Below are positions 1 to 64,000 of a DNA stretch of 64,000 bases, in pieces. The first letter of the stretch is position 1; each line of letters starts with the position of its first letter. Source of the DNA: Megaustenia siamemsis (lineage: Eukaryota > Mollusca > Gastropoda > Stylommatophora > Ariophantidae); assembly GCA_032433765.1 (NCBI GenBank), contig JAVIAB010000101.1, positions 67,292,640-67,356,639 on the forward strand, given 5' to 3'. The notes below the pieces were generated by a model, which saw nothing but the letters and a program-made list of their open reading frames with translations, ran no database searches and was not told where the DNA came from. A program made the position numbers and the translations under genes.

Positions 1-140
1 TTCCTTCCATCAAATTATCCATATTCTTCTATAAATCCACATTTCAAATGTTCAATTTTCTCTTTCTTTAGTTTTCTGTTATGTTGTCCTGTTGTCCATA
101 ATTAGTGTCTCTACATTAAGACTGGCTCAAAATAACAATG
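1..140 (-). mobile_element. RTE-like LINE fragment (family 1), C-terminal RT region
   Basis: Read on the minus strand this matches the C-terminal region of the larger family-1 copy at 20450-21601 (the FEMWIYRRIGRIGW block). It is cut by the left edge of the window and decayed. Family 1 is assigned by comparison within the window only. Confidence 0.6.
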
Positions 141-902
141 AAGGACTTGTTTTTCTTTTTTTATCACTGACGAACATTTTCTAGAATAACCAAAAAATTA
201 GTTTATCAAGGAGAGATAATACATTATAATCGTATAGTACTTGTTTCAATACAATGAAATGTTCATGTAATAATATTTATGTTAATGGGGAAGATAAAGA
301 TAATCGAGCTACCCGATAATAAATCATAAACGGGCTAGTCCTTTTCGGATCTTAGTTCCTGATTAGATAATCAAGACTTTTCTCTTTCCTGTGCGATATG
401 CCCAGCGAGTGCAACAATCAATTCCAGCTGGTCTGAGATATCAAGCAAAACCTCTCTTTTAGGTTTTAATGTCACTCACGTACACTCAACTATGTCTCCG
501 ATACAATTTTGCTTTAGTCATTGCAGCATTTTATATGGTCACAGTATTTTATTTTCTTTATTTTAGTTTCAATTACTGCAGAATAGAAAGATGTGTATAT
601 CGTATGAAGATCACACCACGAATAAGGAAGTGTATAACAAAATACAACAATCAACAGGGCTGATTAAAGGCTTGCTGTCAACAGTTAAAGAACGAACATA
701 AGTACGACACAGACATGTTACAAGATCTATAGGTGTAGCTAAGAAAAGTTTGAAAATATCACTGCATGGAAATGGAAAATAATGCAGAAAGAGAGAGGCA
801 GAGAGAAGTGAAAAGATTAAACAAGATACAAATATGAATAGCCTTCTTCACAGCTCAGAGAGCAGGTCTTAATTATGGAGAGTGAGGTAACATTGATAAG
901 AA

Positions 903-1055
903 TGCCACAAATTGATGTCGACTATGAATGTCGTCATGAATGTTGTCATGAATGTCGACATTGAATGTCGTCATGTCTATCGACGATGACCGTCGTCATG
1001 AATGTCAACAATGAATATCGACAATGACTGTCGTCATGAATGTCGTAATTAATGC
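903..1055. repeat. Degenerate short tandem repeat
   Basis: Imperfect reiterations of ATGTCGTCATGA and ATGTCGACAATGA, roughly 12-18 bp per step. No coding signal seen. Confidence 0.6.
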
Positions 1056-1205
1056 GGTGGAGAACAGCACAGATATGAAACTTTTGAAAAATAAATGAAA
1101 TTTAGCAATTTTTGTTGCAGTAATCTATTTACACAACTATCCACTATCTACTTGACAATATTGTAAATCCATAAATAATACCGTTTTTTTCTTCTTTTAA
1201 AACAG

Positions 1206-1226
1206 GATCTGTTAGAAGAATATTTA
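1206..1226 (+). CDS. Putative micro-exon, 21 bp (DLLEEYL)
   Basis: A pyrimidine-rich tract ending in AAAACAG is followed by 21 bp and then the donor GTAAGT. Phase 0 reads DLLEEYL; phase +1 has a stop. It is one of a same-strand series of candidate micro-exons with symmetric 0-0 phase. The protein is not recognised. The sequence shows only splice signals and frame; that it is an exon is inference. Confidence 0.5.
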
Positions 1227-1539
1227 GTAAGTCAACATATCCTGACTTTACAATATCATGTTCTTCTAGTACAATGATTTACATTAATTTAAATATCGAT
1301 TTCATATTTTCTTTCTCTCTTTTGACTTGCCCTAATAGAAAATCTGGACATATCATTAAAACGTTTGTTGAAATTAAAATCATACATTTCTCTTCTATGT
1401 CTTTCTTTAGTTTGGGAAGTGCCAAACCGCAGTCTGTGTATTCCCATATCCTCTATTTCGCACGTTCCCTCAACTATCAACGTTTGTATCTACTTATTGT
1501 TTATATCCTGCAGTGACTAAACGTTCCGTGTTCTTTCTC

Positions 1540-2575
1540 GATGAAGATAATTTGCTTGTGTGTGTGTCCTTCCTGTCGATGAAGATAATTTGATTGTGTG
1601 TGTGTCCTTCCTGTCGATGAAGATAATTTGCTTGTGTCTGTGTCCTTCCTGTCGATGAAGATAATTTGATTGTGTGTGTGTATTTCCTGTCGATAAAGAT
1701 AATTTGCTTGTGTGTGTCCTTCCTGTCGATGAAGATAATTTGCTTGTGTGTGTGTCCTTCCTGTCGATGAAGATAATTTGATTGTGTGTGTGTCCTTCCT
1801 GTCGATGAAGATAATTTGCTTGTGTGTGTGTCCTTCCTGTCGATGAAGATAATTTGATTGTGTGTGTGTATTTCCTGTCGATAAAGATAATTTGCTTGTG
1901 TGTGTCCTTCCTGTCGATGAAGATAATTTGATTGTGTGTGTGTATTTCCTGTCGATAAAGATAATTTGCTTGTGTGTGTCCTTCCTGTCGATGAAGATAA
2001 TTTGATTGTGTCTGTGTCCTTCCTGTCGATGAAGATAATTTGATTGTGTGTGTGTCCTTCCTGTCGATGAAGATAATTTGTTTGTATCTGTGTCCTTCCT
2101 GTCGATGAAGATAATTTGCTTGTGTGTGTCCTTCCTGTCGATGAAGATAATTTGCTTGTGTGTGTCCTTCCTGTCGATGAAGATAATTTGCTTGTGTGTG
2201 TCCTTCCTGTCGATGAAGATAATTTGCTTGTGTGTGTCCTTCCTGTCGATGAAGATAATTTGCTTGCGTGTGTCCTTCCTGTCGATGAATATAATTTGCT
2301 TGTGTGTGTCCTTCCTGTCGATAAAGATAATATGCTTGTGTGTGTCCTTCCTGTCGATGAATATAATTTGCTTGTGTGTGTCCTTCCTGTCGATAAAGAT
2401 AATATGCTTGTGTGTGTCCTTCCTGTCGATAAAGATAATATGCTTGTGTGTGTCCTTCCTGTCGATAAAGATAATATGCTTGTGTGTGTCCTTCCTGTCG
2501 ATGAAGATAATATGCTTGTGTGTGTCCTTCCTGTCGATGAAGATAATATGCTTGTCTGTGTCCATCTCTCTAAAG
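1540..2575. repeat. Minisatellite, 36-bp unit (38/40-bp variants), about 28 copies
   Basis: The unit contains CCTTCCTGTCGATGAAGATA followed by a (GT)n stretch whose length changes set the 36, 38 or 40 bp period. Because 36 is divisible by three and the unit lacks stops in several frames, long false ORFs run through it on both strands (a 12-residue DTHKQIIFIDRK repeat on minus). No gene is supported. Confidence 0.95.
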
Positions 2576-2581
2576 TTTAAA

Positions 2582-2935
2582 CATTTTCGATAAAGATAAT
2601 TTGCTTGTTTGTGTCCATCTCTCTAAAGTGTAAAAATGTTCGATAAAGATCATTTGTTTGTTTGTGTAATTTTTCGATAAAGATAATTTGTTTGTTTGTG
2701 TCATTTTTCGATAAAGATAATTTGTTTGTTTGTGTCATTTTTCGATGAAGATAATTTGTTTGTTTGTGTCATTTTTCGATAAAGATAATTTGTTTGTTTG
2801 TGTCATTTTTCGATGAAGATAATTTGTTTGTTTGTGTCATTTTTCGATAAAGATAATTTGTTTGTTTGTGTCATTTTTCGATGAAGATAATTTGTTTGTT
2901 TGTGTCATTTTTCGATGAAGATACTTTGCTTGCGT
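2582..2935. repeat. Minisatellite, 35-bp unit, about 10 copies
   Basis: The unit CGATAAAGATAATTTGTTTG plus TTTGTGTCATTTTT shares its CGATRAAGATAATTTG core with the adjacent 36-bp array, so this looks like a diverged sub-block of the same array in which the CCTTCCTG part was replaced by a T-run. Confidence 0.9.
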
Positions 2936-3026
2936 GTGTCCTTTGTGTTGTCACGTTGTACCATTTCTCAAACATATGGGTTATTCTCCGCCCCGTTTAG
3001 TCATTCTATCTAAAGTGCAAACATCA

Positions 3027-3371
3027 CTGAGGTAAAGGTAAAGGTAAAGTACGAGACTTGAACACGCGTCTTAGCACGCGAGATTCCACCCATATGTACT
3101 CGGCCGCCTATCCAGAAATGTTTGGAGATTTCTGGATAGTGTCGCTTCAAGCATCGAAACTCACGATGCGATGCGACATTCCTCACCTTCCCAGGGTAAC
3201 ACCCTGGTACCCATTTCTGCCAACGGCTGGGTCAACCGTTAGAGTATTTTTTTTCCGACCACGAGTACAATTCACACTTCTCCCAGCGGGAATCGAACAC
3301 GGGTTGTCCGAACGTTGGTAGTCCAGTCGGGTGGTTTTCCCAACTAGGCTACCGAAACCCCCCCCCCCCCC
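3027..3371 (-). mobile_element. tRNA-derived SINE, family A (copy 1)
   Basis: The minus strand starts with a tRNA-like head. The A box is TAGCCTAGTTGG and the B box GTGTTCGATTCC, followed by a shared body (CGGCCGCCTATCCAGAA on plus) and a (TTTACC)n tail. Three more copies lie at 48166, 48999 and 59440. A 15-C run abuts the head at 3358-3372. Confidence 0.85.
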
Positions 3372-3654
3372 CACCCAATGTCTTTCGTGTTGTCACGTTC
3401 TACCATTTCTCAAATATATGGGTTATTCTACTCCCTGTTTAGTCCTTCTTTATAATGTGCAAACATCACTGAGTTAACTTTTAGGAAATTGCCTCGTGTT
3501 ATTTTTTAATTGCATATTTTTTTCTGTAAAATATAGCTTTTACTTATTTGCTTTTAGTCGATCTTCTTCCTCTTATACTTCTTTCATGCCCCATAAGCTT
3601 TTCAGTTTTGATATATGTTTTCTTGTTTCTAGCTCATTTGTTGGGCTACAACTG

Positions 3655-3920
3655 TAGAAACCCGAAAGTAAAGAACCCCGTCGCGCCAATTGGCGTGTAG
3701 GGAATATGGTGTTAGCGGCCATACATGTTACAGACCTTCAGCACATGTTTGTGGGGGTAATGTGGTGGTAAAAACGCCCGTGACGTTTTAATTTCCCAGA
3801 AACAAATCCGGTGCTCAATTAAGGCTGGGGGAACCCGGAGGTCGTCGGTTGGGTTCGAACCCTACCTCTTGTCCTTTGTAGTCCAGTTCAAAAACCACTG
3901 TGCTATCGCGGCTCCCTATA
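3655..3920 (-). mobile_element. tRNA-derived SINE, family B (copy 1)
   Basis: Minus-strand head GGGAGCCGCGATAGC leads into a B box GGTTCGAACCC. The body matches the copy at 25550-25807 and ends in the same ACTTTACTT-type tail. It is degenerate. Confidence 0.8.
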
Positions 3921-3947
3921 TTGATATGTACCAGATATTTTAATATT

Positions 3948-4430
3948 CCACCTATCTATCTCTTTCCTGGTCGGCTCTTTATTATGGTGTTCTCATAGTG
4001 TATACTGAAGGCTTGTTGTGCCTCTGTTTTGATCATTCTCTCTTCACACGTGTCCACACAATTTGATCTGTTGTTGCCTTTTTGTATTCGATGTCGGTGG
4101 TTATTCTTAACATTTTTCTCATTGGCTCATTTCTGATTTTATTTTTGTTCCAGCAGATTCCTGTTGTTTCTCTAACACATTTCATTTCAGTTGTGTTTAT
4201 ATTTCTCATTTTTCTTGAGTTTAACAACCAGGGATGGAATTAGTATCACAGCGGTGAAATGAAGCTTGTGTTATAAAATGTATATCTTGCCTCTAGTGTT
4301 ATTTCCTGTTTGACTATGAATGTTACATCTCTCCGATATTTGACAAGCTTTCTTGCATCGTGAGACTTTTCTGTTGCTAGTGGCGTATCGTTGGTTACTA
4401 GACTATCTAGGTAATTATACTCCTCCGTGT
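3948..4430 (-). mobile_element. RTE-like LINE fragment (family 4)
   Basis: The minus strand encodes an eroded form of the block seen at 52635-53275 (YLxSLVTND near 4400, then TEMKCVRETTG near 4190). It is a post-RT C-terminal region with many stops, so a relic. Confidence 0.7.
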
Positions 4431-4555
4431 GCTTGTATATAAACTACCTTTATGTTATTTCCTGTTCTGACTGATACCATTTGTATTATCTCAAATGATA
4501 ATTCTAACATTAGACAATGTTTCCTTTCGTGAGATTATAAAAGATAAGGAGTGCG

Positions 4556-4673
4556 AAATATACAATGATTGAATGTTTAGTTATACATTTGAAGCTATAC
4601 ATGATTCAAGCGAAACATACAATTATTGAATGTTTAGTTATACATTTGAAGCTATACATGATTCAATACGAAT
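4556..4673. repeat. Two-copy tandem duplication, 57-bp unit
   Basis: The block GAATGTTTAGTTATACATTT recurs at 4571 and 4628 with nearly identical surroundings. Confidence 0.85.
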
Positions 4674-4819
4674 TCAGAATATGTGTTTCATGAAAACTGA
4701 ATCATGAAAGAACAATTCTAATATTATGGTTAAGTAACAATAGACACTGTATTAAAGTGAGATACCTATACAAATACAATGTGAGCAATTCTTAGCAAAT
4801 ATACACTTGTAAAGGATAT

Positions 4820-5416
4820 CATTTGATAGAATTGGAAATGATAGAATAGGAGATAGAGTAACCTCAGATGGTAGATGTTCAACATTGATGAGATGCAGAG
4901 TCGCTCTTGCAAAAGTAGCTTTCCAAAAAATATAAGTAAGATACTGCGCAATCCATTTTTGGAAAAAAAAATAAACAAGATGAAGAGTTCTTAAAAGTTA
5001 TTTAGATCTAGTCTGAACATATACATGTGAATCATGGACAAATGGGCAACATACAAGAAAATCACTGTAGACATGTGGCTTTACAGAAGATTGTTGAAAA
5101 TACCAAGGACGCCTAAGAAGAGTAATAAAAACATTATGAATGAGGCTAAAGCAAAATGAGAACTAATATCTAATATAAGGAAGAAACAATCGTCATTGTA
5201 TGACCATGTAACGAGTATGGAACAGCTAGAATATGCTGTAACAACTGGGAAAATTGAGGGACAAAGAAATTGAAGGACGCAAAGAGAAAAGATACCAGAC
5301 AGTTTAAGAGAATGGTTTGGCAAAAGGTCAACAACAGAGATGATAAATAACTGTCGATATCCAAAGTTGTGGAGAGATATCATCACCTACGCCAGAGGGC
5401 TTGGCACTTGATGATG
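4820..5416 (+). mobile_element. RTE-like LINE 3' fragment (family 2)
   Basis: Broken frames match the copy at 39166-39964: RCRxALAKVAFQ near 4890, then MWLYRRLLKIPRTPKKS near 5070, and a 3' end LWRDIITYARGLGT followed by TGATGATGATGA. Several stops and indels make it non-coding. Confidence 0.8.
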
Positions 5417-5649
5417 ATGAAAGGATACAAAACATGTAGACATCCTTGTTTCCTTGTAATAAAAATATATTGATTTTAAATATATAATTATGTTTTGAAA
5501 TTGTAAACCGAATTTTACTTTCACTGAATAAGAATGTGTATTCAGTTCGAAAAGATCTTTCATTAGAAAATATTGCGAGATCATCTTTTATCATTATTTT
5601 CTTTCATGAAGCAAATAGCAATTATATATCACAATTATGACTATTTTAT

Positions 5650-5779
5650 TGAGTTATTTGCTGGTCATGATCATTGCACTCCGAACATGTCCATAGGTAC
5701 TCAGATCCCCTCTTCAGCAACTTTCCAGCCACTGACGACTCCAGTTCTGTGTTGGTTGATTAGCCTTCTTACACCATTG
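5650..5779 (-). mobile_element. I/Nimb-like LINE 3' end, 130 bp, with target-site duplication
   Basis: This 3'-terminal scrap matches the 3' end of the 6752-8046 element. It is flanked by the 14-bp direct repeat TATGACTATTTTAT at 5636-5649 and 5780-5793, which marks a target-primed reverse transcription event with extreme 5' truncation. Confidence 0.9.
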
Positions 5780-5945
5780 TATGACTATTTTATCCAATGA
5801 CAATTCTTAAAAAAAAAAATATTATTATATAGTGTGATCTACATGTATATTATTTGTATATGACGTAGAGCGTACTTAGATTGGTTAATTCCATCAACGA
5901 AAAATATGTCGACGTTTTTTTTTTAATTGGTTAACCAGGTAAAAA

Positions 5946-6010
5946 TATGTATTCCCTATTATCGCCTCGGAAGTTCCCTATATAATAATATTTATGTATT
6001 ATTATTTGTA
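5946..6010 (-). repeat. Dispersed 60-bp motif G (copy 1)
   Basis: The reverse complement is nearly identical to 30085-30147 (AACTTCCGAGGCGATAATAG core). A shorter match lies at 25375-25415. It may be a transposon end, but no partner terminus was found. Confidence 0.6.
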
Positions 6011-6049
6011 TCCAGTAAAATATATGTATCTTTTATTTATTTCAAATAG

Positions 6050-6067
6050 AAATTACCCAAGATAACT
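6050..6067 (+). CDS. Putative micro-exon, 18 bp (KLPKIT)
   Basis: Acceptor TTATTTATTTCAAATAG, then 18 bp, then donor GTAAGC. Phase 0 reads KLPKIT; phase +1 contains TAA. It belongs to the same + strand micro-exon series. Confidence 0.4.
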
Positions 6068-6410
6068 GTAAGCGAACATTTTCTATCTTCTCTGAAAACA
6101 CAAATTAATAAATCAATACTTTCACCACACCTGTTCTTTTCTGGACACGTTATGTTGTTTCTTTTGTATTTTGTTCTTTTTTATTTCTATAAAACATTTA
6201 ATTTAAAAAAAACAAACATTCTTTTAAACCCCATATTTCTTTTTATGTCGCATTAACCGCTAACCATCATCACTGAATTTATTAATTTATTAATCTTTTT
6301 CGAACATGTCTTTCTAATATTATTTAACAGCTCACTCATGTAATATTTAAATCCAATTGAAAACAACAATTATTTTTTGAAAATACAAATGTATTTTTAT
6401 AAAATATCAG

Positions 6411-6751
6411 CTTTGAGGCAAGGCAATTAACTGTGGCAGAGCTTGGAGGCAAGGTAACTAACAGTGGCAAAGCTTGGAGGCAAGGCAACTAACAGTGGCA
6501 GAGCTTGGAGGCAAGGTAACTAACAGTGGCAAAGCTTGGAGGCAAGGTAACTAACAGTGGCAAAGCTTGGAGGCAAGGTAACTAACAGTGGCAGAGCTTG
6601 GAGGCAAGGCAACTAACAGTGGCAGAGCTTGGAGGCAAGGCAACTAACAGTGGCAGAGCTTGGAGGCAAGGCAACTAACAGTGGCAGAGCTTGGAGGCAA
6701 GGCAACTAACAGTGGCAGAGCTTTGAGGCAAGGCAACTAACAGTGGCAGAG
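6411..6751. repeat. Minisatellite, 31-bp unit, about 11 copies (left half)
   Basis: The unit GGCAGAGCTTGGAGGCAAGG plus CAACTAACAGT is repeated. The same, more degenerate unit resumes at 8047-8360 on the far side of a LINE insertion. Confidence 0.95.
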
Positions 6752-8046
6752 TTATTGAGTTATTATTGAGTTATTGAGTTATTTGCGGGTCATCATCATT
6801 GCACTCCGAACATGTCCATAGGTGCTCAGATCCCCTCCTCAGCAATTCCCTCAGTGTCCAGCGACTGACGACTCCAGTTCTATGTTGGATGATAAGTCTT
6901 CTTACACGGCCACCAAGTTTCTCATTTCTGGCTGTGCCCATCTTAACTCCAATTCCATCATCCGAAGAAGCGACGTTGATCTGTGTTTGTCGAAGTCCTG
7001 TGCTCTTCCCACATCTCGGAGTGCATTGATGACGTCCGCCCGATCCATCGGTTGCCCGTCCTCAACGACAGCGCAGCTAGCCAACCTGTCCGCTCTCTCA
7101 TTTCCCCGTACTCCCGCATGTCCAGGGACATAGACAAAGGTGACCTTACGTATTTTGGATTTCTGCAACGACTCTACCCATTGCATGCGTACAAAGCCCG
7201 CCTCCACTTTTTTTATCATGCTCATCGAATCACTCAGTATACATGCGTGGATGTAGTCTTGTGACTCTAACCATTTGAATGCCTTGGTCACTGCCATCAC
7301 CTCCATTGTCATGCTACTCGTGGTCATGGCGTATGCACCACTGTCTTCCTTGGCTATTCTGTCTGCCGAACGTGCTGTAAATGCCCATGCACTTTTTTCG
7401 TGTCGTCTTACAGATCCGTCTGTATAGATGACTGCATCTTTCTCATCGGTGTTATCGCAGATGAGACCGTTGACCTCAGCATTAACCACGACTGGGTTCT
7501 GTTCCCTACTTTTCCTGTCGAGTGTGACAATACATGAGAAAGTCCCCTTGAATGACGTAGGCACCGGTATCCACTCCTCACCAACGCTGAGATTGGTAAG
7601 CCCACAGACCTGTTTGATGACATCTTCTGCTCGGCCCACCCATGATTTGCCTCTTTTTAGCCTGGTACCTTTCTCTGTGTTGAGCACGTGGTGCAATGGA
7701 TGCTCTGTATCTGTACTAATCTTCAGGTATGCTCGTGCTCTCCAGATCTTGATTCTGTCATCCATGGTTGGAAAGTCAAGAAGATACCTCATTGCCACAC
7801 AGGGAGTGTCCCTCGTACATCCCAGGATAATGCGCATGGCTTCATTTTGTATTTTCTCCAGCCTATCAATTTGAGTCGTACTGACAGTAAGAATGGCCAG
7901 GGCATACTCGATTGGTGCGAGGACTAATCCCTGGAACAGAAGAGTAAGTAGCCTCTGCTCGATGTTGGCAGCTGCCATCACCTTCAAGGCGGCTAATCCT
8001 TTGCGGGATTTTGTTATCACATGGTCAACGTGGTCCCGAAAACACA
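6752..8046 (-). mobile_element. I/Nimb-like LINE, 5'-truncated: RT C-terminus plus RNase H
   Basis: A minus-strand frame (about 6902-8046) runs from the end of RT and thumb (FRDHVDHVITKSRKGLAALK) into an RNase H domain with the catalytic set intact: D in YTDGS, E in SMTMEVMA, D in LSDSMS and D in GNERAD. The C-terminal tail continues to about 6780, with the 3' end at CATCATCATTGCAC on plus. The element sits inside the 31-bp array. GTGGCAGAG / GTGGCCAAG at its ends could be an imperfect target-site duplication. The upstream Met of the open frame (8101) comes from the repeat, not the element. The I-clade assignment is inference; a Nimbus-type snail element is possible. Confidence 0.85.
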
Positions 8047-8360
8047 AGTGGCCAAGGAGCTTGGAGTCAACGCGTCTAACAGTGGCTGAGCTTTGAGGCA
8101 AGGCATATAACAGTGGTAGAGCTTGGAGGCAAGGCGTCTAACAGTGGCTGAGCTTTGAGGCAAAGCTCCTAACAACGGCAGAGCTTGGATGCAAGGCACC
8201 TAACAGTAGCAGAGCTTTAAGGCAACTCACTCAATAATGGCAGAGCTTGGAGGCAAGGCACTTAACAGCGGCAGAGCTTTGAGGCGTTAGGCAGAGCTTA
8301 GAAGCAAGCCACTTAACATTGTCAGAGCTTGCATGCAAGGCGCCTAACAGTGGCAGAGCT
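8047..8360. repeat. Minisatellite, 31-bp unit (right half, degenerate)
   Basis: Continuation of the 6411-6751 array, for example AGCTTTGAGGCAAGGC followed by TAACAGTGG. Copies here are more diverged than on the left. Confidence 0.85.
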
Positions 8361-9296
8361 GATAGCTGTCAGCGACCTGCAGTTGATGGCTTGAGCGATG
8401 ATCAGTGAACCATCCAGACCGTACTCCACCACTTCGTAGTGCCTCTAGAAACAGACTATCCTGCATAGTCTGGCCAAGAAAGTAGGGATCAAAGAGGGAA
8501 GACAACACGGTACTCAAAAATAACATGTTGATGTCGGATGCTTTGGACCGATGGCACAAATATCGCAGTTTTACTACAAACATCAATACAAGGTGTATAT
8601 GACAATTTGGCATACGTTGAATTCACCGCAGCCCGTCTGAAATAACCTTTCTGTTTAACAAGAGTCCCTATATAACGACAAACGAAATATATAAAAGGGG
8701 TACGTTATGAAGTCTATAATTGATGCCCCAACGACCACATAAAAAAGATGAATAAAACTACCTGGGTGGTTGTTGCTGACCATATGTTCTAGCACAGAGT
8801 GTAGACAATTGAACAAACAATGCTTTCATTTATTTTCACATTTCAATTTTAATCTCATACGTTTAATGCTGGCAACCATTTGAAACGCTTTTGCCTATTA
8901 TCGTGTCAAACAATATTTCTCATGAATAATAGATCAGTTTCGCGAAGTCTCCTAGCCAGTCCCGATTGAATAAACCTTACTGTTATTTGGATCAAGCTGT
9001 GATGTTAACGGTCGTTTATCAGTTGCTTCAATATTACAACAAAATGAACCATTAAAAATGTTAAGTCTGAAGTTATCACTATTACATTTTAATTGTACTA
9101 ATTGTTCATGAGAGAGATTGATAATGACAGAGACGTGTACATAACTGAATAGTTGTGTAATACTTTTGAAAAAATAAATAGGTTATAATAGATTAAAAGT
9201 ACTTCATCATTAAACGAATTATCTATACAACAAATCAAAGAATACAAACTGAAGCTTCTTGATTATTCAACAATCAATGTATGTAAAAATCAATGT

Positions 9297-10797
9297 AATA
9301 GAGATAGGGTAGAGGTTTATATGGTGTTCATTGTAACAGAGCTAGGGTAGAGGTGATATAGTGCTCATCGTAACAGAGCTAGGGTAGAGATGATATAGTG
9401 TTCATTGTAACAGAGCTAGGGTAGAGATGATATAGTGTTCATTGTAACAGAGCTAGGGTAGAGATGATATAGTGTTCATTGTAACAGAGCTAGGGTAGAG
9501 GTGATATAGTGTTCATTGTAACAGAGCTAGGGTAGAGATGATATAGTGTTCATTGTAACAGAGCTAGGGTAGAGATGATATAGTGTTCATTGTAACAGAG
9601 CTAGTGTAGAGGTGATATAGTGTTCATTGTAACAGAGCAAGGGAAGAGGTGATATAGTGTTCATTGTAACAGAGCAAGGGAAGAGGTGATATAGTGTTCA
9701 TTGTAACAGAGCAAGGGAAGAGGTGATATAGTGTTCATTGTAACAGAGCAAGGGAAGAGGTGATATAGTGTTCATTGTAACAGAGCAAGGGAAGAGGTGA
9801 TATAGTGTTCATTGTAACAGAGCAAGGGAAGAGGTGATATAGTGTTCAGTGTAACAGAGCAAGGGAAGAGGTGATATAGTGTTCATTGTAACAGAGCAAG
9901 GGAAGAGGTGATATAGTGTTCAGTGTAACAGAGCAAGGGAAGAGGTGATATAGTGTTCATTGTAACAGAGCTAATGTAGGGCTGATATATTGTTCATTGT
10001 AACAGAGTTAGGGTAAATTGATATATTGTCCATTGTAACAGAGCTAGGGATGAGGTGATATAGTGTTCATTGTAAAAGAGCTAAGGTACAGGTGATATAG
10101 TGCTCATTGTAACAGAGCTAGGGAAGAGATGATATAGTGTTAATTGTAACATAACTGGGGAAGAGATGCTATACTGTTTATTGTAACAGAGTTAGGGTAC
10201 AGGTGATATAGTTTTCATTGTAACAGAGCTAGGGTAGAGTTGTTATAGTGTTCATTGTAACAGAGCTGGGGAAGAGATGATATAGTTTTCATTGTAACAG
10301 AGTTAGGGTACAGGTGATATAGTTTTCATTGTAACAGAGCTAGGGTGCAAGTGATATAGTTTTCATTGTAACAGAGCTAGGCAAGAGGTGATATAGTGTT
10401 CATTGTAAAAGGGATCGATATGGTATATTGTTCATTGTAGCAGTGTTAGGGAAGAGATGATATAATGCTCATTGAACACAGCTAGGAAAAAGGTGATATA
10501 GTGATCATTGTAACAATGTTAGGGTAGTGACGATATATTGTTCATTTTAACAGAGCTAGGGAAGAATTGATATAGTGTTCATTGTAACAGTGTTAAGGTA
10601 GAGGTGATATAGTGTTCATTGTAACAGAGCTAAGGTACATGTGCTATAGTGCTCATTGTAACAGACCTAGGGTAGAGTTGATATAGTGTTCATTGTAAAA
10701 GATTTAGGGAAAATGTGATAAAGTGTTCATTGTAACAGTGTTAGGGAAGAGATGATATAGTGATCATTGTAACAGGGTTAGGATAAAGGTTATACAG
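9297..10797. repeat. Minisatellite, 37-bp unit, about 40 copies
   Basis: The unit is GTAACAGAGCTAGGGTAGAG plus GTGATATAGTGTTCATT. Copies at 9360-9600 (GCTAGGGTAGAGATG type) and 9630-9960 (GCAAGGGAAGAGGTG type) are nearly homogeneous. Copies from 9960 to the right end are strongly diverged. Confidence 0.95.
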
Positions 10798-11564
10798 TGT
10801 CCGGCGGTTTTTTGTTGTTGCAATATTAGAGTTGTTCGATAAAAACTATTATTTGATATCAGCATATTATTACAGGTACTGATGCAGAACCTTCATTAGT
10901 AACAACACTGATTGGAAGTTGTTTTTTTTTTAAATATAGTAACATTATCCTAAAATATACCATAGCTGTTCCATTTTTGTGCCTACACTTTGATTTATAA
11001 CTTATTTGTACTTAACATGGGTTTAAAAGCATTGACAGAACTAACCTTACAGTTTTGAACATACCAATTATAACTTTTGTATTCAAAGCCCCCTATAACA
11101 CAAAACAAGAAAAATACACCTCGACGATGAAAGGCAAATGGAAATGGAAATAAGAAGAAGATTTCTTATAAGCTCTACTTAGAACTTGATGAGTATCAAT
11201 CCTGCCTACTCTCTACTTTTATAAGGCTGTTAGTTTAAAACATGGAAAGAGCAGTTGGATATGTTTATATGTTTTGATTTGTCGTACATGGTTCGAACTT
11301 AAACATTATCTTGAGTCTATTCTAGACTCATACTCTATACTTGAGAAAGTGATTAAACATGATATTGAACACTTTGGAGCTAACAATTCTACTCTAATGT
11401 CTTCAAGCGTGTACTAGGATGAATATTTCCAGGCAACGGTTATTTTTGTCAATGGTACATTACCTGTCTAATACAGTTCTTGAAAGAAATATTCCAGGAA
11501 TTCTCAAATCTGGGTTGGCAGAAATGAGGAAAAAGGAATGCAGCCTCAGTGGTTCTTCGGAATT

Positions 11565-11835
11565 CGAATGAATTCTCAAGATTTAGTTGAGAATTTCGAG
11601 TCAGTTCTCAAGATACATTTGAAGAAAGTTTGTGTTAGTTTTCAAGATGCAATTGAGAGGTTCGTGTTAGTTCTCACGATGCAATTGAGAAGTTGGAATT
11701 AATTCTCAATATGTAATTAAGAAGTTCGAGTTAGTTCTCAAGATGTATTTGAGAAGTTCATGCTAGTTCTCATGATGTAATTGAGAAGTTCGAGTTATTT
11801 CTCAATATTTAATTGCGGTGTGCGTGTCAGTTCTG
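11565..11835. repeat. Degenerate tandem repeat, about 33-37 bp
   Basis: Reiterated AGTTCTCAAGATG...GAGAAGTTCGAGTT motif, about 7 imperfect copies. Confidence 0.75.
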
Positions 11836-12002
11836 AAAAGTTATTATCGTGAGACCGACATCAATTTCAAGAATTTCTTTTTGAAAGTCAGGTTTAGTTA
11901 AGTCAAATTCAGTTTTGATAAGATTTTTAAAACATAAAAATAAAAACTTTTTTTTTCAGTTTTATGTTAGCTTTTTTTTACAGCTAACAAGAGTAATTGA
12001 AA

Positions 12003-12292
12003 CATTCTGAAAGGCCAACGCAAAAAGAGAGCCAATATGCAATATTAGGAGGAAACAAATATCATTTTTTTATTGTCCATGTTATGAGAAGGGAACAGCT
12101 GGAACATATTGTAACAAATGGGAAAATCGAGGGACGAGGAAATAGAAGGAAGCAAAAAGAAAACTTACCAGACAGCTTAAGAGAATGGCTTGGCAGAAGG
12201 TCAACAACAGAAATGATAAATAACTGTCGAGATCGAAAATTGTGGAGAGACAAGATCACCTACGACAGCAGGCCCGGCACTTGATGATGATA
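12003..12292 (+). mobile_element. RTE-like LINE 3' fragment (family 2)
   Basis: An almost open frame covers the terminal region: the VMRREQLEHIVTNGKIEGRG block near 12085, then SLREWLGRRSTTEMINNC and the end WRDKITYDSRPGT, followed by TGATGATGAT. It is 5'-truncated. Its left flank is a T-rich tract ending in ACAG. Confidence 0.85.
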
Positions 12293-13124
12293 AAGTTAGT
12301 TTTAAGAACAGTTTAGTTGACATTTCAAAGCTTGGGTTCAACTGAACAGTTTTCAAAGTTCAGCAGTTTTCCAGTCATAGTTTTAGACTAATGTGTTTTT
12401 TTTAATGCTCCACTCTTATTGGTAAGAGAATCATTATCGATGGAAGCTTGAGTACATCTCAATTTATGACACGGGCCAGTAATGACTGGACTGTTGTTTA
12501 TTCCTGTTATCATGTTTAACGCTGCCTGTTGGAGAAGAATAATTATCATTCAGAGAGAGATTATCCGTCATTATCACTCACTGCTTGTGATCTTGGTCTT
12601 CCTTGTATGATTGTCTACACGTGATTGTCAGTTCTGTTAACACTGTTATATAATAATTCCTACTGGTGTTTATTTATGATATGATGCTGTCGATGTCAAT
12701 CTATTACCACAAGTTATATCTTATATAATGAGTGATACAATATTGCAAACCATATACGAACAATGACATTATCGCTATCACTAGTATGTTAAGATTAAAT
12801 AGTAATAACAACACCAGAGACTGGACAAATGAACTTTTCATCACGTTTTAAAAAGAAACTCGTAATCATAGACGACGGAAGAACATTGTGATGACTTCAT
12901 GAATGATGTTCCAATAAACAGCAATGTTTGGCAACGATGATGATGAATAATGACATGCATATACCAATTGTATTCTTTTTGTAAAGGACTGATTTCAAAT
13001 GTTCATTTTATTGCTGGATATGAAAGTCATACCACATTGAAATTTATAAATATAATTGTAAGATACGCTTTAGCTGTTTTCATTATATAAGTTACATATC
13101 AAATAACAAGTAGGGGAATTGGTT

Positions 13125-13445
13125 GGTTTCAAGGCAAGACGCAGGCCTCAAGACACAGGTGTTATGAGTTAAACATCTCAACTGCACGACTTGGTACTTT
13201 GTTTTTGTGATTTCTCTTTGTGGCAACCACCCCTTGTCTCTGCAGCGAGGCCCGGTTGGAAACGTCAATTACTCATAGGCGGGACAAATAAATTAGTACC
13301 TCCGAAGACGGAGTTACCTGCCTTTGCAGCGAGAGACCTCGCAGACGACTGCCAGGTAACAACGGATTCTCACGTAAAATTCAATTCCTGGTCTACTGGG
13401 ACTTTAACAGAAGTAATAGCTGACGAACGAAAAAACAAACATGCA
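13125..13445 (+). mobile_element. tRNA-derived SINE, family C (copy 1)
   Basis: The body matches 38113-38465: CAACCACCCCTTGTCTCTGC, GCGAGGCCCGG, TACTCATAGGCGG, ACCTCCGAAGACGGAGTTA, and an A-rich end with GACGAACG. The tRNA-like head is degenerate (GGTTGGTTTCAAGGCAAGAC). Confidence 0.8.
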
Positions 13446-13454
13446 TAAAGAAAC

Positions 13455-13640
13455 ATTCTTCATTGAATTAATTTGTTTTGTGATTTTCATTTAATTTGTT
13501 TTGTGATTTTCATTTAATTTGTTTTGTGATTTTCATTTAATTTGTTTTGTGATTTTCATTTAATTTGTTTTGTGATTTTCATTTAATTTGTTTTGTGATT
13601 TTCATTTAATTTGTTTAGCGATTTCCATTTAATTTGTTTA
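13455..13640. repeat. Minisatellite, 23-bp unit, about 8 copies
   Basis: AATTTGTTTTGTGATTTTCATTT repeats almost perfectly; the last copies are mutated. Confidence 0.95.
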
Positions 13641-14342
13641 CACTTCAATGAAGTGAAGAGCATGATTGATATCTCTGCCGAAAGTGACAAATCCACGATT
13701 CGCGTTTTCTTGTTTTAATGCAGAAGGCAGAACGTCAACGGATTGTGAGTTAATATTTGCTCATTTTCCCAAAGCACATTTTGTTTCCGCTATTTTATTT
13801 TCAGGCAAACAAAAATACATTACTTTAATATTTATTTGCGTTTTCTTTCTTTCCTTAGTTAATTCTTCTCATAATATAACATTTATAACAATACAAATTA
13901 ACAACACATATTACAATACAACTATACATACGAAAAAGACATGGAGATGAGAAGGGGAATCAAATAGACTACACAATGATAAAAGATAGGGTCCGTAACT
14001 GTGTAAAGAAAGCCAAAACCTATCCAAGAGCAGATATTAACTCAGATCTCAATTCTGTAATGATAAGAATGAAGGTCACAATAAAGATAAACACACAAAA
14101 GACTAATTCATCAACAATATCACCAGACATAACAGCATGAAATAAAAAAGATGCTGGTACAATAAAAGCAAAGAACATTTATCAGAAGCTGCTATAAGAA
14201 GTGATTGAGCGGTACAGAAGAGAAAAACCGATGCTGAAGTTACACCCAAACGGTAATGCATGAAGAAAAGCATACATTAAAAGCGCGACATCGTAACCAA
14301 AAATGAAACGAAAAAAAAATGGATAGGTGACATCATGTAGAT

Positions 14343-14787
14343 CAGGGATGGCCAATTTCTTTCAAATGGCGAGCCACTTTTTAATTATTTTTTTTTTGTG
14401 GCGGGCCACACACATAACAACATCAATACAAATAAAATTGGCATTTGTTTTAAGGTAATATTGTTGTTATTTATCGGCATTATTTGCTTACATAAATCAT
14501 TTTATTGCAACTGAGTTAAAAATGCCTAGTTGATTTATAAAAATGAATAAAAGTTGCTATTTATATTGCTTAACAAACATGTTTTAGTTAGATCATTTTA
14601 AAGTTGACATGTAACAAACCTTAATGAGAACAATGTGGACGTTCATGTGCAGCAACAAGTTCATCAAAGTCAATGTGTAACGATGATGATGATAATCGTA
14701 ATAAATCTTAATTTAATTACAATGTTATTATCCGCCGTGGGCAAAAAAAGTACGTCGCGGCCGCGGGCACCTTATTGGCCATCCCTG
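14343..14787. mobile_element. hAT-like MITE, 445 bp, with TIRs and 8-bp TSD
   Basis: The ends are CAGGGATGGCCAA and TTGGCCATCCCTG, perfect inverted repeats. The flanks ATGTAGAT (14335-14342) and ATCTAGAT (14788-14795) form an 8-bp target-site duplication with one mismatch. No coding capacity. The terminal type (CAGGGATGG) is hAT-like but differs from the hAT at 60719, so that element is not its source. Confidence 0.9.
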
Positions 14788-15302
14788 ATCTAGATAAAAC
14801 TGAAGAGAGAGAAGACTACTACTAAAATGCACGAACAATAGATAGTAAATTAAGCAAAATGTGCAAAAAGGCAAAATAAGACTGGCTCTGTGTCTAGAAA
14901 TCTAAACTATGGAAAATAATCAATATTTAAGAGGGATGCACATAAAACTAAAGAGAATGGCGTACAAAAAAGCACATAAGCAATAACAGAAAATGGATGT
15001 ATTGCAAACATAATAGATACAATGTTAACAGACAACAAAGATATAATCAACAGATGGCTGGAATATATAATATAATTATATTGCATGATGAAATGGAAAA
15101 GAAACTAGTTATGAAATGCCAGCTACACAATCTTAAAATTGGAAGTGGAAAAATTATACAAATAATGAAAGAGGGAAAAGCTACAGGACCTGACAGCATA
15201 CGGCAAAAGACGATTTTTTGCATTGGAGTGATCACAGACATATGCAACGACATATACCATATAAGCTACATACTAAATGAACTAAAACATCAACTTTCAT
15301 TG

Positions 15303-15619
15303 ATTTGTTGAGATATTTGCGGGTTATCATCATTGCACTTCGAACATGTCCCCTTCTCAGCAAGTCTCGCAGTGTCCAGCGAGTGACGACTCTAGTCTGT
15401 GTTGGTTGATAAGTCTTCCTACACCCCCACTAAGTTTCTCGTTTCTGAGTGTGCCCATCTTAACCCACATCTCTTTCATCTGAAGGAGTGACGCGAACTT
15501 ATGATTGTGGAAGTCATGTGCCCTTCCCACATCTTGACAGCATTGATGATGTCCACACGATCCATTGGTTGACCGTCTCAACGTTAGCGCAGCTAGTCAA
15601 CCTGCCCGCATTGGTCATA
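15303..15619 (-). mobile_element. I/Nimb-like LINE 3' fragment with 11-bp TSD
   Basis: The minus strand matches the 3' end of 6752-8046 (3' end CATCATTGCACTTCG on plus; DVGRAHDF near 15540). It is flanked by AACTTTCATTG at 15292-15302 and 15620-15630, and is inserted into the family-1 RTE relic. Confidence 0.9.
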
Positions 15620-16494
15620 AACTTTCATTGCAATGAATACACATACTGATTCAGTCCAATGTAGTGATTTTAGAACATATGTGGCCTTTGGCGTCTCGAC
15701 AGACGGTTGGTAGCAAGAAATCAAGATAAGTCGGTAGTTTGGTAAAGTTTAGTTTCTCATTAGTGTCTCATACTGGGGTCTGCTTTACTGAACATCCTCT
15801 CTCATGACTGAATTTGTCAATCCTGGGCAGACAGATCCATCCACAGAACGAGCAAGGTGTACCCGCGGTACATCTTCAATGAAAAATATATTAACGTTAA
15901 AATAAATAACACCAAGGCTAAAACCAAGAATAGCAAAATCTTATATTTTCTCAACACTCCTGTATGGTGCAGAATCAGGGACATTTAACAAGAAAACAGA
16001 ACCGAAAATTGAAGCCTTGAAATGTGGATTAATAAAAGAATAGGAACACTTGAAATTAAAAAAAAAGAAAACAAATTATGAAGTATTAAAGAACTAACAA
16101 TGAAAAGAGAACTGCTAAACACAATTAAAACAAGACTGATGATATTTTGGGGGCATTTTAAGTGACACAGCATCCTACAAGGCGTAATCTTGGAAGGGAA
16201 AATACAAGGTAAAAGATGCAGAGGCAGAGTCTAAACAAGACTAACATGGACGAGTAACATCAACAGATGGAAAAGCCAGCCAATGATAACCAGTATCATC
16301 AAAGCAAGAGGCAGAGCGGAATTGCGCTCCATGGTAGCCAACCTTCGATGCGGAGACGTGAATCAATCATGATGAATATTACATCATTTATTAAGAAAAT
16401 CGTCCATTTTGTTATTACATAAGAGCTAACATTATAACATAATCTACTATTATATCTTGACATCTACATATTTTAAAGAGATCATCTACTTCAC

Positions 16495-16521
16495 AATATA
16501 TATATATATATATATATATAT
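16495..16521. repeat. (TA)n microsatellite
   Basis: Uninterrupted TA dinucleotides. Confidence 0.95.
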
Positions 16522-16554
16522 AGTTGGTTATAATTACATGGCAATTGTTATGTG

Positions 16555-17165
16555 AAGTTCCATTCATTCTTCTTATTCTCTTCTTATTTCCTTCCTCATT
16601 TGCCATTCCGTCGAGGGGAGATATAATTTGCGGTCTTTTGCGCTTCTGTTCGTCTCTAATGATGTTATGCTTCCTAGTGTTTCTAATATTCCACCCATCC
16701 TTCTTTTTCGTGGTCGACCATTGGGTCTGGTACTCTCGAGACGTTTGCTGCAGGCTCGTTGTGTTGTGTTTTGATTCTCTCTGCCTTGTCACGTGGCCAA
16801 ACTATGTTATCTGTTGTTTCTTTATATATTCTAATGTCGGGGGCTATTCCTAGAGGTTTTCTCAGTTCTTCATTTCTGATCTTATCTCTCAGACCGTTTC
16901 CTGTCATTCGACTAACACATTTCATCTCCGTAGAGGTTATTTTTTCGTATTGTTCTTGCATCTAGGGTCCAGGTCTGGCTTTGGTTTCACAACGTTGGGA
17001 TGAAGATTGTATTGTATAGTGCTCGTTTTACCTCTAGAGTTATTTCCTTGTTGGACAATAGTGGTACAAACTGTCCAATGATTTGACAAACATAGTTGCA
17101 TTCATTTGCTTGCGTAAAAGTGCAGTAATATGAATCGATCAATAAATTCAATGTACCTACTGTGG
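16555..17165 (-). mobile_element. RTE-like LINE fragment (family 4)
   Basis: The minus strand encodes the same post-RT region as 52635-53275: an ITLEVKRALYNTIFIPTL block near 17000-17060, then ITSTEMKCVSRMTGNGLRDK near 16900, then the C-terminus. Frameshifts and stops are present. Confidence 0.8.
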
Positions 17166-17193
17166 TTATCATCTTTTATTTCTTTTCCAACAG

Positions 17194-17215
17194 GCACAAA
17201 AAAAAAAGGATTCTA
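17194..17215 (+). CDS. Putative micro-exon, 22 bp with a 10-A run (possible indel)
   Basis: Acceptor TTTCTTTTCCAACAG and donor GTGAGT frame 22 bp that contain a run of ten A. At 22 bp it breaks the multiple-of-three pattern. A one-base homopolymer error or a real indel would explain this; without one A it would be 21 bp. The downstream intron start GTGAGTTAATATTTC resembles that of 29336-29356, which suggests duplicated exons. Confidence 0.35.
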
Positions 17216-17344
17216 GTGAGTTAATATTTCTTTACTGTTTGTTTGATAATGAAATAGAGACATTAATTTGAATATTGATTTGTCTTGTATTTCTTTCTTC
17301 ATTTTCCCCTATGATAACATTAATCACCACTTTATTGCTTTATA

Positions 17345-17560
17345 TCATTCACCATGTGCATTACGGGTTGGTGTAGGTGATCATGTCCTTATACAAACTT
17401 CTAGCTACCGTTCCACGTATCATTTCTGTTGTAGACTATTTTCCATGCCATGAAACCAAGCTTTCCAGTACTTTCTCTATTTGCCGGCCGCGATTTATCG
17501 TTCCTTTTATTTTGCCAGTTGTAACCAAGTATTACAACTTTCCTCTTCTCCTGATGTGTC
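17345..17560 (-). mobile_element. RTE-like LINE 3' fragment (family 3)
   Basis: Minus-strand match to 50590-50975: the GGTTGGTGTAGGTGATCATG 3' end on plus, then the GTAACCAAGTATTACAACTT block. Short and decayed. Confidence 0.75.
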
Positions 17561-17589
17561 CGAACTCGCTTAATGAACACCATTCTACA

Positions 17590-17770
17590 GACGAAATTAA
17601 AACATTATGGCCGCTATTACAAGGCACAGCGAACTGGAAAGAACACAATTGAAGGCATAGTTCCAGGAAGACAAGACAAGGGCAGTACAAGAATAAAAGA
17701 TGTTTTCAAGACATAAAGAGATCTTGAACATGATAACAGAAGAGACGTGAGACCTGGCTAGCAATCGCTT
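17590..17770 (+). mobile_element. Possible retroelement C-terminal scrap (family 7)
   Basis: The frame NTIEGIVPGRQDKGSTR resembles the basic GKxxGRRxRGRPR block found at the C-terminus of RTE-type proteins. A minus-strand relative is at 18730-18945. Too short for a firm call. Confidence 0.4.
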
Positions 17771-17889
17771 TTTTTCATTTTTTTGGGGTCTTTCTTCAGA
17801 CAGAGTGCGATGAATGCAACGTTCTGCAAAGCGCATGCAACCTGATAATGATGATCTTAGTAATGCAGATTGCATCATCATTAGCAAAT

Positions 17890-18560
17890 ACCATGAAACA
17901 ACTTTCGATCTCAGTTATATATTATTTCGGTTGTTGACCTTCTGCCAAAGCCATTCAATTAATCTGTCTGGTATCTTTTCTCTTGGCATCCCTCTTTCAC
18001 TTCGTCCATCAATTTCCACAGCTGTTATACTATATTCCAGCTGTTCTCTTCTTATAATATGGCAAAAATGATGATTGTTTCTTCGTATTATTGGATACTA
18101 GCTCTCGTTTGTTTTAGCCTCTTTCAGAACGTCTTCATTGCTCTTCTTAGCTGTCCATGATGGTATTCTCAACATTTTTCTGCACAACCAAATGTATACA
18201 GCCTCTAGTGATTTAAGTATATGTTGTCCTATTGTCCATGATTCACATCCATGTATTTAGATTGGTTCAGCATAACATACATTTAAAAATATGTAGATTA
18301 AACATAATCGAAAAAGAAATCGTTTGCCTATGGTCTGTATCTAATATTGCATTTGGTATAGATCCTGAGTCTGTTATGTCCCTCCTTTGATGTCTTCTAG
18401 TCAAAATAAAATCGATTTAGGAGGCATTGTCCGTGTCATTCCATTTATACCAAGTAAGTATTTGGTTACGATTGTGCTGATTAAACGTGTTTGTTATATA
18501 AAGATCATGTTCTGCACAAATATTTAGTAGGTGTTCACCGTTACTGTTACACTCTAATGC
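17890..18560 (-). mobile_element. RTE-like LINE relic: endonuclease end joined to family-2 3' end
   Basis: On the minus strand an endonuclease C-terminal region (GEHLLNICAEHDLYITNTFN, a TW motif, then ILDTDHR; 18560 to about 18290) is followed directly by a family-2 terminal region (to about 17900). The RT core is missing, so this is either an internally deleted element or two abutting fragments. Confidence 0.65.
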
Positions 18561-18690
18561 CATGACACTAAACTATCTAGTATTTTCTCTCTTTGTCGTC
18601 CGCGATTTCTCTTTCCGTGTATTTTGCCTGTTGTAACCAACTATTCCAACTTTCCTCTTCTTATGATGTGCCCGAAAAATGTTGATTGTT
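18556..18690 (-). mobile_element. RTE-like LINE scrap (family 3)
   Basis: Plus-strand GTAACCAACTATTCCAACTT followed by a CTCTTCTTATGATGTGCCCG block matches family 3 at 50770-50820. Confidence 0.7.
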
Positions 18691-18729
18691 AATCTAAGGG
18701 TGGTTGCCTATAGTCAGAAGAGCTACGAG

Positions 18730-18945
18730 GAAATCAGAGAACAACCGTTGAACCAATGTATCGTTTACCACCACGGGATGTCAGGTTACACACTCCATCG
18801 GTTGTCATGTTCAAGGTCTCTTTGTTTTTGTGAAGCCACCTTATTCTTGGTCTGCTCCTGAAGCGTCGCCCATAAACCATGCCTTCCATTACTGTTGTCT
18901 TTTCTTTATGGTTCGCTGTGAGATTTGAAGTGACCATAGTAATTT
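18730..18945 (-). mobile_element. Retroelement C-terminal fragment (family 7)
   Basis: A minus-strand frame with TTVMEGMVYGRRFRSRPRIR shows the basic terminal block of a LINE-type protein, then TTDGVCNL. It is joined at its 5' side to the 30-bp array. Confidence 0.5.
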
Positions 18946-18957
18946 AAGTTCCTCTGT

Positions 18958-19236
18958 AAAATGATGTTTATGTGCCTGTTATTTATATGGCTGATGTTTA
19001 TGTGCCTGTTATTTATATGGCTGATGTTTATGTGCCTGTTATTTATATGGCTAATGTTTATGTGCCTGTTGTTTATATGGCTCATGTTTATGTGCTTGTT
19101 ATTTATATGGCTCATGTTTATGTGCCTGTTATTTATATGGCTCATGTTTATGTGCCTGTTATTTATATGGCTCATGTTTATGTGCCTGTTATTTATATGG
19201 CTCATGTTTATGTGCCTGTTATTTATATGGCTCATG
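18958..19236. repeat. Minisatellite, 30-bp unit, about 9 copies
   Basis: Unit CTGATGTTTATGTGCCTGTT plus ATTTATATGG. The 30-bp period and stop-free unit create false ORFs on both strands (LMFMCLLFIW on plus, MSHINNRHIN on minus). Confidence 0.95.
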
Positions 19237-19838
19237 TCTTCAAATATGTCTTATATTGTTTCAACATTGACCTTTTGCATCGTCATATGAAGTTTAATGA
19301 CTTTTTGAAGCATTTTGTTTCAAATAAATTGATTTAATTCTTTGCTATTTGTGAGATTGTCCGTGATGCGCAACAACATTGTTTATGTCGCGATGATACA
19401 CCTCCTCAGTAATTTTAATTTCATAACCTTGCTAGTAATGTACCACGTATTGTCCATTTCATTTAATATGTCAGTTACTAATATTTATCTCCTCTGGCAG
19501 CCTGCACTGTGTCGCTACAGATACCAACTATTCACAATTTCTTACAATGTCAAGTCCTCCATTGTTGCTGTTGATTTTGAGTTTTAATTTTGATTTGTCA
19601 GTGGACATTATATTGGTTTTCTGTGCATTTATTTAGAGGTTTTTGTCATTCGCTGTGTTCACATGTACAAATTATATTATCCTCCTAAATGGCATGTTAT
19701 GTGATGTACCTCTAATTTACTTACGTGTCGCTATAGCACGCTCAGATTGAATGTTACATTCGATTACATAATACAACTTTAATGAAACTATTAATCCACC
19801 CATTACATTTATTGCTACTTTACTTATATCTTCAACAG

Positions 19839-19859
19839 AGGAAGGATCGAAAAAGTAAA
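19839..19859 (+). CDS. Putative micro-exon, 21 bp (RKDRKSK)
   Basis: Acceptor TTATATCTTCAACAG, 21 bp, donor GTGAGT. Phase 0 reads RKDRKSK; phase +2 has a stop. The exon and the start of the following intron (GTGAGTTAC) resemble 24089-24112, so the two look like duplicates. Confidence 0.5.
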
Positions 19860-20164
19860 GTGAGTTACAATTTTCGTATTTCCCTTCACACACATATTTC
19901 CGAACATTATATTTATTGTGATCATTGAAATGTATATTAGTTTCCCTAAGTTTATTTTTTATTTCTCCCTTTTTGTATCTTTTCCTAATTTAATATTTTC
20001 GGTTTTAATTTCAAAAACAGCATTTGCCAAGAACAAAAATATCGTAGAAACAACATCGTGCCACCTTCATACTGGTTTTGATACCATATCGTTAAAGACA
20101 AGAACAATCACTGATTCCACAAAAACCTGACGCTAGGATGTAACATAAACAAAACTCATACAAC

Positions 20165-20449
20165 TGACCATAGACATAGATAAAAACTAAATACCACACA
20201 TGACATAAGGACATACAGTTAGTGATACAATGGGTCCCAGGACACTCCAACACACCAGGAAATGGCGGCAGATACATCAGCTAAGAGAGGATCCAGGGAG
20301 ACACAATTTAACACCGTTATCTCATTAAACACAGCCAAACAAATCATAAACTCTAAGAGTAGAGACAATAGGTTGAATGGATGGGTCATGGGAAAAACCA
20401 CGAGATGTCTTTTCAAATACATGTTAAGTCCAAATCCCCATACAACATT
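20165..20449 (+). mobile_element. RNase H-type LINE (second family), 5' part of a split copy
   Basis: The plus strand encodes the end of an RNase H domain (QWVPGHSNTPGN near 20225), then DTSAKRGSRETQFN. It is interrupted at 20449 by a family-1 RTE and resumes at 21602. Confidence 0.8.
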
Positions 20450-21601
20450 CATCATCATCATTGAGTGCCGTCTCCGCAACGAAGGTTGGCTACCATGGAG
20501 CGCCATTTTGCTCTATCTCTTGTTTTGATGATGCAGGTTGTCATCGGTTGATTTGTCCATCTTTTGATATTACTCGTCCATGTTAATCTTGATACCTTGC
20601 ACCATACCTTGGAGTGTTTAGCACACCCCACCATTGGCTCCATGTTAATCTTGGTCTGCCTCTGCTTCTTTTACCTTGTATTTTCCCCTCCAGGATCACT
20701 TTCAGTAGGCTGTTGTGTCTTTTAACATGGCCTAAGAATCGCATTTGTCTTGTTCTAATTGTGTTCATAAGTTCTCTTTTCATTTTTAGTTGTTTTAAGA
20801 CTTTGTCATTTGTTTTCTTTTCCTTCCATCCAATTCTACCTATTCTTCTATATATCCACATTTCAAAGGCTTCAATTCTCTGTTCTGTTTTCTTGTCTAA
20901 TGTCCATGTTTCAGCACCATATATGAATATTGAGAAGATGTAACATTTTGCTATTCTTAGATTTAGCTCTGGTGTTATTTGTTTTGATGTTAGTATGTCC
21001 TTCATGACATTAAAATTACTTTTTGCCATTCCTATTCTTTTGTTTATTTCAGTTGTACATTTTCCATCACTGGTTATAGTATGTCCAAGGTAGTTATAGT
21101 TCTGAACTGTCTCAAGGTCTATTCCTTCAATTTTGATATCCACTTGTGGGTTTTGAGTATTTTCTTTGTTTATGATCATAGTTTTAGTCTTTTTGATATT
21201 CATATCTAGTCCATATTTTTTGCTTGTCGTGTTTATTTCATTAAGTAATTGTTGTAGGTCTTTAGGATTTTCTGCTAGTAGTACAGTATCGTCAGCATAT
21301 CTTAGGTTATTGATTATCTTTCCATTAATTTGTAGGCCTGGCATCTCTATGATGTTTTTAAAGATTTGCTCAGTGTATAGATTGAACAAGCTTGGTGATA
21401 GGATACATCCTTGTCTTACTCCTCTTTTTATATCAATGGGTGTAGAGAACTCTTTGTTATATTTTATTATTGCTGTTTGCTCCCAGTATAGATTGCATAT
21501 TAGTCGTATATCCATGTCATCTAGATGTATCTCTTTTAGGCATTCTATAAGTTGTTTGTGGTGTACTCTATCAAAAGCTTTGGTGTAGTCTATGAAGCAG
21601 G
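20450..21601 (-). mobile_element. RTE-like LINE (family 1), 5'-truncated, RT domain largely open, 11-bp TSD
   Basis: A minus-strand frame (about 20583-21601) covers RT from motif A (FIDYTKAFDRV) through GVRQGCILSP, the catalytic LRYADDTVLLAE and KTKTMI to the post-RT region (AKCYIFSIFIYGAETWTLD) and the basic GKRSRGRPR terminus; a short frameshifted tail follows. The 3' end is GGCACTCAATGATGATGATG. The insertion is bounded by CATACAACATT at 20439-20449 and 21602-21612. Residues ahead of FIDYTK in the open frame belong to the host LINE read antisense. It is probably one of the younger insertions here, but dead through loss of its 5' half. Confidence 0.95.
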
Positions 21602-21905
21602 CATACAACATTAACAATTTAAAAAGAAGAGACCAAACCACCATTATCAGACTGAGAATCGGTCATGTACTACTGAATAATCACATTAATACAATACCAT
21701 TAGATCATACTCCAGCATGTCGACTCTGTGAATGTCCACATGAAACATGAAAACATCGCCTTTTTGACTGTTAAAGCTCACAGAGATCAGAGCAACTCTA
21801 CTTCTACAAAGATCTGATACATGGAACACCTTGTACAAGGGAACGAAGAAATATATGCAGATATCATTACATGGCATTGGGACGAAGGGCGTCAGCTCAC
21901 AAGCT
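21602..21905 (+). mobile_element. RNase H-type LINE (second family), 3' part of a split copy
   Basis: Resumes as INNLKRRDQTTIIRLRIGH, then CRLCECPHET (zinc-knuckle-like C-terminus), and ends near the ALGRRAS block. A one-base frameshift separates the two halves after removal of the insertion. The minus-strand relative is at 48775-49560. Confidence 0.8.
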
Positions 21906-22200
21906 TCTGGATTCTTAACATAAAAAACAACAGCAACAGCAACATCATCAACAACAGCAACATCGACTTCTTCCTATGTTTGTCCGTTAATTTACATCAC
22001 AGTTGTTTATAATATACGATTTTTAAAATACTCTGGAGTTCTTTCTATAACATTAGATACATGTTCTTGCTATTTCGTAATTGTTTAATTCCTTTGACTT
22101 GGTTTATTTGTTACTTAGTTTTATAATCATATCTTATGCTTAGTAACATTGATGCGTGTGTTTTTACAACAAGACCTTAACCGAGACTTTGGTTCTTTAG

Positions 22201-22222
22201 CTGACACAGAAATAGAAGAAAC
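22201..22222 (+). CDS. Weak micro-exon candidate, 22 bp
   Basis: Acceptor TTTGGTTCTTTAG, then 22 bp, then GTGATA. The donor is poor and the length is not a multiple of three. It is listed because its position and strand fit the series. Confidence 0.15.
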
Positions 22223-22544
22223 GTGATATGAGCTAACACTGACACAGTGTAACAACCCTTTTATTGTAACTATCAGGTTGCAATACATTTGTTTGCTTAC
22301 GAGCACAAAAATATTGATTTAAAAATTCACGCTGTTAAAATTGAAACCAAATTGTCCATCCACTGCTTTAGTAGCGTTTGAGGAATATGGAGTAAGGGGC
22401 CATATTTTTATTCAGTACACAATATATATAAAACAAAAAAACAAAACAAAAATTCTCAAACAATTTTTTTTTCACATTATCTTTTCTTTTAATTTTATCG
22501 ATCGCAAAAAAAAAATGTATCCCCTTATCACGAGCTAATATCGT

Positions 22545-22610
22545 AGGAAGACCACAGAACTTCGACAACCATCAATCCATGTCACTCCTTCGGATGAAAG
22601 AGATAAAAAT
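22545..22610 (+). mobile_element. I/Nimb-like LINE scrap
   Basis: GACAACCATCAATCCATGTC and the following bases match the region at 42185-42225 of the internally deleted LINE. Only about 60 bp. Confidence 0.6.
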
Positions 22611-22971
22611 AAAAAATGGCCAATCAACAACTCCCAATAAATGATAGTGAATTTATATGAAAGACGAAAACAAGGACAATTTTCATTTTTTCCTTAACAA
22701 TTCCAAGAGATCATGGTTTAAATGTTCTTTGTGCCACAAAGACCTCTCTAACTAGGTCCACCGTGGAAGAAGCTGAACAAATGTGGTTTTTTTTTTTTAA
22801 TTTCAAAGACGATATAACATTGACATGGTGAAGATTGTAATTCCCATTTTAAGACCGTACACGTGGCATGTTATAACTTGATAATTTAATACCACCAATA
22901 TAACAGTTATTATTGTTATACGTTATAGTACCGACACAAACACGGTCAGATTTTATTGTATATTAACAGTT

Positions 22972-23335
22972 GACAATCATCATCATTGAGTGCCGCCTAG
23001 GCATCGTAGGTTGGCTACATTGGAGCGCTATTCGGCACTGTCTCCTGCTTTGATGGTGCAGGTTGTCATAGACTGACTTTCTTTTTATATTACTCGTCCA
23101 TATTAGTCTTGGTCTGCCTCTAATACCTGGTATTTTCTCTTCGAAGATTAATTTTAGTAGGCTGTTGTATCTTTTAACAATGCCCAAACATTTCACTTGT
23201 CTTGTTATAATTGTGGTTAGTATCTATCTTTTTTTTATTGTTTAGTCGTTTTAAAACTTCATCATTTGTTTTCTTTTCTTTCCAATACAATTCTTCCTAT
23301 TCTTCTATAAATCCACATTTCAAAGTTCAGTCATA
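22972..23335 (-). mobile_element. RTE-like LINE 3' fragment (family 1)
   Basis: The 3' end CATCATCATTGAGTGCCGCC on plus and the terminal region match 20450-20900. It is decayed; no clear target-site duplication. Confidence 0.8.
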
Positions 23336-23464
23336 CTATATCTTAAACGAGTAAACAACAAATTAATCTCCATAAGTAAAACTGTGATATCCTTTATCAA
23401 CTTTTTATCTTTGATGATCCACACAATAAATAATGATCCACAAAAAACTGTGACTAAAATCATT

Positions 23465-23885
23465 TGGAAAAAGGTTATGGTTATGGAAAGCCACAGTATG
23501 ACTGTAAACGAATTAAAATTTAGAATTATAATTGCTCAACCGCCCGTGCCAGTTGAATCATCCGAATTAATATCCCCCAAACAAAGAAAGGTAGCCTCTG
23601 TCCCCACCATAGCAGTCTCAGCACATGTCTAAAGATATAAGGCGAAACACAGCAAGTGAACACAGGCATCTGTTCATACAGTCATACGATATCATAAATG
23701 ATCGTAAGCAATCAGAGTATCGAAACACGATCAAAACTGATGAAATGCACAGCTTACGGTGTGCACATAGCGCTAAACTCAGTAGCTCCAGCAGCAAACC
23801 GGACTTGGAATATGAGGAAACTGCAACAAGGAACACTTTTCAGACACAGCCATTAAAAGTTCATGCTGCCTATCCGCCATATTGA
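23465..23885 (+). repeat. Dispersed repeat E (copy 1)
   Basis: Shares about 400 bp with 52240-52560 and 56405-56840, and a part with 37985-38110 (minus). Common blocks include ATAATTGCTCAACCGCC, AAGACATAAGGCGA-like and ATCGAAACACGATC. A faint shared frame (TVNELKFRIII, QPPVPVES) suggests it was once coding. Class unknown. Confidence 0.65.
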
Positions 23886-24088
23886 CCGGTATTCCCAACA
23901 TGTTAAATGTTGGCATGAACTTCGTTGTTGTCTTATGAAAATGATCATTAATTGTGTGATCTACATTTATTGTGTTCATGTTTGATTGTCGTACATTCAG
24001 ACTGATTTATCAAACCAGAATCAAATCCACTCCCTGGTTGGTGAAACTCATCATTCAATCACATTCGTTTTTGTTTGACTCTTTAAAG

Positions 24089-24112
24089 TGGAGAGAAGAT
24101 CGAAAGCGTCAA
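24089..24112 (+). CDS. Putative micro-exon, 24 bp (WREDRKRQ)
   Basis: A weak acceptor (TGACTCTTTAAAG) is followed by 24 bp and a good donor GTGAGT. Phase 0 reads WREDRKRQ. Similar to 19839-19859 in exon and intron start. The true 3' splice site may have been lost or shifted. Confidence 0.35.
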
Positions 24113-24354
24113 GTGAGTTACTGTTTCCTCGTTTGAGAGAAGCACCAAATATTGAACCATAATTTTGTTTAATTATTTCAATGAATTAGTTTAAATAGAC
24201 AACGATGCCTGCTTTCTTTCTTTCTTTTCTTTTTCCTGGGCAGTCTAGATAAACGACATCGGCCTCAAAACAAGAATGACTCGAGCTCAAAGCTCACCAG
24301 AAGCGGTGTTTTGTTTTACACACAAAAAATAAATGTATCGGTGGTTACTTTATA

Positions 24355-24670
24355 ATGTTACCATACCCTGATCTCTTGGGTAGTTTAGATTCGATGTCCC
24401 GGCCTCTCCGATAACGGTAGTAGACAGGAGACCCCGTGTGCAGTCGCGCACGTAAAAGAACTAATGACAGTTAAACTAGAAAAAAGGAAGTCGCAATTTG
24501 TGCCGCTGTTCGGGCAAAATTGTCAGCAGAAACCTACCCACACACTGGATGCCATGGGCTGCTACAGAGTTCGTGCACGTGGGCTACGATTCTCCTCGGG
24601 TTAGCTCTAGGTTCTTGAGGGCGATATATCGGAGCACCTATGGGTTAGTCCAGCGTGTATATATGATGGT
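24355..24670 (+). mobile_element. tRNA-like SINE, family D (copy 1)
   Basis: Shares GTGTGCAGTCGCGCACGTAAA, AAAATTGTCAGCAG and CCTACCCACAC blocks with 50235-50578. The head is degenerate. Confidence 0.65.
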
Positions 24671-24982
24671 TTCAATAACAAAAGCAAGAAACAATATATC
24701 TATTTGCCATTAAATCATCAATTACGTTCTTCTTCCACTAATATATAAGGTGTACTAATATTGCTTTTGCGATCACATCTTAACATGTAGGTTTTTTTAT
24801 AACTGGTCGTTTACTGGATATTGTTGTTAATAAATAAATATTTAAAAAATTATATTCTTTATTAACATATGAATTATGTCTAAAACAAATAAGAACATAT
24901 GTTTTAGTATTATCATGTTCAAATAGCAGTATTTGATTGTATACGTTTTGCTGCACTGTTTACATACATTCTATTTACTTAG

Positions 24983-25006
24983 AGTTTTGCCTTCAGCAAC
25001 ATTATT
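24983..25006 (+). CDS. Weak micro-exon candidate, 24 bp (SFAFSNII)
   Basis: Acceptor CTATTTACTTAG, 24 bp, then the sub-optimal donor GTGTGT. Phase 0 is open. The 3' half (TCAGCAACATT) matches the micro-exon at 33169-33189, which favours a related, possibly decayed, exon. Confidence 0.3.
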
Positions 25007-25549
25007 GTGTGTATGTTCAGAAATAAGTATTTAAAAAACAGACCTTACACTGTACATGTTTCGCTGTTTGATGCTTACAAGCATATACCCACAGAAACAA
25101 CACATCACTGATACGAACTACAAATTTACAATGCGATAAAGTATGTAAGCTGGTTTGTACAAAAATATGCCTTTTTCCCATTTTCAGTGTAAAGTAAAAG
25201 AAACAAATTTTAAAACAAACGTGACACTGTAAACAAATTGAAGTAAAAGTTGTCTCCATGCCTTGAAAGCAGCGGTGGACAGTGGGTAGAACAGTTGAGG
25301 GAGCCAGGACGTCACTAGTGGTCGCATTAAATGTATATAAATATATAAGAGACAACTAATAATGAATTAATATTATTCGGGGGGAAGCTTCCGAGGCGAT
25401 AGATCAGTGAATAATGTGAGAGGAAGACGTTTGTTTACAACACTCTGAAAAATAATTGTTGGCTTTTGTGATTTGTGTGTTCCAAGTGAAACAAACAAGG
25501 CCTTCCCCTGAAATGATTCACATATAAATACATAGACTCATCATATTCA

Positions 25550-25807
25550 GGAGCCGCGATAGCTCAGTGGTTAGTGAACTGGACTACCACGGATAAGGGG
25601 TAGGGTTCGATCCCAACCGACGGCTTCCGGGTTCACCCAGTCTTAAATGGGTACTGGATTTTTTCTGGGAAAGTAAAGCAGCACGGGCGTAATACTGACC
25701 ACATTACCCCAAAAATCATGTGCTGAAGGTCTGTAAAATATAGGGTCACTAACACCATATTTCCCTATACGCCACTTGGCGTGACGGGGGTACTTTACTT
25801 ACTTTTA
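25550..25807 (+). mobile_element. tRNA-derived SINE, family B (copy 2), with 11-bp TSD
   Basis: Head GGAGCCGCGATAGCTCAGTG with a clear A box, then B box GGTTCGATCCC. The tail region is ACTTTACTTACTTTT. Flanked by CATCATATTCA at 25539-25549 and 25808-25818. The best-preserved family-B copy here, 258 bp. Confidence 0.95.
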
Positions 25808-26203
25808 CATCATATTCATATATTTAATAGTTAATTACTTGTGCAGCAATTTCATTCATTTATCTTTTTTTCTTTTCATCACAAGCAACATATTCTTTCC
25901 TTCGTTGTACTGCCATATAGCAGTTTGCATTGATCGTAGCACATAGATATACATGTTCCTATTACAAAATAATTATTATCTCAGCGTCATCTCCTTGTGA
26001 AAAGGGAGAATACAATTTAAAAAAGAGCATACAATATAATCGAGAATCGTCTTTCACGTCGATTATTTCATTCAGCACACAGGTCCTGTGTTTTCGTTCA
26101 AAATTCTATGTTGACCATTAGCCCGATACATTGCAGCATAAAGGTAGTGGCAATTGACATAATCTAAAATAGTTCCTAAAATGGTATGCATTACAATAAA
26201 GAG

Positions 26204-26395
26204 AAATGAATCCGTCTGAATAGATAGACCACTGTTTTTATAGTAACGATAAATGAATCCGTCTGAATAGATAGACCACTGTTTTTATAGTAACGATAAA
26301 TGAATCCGTCTGAATAGATAGACCACTGTTTTTATAGTAACGAATAATGAATCCGTCTGAATAGATAGACCACTGTTTTTATAGTAACGAATAAT
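26204..26395. repeat. Minisatellite, 47-bp unit, 4 copies
   Basis: Near-identical copies of AATGAATCCGTCTGAATAGA plus TAGACCACTG and a TAGTAACGA end. Confidence 0.95.
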
Positions 26396-26419
26396 GAATT
26401 CTCACGTCGTCAGCTATTC

Positions 26420-26421
<2 letters not shown>

Positions 26422-26456
<35 letters not shown>
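26422..26456. repeat. (TA)n microsatellite in a palindrome
   Basis: The TA run is framed by CGTTTATA on the left and TATAAACG on the right (26419-26460). Confidence 0.95.
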
Positions 26457-26459
<3 letters not shown>

Positions 26460-26591
26460 GGATAAATAGTGTGTTTAAAAAAAAAGTCACTGAGCAAAAA
26501 CAAAAACTTCCAATTTAAGCAATAATAATTGTTTGGAAATTACTAAACTTGTTACCGATACTAATAATTTACTCTTGGCTATTTCAAACAT

Positions 26592-26972
26592 AAACAAATG
26601 AAAAGACGACTAGAGGCCACAGAGATAGGATTTCTCAGAATAATGTTGAAAGTTCCTTGGACAGCTGAAAGGACCAATGAGGAAGTTCTCAAAGAGGCCA
26701 ACACAAAAAGGGAACTCCTAAAAAACATCAGAAAGAAACAATCAACATTTTTCGGGTACATCATGAGAAGAGGAAAGTTGGAATACTTGATGACAACTGG
26801 CAAAATAAAAGGAAAGAGAGATCGCGGACGACACAGAGAGAAAATACTGTATAGCTTGATTTCATGGCATGGAAAACAGTCAAAAACAGAAGTGACGCGA
26901 TGCACTGTAGATAGAATATTGTGGAAGGACATGATCGCCTTCGCCAACCGGTATAGCACGTGATGATGATTA
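26592..26972 (+). mobile_element. RTE-like LINE 3' fragment (family 3)
   Basis: An open terminal region starts MKRRLEATEIGFLRIM and ends LWKDMIAFANRYST, with TGATGATGAT directly after. CAAACAT at 26585-26591 and 26973-26979 may be a short target-site duplication. 5'-truncated, no RT core. Confidence 0.85.
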
Positions 26973-27341
26973 CAAACATGCAACAGCATAAATGTCAATA
27001 ACGTCATCAGCGAGTAGACAAGATAACCCTTTGCCACATCTCAGAAAGCAGTTCATAAGCGCAGAAGAGTATCATTAAATTATAAATTCGCCATGAATAA
27101 TGGTCCATATATAATTAATCTTGTAGTAATGATGAAGAAGAATAATGAGATATGTTTAACATTTGAATTTATTTATAAAACAATCACATTAACTGTTCAC
27201 AAATTAAAAGAGCTATTATTGTTGCTGGATATAAAATATTGTCAACATCTAATTTATCATCTACACACAATGCTCTTTATGCTATCATTTTTGTGGAGCA
27301 AAAATAAAATAAAAGACTTTACGAACCATATAATAGTATCA

Positions 27342-27366
27342 TCATCATTGTCATGTGCCATACCGG
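27342..27366 (-). mobile_element. RTE family-3 3' tail only
   Basis: CATCATCATTGTCATGTGCC on plus matches the 3' terminus of family 3. It abuts the 5' end of the family-5 element. Confidence 0.5.
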
Positions 27367-27385
27367 TTGAAAATGGAAAAAAATG

Positions 27386-28710
27386 AATCATTGTTAAGAT
27401 CCCAAAAAAGGGCAATCTTAGAGAATGAAACAACTGGAGGGGCGTGACACTTTTGTCAGTTGCCTCAAAGTTATTCTGCAAAATCATCCTAAATAGAATA
27501 AAGGATTCAATAGATACAGTAATGCGGGAAGAACAGGCTGGGTTTAGAAAAGGGAGAAGCTGCCTTGACCACATTTTCACTCTACGACTTATATTGGAGG
27601 AACACATTGAAAAGCAAAAACCTTTTGTACTTAACTTCATCGACTTCACAAAAGCATTTGATAGTATTCAAAGAGATTCGTTGTGGAGAATTCTGAAGCA
27701 ATATGGCTTACCATCAAAAATCATAAATATTATCAAAGACATGTATGCTGGTTACATATGTGCAGTTCGAACAGAGGAAGGACTGAGCGAATGTTTCCCA
27801 ATAGAAACTGGGGTTAAACAAGGATGTATTTTATCGCCCTTGTTATTTGGAATTGTTATGGACTTCATAATGAAGAAATGCTGCACTGGTAATAAAGGCA
27901 TCGAATGGATACAAGGAGACCATTTGGAGGACCTCGACTTTGCTGATGACATAGTTCTCATCAGCAGTCAGATAAAAATGATGCAGGAAAACACAAATGA
28001 ACTATCATCAATAGCCAGCAAAATTGGGCTTGAGATCAATCATGAAAAGACTAAAGTCATGAAAAGTTTAATTCCAACAGATGACAAAATATACATGGAA
28101 AACAAACCAGTAGAAGAGATCGATCACTTTATCTACCTTGGAAGTCACATTGATCGAGAGGGGTATACAAGTAAAGAAATTACAATCAGAATAGCTAAAG
28201 TAGCGATGTCTTTCAGAAGCCTTGAAAACTTGTGGAAATCAAAACTCATCATCACAAACACAAAACTAAGACTATTCAAATCGAATGTACTATCAACCCT
28301 TACGTATGCGTGTGAAAGCTGGAAAACAACAAGAGATACAGAAACAAAGTTGAACGCATTCGAAAATAAATGTCTAAGGAAAATACTTGGTATAGCATGG
28401 AACGAATTCAAAACAAACGAGGAAATTAGAGAAATCGCCAATCAACCAATAATATCTTCAGTAATAAAGAAAAGACGAATGTCATATGTTGGACATGTGA
28501 TGAGAAGAGATAATAATCGAATAGCAAAGCAAGCCCTCATATGGGAAACAAAAGGTAAGAGGAAAAGAGGAAGACCCAGGGAGACACTGAGAAGAACATT
28601 GATGAGAGAGGCAAGAGCAACAGGATTCGGCTCCCTCAATGAGATAGAGCTGCTTGCACAGAACAGAGACAAATGGCGAGATTTGATAACATATCTTTAA
28701 AAGAAAACTG
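27386..28710 (+). mobile_element. RTE-like LINE (family 5), RT nearly intact, 5'-truncated
   Basis: The frame starts at KIPKKGN with one in-frame stop near 27427, then is open 27444-28700. It has RT fingers (EEQAGFRKGRSCLDHIFTLR), motif A FIDFTKAFDSI, motif B GVKQGCILSPLLF, catalytic LDFADDIVLIS, KTKVMK, and a thumb/C-terminal region ending GKRKRGRPRE and RDKWRDLI. No endonuclease remains. It is the best-preserved RT in the window by length; activity is excluded by the missing 5' half. Confidence 0.95.
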
Positions 28711-28814
28711 CTAGAACAAAAATTCAGATATGAGAAGGTGTATCTTGGTCTATGCCTTATGGGCCGGCAACGGCTCGAAAGGTCAATAGATAGGTATAAA
28801 TCGGTTGACGTAGG

Positions 28815-29135
28815 CATTCATGTCTTTCCACAATCATCTATCTACAGTGCATCATATCAGTTATGTTGTTGACTGTTTGGCATGCCATGACTCCAAGCTT
28901 TTTAGTATTATCTCAAATTTGTCATCCGCGATCTCTCTGTCCTTGTATTTTGCCAATTGTAACCAAGTATTCCAACTTTCCACTGCTCATGACGTGCCCG
29001 AAAAATGGTGATTGCTACTTTCTGATGTTTTATGGAAGCTCCCTTTTTGTGTTGGCGTCTTTGACAATTTCCTCCTAGGTCTTTTTAGCTGTCCAGGGAA
29101 CTTTCAACATTCTTCTGAGAAATCTTATCTCTTAT
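28815..29135 (-). mobile_element. RTE-like LINE 3' fragment (family 3)
   Basis: Plus-strand GTAACCAAGTATTCCAACTT and the ACGTGCCCGAAAAATG block match 50770-50820. Decayed; lies just after the family-5 element. Confidence 0.8.
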
Positions 29136-29335
29136 AATAATATAATAATTTTTTTTTCTCGAAAATACCTTTTTTTTAAAATTGCTATTAAATAAAAATA
29201 AATTGTATGTTCTGCACTTGGTTACGTTTACAACATAAAATAATGCTTGAATAATTGAAACAAGCACATATCATCTTTAATAAAATTCATCCAAACATGT
29301 TTTTTATGTGTTTTCCTCTACTTCTTTTATTGCAG

Positions 29336-29356
29336 AAAACAGTAGAAGAGCTTAAC
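29336..29356 (+). CDS. Putative micro-exon, 21 bp (KTVEELN)
   Basis: Strong acceptor CTACTTCTTTTATTGCAG, 21 bp, donor GTGAGT. Phase 0 reads KTVEELN; both other phases hit stops. One of the best candidates in the series. Confidence 0.55.
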
Positions 29357-29469
29357 GTGAGTTAATGTTTCATCAGTTTGCTTAATCACAAATTTGAATG
29401 TCGATATTGGGCCCCCGTTTATGGCACCTCCCCTGAATTTGACAAATATATTTCGCCCACCTTTTTCAA

Positions 29470-29830
29470 GATCTCTGAAGTTAATATCTCTATACAGTCT
29501 TCACAACTGAATACTTCGCCCTCTCTAATGTTAATGTCTCTATACAGTCTTCACAACTGAATACTTCGCCCTCTTTAATGTTAATGTCTCTATACAGTCT
29601 CACAACTGAATACTTCGCCCTCTCTAATGTTAATGTCTCTCTACAGTCTCCAAAACGGAATACTTCGCCCTCTCTAATGTTAATGTCTCTCTACAGTCTC
29701 CACAACTGAATACTTCGCCCTCTCTAATGTTAATGTCTCTCTACAGTCTCCAAAACGGAATACTTCGCCCTCTATAATGTTAATGTCTCTCTACAGTCTC
29801 CACAACTGAATACTTCGCCATCTCTAATCT
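29470..29830. repeat. Minisatellite, 50-bp unit, about 7 copies
   Basis: Unit AATGTTAATGTCTCTCTACA plus GTCTCCACAACTGAATACTT and CGCCCTCTCT. Confidence 0.95.
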
Positions 29831-30084
29831 CCATGATGACATTTATGAAAACTGATGAATCAGGTGAGATGCGAATTTTGGGGGAAGACAGCACACTATA
29901 GTGGATAGCGTAAAGTCATCTGTTTATGAGAAGATAATTCACAATTCCCTAGCTCTACATTTAACACAACTTACCCTACCGACCACCACAGTCAGGAACA
30001 ATAGTCTGGTCAAGTCAACCATCTCATCATAAGTAACGCTATCCCCACTAATGTCACCAACGTTATCATTCCTTAGTACAAATA

Positions 30085-30147
30085 ATAATACATAAATATT
30101 GTTATATGGGGAACTTCCGAGGCGATAATAGGGAATAATAGAACAAA
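30085..30147 (+). repeat. Dispersed 60-bp motif G (copy 2)
   Basis: Matches the reverse complement of 5946-6010. It lies directly upstream of the Penelope-like relic, so it could belong to that element's terminal region. Confidence 0.6.
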
Positions 30148-30149
30148 GA

Positions 30150-32165
30150 AGTATGTGTTAGCACTCGGATTTATCATTCCTTACCCGGCCTCAAATATAC
30201 ACACTTTGTATATGTTACCTAGGATCCACAAACCTTGCTTTCCCAGCAAATGTACAGTCTTTGCTTGCTCATGTCCAACTTTTCACGTTTGGGCTACGTG
30301 GACATCGCCATCCAATTTGTTGTTCTACCATCTTTCGTTAAGGACACTAACTACATCCAACTTGTTGTTCTACCATCTTTCGTTAAGGACACTAACTACA
30401 TCCAACTTGTTGTTCTACCATCTTTCGTTAAGGACACTAACTACATCCAACTTGTTGTTCTACCATCTTTCGTTAAGGACACTAACTACATCCAACTTGT
30501 TGTTCTACCATCTTTCGTTAAGGACTCTAACTACATCCAACGTGTTGTTCTACCATCTTTCGTTAAGGACACTAACTACATCCAACTTGTTGTTCTACCA
30601 TCTTTCGTTAAGGACACTAACTACATCCAACTTGTTGTTCTACCATCTTTCGTTAAGGACTCTAACTACATCCAACGTGGTGTTCTACCATCTTTTGTTA
30701 AGGACACTAACTACATCCAACTTGTTGTTCTACCATCTTTCGTTAAGGACTCTAACTACATCCAACTTGTTGTTCTACCATCTTTCGTTAAGGACTCTAA
30801 CTACATCCAACGTGTTGTTCTACCATCTATCGTTAAGGACACTAACTACATCCAACTTGTTGTTCTACCATCTTTCGCTAAGGACACTAACTACATCCAA
30901 CTTGTTGTTCTACCATCTTTCGTTAAGGACACTAACTACATCCAACGTGTTGTTCTACCATCTTTCGTTAAGGACACTAACTACATCCAACTTGTTGTTC
31001 TACCATCTTTCGTTAAGGACTCGAACTACATCCAACGTGTTGTTCTACCATCTTTCGTTAAGGACACTAACTACATCCAACTTGTTGTTCTACCATCTTT
31101 CGTTAAGGACACTAACTACATCCAACTAGTTGTTCTACCATCTTTCGTTAAGGACTCTAACTACATCCAACGTGTTGTTCTACCATCTTTCGTTAAGGAC
31201 TCTAACTACATCCAACTTGTTGTCCTACCATATTTCGTTAAGGACACTAACTACATCCAACTTGTTGTTCTACCATCTTTCGTTAAGGACTCTAACTACA
31301 TCCAACTTGTTGTTCTACCATCTTTCGTTAATGACTCTAACTACATCCAACTTGTTGTTCTACCATCTTTCGTTAAGGACTCTAACTACATCCAACTTGT
31401 TGTTCTACCATCTTTCGTTAAGGACACTAACTACATCCAACTTGTTGTTCTACCATCTTTCGTTAAGGACACTAACTACATCCAACTTGTTGTTCTACCA
31501 TCTTTCGTTAAGGACACTAACTACATCCAACTTGTTGTTCTACCATCTTTCGTTAAGGACACTAACTACATCCAACTTTTTGTTCTACCATCTTTCGTTA
31601 AGGACTCTAACTACATCCAACGTGTTGTTCTACCATCTATCGTTAAGGACTCTAACTACATCCAACGTGTTGTTCTACCATCTATCGTTAAGGACTCTAA
31701 CTACATCCAACTTGTTGTTCTACCATCTATCGTTAAGGACACTAACTACATCCAACGTGTTGTTCTACCATCTATCGTTAAAGACACTAACTACATCCAA
31801 CTTGTTGTTCTACCATCTATCGTTAAGGACTCTAACTACATCCAACTTGTTGTTCTACCATCTTTCGTTAAGGACACTAACTACATCCAACTTGTTGTTC
31901 TACCATCTATCGTTAAGGACTCTAACTACATCCAACGTGTTGTTCTACCATCTTTCGTTAAGGACACTAACTACACCCCATATTCGTTCCTTGATCTGAT
32001 AAAACTACAACCATTTTTAGATTTGGATGTCTGCTCCTTCTACACTTCTATACACCAGAAAATGACCTTCTGGCTCTCCAGTTCTTCTTGGATCAGAGAA
32101 ACTAACCCTTGGTCCCTACCTCTGCCCTTATTCGTCAGGCGGGACTGGTATTGACCCTCAACGCA
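30150..32165 (+). mobile_element. Penelope-like element RT relic inflated by a tandem array
   Basis: Left of the array the frame reads LYMLPRIHKP (near 30206) and ACSCPTFH, the LPKIHKP and SACSCPT blocks of Penelope-like RTs. A frameshift follows, then YVDIAIQFVVLPSFVKDT. Right of the array come YSFLDLIK, FLDLDVCSFYTSI (motif A type) and, after a frameshift, ENDLLALQFFLDQRN (from 32058), then LVLTLN (near 32150). The order fits a PLE RT, with the 45-bp unit (one LVVLPSFVKDTNYIQ segment) multiplied in place. Frameshifts and a stop make it non-functional. The PLE assignment is from motif recognition. Confidence 0.8.
30318..31975 (+). repeat. Minisatellite, 45-bp unit, about 37 copies, derived from PLE RT
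   Basis: Unit CTTGTTGTTCTACCATCTTT plus CGTTAAGGACACTAACTACA and TCCAA. All copies keep the 45-bp length, so the RT frame stays open throughout. Variation is mainly ACT/TCT, CTT/CGT and TTT/TAT at fixed sites. Confidence 0.97.
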
Positions 32166-32299
32166 TTGTAGGCTCATTCCACCATTCCATGTGGCTTTGT
32201 AGGCTCATTCCACCCCTCCATTCGGATTTCGTAATCTTAACTCTACCTTCGCAGCACCTACACCTGTTTAGATATATGGGTCTCTCATCCCCCATGAGG

Positions 32300-32303
32300 T
32301 ATA

Positions 32304-32362
<59 letters not shown>
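32300..32362. repeat. (TA)n microsatellite
   Basis: About 60 bp of TA with one interruption. Confidence 0.97.
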
Positions 32363-32365
<3 letters not shown>

Positions 32366-32539
32366 ATAAAAAATACCGATGCCTACTCACACTTCCTCTC
32401 TTTCTGTTCATACCCTCGCACTTATCTTTCTTGTACTTTGTGGACAAAAAATGTTAGAAAAAAAGAAAGATTGAGTATCTTGTAATTTTCGACATTGCTG
32501 TTGACCCACTAATGCATTTAATTGTTGCATATACGCTAA

Positions 32540-32806
32540 TTTATATAATTTCTATTAATAACTAATTTATGTAATTATTGTTGCTACACTACTTTATGTA
32601 AATGATGTTGATACATTACTTTATGTAATTGTTGTTGATACACTGCTTTATGTAATTGCTTTTGATACATTAGTTTATGTAATTGTTGTTGATACACTAC
32701 TTTATGTAATTGCTTTTGATACACTACTTTATGTAATTGCTTTTGATACATTACTTTATTTAATTGTTGTTGATACACTACTTTATGTAATTTCTGTTAT
32801 TACATT
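32540..32806. repeat. Minisatellite, 27-bp unit, about 9-10 copies
   Basis: Unit TTTATGTAATTGTTGTTGAT plus ACACTAC with GTTGTT/GCTTTT alternation. It ends just before the next micro-exon's acceptor. Confidence 0.92.
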
Positions 32807-32828
32807 ATAATTTGGTTTGCATTTCTAG

Positions 32829-32864
32829 GAAGAAAAGAGAAATTTGGCATATCTAATTCCAGAG
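32829..32864 (+). CDS. Putative micro-exon, 36 bp (EEKRNLAYLIPE)
   Basis: Acceptor GGTTTGCATTTCTAG, 36 bp, donor GTAAAT. Phase 0 reads EEKRNLAYLIPE; phase +1 has TAA. The longest of the series. The following intron to 33169 is only about 300 bp. Confidence 0.45.
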
Positions 32865-33168
32865 GTAAATTTGTTTGATCCACTAAACTCGTATTAGAGA
32901 AAGACGTTGTAATTGAAGTAAAGAAAACCGTTAACCGCATTAACTATGCAATTTGAATTGTCGTCATATGTTCAGGTTACATGTGAAAGAACGTTAAAGT
33001 CGTTATTCTTCCCATCAATAAATCATTTAATTGACTATTGTAACTAAATACATTATAGTTTCAAATAAACAAACATCACGATGAAATCAAATGCTCATCG
33101 CTACCGTCCCTACATTATTTATTCGAGGAACATTTGTCTAATGTAAAATCTAAATTGTTCTACTTCAG

Positions 33169-33189
33169 ATTGTGGCGTCAGCAACATTT
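33169..33189 (+). CDS. Putative micro-exon, 21 bp (IVASATF)
   Basis: Acceptor AATTGTTCTACTTCAG, 21 bp, donor GTAAGTAAC. Phase 0 reads IVASATF. Related in sequence to 34870-34899 and 24983-25006 (shared ATTGT start or CAGCAACATT end). Confidence 0.55.
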
Positions 33190-33354
33190 GTAAGTAACTT
33201 GATCTTAAATGTTGTGGGTGTGAATATAAAATGATTAAATGTACATACTTGTGTGCTAGTCAAACATGTTATTGTTTGATGGTCAAAAAATGTAACATGT
33301 TCCTTAAATATTGTGGATATGAGTATGAAATGATTACATTTACAGACTTGTGTG

Positions 33355-33815
33355 TTTGCAGGCTTCTATACAGACCGATCTGTAATACGACACCAAAGGA
33401 GTGCATGGACGTTTGCACCACGCTCGACAGGCAGAATAGTCGATGAAGTCGGTTGTGCATACGTTATGACCACGAGCAACGTTAAGATTGAGGTGATGGC
33501 AGTGATCAGGGCATTCTTCTTGTTAGAGTCACAAAACTACACCCACTCCTGTTTTGTCATTGATTCGAAGATTGTGATAAAAAAAACGAAGAGGCGCGCT
33601 CTTTACGCAGGCAATGGGTAGAGTCACTGCAGACATCAACAATACGTCACCTTATCTACGTCACTGGATATGCGAGAATACTGCGAAATGAAAGAGTAGA
33701 TAGGTTGGCTAGCTGCGCTATCGTAGAGGACAGTCAACCAACGGAACAGGTGGACATCATCAATGCCCTCCGATATGTGGGAAGGGTACATGGCTTCGCC
33801 AGCGTCTGATGACGA
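33355..33815 (+). mobile_element. I/Nimb-like LINE fragment, RNase H region
   Basis: FYTDRSVIRHQRSAWTF, TTSNVKIEVMAVIRAF and a frame-shifted NERVDRLA follow the RNase H order of the 6752-8046 element. The DGS motif reads DRS. It runs up to the end of the EGF-like exon on the opposite strand. Confidence 0.85.
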
Positions 33816-33824
33816 TAAATAACA

Positions 33825-34125
33825 ACCCAGGAGAACGGAAAAGATTGATTGAGAGTTGACCCAACTGATGTAGAATCTGTGTCCGGATTAAATGTGGTGT
33901 TGTTGTTATCAAACAGGAAAGTAGGTTCAGATTTTTGGACGTATTTGTAAACGAGATCCAAGTACTGACACTGGGGTCCAAAATATCCGTGCTGACAACT
34001 GTCATTGTTTGGGCATGTCCCTGTAGTTTTGTCACAAACTAAGCCATTATAGCAGTGACATTGTAACGTACAATTTGCCCCAAACCAACCGTCTGCACAA
34101 GTTAGGTCATTAGCTTCCATATAGA
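33825..34125 (-). pseudogene. EGF-like exon of a gastropod-style receptor or fucolectin-like protein (possibly decayed)
   Basis: The minus strand reads NDLTCADGWFGANC, then two further Cys-rich EGF-like loops (CHCYNGLVC, TGTCPNNDSC, GYFGPQCQYLDL) and a beta-rich segment (FLFDNNNTTFNP). Eight Cys are visible. A 3' splice site TTTTTATAG precedes it at 34126-34134. This Cys/Gly layout is common in gastropod EGF and lectin-like proteins, from memory of the family. The 3' side meets LINE sequence near 33825 with no convincing donor, so the exon may be truncated. It could also be a live exon of a gene on the minus strand. Confidence 0.6.
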
Positions 34126-34530
34126 CTATAAAAACCCGCATTTAGAAAACAAAAATCTGCATTTAGAACATGAAAATACGCATTTAGAAAATGAAAACAC
34201 TTTATTTAGAACATGAAAACGTGCATTTAGACCATAAAAACCCGCATTTAGAACACAAGAATCTGCATTTAGAAAATGAAAACCTGCATGTAGATCATGA
34301 AAACCTGCATTTAGAACATGAAAACACACATTTAGAACATGAAAACGTGCATTTGGACCATAAAAACCCGCATTTAGAACATACGTAGCTGCATTTAGAC
34401 CATAAAAACCCGCATTTAGAACATACGAATCTGCATTTAGAAAATGAAAACCTGCATTTAGAACATGAAAACCTGTATTTAGAACAGGAAAACCTGCATT
34501 TAGAACATGAAACACTGCATTTTTGTGGCA
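34126..34530. repeat. Minisatellite, 21-bp unit, about 19 copies
   Basis: Unit CATTTAGAACATGAAAACCT plus G. The 21-bp period gives open heptad frames on both strands (LEHENLH on plus). The copy next to the EGF-like exon overlaps its 3' splice site. Confidence 0.95.
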
Positions 34531-34869
34531 TATTTGTCGAGTATGAAAAGGATGAAGAATGTAAAATAATTAAGACAACAACAATGGTCAATTTGGTGCC
34601 CCCAGATGACGTGCCCGGGTACAAATGTTCCCCTCCACACCTCCCTCTTTCACTGAGTTTGACAAGGCTGTTTAATGAGACACTCTCCTAGATTATTTTA
34701 CATCTTCTTGGAAATTATTATTACATATGCTCTAATAGTAGTGACTCTCAACTGGGGGCCACGTGACACTCTTTTGTACATACTTGTACATGTCAGATGG
34801 CGTTAATAACGAGATAAAGATGAACATATAAATGTACTAATTCAAAGCTAACATTTAATGACTTTCCAG

Positions 34870-34899
34870 ATTGTAGATACTATTCGTAATCAAAGCATT
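34870..34899 (+). CDS. Putative micro-exon, 30 bp (IVDTIRNQSI)
   Basis: Acceptor TTTAATGACTTTCCAG, 30 bp, donor GTAAGTAAT. Phase 0 reads IVDTIRNQSI; both other phases contain stops. The start ATTGT and end CATT echo 33169-33189. Confidence 0.55.
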
Positions 34900-35744
34900 G
34901 TAAGTAATATAACTTGTATGTATGTGAATGTGAATAAGGAATCGTGCAATACAAGATGCTATATATTTTATTATTAAATTTATTGCGGTCATGTTGTCAT
35001 TTCTACATTTGGATAAATACATGTGTACTTGTGGACAACATTTTGTGATTAAAAGCGAATGAATAAAGACTGTACCAGTTACGACAGTCGCTAGCAATTA
35101 TAGCGGTTGTACTTTTCTACATGTTATTCAAACAATGTAATAAATTAGTCAACAATCATGGGTAGAAAAAAACACATAAAAAGAAAGAAGACTACGTATT
35201 GATATGTAGGCGAAAACTATAACGAAATGGTCGCCAAAAGCTCATAAGAAGACATCACAAGAGTGTAATAAAACAACAAGGGTGATTAAATAAATATGGG
35301 ATACTTTTAAATTGTAAGGATTTCAGAACATACATAGCAGTTCAACACTGAGGTAACATAGGTGGCATAGACAGAGGCTGTAGACTTCTGATTAGTGGGA
35401 ACTCAGCGATAGACAAAGTGTATAGTAGTATATATTAGAATAGATTAGGAGCTGCTAGAGCGTGATGAAACATTTCGAATCAGAAACTGTGTGTGAAGTT
35501 GCGAAATGAAGCGCTCTTGTTTCTGATGACATGACTAGTACGATGGATCAGAAATCAGAAGTTATTTGAGGAATGCGTTTGTGATGGGTTTGTGTAAAGA
35601 AAATTATTTTATGGATACAATAACTCAGATCAGGATATGTAGTACATATTGTGAATGCCAGTCGTTTAGACATGACTGAGCTTCATGTCCTAAGAAATTA
35701 GACGTGCATTCATGTTTGAAACATATAGTTGATATTAGTTGACG

Positions 35745-36130
35745 CGTCATCATCATTGCACATTCGATAAGTCCATAAGTTCTTAAATCTCCTCCTAAGT
35801 AAATCCCACAACGTGCTGCGACTAACGGAATCGGTCTTGTGTTGGTTTACAAGCATACTTTGGCTTCCTTAGTAACGCCCCCGTCCGCCATTCCCACCTT
35901 GACATTCAGTCTGTTTATGGTAGCAGATTTCGAGTCAGTTTTTGTGTCGGTCTTTACTTGACCGTCCCTATAAGCACCCATCGTGTTATAGCAATCCTCC
36001 ATATCCCATATCAGCAACACAAGCAGACTGGTGCCACGTTAAAACATTCAGAAACTCTACCCACAGCCATTGAGCCCAGCCAGTTGGGATCTACTTGAGC
36101 ATCCTCATTGAGTCACTTATGAAACTCATG
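35745..36130 (-). mobile_element. I/Nimb-like LINE 3' fragment
   Basis: 3' end CATCATCATTGCACATTCG on plus, then a diverged C-terminal region matching 6780-7100. Older than the other copies. Confidence 0.7.
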
Positions 36131-36514
36131 CATACAAGTCTGTGACTAATAACAACCATAACTTGCATAGACAAACTATTTAGTCATTGCGAACATAGCG
36201 CTGTCGTCATTCACCTACAGTTCATCTTCCAACTTCTGGAAAAAACAAATCAATTCGTATCAATGATTGCTTCAATCACAGAAAAGTTCTCGAAAAGGAA
36301 GCGTTGCACTTCTACAACAAACGACCATGACATTATGATGCCTACATTCCCTATTTAGTGATATGTCCACGTGACATCATCTCTAAAAAAGAAACATAGA
36401 AATCAACACATAGCATTTCTCAATTCCCAGCCAGAGCCAACTTGTTTGTTGGTGACATTCAGAATTAAAGCTACGAATATACTTCCTGTTTTATACTTAT
36501 TTCATGCCCACTTA

Positions 36515-36715
36515 TTGGTCTCGAGGCAAAGAGGTTTAGAGTTCAAATCCCGGCTGAACCAGTTGGGATGTTTATTTATTATTTCTATATGTGGCAACCA
36601 CTCTTGGTTAAAACGACAATTACTCATGGACGGGATTAACGCACACAATTCAGTTCCTAGTCTCTAGGGACTTCGCCAGAAGCAGGGGAACGCACAAAAA
36701 AATAATAATACATTA
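36515..36715 (+). mobile_element. tRNA-derived SINE, family C (copy 2, shortened)
   Basis: Head GTCTCGAGGCAAAGAGG with B box AGTTCAAATCCCGG, then the family-C body and the GGGACTTCGCCAGA end. About 150 bp of the middle is missing compared with 38113-38465. Confidence 0.85.
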
Positions 36716-37129
36716 CTTATTTCTGACTGAGATGCTTCAATATCGGACAAGGAACAACCTCATGTCGTAGTTGAAACTTTTTTTACGGAGAGCCAGTTGT
36801 GAAAAATGAAGCTGTTCAATCGCAGATACAGAACTCGTTTATTGAGAGAACAAAGAGGCCAATGTTATTTTATTGACATTTTTCAACGCAACAGACTTGC
36901 TGGAAAAAAACATTATATATATATATATATATATACACTAATTCTTTTGTAACATGACATGTTATAGATCATTTGTTACTGAGCTGTGCGCTCTAATGTG
37001 TTGTCTAGTTTTAATGATGTAGATAAAATGTTTATGTATCCACAGAGAAATTGTAGCTGTAGTATATCAAAGCACGAACAGCAAATGCCTAACTTTAACT
37101 TGAAGTAGTTGATAGATGATGATAAAGAG

Positions 37130-37366
37130 GTGAGATGCAGAATGGCTCAGGCAAAAGTAGCTTTCCAGAAAATGAGGAAGATACTATGCAATCCATTTTT
37201 GACAAAATAAGCAACAAAAAAGAATTCTTAAATGTGATATAGAGCCAGTCTTAATATATGGATGCGAATCATGGACAATAGGACAACAGACAAGAAAATC
37301 AATGGAGTCTGTAGAAATGTGGTTTAACAGAAGAATGTTGAGAGTACCATGGACAGCATTTTGTTT
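37130..37366 (+). mobile_element. RTE-like LINE fragment (family 2)
   Basis: RCRMAQAKVAFQKMRKILCN, then GCESWTI and RRMLRVPWTA match 39420-39660. It stops abruptly at 37366, where unrelated sequence begins. Confidence 0.85.
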
Positions 37367-37984
37367 TTTACTTCCCTTTCTAAGATGGCGGATCTAGTCC
37401 ACGTTCTCTCGATCGCTGCAGAAAGTGCATTCGATGTCTGATTAATTTCGGTTCTAATTTGCACTCCTATGCGTTAACATCAAGATGATGATCTACTTAT
37501 TACATCTGCGCCGATAAAACAATGTCGTACGCCGGCAATATTTCATTTTCGACAAATCAAGTGTTGTGAGTGCGACCTTCCATCGTCTAGGCTTGTTCTG
37601 CGCTTTACGTTATATTGGTGCTGTTCATGACCGTTGATGGATTTGCTTGACGCAAATTATTTATATGTTCTCATTAAATGTGAACTGCTTCGTCAGCCGC
37701 AGCTTTATCTCTTTAGGGATTTTTGCACCGTGTTCTGTTGTCGTATGCTGCATTCACTAGAATAATCAAGAATCTAAAGGGCGCGTCATTGTAGTGCTTA
37801 CATTGTTATGTGTGCCAAGTCATCGTAATGGCCCGTCGTAAATCCCTAGACCGGCCGTTTGCTAATCTTACGGTCTGTTGTTTGATGTGCGACGGGTATA
37901 ATCTGACGACTAAATTTGTTTTTATATGTTCGAAATTGGAGTCAACAACGATGGCCTAACATCATCAAGCGCTATAAATGTTTT

Positions 37985-38110
37985 AAGAAATATGACGATC
38001 ATCACTTTCGGGAGGACGTGATCTTCTGGTATATGGTGGATAGGCGGCAGGGAACTATTGCAGGCTATGCATTAAAAGTGTTCCTTGTTGCAGTTTCCTC
38101 ATATTCCAAG
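37985..38110 (-). repeat. Dispersed repeat E (partial copy)
   Basis: The reverse complement of 38015-38110 matches 23800-23880 (GGACTTGGAATATGAGGAAA). Confidence 0.65.
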
Positions 38111-38112
38111 TC

Positions 38113-38465
38113 CATGGGGGACTGGTTAGTCTCGAGGCAAGAGGCCGGCCTCGGGACAGAGAGGTTGTGGGTTCAAATCTCGGCTACACTGGTTGGGATT
38201 TTTATTTATGATTTCTCTCTGCGACAACCACCCCTGATCTCAGCAGCGAGGCCCGGCTTGAAACGTCAGTTACTCATCGACGGAAAAAAAACACATGAGT
38301 ACCTCCGAAGTCGGAGTTATCTGCCTGTGCAGCGACGGACCCCTGTGCACGCGCCTGCCAGGGAAAAATGGATTAACACGCAAAACTCAGTTCCTAGTCT
38401 CCAGGGACTTCGTCAGAGTTGAAAGCTGGCGAACGCAACAAAAACAACAACAACAATATTTATTT
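38113..38465 (+). mobile_element. tRNA-derived SINE, family C (copy 3, fullest)
   Basis: Head CTGGTTAGTCTCGAGGCAAG, B box GGGTTCAAATCTC, a body of about 280 bp and an A/CAA-rich tail (ACAAAAACAACAACAAC). This is the reference copy for family C in the window. Confidence 0.9.
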
Positions 38466-38549
38466 TTCAGTATTACGCCTACGCCGTCAGATGACCTTGA
38501 CTATAAGGTCAATTATTTAATTCTACCCACCATGGAGAAATCTTGGTGC

Positions 38550-38895
38550 TCATTCATCATCATCATTGAGTGCCGTCTCCGCATCGATAGTTGGCTACCT
38601 TGGAGCGCCATTCCACCCTGTCTCTTGTTTTGTTGGTGCAGATTGTCATAGGCTGACCTGTCCATCTTTTGATGTTATTCGTCCATGTTAGTCTTCGTCT
38701 GCCACTCCCTCTTTTACCTCTATTTTCTCTTCCAATTTTATGTTTAGTAGGCTGTTGTATCTTTTAACATTCCCTACAAATTGCATGCGTCTTGTTCTAA
38801 TTGTGTTAGTTAATTCTCTTTTCATTTTTAGTTGATTTAACACTTCCTTACTAAATGCAATATCGCCTTTCTATGTTCACACTTGTCCGACCAAT
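38550..38895 (-). mobile_element. RTE-like LINE 3' fragment (family 1)
   Basis: 3' end CATCATCATCATTGAGTGCC on plus; the terminal region matches 20450-20790. Confidence 0.85.
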
Positions 38896-39134
38896 TCTAC
38901 TATAGTCCTTTAAAGGAAGCCGAACCTGACATTGTAAAGAGAATTACTGTAAACTTCAGTCAGAGCACCAGGACCGTGAACGTCACAGAATAATGGTTAC
39001 ATATCTATTTGTCTGGATTCAGTTTTGGCTACCGTTAGAAAGCTCTCGTATTCAGTTATACTGAATTCTATAACCTTCGTGTAAATTAGGTTATAATATT
39101 TGGTGCAAAGGAAATGATTGCTTATTTTCAACAG

Positions 39135-39155
39135 ATAATTTATTTGCTGCACATT
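39135..39155 (+). CDS. Weak micro-exon candidate, 21 bp (IIYLLHI)
   Basis: Good acceptor GCTTATTTTCAACAG and 21 open bases, but the donor GTATTT is poor. An RTE inserted 10 bp downstream, which could have removed a better donor. Confidence 0.25.
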
Positions 39156-39165
39156 GTATTTGACA

Positions 39166-39964
39166 CAGTATTGTGTCATTGTATTTTCTGATGATACAGT
39201 CTTAATCGCTAAGAGTGAAAATGAGTTACAAAAATAATGTTGGACACTATAGTGAAGGAAAGCAAAAATAAAGGTCTCAGCCTTAATAGCAAAAAGACAG
39301 AGGTAATGGTAACAACAAAGTAAAAGACATCACCTCAGTGCAAAATAAAGACAAGTGGAACAATATTAAAACATGTAAATGAATTTAAATATTTGGGAAC
39401 TTTGTTAACCTCAGACGGAATATGTACAAAAAAGGTTAGATGCAGAATGGCTCAGGCAAAAGCCGCTTTCCAGAAAATTAGGAAGATACTATGCAATCCA
39501 TTTTTGACAATAGAAACAAGAAAAAGAGTTCTTAAATGGTATATAGAGCCAGTCTTAATATATGGATGCGAATCATGGACAATATGACAACCGACAAGAA
39601 AATCACTGGAGTCTGTAGAAATGTGGTTTTACAGAAGAATATTGAGAGTACCATGGACAGCTAAGAAGAGTAATGAAAAAGTTCTGAAAGAGGTCAAAGC
39701 AAAAAGAGAACTAATTTCCAATATTAGAAAGAGACAATCTTCATTTTTTGGCCATGTAATGAGAAGAGAACAACTGGAATATATTGTAACAAGTGGAACA
39801 ATTGAGGGATGACGAGATAGAGGGAAGCAATGAGGAAAAATAGCAGACAGCTTAAGAGAATGGCTTGGCAGAAGGTCAACAACAGAAATGTTTATAGCTG
39901 CCGAGATCGAAAATTGTGGAGAGACATGATCACCAACGCCAGTAGGCACGGTACTTGATGATGA
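39166..39964 (+). mobile_element. RTE-like LINE (family 2), truncated, 11-bp TSD
   Basis: Begins inside RT at the catalytic block (FSDDTVLIAKSENELQ), then YLGTLLTSDG, RVLKWYIEPVLIYGCESWTI (stop after), MWFYRRILRVPWTA and the family-2 terminus ending TTGATGATGATG. TGTATTTGACA flanks it at 39155-39165 and 39965-39975. Several stops. Confidence 0.92.
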
Positions 39965-40384
39965 TGTATTTGACATAGTTTGGATACCTACCATCGCTCA
40001 TTCTTCACAGCTAACTCATTCGTTATAAATGTCGTAACAATTCTTCTAATTTCTTCATGAACAAGTGTATCCTCTCACATGACAGTTTAACACTACAGAA
40101 GATCCAACTCTACCTCTTAGTCAGCATTTGCTAAATTATTCAATGATATCTAAAGATGAATTTAATAACCACCGATTTTTTTTCTACTAAGAGTGCTCAA
40201 TGAACTTACACACCGAGACCTTAAAACTGACTGGATGTATATAAGTTTTTCATGGATTAATTCTATCTTTGATGAAAATACCTAGGACACATGCATAACT
40301 TTATGCAGCAAACGATTGATACAATTATAAATAAACATAATAAAACTATCTGTGCAAGTAGATATGGCGTGGTTACATTTATTT

Positions 40385-41045
40385 GTACCGCTCTTTTCCT
40401 TGCTTTACTGATGCAGGATGGCATAGGCTAAGCTGTTAATCTTTTGAAGTTTCTCTTTCATTTTAGTCTTGGTCGGCATCTGTCTCTTTTACCTTGTATT
40501 TTCCCTCCCAATATTACTTACAGTAGATTGGTGTGTCTTTTAACATGATCTAAGAACCGATTTGTCGTGTTTCAATTGTTTCAATTTTATCTGTTTTAAG
40601 AATCCATAGTTTCTTTTATTTGTGTCCTTTCAATTCTTCCTATTCTTCTATAAATTCATATTTCAAAGGCTTCTATTTTCTGTTCTGTTTTCTTGTCTAA
40701 TGTCCATGTTTCTGCGCCATATAGACATGTTGAGAAGATATAACATTTTGTTATTCTTAGTTTTAGCCCTGGTGTTATTTGCCTTGATAATAGTATATTT
40801 TTCACGACACTAACATTGCTTATTGCCATTCCAATTCTTTTGTTTATTTCTGTTTTTCATTTTCCATCACTGGTTATATAGTATGTCCAAAGCATTTCAG
40901 TCTTTGAAATGTCTTCACGTGTATTCCTTCCACTTTTATATCCACTTTTAGGTTCTGCGTATTATCTTTGTTTATGATAATAGTTTTATTGTTTTTTTAT
41001 CTTTATCTAGTCCGCAACCTTTACAAGTCATGTTTCGTTTCATTA
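40385..41045 (-). mobile_element. RTE-like LINE fragment (family 1), in duplication unit 1
   Basis: Minus-strand match to 20650-21260 with many indels; FEMWIYRRIGR-equivalent near 40640. Confidence 0.8.
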
Positions 41046-41085
41046 ATTAATCTAAGTTACACTGATGCTATTATATTACTAACAG

Positions 41086-41106
41086 GAAATCGAGAAACCA
41101 ATTAAC
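41086..41106 (+). CDS. Putative micro-exon, 21 bp (EIEKPIN), duplication copy 1
   Basis: Acceptor TTATATTACTAACAG, 21 bp, donor GTAAGG. Phase 0 reads EIEKPIN; phase +2 hits TAA. Its duplicate at 45081-45101 differs at five positions, all changing the amino acid. Confidence 0.55.
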
Positions 41107-41309
41107 GTAAGGTTGTTAATGTTGTAATGGGATTTTGGCATTGGCATGTATGAAAACATATCTCTCCCTGTTTTATCAGGGCCCACCATTCAACCAATCT
41201 TATCTACTATGAACTAATACATAATTGCAGGTACAAGCGATTAGAGTGCAGACCCCAGTTCCTTTAGTGTTTGTAATTGTTATTGTCTTTAATGGGAAAG
41301 CGTACACAC

Positions 41310-42420
41310 GTCAATGGAAGAATCTCTTCGTATTCGAGCAGGAGAAGGACTTTTTTTCTGCGGAGACTTGAATGCTAGAGAAAACCAGTGGGGTAATGTC
41401 ATAACCAATACGCAAAAAGAAGACCTAGAGAACTGACTAGTGTCGGCAGACTAAGTGTGATTGATTGATGAAAGGGCATCATGAGCTCAACACAGGGAAG
41501 GGTGTCAGGATAAAAAAGAGACAAATCATGGGTGGGACGAGCAGAAGTTTCATCAAACAAGTCTGTGGGCTTACCAATATCAACGTTGCCGATGAGTGGA
41601 TACCAGTTCCCACGTCATTCAAGGGGGGGGGGGACATTTTCGTGTTTTATCACACTCGACAGGAAATATAGGGAGCAGAACTCAGTCGTGGTCAATGCGG
41701 AGGTCAACAGTCTCATCTGCGTTAACACCAATGAGACTGATGTTATAATCTATACATACGGATCTGTAATACGACACCAAAGGAGTGCATGGGCATTTAC
41801 AGTACACTCAGCAGGTAGATTCGTCATGAAGGGCAGTGGAGCATACTTTATCGACCACGAGTATCATGACGATGGAGGTGATGGCAGTGACCAAGGCATT
41901 CATCTGGTTAGAGTCACAAGACTATATCCACGCATGTATACTGCATTCGATGAGCATAATAAGAAAAGTGGAGGCGGGCAATGTACGTATGTAATCGGAG
42001 GAATCAATGCAGAAGTAAAAAATACGCAATGGACACCTTTGTTTGCGTCCCATGACATGCGAGAGTACATCCAATGAAAGAGCGGACAGGCTGGCTAGCT
42101 GGGCTATTGTTGAGGACGGTGAACCAATGGATAGGGTCAAACATCATCAATATCCTCTATGAAGTGGGAAGGACAAAGGACTTCGACCACCATTAGTCCA
42201 CGTGACTCCGTCGGATGAAAATGATGGGAGTTAGGATGGGCACAGCCAGAAACGAGAAATTTAGGGGCCGTGTAAGAGGACTTATTAACGAACACAAAGC
42301 CGGAGTCGTCAGTCCCTGGACACTGCGAGACTTGTTTAGGAGGAGATTTGAGCACCTATGGACATGTTCGGAGTGCCATACTGATGACCCGCTAATAATT
42401 CAATAACAAAAACAATAACA
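41310..42420 (+). mobile_element. I/Nimb-like LINE, internally deleted (EN joined to RNase H), unit 1
   Basis: Endonuclease piece FFCGDLNARENQWGN (near 41350) is followed within 100 bp by the post-RT region (KQVCGLTNINVADEWIPVP near 41560), so the RT is deleted. RNase H follows with the first catalytic Asp changed (YTYGS). Ends in CAATAACAAAAACAATAAC. Confidence 0.85.
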
Positions 42421-42429
42421 ATATCAAGT

Positions 42430-44280
42430 TTGATATTTGCCCTAGTTGTTTTGTTACTTCTGTAAATATACAATATTGTGTTTACTGTCTTCTGTGCATT
42501 GAACTTTAGTTTCCATGCAATACACTAGTCTTCTAAGCGTTTGAGATCTTTATTTAGTTGTGATTCTGCTATCTCAATTTTTGCGCTGTTATGCCAGATT
42601 ACTAGATCATCGGTATAAAATATTTGTGGCATTAATCATGGTTTAGGCCAGGTCCTTTATGTACAATAAAAAAGAGGGAGCACTTAAGTGGTGATCCCTG
42701 TGGTAGCTACTTCTAGAATCTATTTGTCTGATATAGAGTCATTTAATTTGTTTTAAAAAGCCCTGTTGATTAGGATGATTTCGACCCATGTGTACAATTA
42801 GTCATGTAATCCAACGTCTCTCATCTTCAACAGGAGTCCTTACCGACAGACTAGATTGTAGACTTGTTGCACAAGTCAACTATGATGGCTAAAGTGTGTA
42901 GTCTCTGTCAGACAAGATCGTATACTTGTTGCACAAGTAAACTATGACGGGTAGAGTGTGTTGTTTCTGTCAGACTAGATCGTATACGTGTTGCACAAGT
43001 CAACTATGACGGCTAAAGTGTGTAGTTTCTGTCAGACTAGATCGTATACGTGTTGCACAAGTCAACTATGACGGGTAGAGTGTGTTGTTTCTGTCAGACT
43101 AGATCGTATACTTGTTGCAGAAGTCAACTATGACGGGTAAAGTGTGTTGTTTCTGTCAGACTAGATCGTATACTTGTTGCACAAGTCAACTATGACGGGT
43201 AAAGTGTGCTGTTTCTGTCAGACTAGATCGTATACTTGTTGCACAAGTCAACTATTATGGCTAGAGTGTGTTGTTTCTGTCAGACTAGAGCGTATGCTTG
43301 CTGTACATGTCGAAAATGACGGCTAGAGTGTGTAGTTTCTGACAGACTAGATCGTATACTTGCTGTACAAGTCAACTATGACGGCTAGTGTGTGTTGTTT
43401 CTGTCAGACTAGATCGTAGGCTTCTTGTACAAGTCAACTATGACGGGTAGAGTGTGTTGTTTCTGTCAGACTAGATTGTATACTTGTTGCACAAGTCAAC
43501 TATGACGGGTAAAGTGTGTTGTTTCTGTCAGACTAGATCGTATACTTGTTGCATAAGTCAACTATTATGGCTAGAGTGTGTTGTTTCTGTCAGACTAGAG
43601 CGTATGCTTGCTGTACAAGTCGAAAATGACGGCTAGAGTGTGTAGTTTCTGACAGACTAGATCGTATACTTGCTGTACAAGTCAACTATGACGGCTAGTG
43701 TGTGTTGTTTCTGTCAGACTAGATCGTATACTTGCTGTACAAGTCAACTATGACGGCTAGTGTGTGTTGTTTCTGTCAGACTAGATCGTATGCTTGCTGT
43801 ACAAGTCAACTATGACGGCTAGTGTGTGTTGTTTCTGTCAGACTAGATCGTATGCTTGCTGTACAAGTCGACTATGACGGCTAGTGTGTGTTGTTTCTGT
43901 CAGACCAGATCGTATGCTTGCTGTACAAGTCGACTATGACGGCTAGTGTGTGTTGTTTCTGTCAGACCAGATCGTATGCTTGCTGTACAAGTCGACTATG
44001 ACGGCTAGTGTGTGTTGTTTCTGTCAGACTAGATCGTACACTTGCTGTAGAAGTTGACTATGATGGCTAGTGTGTTTCTTCTGGAATCCACCACGGACTT
44101 GCTGCATTAACGTGAATATTTTATTCTTCTACTTTATTACCTGCAATAAATCCAGCAAGTTCAGTTCATGGCACATATTATTTGAGGCTTCTAAATACCA
44201 TTCTAGTCTGTTGTTGACCATACCCTCAGCACTTTGTCCTTTCAGGTCAAATGTGGCGATGTAAAGGCGTTATCAAGGAA
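42430..44280 (-). mobile_element. RNase H-type LINE RT fragment split by a 62-bp array, unit 1
   Basis: The minus strand reads, from the right, NNRLEWYLEAS and FIAGNKVE (fingers), then motif A AVIVDL, the array, YNLVCR, GLLLKMRDVGLH, a degenerate LPQG region and the catalytic FYTDDLVIWH, then KDLKRLED and WKLKFNAQK. The order is that of a single RT domain. Stops and frameshifts are frequent. Confidence 0.85.
42840..44075 (-). repeat. Minisatellite, 62-bp unit, about 20 copies, derived from LINE RT motif A
   Basis: Unit GACTAGATCGTATACTTGCT plus GTACAAGTCAACTATGACGG and CTAGTGTGTGTTGTTTCTGTCA. On minus each unit carries AVIVDL ... VYDLV. A higher-order period of 310 bp (5 units) is seen from the CGAAAATGAC variant at 43311 and 43621. 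Confidence 0.95.
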
Positions 44281-44389
44281 GCTAGAGAAGTTGCATAACT
44301 TTATGCAGCAAACGACTGATACAATTATAAATAAACATAATAAAACTATTTGCGCAAGTAGATATGGCAGGTTACATTTATTTGTACCG

Positions 44390-45040
44390 CTCTTTTCCTT
44401 GCTTTACTGGTGCAGGTTGGCATAGGCTATGCTGTTAATCTTTTGAAGTTTCTCTTCCATGTTAGTCTTGGTCGGCATCTGTCTCTTTTATCTTGTATTT
44501 TCCATTCCAATATTACTTACAGTAGATTGGTGTGTCTTTTAACATGCTCTAAGAACCGATTTGTCTTGTTTCAATTGTTTCATTTTTATCTGTTTTATGA
44601 ATTCATCTTTTCTTTTATTTGTATCCTTCCAATTCTTCATATACTTCTATAAATTCATATTTCAAAGGCTTCTATTTTCTGTTCTGTTTTCTTGTCTAAT
44701 GTCCATGTTTCTGCGCCATATAGAAATTTGAGAAGATATAACATATTGTTATTCTTAGTTTTAGCCCTGGTGTTATTTGCCTTGACAATAGTATATTTTT
44801 CATGACACTAACATTGCTTATTGCCATTCCTATTCTTTTGTTTATTTCTGTTTTTCATTTTCCATCACTGGTTATATAGTATGTCCAAAGCATTTCAGTC
44901 TTTGAAATGTCTTCACGTGTATTCCTTCCACTTTTATATTCACTTGTAGGTTCTGCGTGTTATCTTTGTTTATGATAATAGTTTTATTGGTTTTTTTTTA
45001 TTTAGTCCGCAAACTTTACAAGTCATGTTTCGTTTCATTA
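44390..45040 (-). mobile_element. RTE-like LINE fragment (family 1), in duplication unit 2
   Basis: Duplicate of 40385-41045. Confidence 0.8.
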
Positions 45041-45080
45041 ATTAATCTAAGTTACATTGATGCTATTATATTACTAACAG

Positions 45081-45101
45081 GGAAACGACAACCCAAATAA
45101 C
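45081..45101 (+). CDS. Putative micro-exon, 21 bp (GNDNPNN), duplication copy 2
   Basis: Same acceptor as copy 1; donor GTAAGT. Phase 0 reads GNDNPNN. Compared with EIEKPIN only Pro and the last Asn are kept, while acceptor, donor and flanking intron are almost unchanged. Confidence 0.55.
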
Positions 45102-45289
45102 GTAAGTTTGTTAATGTTGTTATGGGATTTTGGCATTGACATGTATGAAAACATATCTCTCTCCCTGTTTCATCAGGGCCCACCATTCCGCCTATCTTAT
45201 CTACTATGAACTAATACATAATTGCAGGTACAAGCGATTAGAGTGCAGACCCCAGTTCCTTTAGTGATTGTAGTTGTGTATGTCTTAAT

Positions 45290-46397
45290 GGGAAAGCGTA
45301 CACATGTCAATGGCAGAATCTCTTCGTATTCGAGTATTTTTCTGGGGAGACTTGAATGCTAGAGAAAACCAGTGGGGTAACGTCAAAACCAATACGCAGG
45401 AAGAAGACCTAGAGAACTGACTAGTGTCGGCAGACTAAGTGTGATTGATTGATGAAAGGGCATCATGAGCTCAACACAGGGAAGGGTGTCAGGATAAAAA
45501 GAGACAAATCATGAGTGGGACGAGCAGAAGTTTCATCAAACAAGTCTGTGGGCTTACCAATATCAACGTTGGCGAAGAGTGGATACCGGTTCCCACGTTA
45601 TTCGGGGGTGGGGGGGGGCATTTTCGTGTTTTATCACACTCGTCAGGAAATATAGGGAGCAGAACTCAGTCGTGATCAATCCGGATTTTAACGGCCTCAT
45701 CTGGGTTAACACCGATGAGACTGATGCTGTCATCTATACATGCGGATCTGTAATACGACACCAAAAGAGTGCATGGGTATTTACAGTATACTCAGCAGGT
45801 AGAATAGTCATGAAGGACAGTGGAGCATACTTTATGACCACGAGTAGCATGACGATGGAGGTGATGGCAGTGACCTAGGCATTCATCTGGTTAGAGTCAC
45901 AAGACTACATCCACGCATGTATACTGAGTGATTCGATGAGCATGATAAGAAAAGTGGAGGCGGGCTCTGTACGTATGCAGTGGGTAGAGTCAGTGCAGAA
46001 GTAAAAAATACGTAATGGTCACCTTTATCTGTGTCCCAGGACATGCAAGAGTACGTCCAATGAAAGAGCGGACCGGCTGGCTAGCTATTGTTGAGGACGG
46101 TGAACCAATAGATAGGGTCAAACATCATCAAAGTCCTCCATGAAGTGGGAAGGACAAAGGACTTCGACCACCATTAGTCCACGTGACTCCGTCGGCTGAA
46201 AGTGATGGGAGTTAGGATGGGCACAGCCAGAAACGAGAAATTTAGGGAGCATGTAAGAGGACTTATTAACGAACACAAAAACCGGAATCGTCCGTCCCTG
46301 GACACTGCGAGACTTGTTTAGGAGGGGATCTGAGCACCTATGGACATGTTCGGAGTGCCTTACTGATGACCCGCTAATAATTCAATAACAAAAACAA
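45290..46397 (+). mobile_element. I/Nimb-like LINE, internally deleted, unit 2
   Basis: Duplicate of 41310-42420 with the same EN-to-post-RT deletion. The first RNase H Asp is changed to Cys here (YTCGS). E and the second D (SMTMEVMA, LSDSMS) are still visible. Confidence 0.85.
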
Positions 46398-46399
46398 TA

Positions 46400-47645
46400 A
46401 CAATATCAAGTTTGATATTTGCCCTAGCTGTTTTGTTACTTCTGTAAATATACAATATTGTGTTTACTGTCTTCTGTGCTTTGATCTTTAGTTTCCAGGT
46501 ATTACACTATTCTTCTAATCGTCTGAGATCTTTATTTAGTTGTGATTCTGCTATCTTAATGTTTGCGCTGTTATGCCAGATAACTAGGTCATCGGTATAA
46601 AATATTTGTGTTATTAATCATGGTTTAGGCCAGGTCCTTTATGTACAATAAAAAAGAGGAAGCAGTTAAGTGGTGATCCCTGTGGTAGCCACTTCTAGAA
46701 CCTATTTGTCTGATATAGAGTCATTTAATTTGTTTTAAAACGCCCTGTTGATTAGGATGTTTTCGACCCATGTGTACAATTAGTCATGTATTCCAACGTC
46801 TCTCATCGTCAACAGGAGTCCTTACAGACAGACTAGATCGTATGCTTGCTGTACAAGTCAACTATGACGGCTAGAGTGTGTAGTTTCTGTCAGACTAGAT
46901 CGTATGCTTGCTGTACAAGTCAACTATGAAAGCTAGTGTGTGTAGTTTCTGTCAGACTAGATCGTGTGCTTGCTGTACAAGCCAACTATGACGGCTAAAG
47001 TGTGTTGTTTCTGTCAGACTAAATCGTATGCTTGCTGTACAAGTCAACTATGACGGCTAAAGTGTGTAGTTTCTGTCAGACTAGATCGTATGCTTGCTGT
47101 ACAAGTCAACTATGACGGCTAAAGTGTGTAGTTTCTGTCAGACTAGATCGTATGCTTGCTGTACAAGTCAACTATGACGGCTAGTGTGTGTTGTTTCTGT
47201 CAGACTAGATCGTATACTTGCTGTACAAGTCAACTATGACGGCTAGTGTGTGTAGTTTCTGTCAGACTAGATCGTATACTTGCTGTACAAGTCAACTATG
47301 ACGGCTAGTGTGTGTTGTTTCTGTCAGACTAGATCGTATACTTGCTGTACAAGTCAACTATGACGGCTAGTGTGTGTAGTTTCTGTCAGACTAGATCGTA
47401 TACTTGCTGTACAAGTCAACTATGACGGCTAAAGTGTTTCTTCTGGAATGCACCACGGACTTGCTGCATTAACGTGAATATTTGGTCTTCTACTTTATTA
47501 CCTGCAATAAATCCAGCAAGTTCATGGCACATATTATTAGAGGCTTCCACATACCAATCTAGTCTGTTGTTGATCATACTCTCAGCACTTTGTCCTGTCA
47601 GGTCAAATGTGGCGATGTAAGGGCGTTATCAAGGAAGCTAAAGAA
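46400..47645 (-). mobile_element. RNase H-type LINE RT fragment split by a 62-bp array, unit 2
   Basis: Duplicate of 42430-44280; GLLLTMRDVGIH-like and the degenerate catalytic block are visible on minus. Confidence 0.8.
46815..47430 (-). repeat. Minisatellite, 62-bp unit, about 10 copies (unit 2)
   Basis: Same unit as 42840-44075, more homogeneous. Confidence 0.95.
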
Positions 47646-48097
47646 GTTCCAACCAACACAAAACGTTGTCGTCACCTGGCGACTACACGCTGGGAGGGGG
47701 TTGGGGTGGATAAACTGACAGTTGTATCGTGGCACTTTAAGACTTGTCTTTTTGTGGACAGTTATACAGCTTAAACAATTCTCTTTTGTACTAGCTAACA
47801 TAAACTCTAACTGCTCTACATAACATTACTATCATTATTTAGAAAGACCTCATCACTGTGGCCAATCTTGGTTTGTGATCTAATTATCCTGAATTCGCTT
47901 CTACTAATCATGAGCACTAAAAAAACCACTAAACTACTTGTTTCATCTTAACCGATACATTAGAATAGATTAAACGGAATATATACAATATGTTTATACC
48001 TTGTATAAGACTTCTAATATCATTAATTGGCTAGATTGGCGATAACAATAAATAATGTTGTTTTAAATAGTTTTATAGCGAAATAATATCTTCTTAG

Positions 48098-48127
48098 ATT
48101 TTAGCTACGTTGGCAGGAATGACGGCG
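48098..48127 (+). CDS. Putative micro-exon, 30 bp (ILATLAGMTA)
   Basis: Acceptor AATATCTTCTTAG, 30 bp, donor GTAAGTATT. Phase 0 reads ILATLAGMTA; phase +1 has TAG. Later AGs at 48104 and 48116 are alternative acceptors. Start and acceptor resemble 54159-54188. Confidence 0.45.
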
Positions 48128-48165
48128 GTAAGTATTATGACTAAGACATGCAATTCATTAAAAAA

Positions 48166-48536
48166 TTTCATTTTTTTAAAGTTGCAATGCTTGAAACGAC
48201 ATAGGGGCATCGGTAGCCTAGTTGGGAAAACCATCCGACTGGACTACTGACGTTCGGACAAGCGGTGTTCGATTCCTACTGCGAGCAGTGTGAATTGTAC
48301 TCGTCATTGGAAACAAAAACCCCACGGTCTACCCAGCCGTTGGCAGAAATGGGTACCAGGGTATTACCCTGGGAAAGTGAGGAATGTTGCCTCGCATCTG
48401 AGTTTAGATGCTTGAGGCGACATGAGGCGACACTATACAGAATTCTCAGTGCATTTCTGGATAGGCGGCCGAGCACACATGGTTGTAAACTCGCGTGCTA
48501 AGACGCCGGTTCAAGTCTTGTACTTTACCTTTACCT
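48166..48536 (+). mobile_element. tRNA-derived SINE, family A (copy 2) with 13-bp TSD and extra 5' bases
   Basis: A box TAGCCTAGTTGG near 48213, B box GTGTTCGATTCC near 48266, tail TTTACCTTTACC. ATTCATTAAAAAA at 48153-48165 and 48537-48549 bounds the insertion. This leaves about 40 bp ahead of the tRNA head, including GCAATGCTTGAAACGACAT, which itself resembles an internal SINE segment. Confidence 0.88.
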
Positions 48537-48774
48537 ATTCATTAAAAAAAAAAGAATTGTATGAATTATGAGTAATTACTGTTTTTTTTTAAATTGGCAA
48601 ATGTCAGTATTTCGTAACATCAACAGTTGGAACAGTCGCAACGTGTATTTATGTTTTGTTTGTGAAGAAAGCTTACAACAGCAAAGGCAATCTTTCATTA
48701 TCAGTCAGTGCCACAAGATAGCTGGACGATAGTTAAACATTGAGTTTGTTGTTCTTGTTATTATTGTGTGTCCA

Positions 48775-48987
48775 GCGGCATGTGAGCTGGCTCCCTTCGA
48801 CCCAATGCCACGTAGTGGTATCAGCAGGTATTTCTGAGTTACCTTACAGTTCCGTACAAGGTGTTACATTTATCTGGCCTTGTAGGAAGTGGAGTTGCTC
48901 TAATATCGGTTAGCTTTTGGACAATCAAAAAGACGATGTTCTACTGTTTCATGTGAGTGTTCACAGAGTATGTGTGTTGGAGTTTGG
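48775..48987 (-). mobile_element. RNase H-type LINE (second family) C-terminus, 3' part, split by a SINE
   Basis: The minus strand reads RNQTPTHILCEHSHETVEH, then LFDCPKANRY and a 3' region ending LRGIGSKGAS. Interrupted by the family-A SINE at 48999. Confidence 0.85.
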
Positions 48988-48998
48988 TTTCGCTGTAT

Positions 48999-49333
48999 GG
49001 GACATCGGTAGACTAGTTGGAAAATACACCCGACAGGGCAACTGACGTACGGACAATCCGTGTTCGATTCCAGCTGGAACCAGTGAGAATTGTACTCGTA
49101 GTTAGAAAAAAGGACAATATCCCCGCGGTCGACCCAGCCGCTGGCAGAAATGGGTACTAGGGCATAGTATTCTGGGACGGTGAGGACTGCCACCTCGCAT
49201 TGTGAGTTTCAATGCTTGAAGCGACATAATCCAGATGTCTCTGAACACTTCTTGATAGGCGGCCGCGCACAATCAGGTGAACACTCCTGTGCGTGCTTAG
49301 ACCCCGACTCACGTTTCGTACTTTACCTTTACC
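48999..49333 (+). mobile_element. tRNA-derived SINE, family A (copy 3), 11-bp TSD
   Basis: Head GGACATCGGTAGACTAGTTG, B box GTGTTCGATTCCAGC, (TTTACC)n tail. Flanks TTTCGCTGTAT (48988-48998) and TTTCGTTGTAT (49334-49344), one mismatch. Inserted into the LINE. Confidence 0.92.
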
Positions 49334-49342
49334 TTTCGTTGT

Positions 49343-49492
49343 ATTCTATTGATGTGATTGTACTGTAGTACATAACCGGGTCTTAGGCGAACATTCTATT
49401 GATGTGATTGTACGGTAGTACATAACCGGGTCTTAGGCTGAACATTCTATTGATGTGATTGTACGGTAGTACATAACCGGCTTACAGTCTGA
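49343..49492 (-). repeat. Tandem triplication, about 51-bp unit, inside LINE C-terminus
   Basis: ATTCTATTGATGTGATTGTA starts at 49343, 49393 and 49444. The unit encodes the RLRxGYVLLQYNHIN segment on minus. Confidence 0.9.
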
Positions 49493-49560
49493 AAATTATA
49501 ATTAGGTCTCCTCTTTCTCGTACTTTGTCTCTGTGGGGGTTTGACCTCGGGGTGCATTTA
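49345..49560 (-). mobile_element. RNase H-type LINE (second family) C-terminus, 5' part
   Basis: Minus-strand RLRPGYVLLQYNHINRIQ joins onto RNQTPTH across the SINE. A preceding IIIFRL segment is near 49500. Part of it is triplicated. Confidence 0.75.
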
Positions 49561-50234
49561 AAACTTGCACTCCCTGTCTTTCCCGTAACCTATCTATTCA
49601 TCCACTCTTCTCTACTGTTGTGGTTTATAATTTATTTGGACGTACTTAATACGATCGTGGAGTGTGAAAATATGCCTATCTGGATCATCCCTTAGCGAAT
49701 GTTTCAGCCTTATCATTTATGCTATGGGGGAGTCTCATTCAATCCACTACTTTACTAAACTTATTTCGTGTGTATTTTATATACCCCCTCATGGGTTGGT
49801 AGAAGTCTCCAAATGTCATGAATTACTTTAGGAAATTGTCGAGAGAGCACAGCCCACGCCTCTCTGATCACTACAAAGATTCGGAAGGTTCCACCAAATG
49901 GCGCAAATGACAATAACGTGAACGTTAGAGCCGACAGATGTTACCACCGGATTTATATCAATATAATTTGTTTTGTTAAATAGACGATTCCTTCAGACTT
50001 CTAATGAGTGAAGACTCATTTTTACAAAGTTGTAACAGGTTTCCTGGATAAAATTATAAATATTCGATTGGGGGAAAAAACGCGATGATGCGTTTTTTTT
50101 TTTTAATTTAATATATATATATAATAATTGTAACATATTAGGGAATCGAGGAATCGAATCTCACAACCCCATATATAGCACACGGACCACATACATGTAC
50201 AAGTAGTTCACATGTGTTTTATACCCAGGCCATT

Positions 50235-50578
50235 TAAAGTCGGGGACTGAGTAGTCTAGATGTACGACATAGATCTCAGGGAAGGAACAGACCCGTGTTC
50301 AAAACCCATTAGAAGAGGTTGTGATTTTGGTAAAAATAGAAAACAGGAGGTTCCGTGTGCATTCGCGCACGTTAAAGAACTCGTGATAGTTAGAATCGAA
50401 AACAGTGGACCATAATGTTGCCGGGGTAAAATTGTCAGCAGGAAACTACCCACACCGTGGATCCGGAGCTACGGAGTTGGTGCACATGGACTTGGATTCT
50501 CCTGGGATTTTCGCGTCGGGATATTGGAGCACCAATGAATTCTTCTGGTGTGTAGTGATGATGTTTAAAACAACGAAC
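50235..50578 (+). mobile_element. tRNA-like SINE, family D (copy 2)
   Basis: Possible B box GTGTTCAAAACCC near 50292, then the shared GTGCATTCGCGCACGTTAAA and AAAATTGTCAGCAGGAAACT blocks. Confidence 0.7.
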
Positions 50579-50589
50579 AAAAAACAATT

Positions 50590-50975
50590 CATCATCATCA
50601 TCATGTACCCTGCCGGTTGGCGTAGGCGATCATGTCCCTCCACAATCCTCTATCTACAGTGCATCGTATCAGTTCTGTCGCCGACTGCCTCCATGCCATG
50701 ACACCAAGCCATCCAGTATTTTCTCTCTTTGTCGTCCGCGATCTCTCTTTCCTTTTATTTTGCCAGTTGTAACCAAGTATTCCAACTTTCCTCTTCTCAT
50801 GATGTGCCCGAAAAATGTTGATTGCTTCTTTCTGATGTTTTTTAAGAGCTCCCTTTTTGTGTTGGCCTCTTTGAGAACTTCCTCATTGGTCTTTTTATCT
50901 GTCCAGGGAACTTTCCACATTCTTCTGAGAAATCGCATCTCTGTGGCCTCTAATCGTCTTTTCATTTGTGAAAAA
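50590..50975 (-). mobile_element. RTE-like LINE 3' fragment (family 3), 11-bp TSD
   Basis: The minus strand is open over MKRRLEATEMRFLRRMWKV to KILDGLVSWHG. The 3' end is CATCATCATCATGTACCCTG on plus. AAAAAACAATT at 50579-50589 and 50976-50986 is the target-site duplication. Confidence 0.93.
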
Positions 50976-51544
50976 AAAAAACAATTACAATATTAAAATG
51001 TCCCTTTTAATGTGTTGTGGATAAACCCAGTCTTGTGGTGGGTGCACGTTTTTGGCTGCAGGTAAAACTTGATCCTTCCCGAGCCGTTAGACGTCACATA
51101 GGACTTGTTTATCACCACCCATCTCTATTCTCAGTGAGATTGTCGATCCTATCTAATGAGTCCATGCCTGCCAACCATGTCTCTCTTATACATTTATTGT
51201 CTCACTGGGTCTTCCTCTTTTTTTTGTGTCCCGATGTTTCCAATAGAAGAGCCTGTTTTGGAATTCTCCTGTTGTCTCGTCTCTAGCTAGTGTTTCAAAG
51301 ACGCTATAGTCTGGAGCAATCTAAAAATGAACAATCAAATATGAAAAAAAAAACAAGAAAAAAATTAACTAAGAAGCGCTTTATATATATACACATATAT
51401 TATATCGCTTTTTTACTTGATCGTGTATGATTTAGAGAGAAAATATGGAACAAAAAAGCTAAAACACGTGTTATAAGATACATTTATATAATGCAATGAC
51501 AAACGCATTATAAAAAAAATATGTACGTGATACACATATACTCC

Positions 51545-51975
51545 AATGTTAAGTCAGTTTGATTATATAGCTGTGGAACATGGAGAACAATTAAAATCAC
51601 AATCATGAAGATACATACTTTCATTAATGGATGCATACGCAGAATAAAAGGATGGAAATGGCAGGACAAAACCACTAACATAGAATTATGGAAATATGCC
51701 AGTCAAATACCAGTGGATAAAGAGATACACCGAAGACGATGGCGCTGGATAGGATACATACTACGGAAACCAACTGAGAGTATTGCACAACAGGCACTTT
51801 TTTGGAATCCCCAGGTAAAAAGACAAAGAGGAAGACCAAGGAATTCATGGAGAAGACAGATAGAAGCTGGGATCAAGATGATGGGGAAGGCATGGAGCGA
51901 TCTTAAAAGAATGACAAGAAACAGAACGGCTTGTAAAGTGTTTGTTGAAGACCTATACTCCACAGGGAGCTGAAA
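51545..51975 (+). mobile_element. RTE-like LINE C-terminus (family 6)
   Basis: GTWRTIKITIMKIHTFINGC, KEIHRRRWRWIGYILRKPTE, KRQRGRPRNSWRR and NRTACKVFVEDLYS follow the usual C-terminal order of RTE proteins. The terminal 120 residues are open. RT itself is absent. Confidence 0.85.
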
Positions 51976-52239
51976 GGTAGAAGAGGAAGAAGATACATAT
52001 TTAAAAAGCTGTAATTATTTGGATAACATTTGCGCATTCAGGAAAAATGTGTCAGTGATTTTACATGCAAATATCACAAGAAAACATATGTCCTCATTGT
52101 TGCAAAAAAAAAGTGTATTATAATGCGCAATATACTATTTTCTCTATAAGATGCGTTGGACTATACATGATGTAAGTATTAAAATAAACTATGTATTGTC
52201 TGTCAAGAGAACATTAGTCTCTTTGCATAGTGAAAGTGA

Positions 52240-52560
52240 TAGTCGAAGACCCGGTATCACTGCAAACGAATTATAATCCATAATTGCTCAACCGCCTGTG
52301 CCAGTGGAATCATCCGAATTAACATCTCATCTCATTGAAGGATTTAAACAAAGAAAGACAGCTGCAGTCCCCATTACAGCAACCGCACCACACGCGAAAA
52401 GACATAAGGCGACATCGCACCGAAAGTGAACTGAGCTGAATTGTCCCTCGTCATATGATCTCATCATTCATCATAAGCAATCGGAATATCGAAACACGAT
52501 CCGAATGAAAATCACAGCTTACGGTGGACGCAGAATACTAAACTCAATAGTTTATTTGTA
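52240..52560 (+). repeat. Dispersed repeat E (copy 2)
   Basis: Closest to 56405-56840; carries CATCTCATCTCATTGAAGGA and AAGACATAAGGCGACATCGC. Confidence 0.7.
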
Positions 52561-52634
52561 TACGTCCCTTTAATATACACTAATAATTGAACAAATGTAC
52601 AAATACAATAGTTATCTTAACTGGTGAATTTATC

Positions 52635-53275
52635 AGTTTAGAAAACATAGTACGTGTCTATAGTCTAACTATAGAAGGCAGACAACTAAAACGAGTAGAG
52701 GAATTCAAATACCTAGGAAGTCTAATGACAAACGATAATTCTCAAACAGCAGAGATAGAATCAAGATGTAACAAAGCTTGTCAAATCATTGGACAGTTAT
52801 CACCACTATTGTCCAACAAGGAAATAACTCTGGAGACAAAACGAGAACTATACAATACAATCTTCATTCCAACGTTGTGCTACCAATGCCAGACCTGGAC
52901 CCTAGATGCAAGAACAATAAGGAAATAACCTCTACATAGATGAAATGTGTTAGACGAATGACAGGAAACAGTCTGAGAGATAAGATTAGAAATGAAGAAC
53001 TGAGGAAAAAAAGCTAGGAATAGCCCCCACCATAGAATATATAAGGAAACAACAGATACAATGGTTTGGCCACGTGACAAGGCAGAAAGAACAAAACACA
53101 ACACAACGAGCCTTCAACAAACGTTGTGAGAACACCAGACCCAAGGATCGACCACGAAAAAGATGGGTCGATGGAATATTAGAAGCACTAGGAAACATAA
53201 CAGCAGCAGAGACGAATAGAAGAGCAAAAGACCGCAAATTATATATCCCCTCGACTCTAAAAGGTAGATGAGGAA
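52635..53275 (+). mobile_element. RTE-like LINE C-terminus (family 4), two frames
   Basis: VEEFKYLGSLMTNDNSQTAE, ETKRELYNTIFIPTLCYQCQ, then frame changes to TEMKCVRRMTGNSLRDKI and IQWFGHVTRQKEQN, ending RPRKRWVDGILEALGN. It is followed directly by a TGAG-type array. Confidence 0.88.
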
Positions 53276-53299
53276 GGAAAGAGAGGAAGAGGAGTACGT

Positions 53300-53840
53300 G
53301 TCTGAATGTGTGGGTGAATGAGTGATTGAATAGGTCATTGAGTGATTGGGTGAGTGATTGACTAAGTAAGTAATTGTATGAGCGACTGAGTTACTTAGTG
53401 AGTGATTAATTGAGTAAGTGACTGAGTTTATGAATGTGTGAACGACACATTTACTTAGTGAGTGAATAATTGAGTGAGTGACGGAGATAGTGATTGATGA
53501 ACTACTGAGTTACTTATTATGTGAGTGATTGAATGACTTTAAACTGAGTGATTTAGTAAGAGGCTGAGTGAGCGACTGACTTAATGAGTTATTGAAAGAG
53601 TGATTGAGTGCGCGAGTGAGTGACTGAGAGACTGAGCGAGTGAGTGATTGAATGGGCGAGTGAATCATTGAGTGAGCCCTTGAGTGAGTGAGTGAGTGAG
53701 TGAGTAGTGAGAGACTGAGTGAGTTCCAATGAAGCAGTGAGCGACTGAGTTATTGAGTTGTGATTGAGTGAGCGAGTAAGTAAGTTAGTGATTGAATGAG
53801 TTAATGAGTTAATAAGTGAGAAAGCAAGTGAGTAATCTCT
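53300..53840. repeat. Degenerate tetranucleotide-based array (GAGT/GATT)n
   Basis: TGAGTGAGTGATTGAGTGAC-type sequence over 540 bp. Starts about 25 bp after the RTE 3' end. Confidence 0.93.
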
Positions 53841-54158
53841 AAATGCCAAATATTTCAGTGTTGTACGAAATACCTACATTTGCGAACAACTTGATATGAG
53901 CAAATGATTGTGTAAATTGGTCTACATATCACTGTTCGTTAATGGTTTGATTATCCCCATCGCGCATCGAACAAGATCTTCCCAGAGAGAAAAGATAAAC
54001 TGTTTTACAGGTCTTCTCACATTCTCTACGTAGCTCTCATAAACTCAGGCTACACCCATTTTTATCAAGGAGTGTGAACATGGATTATGGAATAACGTTT
54101 CACTTATTTCGTCAACAAAACATTTCTTTTCAAACTGAAAACATTTATATCCTCTTAG

Positions 54159-54188
54159 ATTTACAAATATTCACATTCTACTGAACTT
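54159..54188 (+). CDS. Putative micro-exon, 30 bp (IYKYSHSTEL)
   Basis: Acceptor TTTATATCCTCTTAG, 30 bp, donor GTAAGT. Phase 0 reads IYKYSHSTEL; phase +2 ends in a stop. Confidence 0.55.
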
Positions 54189-54599
54189 GTAAGTAAAATA
54201 ATCAAGAACTCAAGTAAATCAGATATCAAATAATGGCATAAATATAAAACAAATTGTTATTTCTTGTTGTTTTGTATCATGTGATGTTATCTATTATTAA
54301 GAATAACTGTTTATCTCTCATGCATATATTAAAGAAGATATTACTGGCGTGCGTGAAAAAAAACAAAACACAAATATTGTATCACCAACAGTCCGATTCC
54401 ATGACAACAAACTAGATAACTATAGTACTATGAGATCAGTATATGTTGAGATTAACGATACAAGTTATGTCAGAATGTCCCCGAGAGAACTACTTAATCT
54501 GACTTAACAACCCTCAGTTTACACAAATACTACTGTCGGCATATCTATAGGCAGTATATTGCGTATATATGTAGGTAGTGTTGCCAGTATTATCGTTTA

Positions 54600-54695
54600 G
54601 ATTTATATTGCATCAGATTTATATTGCATCAGATTTATATTGCATCAGATTTATAATGCATCAGATTTATAATGCATCCGATTTATAAAGCATCA
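54600..54695. repeat. Minisatellite, 16-bp unit, 6 copies
   Basis: ATTTATATTGCATCAG with terminal copies mutated to ATAATGC and ATAAAGC. Confidence 0.93.
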
Positions 54696-55009
54696 TACAT
54701 TTATTATGAATATATAAAACAATGTGTAAGACAAGATTGTTCTCTCTCGGTGGATATGCTAACACTTTATTGAGAAAATAGTAGACAACATTAGATGAAA
54801 CCAACGGTCGCAACATAAGCTGCGATATACGGATGGCTCAGTCTCAGTAGCAGAGACAAATAATTAACTACAAGAAAAGAAAAACATAATAGTAAAAATA
54901 CAACAAAAAAGTTTCAGTGTGAATAGCAATATCACATACGTAACGGTTATATAAAAGAAACAATCATCACCACAATACAACATACAAATGAATAGGACAT
55001 ATCTGAAAC

Positions 55010-55604
55010 AAGTGCAACGCGTCAAATACTTGGGCACAATAATACCATTAGATGGAAAATTCAACACAGAAATGTAAAGTAGAATATCTTAGGCCAAAAT
55101 AGCATTTAAAAAAATGAAAAACATATTTTGCTATAAATCTATGTGAAAAGACCTCGGAAAGTAATTCATCGATGATATATCATGCCAATTTTATATAATC
55201 GATTAATGAATTGTAGGCAAACAAATGAAAAGATGATTAGAGACCACGGAGATGCGATTTCTCAAAATAATTCTGAGTGTTCCTTTGACAATTAGAAAGA
55301 TCAACGAGGAAATTCTAAAAATTAAAAAAAAACGAACACACCAAGTGAGCTACTTTAAAAACGTAAGAAAAAACGCAATGAACATTTTTTTCTGGGACAT
55401 CACGAGAAGAGGAAAATTGTAATACTTGGTTACATCTGTCAAAATACAGGGAAAGAGAGATCGCGGACGATAAAGAAAGAAAATACAAGATAGCTTCGTG
55501 TCATCGCATGGAAAACAAACAAGAGAATTGATACGATGCCATGTGGACAGGCTATTGTGGAAGAACATGATCGCCCATGACAACCTGTATGGCACATGAT
55601 GATG
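55010..55604 (+). mobile_element. RTE-like LINE 3' fragment (family 3), degenerate
   Basis: QRVKYLGTIIPLDGKFNTEM near 55020, KQMKR-LETTEMRFLK near 55220, and the 3' end ACCTGTATGGCACATGATGATG. Many stops. Confidence 0.8.
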
Positions 55605-55770
55605 CTGATGTGATGTTTCCCTACGAAACCGTTGTAGACTACACCAAGTGAATTACACATGATGATGCTGATATGATGTTTCTATACGAAACCGTTGTAG
55701 ACTACGCCAAGTGAACTACACATGATGTTGCTGATATGATGTTTCTCTACGAAACCGTTGTAGACTACAA
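55595..55770. repeat. Tandem repeat, 62-63 bp unit, 3 copies, starting at an RTE tail
   Basis: GAAACCGTTGTAGACTAC recurs at 55625, 55687 and 55750. The unit begins with ACATGATGATGCTGATATGA, i.e. with the RTE 3' terminus. Confidence 0.9.
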
Positions 55771-56081
55771 GTGCAAGTGAGCTTAGATTTCTGGGGACAC
55801 AACTACAGATTCTTAACGTCAATTCTGAATAACTTCTGATTTGAGTTCTGTTTGACACAAGACCAATCCCGTACAGAAAGGGAGAAACAATTATTGGATT
55901 TATATAATCGCGCTTACTACACTATAGCCAGCGTGTAACAAGATCTAGAACAGTCCACTATATCACCAAAAACTATTTGAATATCTCAGAATGTCTTTGA
56001 CTGTTGTTTGAGGTGTGGTGTATTTTTTGTGCAGTCAATGATTTCATTATATAAACATATTTTACTTATTTTCATTCGTAG

Positions 56082-56108
56082 AATACCTATCGAAAAAAAA
56101 TAGCAGTG
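56082..56108 (+). CDS. Putative micro-exon, 27 bp (NTYRKKIAV)
   Basis: Acceptor ACTTATTTTCATTCGTAG, 27 bp, donor GTAAGT. Phase 0 reads NTYRKKIAV; phase +1 hits TAG. The next candidate follows after a 213-bp intron. Confidence 0.5.
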
Positions 56109-56321
56109 GTAAGTAAAATGAATCAAGATGTTAAAGAAAGATAAGAACTACTAACATAAACTGTGACATGTTAAATACACATTTGTTTTCGTTACCACGA
56201 TAAAGATAATATACATAATACCTTACATTCTTCACTAGTCTCTTCAGTTTTTATAAATGAACGTTAATAGTTATGTTGAAAAAGAGTTATGTAAACTAAC
56301 ATCTGAAATGTTTTATTTTAG

Positions 56322-56342
56322 GCTGTAGAATTTGCTCGGCGT
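56322..56342 (+). CDS. Putative micro-exon, 21 bp (AVEFARR)
   Basis: Acceptor ATGTTTTATTTTAG, 21 bp, donor GTGAGT. Phase 0 reads AVEFARR; phase +1 has TAG. Confidence 0.5.
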
Positions 56343-56404
56343 GTGAGTAATAAATTATTTGAAGAAAAACTAATTGTTCCATTATAATTGTAGTTGTATT
56401 TAGT

Positions 56405-56840
56405 CAAGGTCCGGCATCACTGCAAGCGAATTAAAATCCATAATTGCTGAACCAGCCGTACCAGTGGAATCATACTAATTAATATTTCATCTCATTGAAG
56501 GATGCAAACAAAGAAAGGTATATGCAGTCCCCATCATCGCAGATACAGCACACGCCAAAAGACATAAGGGGTAACCGCACTGAAAGTGAAACCGCCAAGC
56601 TGCCTTTCGTCATACGATATCATCATTTATCGTAAACAATCGGAATATCGAAACACGATCCGGATGAAAAACACAGCTCGCGGTGTGCACATAGCACTAA
56701 ACTCAGTAGCTCCGGCAGCAAACCTGACTTGGAATACGAGAAAACTGCAAGAAGAACGACTTTTAAAACTTACCCTGAACGTTTCCTGTCGCCTATCCGC
56801 CATGGTGTGCGGAAGGCCGTTCAAGTCCGTCCCATTATAA
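56405..56840 (+). repeat. Dispersed repeat E (copy 3, longest)
   Basis: Extends through CTCCGGCAGCAAACCTGACT and GCCTATCCGCCATGG. The shared reading ITASELKSIIAEP and PVPVES is partly conserved with the other copies. Confidence 0.7.
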
Positions 56841-56854
56841 ACGTAAAACCAACC

Positions 56855-57098
56855 TTAAAATTTGATTAATTGATGCAGATCATCTTTCGGTCAAATCTGC
56901 AATGACATTTTGATTAATTGATGGAGATCATCTCTCTGTCAAATCTGCAATGACATTTTGATTAATTGATGCAGATCATCTCTCGGTCAAATCTGTAATG
57001 ACATTTTGATTAATTGATGCAGATCATCTCTCGGTCAAATCTGTAATGACATTTTGATTAATTGATGCAGATCATATCTCTGTCAAATCTGTAATTTA
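56855..57098. repeat. Minisatellite, 48-bp unit, 5 copies
   Basis: GACATTTTGATTAATTGATG plus CAGATCATCTCTCGGTCAAA and TCTGTAAT. Confidence 0.95.
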
Positions 57099-57364
57099 AT
57101 TTGAATAAAGAATGTCAAAGATACAACTAAACAGATCATGTCAGAAAATATGTGTAACAGAAATCGCCGGAAAATTGTAAAACTTGACGACCGTCTTACT
57201 ACTGTGAAGAAAACGGAAGTAAATAGCAATTATGTGTTACTTAATTTAAGGCACTTGCAGAAACAATCGTCAAAAGATGTCAGACGTGTATATTGGCATA
57301 AAACAAATACAAGATAGTGCGATAAAAGATATCAAACAAAGAGAAAAGTGCTTGAAAAAGATTA

Positions 57365-57450
57365 CCAAGTGTCATTACTGGTGGGATAGATGATAATGTC
57401 TCTCCACAATTTTAAGTATCGATAACTTTCTATGGCGTTATTCCACTTTT
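57365..57450 (-). mobile_element. RTE family-2 3' tail fragment
   Basis: ATGTCTCTCCACAATTTTAA and CGATAACTTTC on plus match the family-2 3' region (minus-oriented). The 40-bp array begins right after it. Confidence 0.5.
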
Positions 57451-58290
57451 CTGTTTGTTTTCTCTTCCCTCTATATTATCCATTTACTGTTCTCCCCAGC
57501 AAGATTCCCTGTATATTTTGTAATAACTTTCCTCATCTGCAATTTTTCCACTACATTGTTATCTAATGTTCTCTCCTACAAGTTTCCCTCTATATTTTAT
57601 ATCTACTGTTCTCACATGCAAGTTTATTTCTATAGTTTATAACTACTGTTGTCGCGTGCAAGTTTATTTCTATAGTTTATAACTACTGTTCTCTCCTACA
57701 AGTTTCCCTCTATATTTTATAACTACTGTTCTCGCGTGCAAGTTTATTTCTATAGTTTATAACTACTGTTCTTGCTACAAGTTTCCCTCTATATTTTCTA
57801 TCCGCAGTTCTCTCCTGCAAGTTTCCCTCTATATTTTATATCTACTGTTCTCACATGCAAGTTTCCCTCTATAGTTTATAACTACTGTTCTCGCATGCAT
57901 GTTTGCCTCTATAGTTTATAACTACTGTTCTCACATGCAAGTTTCCCTCTATAGTTTATAACTACTGTTCTCACATGCAAGTTTCCCTCTATAGTTTATA
58001 ACTACTGTTCTCACATGCAAGTTTCCCTCTATAGTTTATAACTACTGTTCTCACATGCAAATTTCCCTCTATAGTTTATAACTACTGTTCTCACATGCAA
58101 GTTTCCCTCTATAGTTTATAACTACTGTTCTCACATGCAAGTTTCCCTCTATAGTTTATAACTACTGTTCTCGCGTGCAAGTTTATTTCTATAGTTTATA
58201 ACTACTGTTCTTGCTACAAGTTTCCCTCTATATTTTCTATCCGCTGTTCTCTCTCTTGAAAGTTTCTCCCTTATAATTTATATCTACTGT
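57450..58290. repeat. Minisatellite, 40-bp unit, about 21 copies
   Basis: TTTATAACTACTGTTCTCAC plus ATGCAAGTTTCCCTCTATAG. The central copies (57840-58160) are nearly identical; both ends are degenerate. Confidence 0.95.
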
Positions 58291-59164
58291 TCTCTTCTGA
58301 TTACACGTGTCGCTGTATGTTCCAGCTCATCACCTCTTATCACGTGAAAAACGAATGGTATCGTGGACCTCCAAAGGGAGGGACTTACTCAGAGTGTATT
58401 AAACGATCCTAAAATGTGGCCAGTCATAGCACTATATTTATCTTGGATAAACTATAGATAATAGTGATTACGCGTACTCTGCAGTTTTAATGCATGTTCG
58501 AGGGTCAACACAAATTAAAGCGAGCCATATACAGCGAATATATCAAGGTGTTGCCATAACAAGAGTCTCACACGACGATGATAGAAGTAGAACTGTGTGC
58601 ATGGAGTCTAACAGTCAGCGTGATGCGAACTAGACTTCAAAGGTGGTTTTCGATATAATGATAATATAACAAATATTGCTGAACCACGTGAGAAGTATCT
58701 TACTTGTTGTGGTGTTCTTGAACAAATATCGCACAGTAGACAATAACGATATAAAAACGAGGGTGTAAGCAGGTATCAGCTGATCAATAAAAAATAATCC
58801 ATTTTATCGGAGGCTTTGGGGATTTTAAGGAAGTAAACATTTTCTAATGTAAATAATATTAGGTTCCATGTTATCACACGATTCGAGACCCACGTATTAT
58901 CACTAAACAGATAACATGAGCTGATATGATGATGTAGGTATCACACGTAACTGTGTTGCAGGTGCATACCAGTGTAGGCAATACTACTGAACAGACTATT
59001 AAATATTTGTTAATGGCGATAACATCGATGTGAGACACTGATTGTAAAGTTACTAATCTTGACACTAGAGTATAATGAAAACAAACATCCCGTACTTTAC
59101 ATAGAGTTCGATTGTGACAACGAGGGTGGCTATCGGGGCCTTGACCACGCTGAAGGGAGAAAAG

Positions 59165-59340
59165 TGTAGAGCCTCCCTCAACTGCCACGCATATCATAGA
59201 GCCACTCACACCTGCCACGCATGACGTAGAGCCACTGCCATCTGCCAGCTATGATGAAGAGCCACTCTCACCTTCCACGCATGACACAGAGACACTCACA
59301 CCTGCTAAGCAACACGTAGAGCCAGTCTCCCTTGCAACGT
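59165..59340. repeat. Degenerate minisatellite, 30-bp unit, about 5 copies
   Basis: GCATGACGTAGAGCCACTGC plus CATCTGCCAG and variants. Confidence 0.8.
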
Positions 59341-59439
59341 GTGACGTAAGAGGTGACTAAGGAGTTTGGCTGGGATTTGGTCGTTGCTGATGCAACGGAA
59401 TGCATCTGAGCTGAAGCCATATTCTATGATTGTGTTAAT

Positions 59440-59775
59440 GCAAAGGTAACGATAACGTGCGAGACTTGAACCGGCGCGTCTTAGCTCGCGAGTTGTCACC
59501 CATATCTGCTCGGCCGCCTAGCCAGAAGTGTTCGGAGATGTCTGGGTAGCATCGCTTCAAGCATCGAAACTTAGGATGCGAGGCGGCATTCCTCATTTTC
59601 CCAGAGTACTATACCCTGGAACCCATTTCTGCTAGCGGCTGGGTCGACCGTGGGGGTATTCTTTTCTAACGAATACAATTCTCGCTGCTTCTAGCTGGAA
59701 TAGTACGCGGGTTGTCTGAAAGTAGGTGGCCAAGTTTACTGGTTTTCCCAAATAGGGTACCGAGGTCCCCTAAAT
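59440..59775 (-). mobile_element. tRNA-derived SINE, family A (copy 4)
   Basis: Same body as copies 1-3 (CGGCCGCCTAGCCAGAAGTG). The head is mutated near 59730-59770 and the tail AAAGGTAACGATAACG is shortened. Confidence 0.85.
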
Positions 59776-59889
59776 GTGGTGTGGGCGTACTTCTTCCATG
59801 CACACGTGTCGAAGAACGGATCTGAGAAATGTGGAGTTATCCGTTAGTCGTTGAAGAAGATTTTTCGAATAAACTAAAATAGTCTAAAC

Positions 59890-59892
<3 letters not shown>

Positions 59893-59929
<37 letters not shown>
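59893..59929. repeat. (CT)n microsatellite
   Basis: About 37 bp of CT. Confidence 0.97.
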
Positions 59930-59931
<2 letters not shown>

Positions 59932-59934
59932 CGC

Positions 59935-60718
59935 GATCAAGACTCAATCAGAGTAGGATTCCAGACTATTTCTTAGCTGTCTGTTTAAGTGAATCGATTG
60001 CCTTATATAGTTTCTCTTCCAGGGAGGTGTGTGTGGGCCACATTGCTCTTCTCAAGACTGTGTACTGGAGACAATCCTGTAGAACATGTTTTGTAGTCAT
60101 ATTGTCCAGTGTACAGTGGCATAGGCTGGTTGTGCCTATTTTTAATTTGGTGAACATTTGATTCCTCATTCTATTGTGGCCAGTGCGTAGGCGAAGTATG
60201 ATGACTTGATCCCTCCTTGATAGTTGATGTTATCCGTCACTCTCGTTATGCTATCGGTGTTCTCGTTTCCATTTTTCATGGAACTGACATTTGAGGATGG
60301 ATTTAGCTTCATCATAACTGAGCGGATGGTTCTCTTGTGGTAAGTTCCCTCCCTCTTTAGCTAATTTGTCTGCGCGTTCGTTCCCGTGTATATTACAGTG
60401 TGATGATATCCACTGAATGACTACTCTCTGGAAGTTATTGCATAGTTGGTCCAGTTTCTCAAGTCATCTAGTTCATTGTTCTTGTTGCTTTTTAGAGTTG
60501 ATAGTACTGACAGTGCATCAGTCAGAATCACCAATTTATTGTGCATGTTATTTTTTGTGCTGAGTAGCCAGTGTTGCAGCATCTCTGATGGCCTCAGTTT
60601 CTGACTTTAAAGATGTTTGAGAATGTTCCAGTAGTTATTGCCTTGGTGATCTCGTTCTGTTTATTCAGCGTCAATAACACACCACCCCCTCCATTTATGG
60701 TTGCATTTGTAATAAACT
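59935..60718 (-). mobile_element. RNase H-type LINE (third family), RNase H plus C-terminus
   Basis: Minus-strand reading: ATINGGGGVLL near 60690, then NERADKLAKEGGNLP near 60380 (last RNase H Asp), VIILRLRTGHNRMRNQMF near 60170, TKHVLQDCLQ and MWPTHTSLEEKLYKAIDSLK. Frameshifts lie between blocks. Truncated at its 5' side, where the hAT inserted. Confidence 0.85.
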
Positions 60719-63156
60719 AAGGTGACCATTCGTCCCGGATTGTCCGGGACAGTCCCGGAATTTGACATTTTTTGAACCTTTGTCCCGGATTAGCTGCCGT
60801 ACCGGTTTTGTCCCGATTTTGGCATATTTTTTAGCTTTTGTCCCGGATTTGATAAAAAATAATTTGGGACACAAACGTTTACCAATTTTGCCATTTTGGT
60901 ATACGGCGTACATTTCTTCAATTTAAAAAAAATATTATTCCGTTGCTGTATAGACAATTTTGTTTAATATCAAAACAGTAGAATGCGCTCCTAGTTTTAA
61001 ATCTCGTATATATTCGTTGTGTTACTAACTTTCACTTTCACTTTGGCAAAAAATGGCACTGAAGCGTAATTGTAGTTTTAATCAAGATTTACAAAAGGAA
61101 TACCCTTTTATATAAAAGTCTACATCGTCATCAGACTTCACTGTAAGATGTAATATATGTTCATCCGGGTTTACTATTAACCATAGTGGACGTGGTGATA
61201 TTAAGAGCCAGATAAATAGTGATAAACATAAGAGAGCCGTCGCTACTGCTGCATCAAGCTCGTCGTTGACACATTTTTTTCGAGCTGAACAGGGTGGTGA
61301 CAAAGAAGAACAATTAGCTGCTACAGAAGGTGCCTTTGCATATCATACAGTGATGCACAATCACACGTTTAGATCTATGGACTGCACATCAAAATTGCTT
61401 CAGGTAACTTTAGAACCAAAATTTGCTTGTGCACGTACGAAAACAGAAGCTATTATTCGGAATGTGTTCACACCCCATGCTCTAAACGAGTTGAGATGTG
61501 ACCTAGAAAACGTAACATTTATCTCCATACTGACAGATGCCTCCAACCACAAAGAAATCAAGATTTTTCCTTTGCTTGTCAGATACTTTGATCGCAATAA
61601 GGGACTTAAAGTTAAAATATTAGAGTTGAAATCATTGCCGGGTGAAACATCTGATATAGTAAGTAGTTTTCTTATTGACTATCTAACTGAAAATGGTTTA
61701 GAACTGAAATTAGTTGGATTATGTGCAGACAACACAAATTCTAATTTTGGGGGCGCTGAAAGAAAAGGACAGAACAATGTTTTCACAAAACTGAAAGAAA
61801 ACCTTGGACATAGTTTGATAGGTGTCGGGTGTGCTTGCCATATTTTCCACAACACTGTTCGAGCAGCTACAGACGTATTGTATTGCCTGTTGATGTTGAA
61901 ATGACTATTGCAAAAATGTATCTGTACTTCAAATCATACACAGTTAGAGTTGAAAGTCTCAAGGAGTTTTGTCAGTTTGTCGACACAGACTTCCAGATGA
62001 TTTTAGGTTATGCACAAACTAGGTGGCTTGCGTTCTTGCCTGCTGTTGAAAGGGTTCTTTACATGTTCCTGCCTCTAAAATCATATTTTCAATCTCAAGA
62101 CAGATGCCCAGTTTTTATACAGGAATTCTTTGAAACCCCACTGTCTGAGGCATGGCTTATTTTGGTTCACAGTCAGGCATCCTCTTTCCACGAAGCAGTG
62201 CAGAAAGTAGAGGGACAGATGGTCACTGTATTTGAAGTCATTGACAACATCAATAGGTTGAAAGCTATCTTGGAGTCCAAGCTGGAAGACGGTTTCTTGC
62301 CATCAAGAGTTCAGATAATCCTTAAAAAGCTGGAAATGGAAGGATTTCCACGTGATGATGTGAAAATTTTAACGCCAGTGTTTCTTCATTTTATGAAACA
62401 GCTTTAAGTTATTTGATGAAATGGGCTGCAAATAATATTCAAAACCTAGAGTCTTACAGCTGGGTAATGCTGAACAGAACACCAAATTGGGAAGATATTG
62501 AGAAGTCTTCATCATTAGTGAGTCAAACAGTGCCTTCAGTCGACTTTCCAGAAAATGAAATGTATGACGAATATGTCTACATGAAACAGTTCGTTACTTC
62601 ACAAAAAATTAGTGAGTGGAGTCTTAATAAAACATTACCAGGGCAGCGTTGGGTTGAACTAGCTTCCCACTTCAGAAACAATCATGTGCCCGTTTCACAT
62701 ATTTTGAAGTTGGCAGAGTTCTTTTTGTGTCTACCTGGAACAAATGCTGCAACAGAACGAGTGTTTTCTCTGATGAACAGTTTGTGGACAAATGATAAAA
62801 CACAACTAGGTGTTGAAACTTTAAAAGCCATGTTGATCACCAAAGTGAACTATGAGGGAACATGTGTCGAATTTTATAAGATGCTGCATACAAAGAAGGA
62901 CATTTTACAGAAAATTCACTCATCTGAAAAGTACAGCATCTCTGTTTCACCTTCAATTTAAATGAGTATCACTGTTTTTTTTTTTTATTTCCTGATTATC
63001 CTGATAGCGTATTGTAGGTCTATATTATTAGATGTTTTAAAATGTATGTATTATTCACTTGAAAATGACAGCAAGAAGAAATGTAATTTTATTGGTGGAA
63101 AATTGAAGTAAAATTATTCCGTCCCGGGATGGGATTTCAAAAATATGGTCACCTTA
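60719..63156 (+). mobile_element. hAT DNA transposon, 2.44 kb, with TIRs and 8-bp TSD
   Basis: Ends AAGGTGACCAT and ATGGTCACCTT are inverted repeats. AATAAACT stands on both sides (60711-60718, 63157-63164). The subterminal region holds several TTTGTCCCGGAT-type copies (60738-60850) with one CCGTCCCGGGAT near the right end, likely transposase-binding sites. The element carries one broken transposase gene. Confidence 0.95.
61053..62961 (+). pseudogene. hAT transposase, broken by one stop and two frameshifts
   Basis: Start MALKRNCSFNQ at 61053, in-frame stop near 61113, then a BED-type finger region (VRCNIC ... NSDKHKRAV; the first expected His looks replaced). The RNase H-like core has Asp in SILTDASNHKEIK (near 61530) and Asp in LCADNTNSNFGG (near 61730). 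A frameshift near 61870 and another near 62400 split the frame. The C-terminal dimerisation block TNAATERVFSLMNSLW (near 62745) contains the catalytic Glu. The length of about 630 codons matches ZMYM/zf862-like hAT proteins. The cuts are few, so the copy is fairly young. Confidence 0.92.
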
Positions 63157-63539
63157 AATAAACTAAACTAAACTATGACTAAATGCGAACTGAAGATTCA
63201 GAAAGAAAGATTTGAACATGTTATAGTTTCAAATGTGACATGCCAATGGTATATCTAAAAATATATTAATTCTGGGCCTTTCTTAGAGTGGCAAGAAACC
63301 AGAGAGCCGAAGATTCGCTCAATTGGGATAGTTTGATATCTTATTGCATGCTGCTGCAATTTCAATGTTAACAATAAAGCAAGTATCGTGCATTCTTTTG
63401 TCGTGATGTTAGTAACGTGTTTACCAATAAGGTTAATTTTCTTTTGCAAGTATCAGATGTTGAGGATATTAATGCAATTCTTCTAAAAAAAAGGTGTGAC
63501 CGCTTTTTTTTATTTTCTTATACGACTATGCATAAAAGG

Positions 63540-64000
63540 GCCAATAGAGAAACATTTGAAAGATTAACAAGCAGGTTTTAGGAAGAACAGATTACGTGCT
63601 TATCAAATAACCACCCTACGTATGTTTTTGAAGTTGCTTAGTCATTACAGAATCCCCACAAAGTTTATTAACTTGATAAGAACAATGTGTGACGGAAAAA
63701 AATGTAGCGTGGTGCATGAAGGGCGACTTACATAAACATATGATATAAAAACAGGAGTAAGACAGGGATGCCTTCTATCTCCATTTCCCTTTCTATTGGC
63801 CATAGATTTAATTATAAAAATAACTCAAAACAACAAAAATGTAATCCAGTCGTCATTGACCAAGAAACTTGATGATTTAGACTTTGCTGATGACACAGTT
63901 ATCATATCACACAGACATTAACATATGCAATATAAAATAAGCATACATGATGGGAGATCACAACAGATGGGACTGAAAATAAATGGAGACAAGACCAACA
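63540..64000 (+). mobile_element. RTE-like LINE RT relic running off the window
   Basis: HYRIPTKFINLIRTMCDGKK (near 63645), DIKTGVRQGCLLSPFPF (near 63750) and catalytic LDDLDFADDTVIISH (near 63870), then LKINGDKTN. Interrupted by stops. Most like family 5. Confidence 0.88.

What the first reader, a model, noticed from the sequence alone, without database searches (positions are those of the whole stretch)
1206..56342. A dispersed + strand series of phase-0 micro-exons: a possible micro-exon gene spanning more than 55 kb
Seen: about 18 candidates of 18-36 bp, each bounded by an acceptor and a donor, all on the + strand. Positions are 1206, 6050, 17194, 19839, 24089, 29336, 32829, 33169, 34870, 41086, 45081, 48098, 54159, 56082 and 56322 (stronger), and 22201, 24983 and 39135 (weaker). 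Of the stronger fifteen, fourteen are multiples of three; most have a clear pyrimidine tract, though 24089 has a weak acceptor. All are open in phase 0, while phases +1 or +2 contain stops in most. Scanning the minus strand by eye for the mirrored pattern gave no comparable pair. Known: schistosome MEGs are built from such symmetric short exons. Inference: a micro-exon gene in this animal, probably a variable secreted product. Neither a signal-peptide exon nor a terminal exon is visible here.
Basis: partly seen in the sequence, partly recalled or inferred. Interest (0 to 1): 0.96.

Follow-up and report, generated by a model that had tools for sequence, protein, structure and literature searches.

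The report
Micro-exon gene in a snail-like animal
One strand of this repeat-filled animal DNA carries a string of tiny, mostly frame-preserving, splice-bounded pieces well beyond chance and outside the repeats found; they are likely the micro-exons of one very long gene, predicted to build a protein from 6-12-residue blocks, an architecture known from parasitic flatworms and aphids that would be unexpected in the likely snail-like host.

Summary
A plain rule scan finds 12 frame-preserving, phase-0-open pairs of 15-39 nt on the + strand (11 in the series), 1 on the minus strand, 2.6 in shuffles. After masking detected repeats (53% of the window), a scored scan gives 12 + strand pairs at S>=6: eleven reader candidates plus one it missed (13724-13744, KAERQRI). 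Eleven of the 12 are open multiples of three, against 0 on the minus strand and 0.78 in shuffles (0 of 400 reach 11). All 16 candidates lie outside detected repeats. Longer exons show no excess. In a tandem duplication, copies of one micro-exon differ at 5 of 21 bases, all amino-acid changing, against 5.8% elsewhere. Six micro-exons may be paralogous (mixed). The three 'weaker' candidates are unsupported. A real micro-exon gene is likely. Not shown: transcription, joining into one mRNA, secretion, variability. The host is weakly placed: an RT's best named hit is a land snail. Architecture resembles schistosome MEGs; membership is undecided. Eight searches of the host genome did not complete.

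The parts
1206..1226 (+). micro-exon, 21 nt, DLLEEYL
   Evidence: S=13.5; resembles the GTGAGTTA group (next hit after the left-out member in 4 of 5 leave-one-out runs, E 0.0024 to 2.8)
6050..6067 (+). micro-exon, 18 nt, KLPKIT
   Evidence: S=7.2, donor GTAAGC
   Evidence: S=11.4, donor GTGAGTTA; leave-one-out profile E 1.1e-8
17194..17215 (+). candidate of 22 nt (A10 run), not frame-preserving as read
   Evidence: highest splice score of the window's + strand pairs, S=14.7; leave-one-out profile E 0.008
19839..19859 (+). micro-exon, 21 nt, RKDRKSK
   Evidence: S=10.0; leave-one-out E 6e-5
24089..24112 (+). micro-exon, 24 nt, WREDRKRQ
   Evidence: S=8.5, acceptor ends AAG rather than YAG; leave-one-out E 1e-8
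29336..29356 (+). micro-exon, 21 nt, KTVEELN
   Evidence: S=14.4; leave-one-out E 1.9e-6
32829..32864 (+). weaker micro-exon, 36 nt, EEKRNLAYLIPE
   Evidence: S=2.8, donor GTAAAT; individually unproven
33169..33189 (+). micro-exon, 21 nt, IVASATF
   Evidence: S=7.4
34870..34899 (+). micro-exon, 30 nt, IVDTIRNQSI
   Evidence: S=7.6
41086..41106 (+). micro-exon, 21 nt, EIEKPIN; copy 1 of a duplicated exon
   Evidence: S=4.7, donor GTAAGG; duplicate of 45081
45081..45101 (+). micro-exon, 21 nt, GNDNPNN; copy 2 of the duplicated exon
   Evidence: S=6.2; 5 of 21 differences from copy 1, all nonsynonymous taken singly
48098..48127 (+). weaker micro-exon, 30 nt, ILATLAGMTA
   Evidence: strong donor GTAAGTAT, poor pyrimidine tract, S=2.7; a rival acceptor at 48105 scores 3.1
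52151..52171 (+). tentative further micro-exon, 21 nt, MRWTIHD
   Evidence: S=4.3, acceptor ends AAG, donor GTAAGTAT; outside detected repeats
54159..54188 (+). weaker micro-exon, 30 nt, IYKYSHSTEL
   Evidence: S=3.9, donor GTAAGTAA
56082..56108 (+). micro-exon, 27 nt, NTYRKKIAV
   Evidence: S=12.1
56322..56342 (+). micro-exon, 21 nt, AVEFARR
   Evidence: S=6.5
40292..47437 (.). tandem segmental duplication (40292-43455 ~ 44292-47437) that duplicated one micro-exon
   Evidence: 92% identity over 3171 aligned positions; 150 of 2530 mismatches in the part before the minisatellites

Best explanation
The + strand of the window carries 12 strongly scored splice-bounded stretches of 18-30 nt outside detected repeats, 11 of them multiples of three and open in phase 0, and these (with four or five weaker ones) are likely consecutive micro-exons of a single gene more than 55 kb long whose ends lie outside the window. 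Predicted mechanism: the exons are spliced across introns of about 0.2-7.7 kb into an mRNA that codes mostly in blocks of 6-12 residues. Because the blocks are consistent with starting and ending in phase 0 (all but 17194), each can be skipped, duplicated or swapped without breaking the frame, so alternative inclusion would likely yield many peptide mosaics, and exon duplication followed by fast divergence would add new blocks. Shown: splice signals, frame preservation, phase-0 openness, strand bias, repeat avoidance, one duplicated and diverged candidate. Inferred: that they form one transcript, that skipping is used, that the product varies or is secreted.
For: (1) Excess on the plus strand only. 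(2) In unmasked DNA all 12 + strand pairs with S>=6 belong to the series, 11 frame-preserving and open; minus strand 5 pairs, none frame-preserving. (3) 53.3% of the window is masked as repeats, yet all 16 candidates including 20-nt flanks are 0% masked; the duplicated pair is exempt from masking by construction, so 14 independent cases, 0.467^14 = 2e-5. Plus-strand pairs inside repeats at S>=6 are three (7862, 21053, 47602), two of them out of frame. (4) Phase 0 is open in 15 of 15 frame-preserving candidates, phase 1 in 7, phase 2 in 9. (5) 13724 was found by the scan, not chosen by eye. (6) No excess of longer exons: 40-60 nt, S>=6, plus 6 pairs with 0 open frame-preserving, minus 9 with 4; 40-300 nt, 23 of 106 plus pairs open in some phase against 22 of 72 minus pairs. 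(7) The duplicated exon diverged faster than its surroundings: 5/21 vs 145/2509, binomial P 0.006; vs 100-nt flanks, Fisher P 0.011. (8) Leave-one-out profiles of the five GTGAGTTA exons recover each left-out member as best non-training hit, E 1e-8 to 0.008; downstream flanks of the six resemble each other more than most six-exon subsets, 21 of 5005 reach the value.
Against: No transcript, relative or genome could be examined. The joined peptides gave no homologue (8 candidates, none at E<=10), which is weak since only proteins of about 67-212 aa were eligible. 17194 has the best splice score but is 22 nt, so its inclusion would shift the frame. Branch-point motifs are at most slightly above background: YTNAY in 11 of 16 vs 46%, P 0.056; CTRAY in 4 of 16 vs 11%, P 0.084. 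The paralogy of the GTGAGTTA group leans on the splice motifs: in leave-one-out with pieces, the intron side from +1 recovers 5 of 5 but at E 0.006 to 5.8, from +7 it recovers 0 of 5, and acceptor-plus-exon models give 3 of 5 at E 5.5-11, one of them off the modelled piece; the group was also defined after I saw its similar flanks. The diversification test is one exon pair, chosen after seeing it; 2.4% of windows diverge as much. No signal-peptide or terminal exon is seen.
Confidence: 0.72

Rival explanations
1. An ordinary very large gene with a micro-exon-rich segment (for example a structural, muscle or membrane-trafficking protein), whose tiny exons are included constitutively and whose larger exons lie outside the window. 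The product is fixed and intracellular; symmetry reflects exon duplication, not diversity.
For: The same gene anatomy fits; charged, cysteine-free blocks in the first half (17 K/R and 12 D/E of 54 residues, 0 Cys in 121) would suit a linker or coiled region. No convincing signal peptide seen.
Against: No normal-sized exon stands out in the window. The one duplicated exon changed faster than its surroundings, unlike a constrained structural block.
Confidence: 0.2
2. Chance: acceptor-like and donor-like sites picked by eye from an A/T-rich sequence.
Against: The excess sits in frame-preserving open pairs (12 vs 2.6-2.7), is absent on the minus strand, grows after repeat masking (11 vs 0.78, 0 of 400) and lies outside detected repeats.
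Confidence: 0.03
3. A flatworm micro-exon gene in the strict sense, the window being from a flatworm rather than a mollusc.
For: Architecture matches; Schistosoma reverse transcriptases are also among the listed hits of the window's RT (about 43% identity, best 120 of 2794 listed).
Against: The best named RT hit is the land snail Bradybaena similaris, 51% identity; an EGF-like fragment on the minus strand looks mollusc-like to me (recalled, not tested).
Confidence: 0.05

Closest known systems
Schistosome and tapeworm micro-exon genes (MEGs); PMC5825161 (passages and one section read), PMC7653826 (passages read), PMC4015677 (passages read)
   Same: Runs of short symmetric exons (6-36 bp in schistosomes); frame-neutral skipping possible; creation of new MEGs by duplication and shuffling of micro-exons is proposed there (PMC5825161).
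   Different: Host here is probably not a flatworm (weak evidence); no signal-peptide exon, expression or splice variants shown; no sequence link to MEG proteins (one homologue search of the joined peptides, no hits).
Aphid bicycle and megacycle genes; PMC9168663 (passages read)
   Same: Many tiny internal exons of one phase; 118 exons in about 100 kb in one megacycle gene; bicycle genes evolve fast.
   Different: Aphid internal exons are almost all phase 2; these are open throughout only in phase 0. Bicycle proteins are recalled to carry a cysteine-pair motif; the 15 blocks here hold no cysteine.
Vertebrate triadin-type genes with many small symmetric exons (recalled, no call)
   Same: Long series of small frame-preserving exons coding charged linkers.
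   Different: Exons there are longer on average (recalled), and the second half of this series is not highly charged (14 K/R/D/E of 67).

Membership tests
Micro-exon gene (MEG), flatworm sense | about 80% of the coding region in symmetric exons of 6-36 bp (PMC5825161) | tested here: inconclusive
   the 16 candidates are 18-36 nt and 15 of 16 are multiples of three, but the gene's ends are outside the window and no transcript is known
Micro-exon gene (MEG), operational rule | >=7 exons, at least half micro-exons (<70 nt, divisible by three), runs of >=4 consecutive (PMC7653826) | tested here: inconclusive
   met by the predicted exons (11 strong ones; 17194 of 22 nt interrupts but leaves a run of 8 strong ones), not confirmed by a transcript
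Micro-exon gene (MEG), flatworm sense | signal peptide or membrane anchor | tested here: inconclusive
   no convincing first exon in the window; it may lie upstream; membrane anchors not tested
Micro-exon gene (MEG), flatworm sense | protein variants by exon skipping | not testable with these tools
   needs RNA
Micro-exon gene (MEG), flatworm sense | found in parasitic flatworms | tested here: inconclusive
Aphid bicycle/megacycle | almost all internal exons in phase 2 (PMC9168663) | tested here: not met
   phase 0 open in 15 of 15 frame-preserving candidates, phase 1 in 7, phase 2 in 9

The most novel reading that the evidence does not exclude
A gastropod independently evolved a MEG-type diversity gene: a giant gene of interchangeable phase-0 micro-exons, made by repeated exon duplication, whose blocks diversify faster than the surrounding introns and are mixed by cassette splicing to give a large repertoire of peptides, perhaps secreted.
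Probability: 0.3. Interest if true: 0.87.

Novelty: new variant of a known kind. Interest (0 to 1): 0.63.

Why it matters
Micro-exon gene organisation has been listed as a proposed gain of parasitic flatworms (PMC4398949, one passage read, which itself cautions on the inference); aphid bicycle genes are another case (PMC9168663). A run of this kind in a likely mollusc would suggest that building proteins from tiny interchangeable exons arose again and is not tied to one lineage, and that standard annotation misses such genes because single exons are too short to call. It also gives exact exon coordinates that any RNA data set of the species can test at once. [quoted passage not shown] mansoni is unusual in the share of coding sequence they make up, and PMC7653826 that genes containing micro-exons occur throughout biology. 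My searches of the open-access library pairing micro-exon terms with molluscs, gastropods, snails or slugs listed no report of such a gene in a mollusc; I saw listings only, and parts of them (20 of 20 papers, 12 of 306, 2 of 2, 15 of 40, 1 of 1, 6 of 944).

Tried and rejected
Branch-point enrichment: not significant. Longer coding exons: no excess over the minus strand. First and last exons: one signal-like hit at 29297 that reads through an acceptor tract, and four short terminal candidates after 56342 with no distinction (26 plus vs 39 minus acceptor-stop-polyA combinations in the window). A second exon family (33169, 34870, 48098, 54159, 56082, 56322): leave-one-out profiles gave E 0.93 to 7 for four members, 19 for 48098 and none among the listed hits for 56322, so I do not claim it. 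Micro-exons as parts of a transposon: rejected, none of the 16 overlaps a detected repeat, and the profile of the GTGAGTTA group has no other hit under E 1 in the window. Rfam: no match at gathering scores. Homologues of the minus-strand EGF-like frame: none. Relatives of the RT frame in genome contigs and of the RNase H frame in viral contigs: none. Paper searches gave context only; DeMarco 2010 is not held and is known to me by recall and through citing papers.
Full report
Observation. The fifteen 'stronger' stretches exist where stated. Fourteen are multiples of three; the exception, 17194, is 22 nt. All are open in phase 0. Of the three 'weaker' ones, 22201 has an in-frame stop and no good donor, 39135 has no good donor, and 24983 has a GTGTGT donor and a noise-level score.

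Chance. Of the 12, 11 are in the series; the other (48914) is in a repeat. Twelve combinations of donor and tract setting were run; the plus strand exceeds its shuffles for open frame-preserving pairs in all of them, least at the loosest donor (GTRNG): 55 vs 26.6 at the lowest tract setting, 10 vs 4.5 at the highest. A scored scan (weights set by hand, after I had seen the candidates) at S>=6 gave 12 open frame-preserving pairs vs 2.7 in shuffles, 0 of 300 reaching 12, and 2 on the minus strand.

Repeats. Self-comparison, tandem-repeat calls and transposon frames mask 53.3% of the window (tandem repeats, frames). All 16 candidates (the fifteen plus 13724) are 0% masked including 20-nt flanks. 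The 41086/45081 duplication was exempted from the mask, so 14 cases are independent. In the unmasked 29 kb, at S>=6, the plus strand has 12 pairs, all in the series, 11 frame-preserving and open; the minus strand has 5 pairs, none of that kind; shuffles average 0.78, and 0 of 400 reach 11. At S>=10 it is 5 vs 0.06. Between S=5 and 6 the two further plus pairs (63008, 22119) are not in the series. Below S=5 single candidates cannot be told from noise: at S>=3 plus 15, minus 3, shuffles 3.2. For 48098 a rival acceptor scores slightly higher, and 32829 lay too near a mask edge to be scored there.

A missed exon. 13724-13744 (AAGGCAGAACGTCAACGGATT, KAERQRI) has a clear tract and a GTGAGTTA donor and was found by the scan. 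52151-52171 is a tentative further one.

Exon relations. Five exons with GTGAGTTA donors (13724, 17194, 19839, 24089, 29336) form a profile that recovers each left-out member as the best non-training hit of the window, E 1.1e-8, 0.0081, 6e-5, 1e-8 and 1.9e-6; 1206 is next in 4 of 5 runs. Some in-register alignments reach beyond the exon, and downstream flanks from +9 are more alike within the group of six than in all but 21 of 5005 six-exon subsets (the group was defined after I saw its flanks). Against this, piecewise models are weak: intron side from +1, 5 of 5 at E 0.006 to 5.8; from +7, 0 of 5; acceptor plus exon, 3 of 5 at E 5.5-11, one off target. I call paralogy possible, not shown.

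Diversification. Copies 41086 and 45081 lie in a tandem duplication. The exon differs at 5 of 21 positions, all changing the amino acid when taken singly (49 of 63 possible changes would be nonsynonymous without a stop), while the rest of the aligned copy differs at 145 of 2509; P 0.006 (binomial), 0.011 against 100-nt flanks, 0.0025 against 500-nt flanks. Length and the AG/GT bounds are kept in both copies, though copy 1 has donor GTAAGG. This is one pair, tested after seeing it, and 2.4% of windows diverge as much.

Product. Fifteen phase-0 blocks give 121 residues, 25 K/R, 18 D/E, no cysteine; the first half is highly charged, the second half less so. No convincing signal-peptide or terminal exon was identified. 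The joined chain has no homologue among proteins of eligible length.

Host. The window is a repeat-rich animal sequence with RT, RNase H and hAT frames. The RT at 27429-28700 has as best named hit Bradybaena similaris, a land snail, at 51% identity; the best hit of all, 61%, is unnamed; fishes, lancelets, a moth, a coral, Schistosoma and another gastropod (Batillaria) follow lower (best 120 of 2794 listed). A gastropod host is likely but not established.

Comparison. MEGs are described as genes with about 80% of the coding region in symmetric exons of 6-36 bp (PMC5825161), and operationally as genes of at least 7 exons, half of them micro-exons, in runs of at least four (PMC7653826). The predicted series fits the exon sizes and the run rule. 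Aphid bicycle and megacycle genes (PMC9168663) share the many-micro-exon layout but are phase 2, which this series does not fit. Works-like: MEG. Member-of: undecided, since secretion, splice variants and flatworm origin are untested or unsupported.

Verdict. A real micro-exon gene is likely (my estimate about 0.9 that most of the 12 strong stretches are true exons); the full mechanism statement gets 0.72; a secreted or otherwise diversity-generating gene in a mollusc gets 0.3.

Noticed in passing
33802-34141, minus strand: EGF-like cysteine-rich fragment (CADGWFGANCTLQCHCYNG...) lying between a minisatellite and a LINE piece, between the 33169 and 34870 candidates, with no good splice donor found; probably a gene remnant.
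   Followed up: partly
29297-29356, plus strand: An ATG upstream of the 29336 acceptor opens a frame MFFMCFPLLLLLQ-KTVEELN through the pyrimidine tract to the donor; could be an alternative signal-peptide first exon, or coincidence.
   Followed up: partly
40292-47437: Tandem 3.2-kb duplication at 92% identity holding LINE pieces, 62-bp minisatellites and one micro-exon per copy.
   Followed up: yes
61116-62961, plus strand: hAT-type transposase remnant split over three overlapping frames; only the last has a Pfam match.
   Followed up: no
30309-31975 and 1538-2943: Minisatellites (45-bp and 36-bp units) that hold long open frames in more than one phase; likely artefacts of unit length divisible by three.
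   Followed up: no
17194-17215, plus strand: The best-scoring micro-exon-like stretch has an A10 run and 22 nt, so it alone of the 16 is not frame-preserving; whether this is real is open.
   Followed up: no
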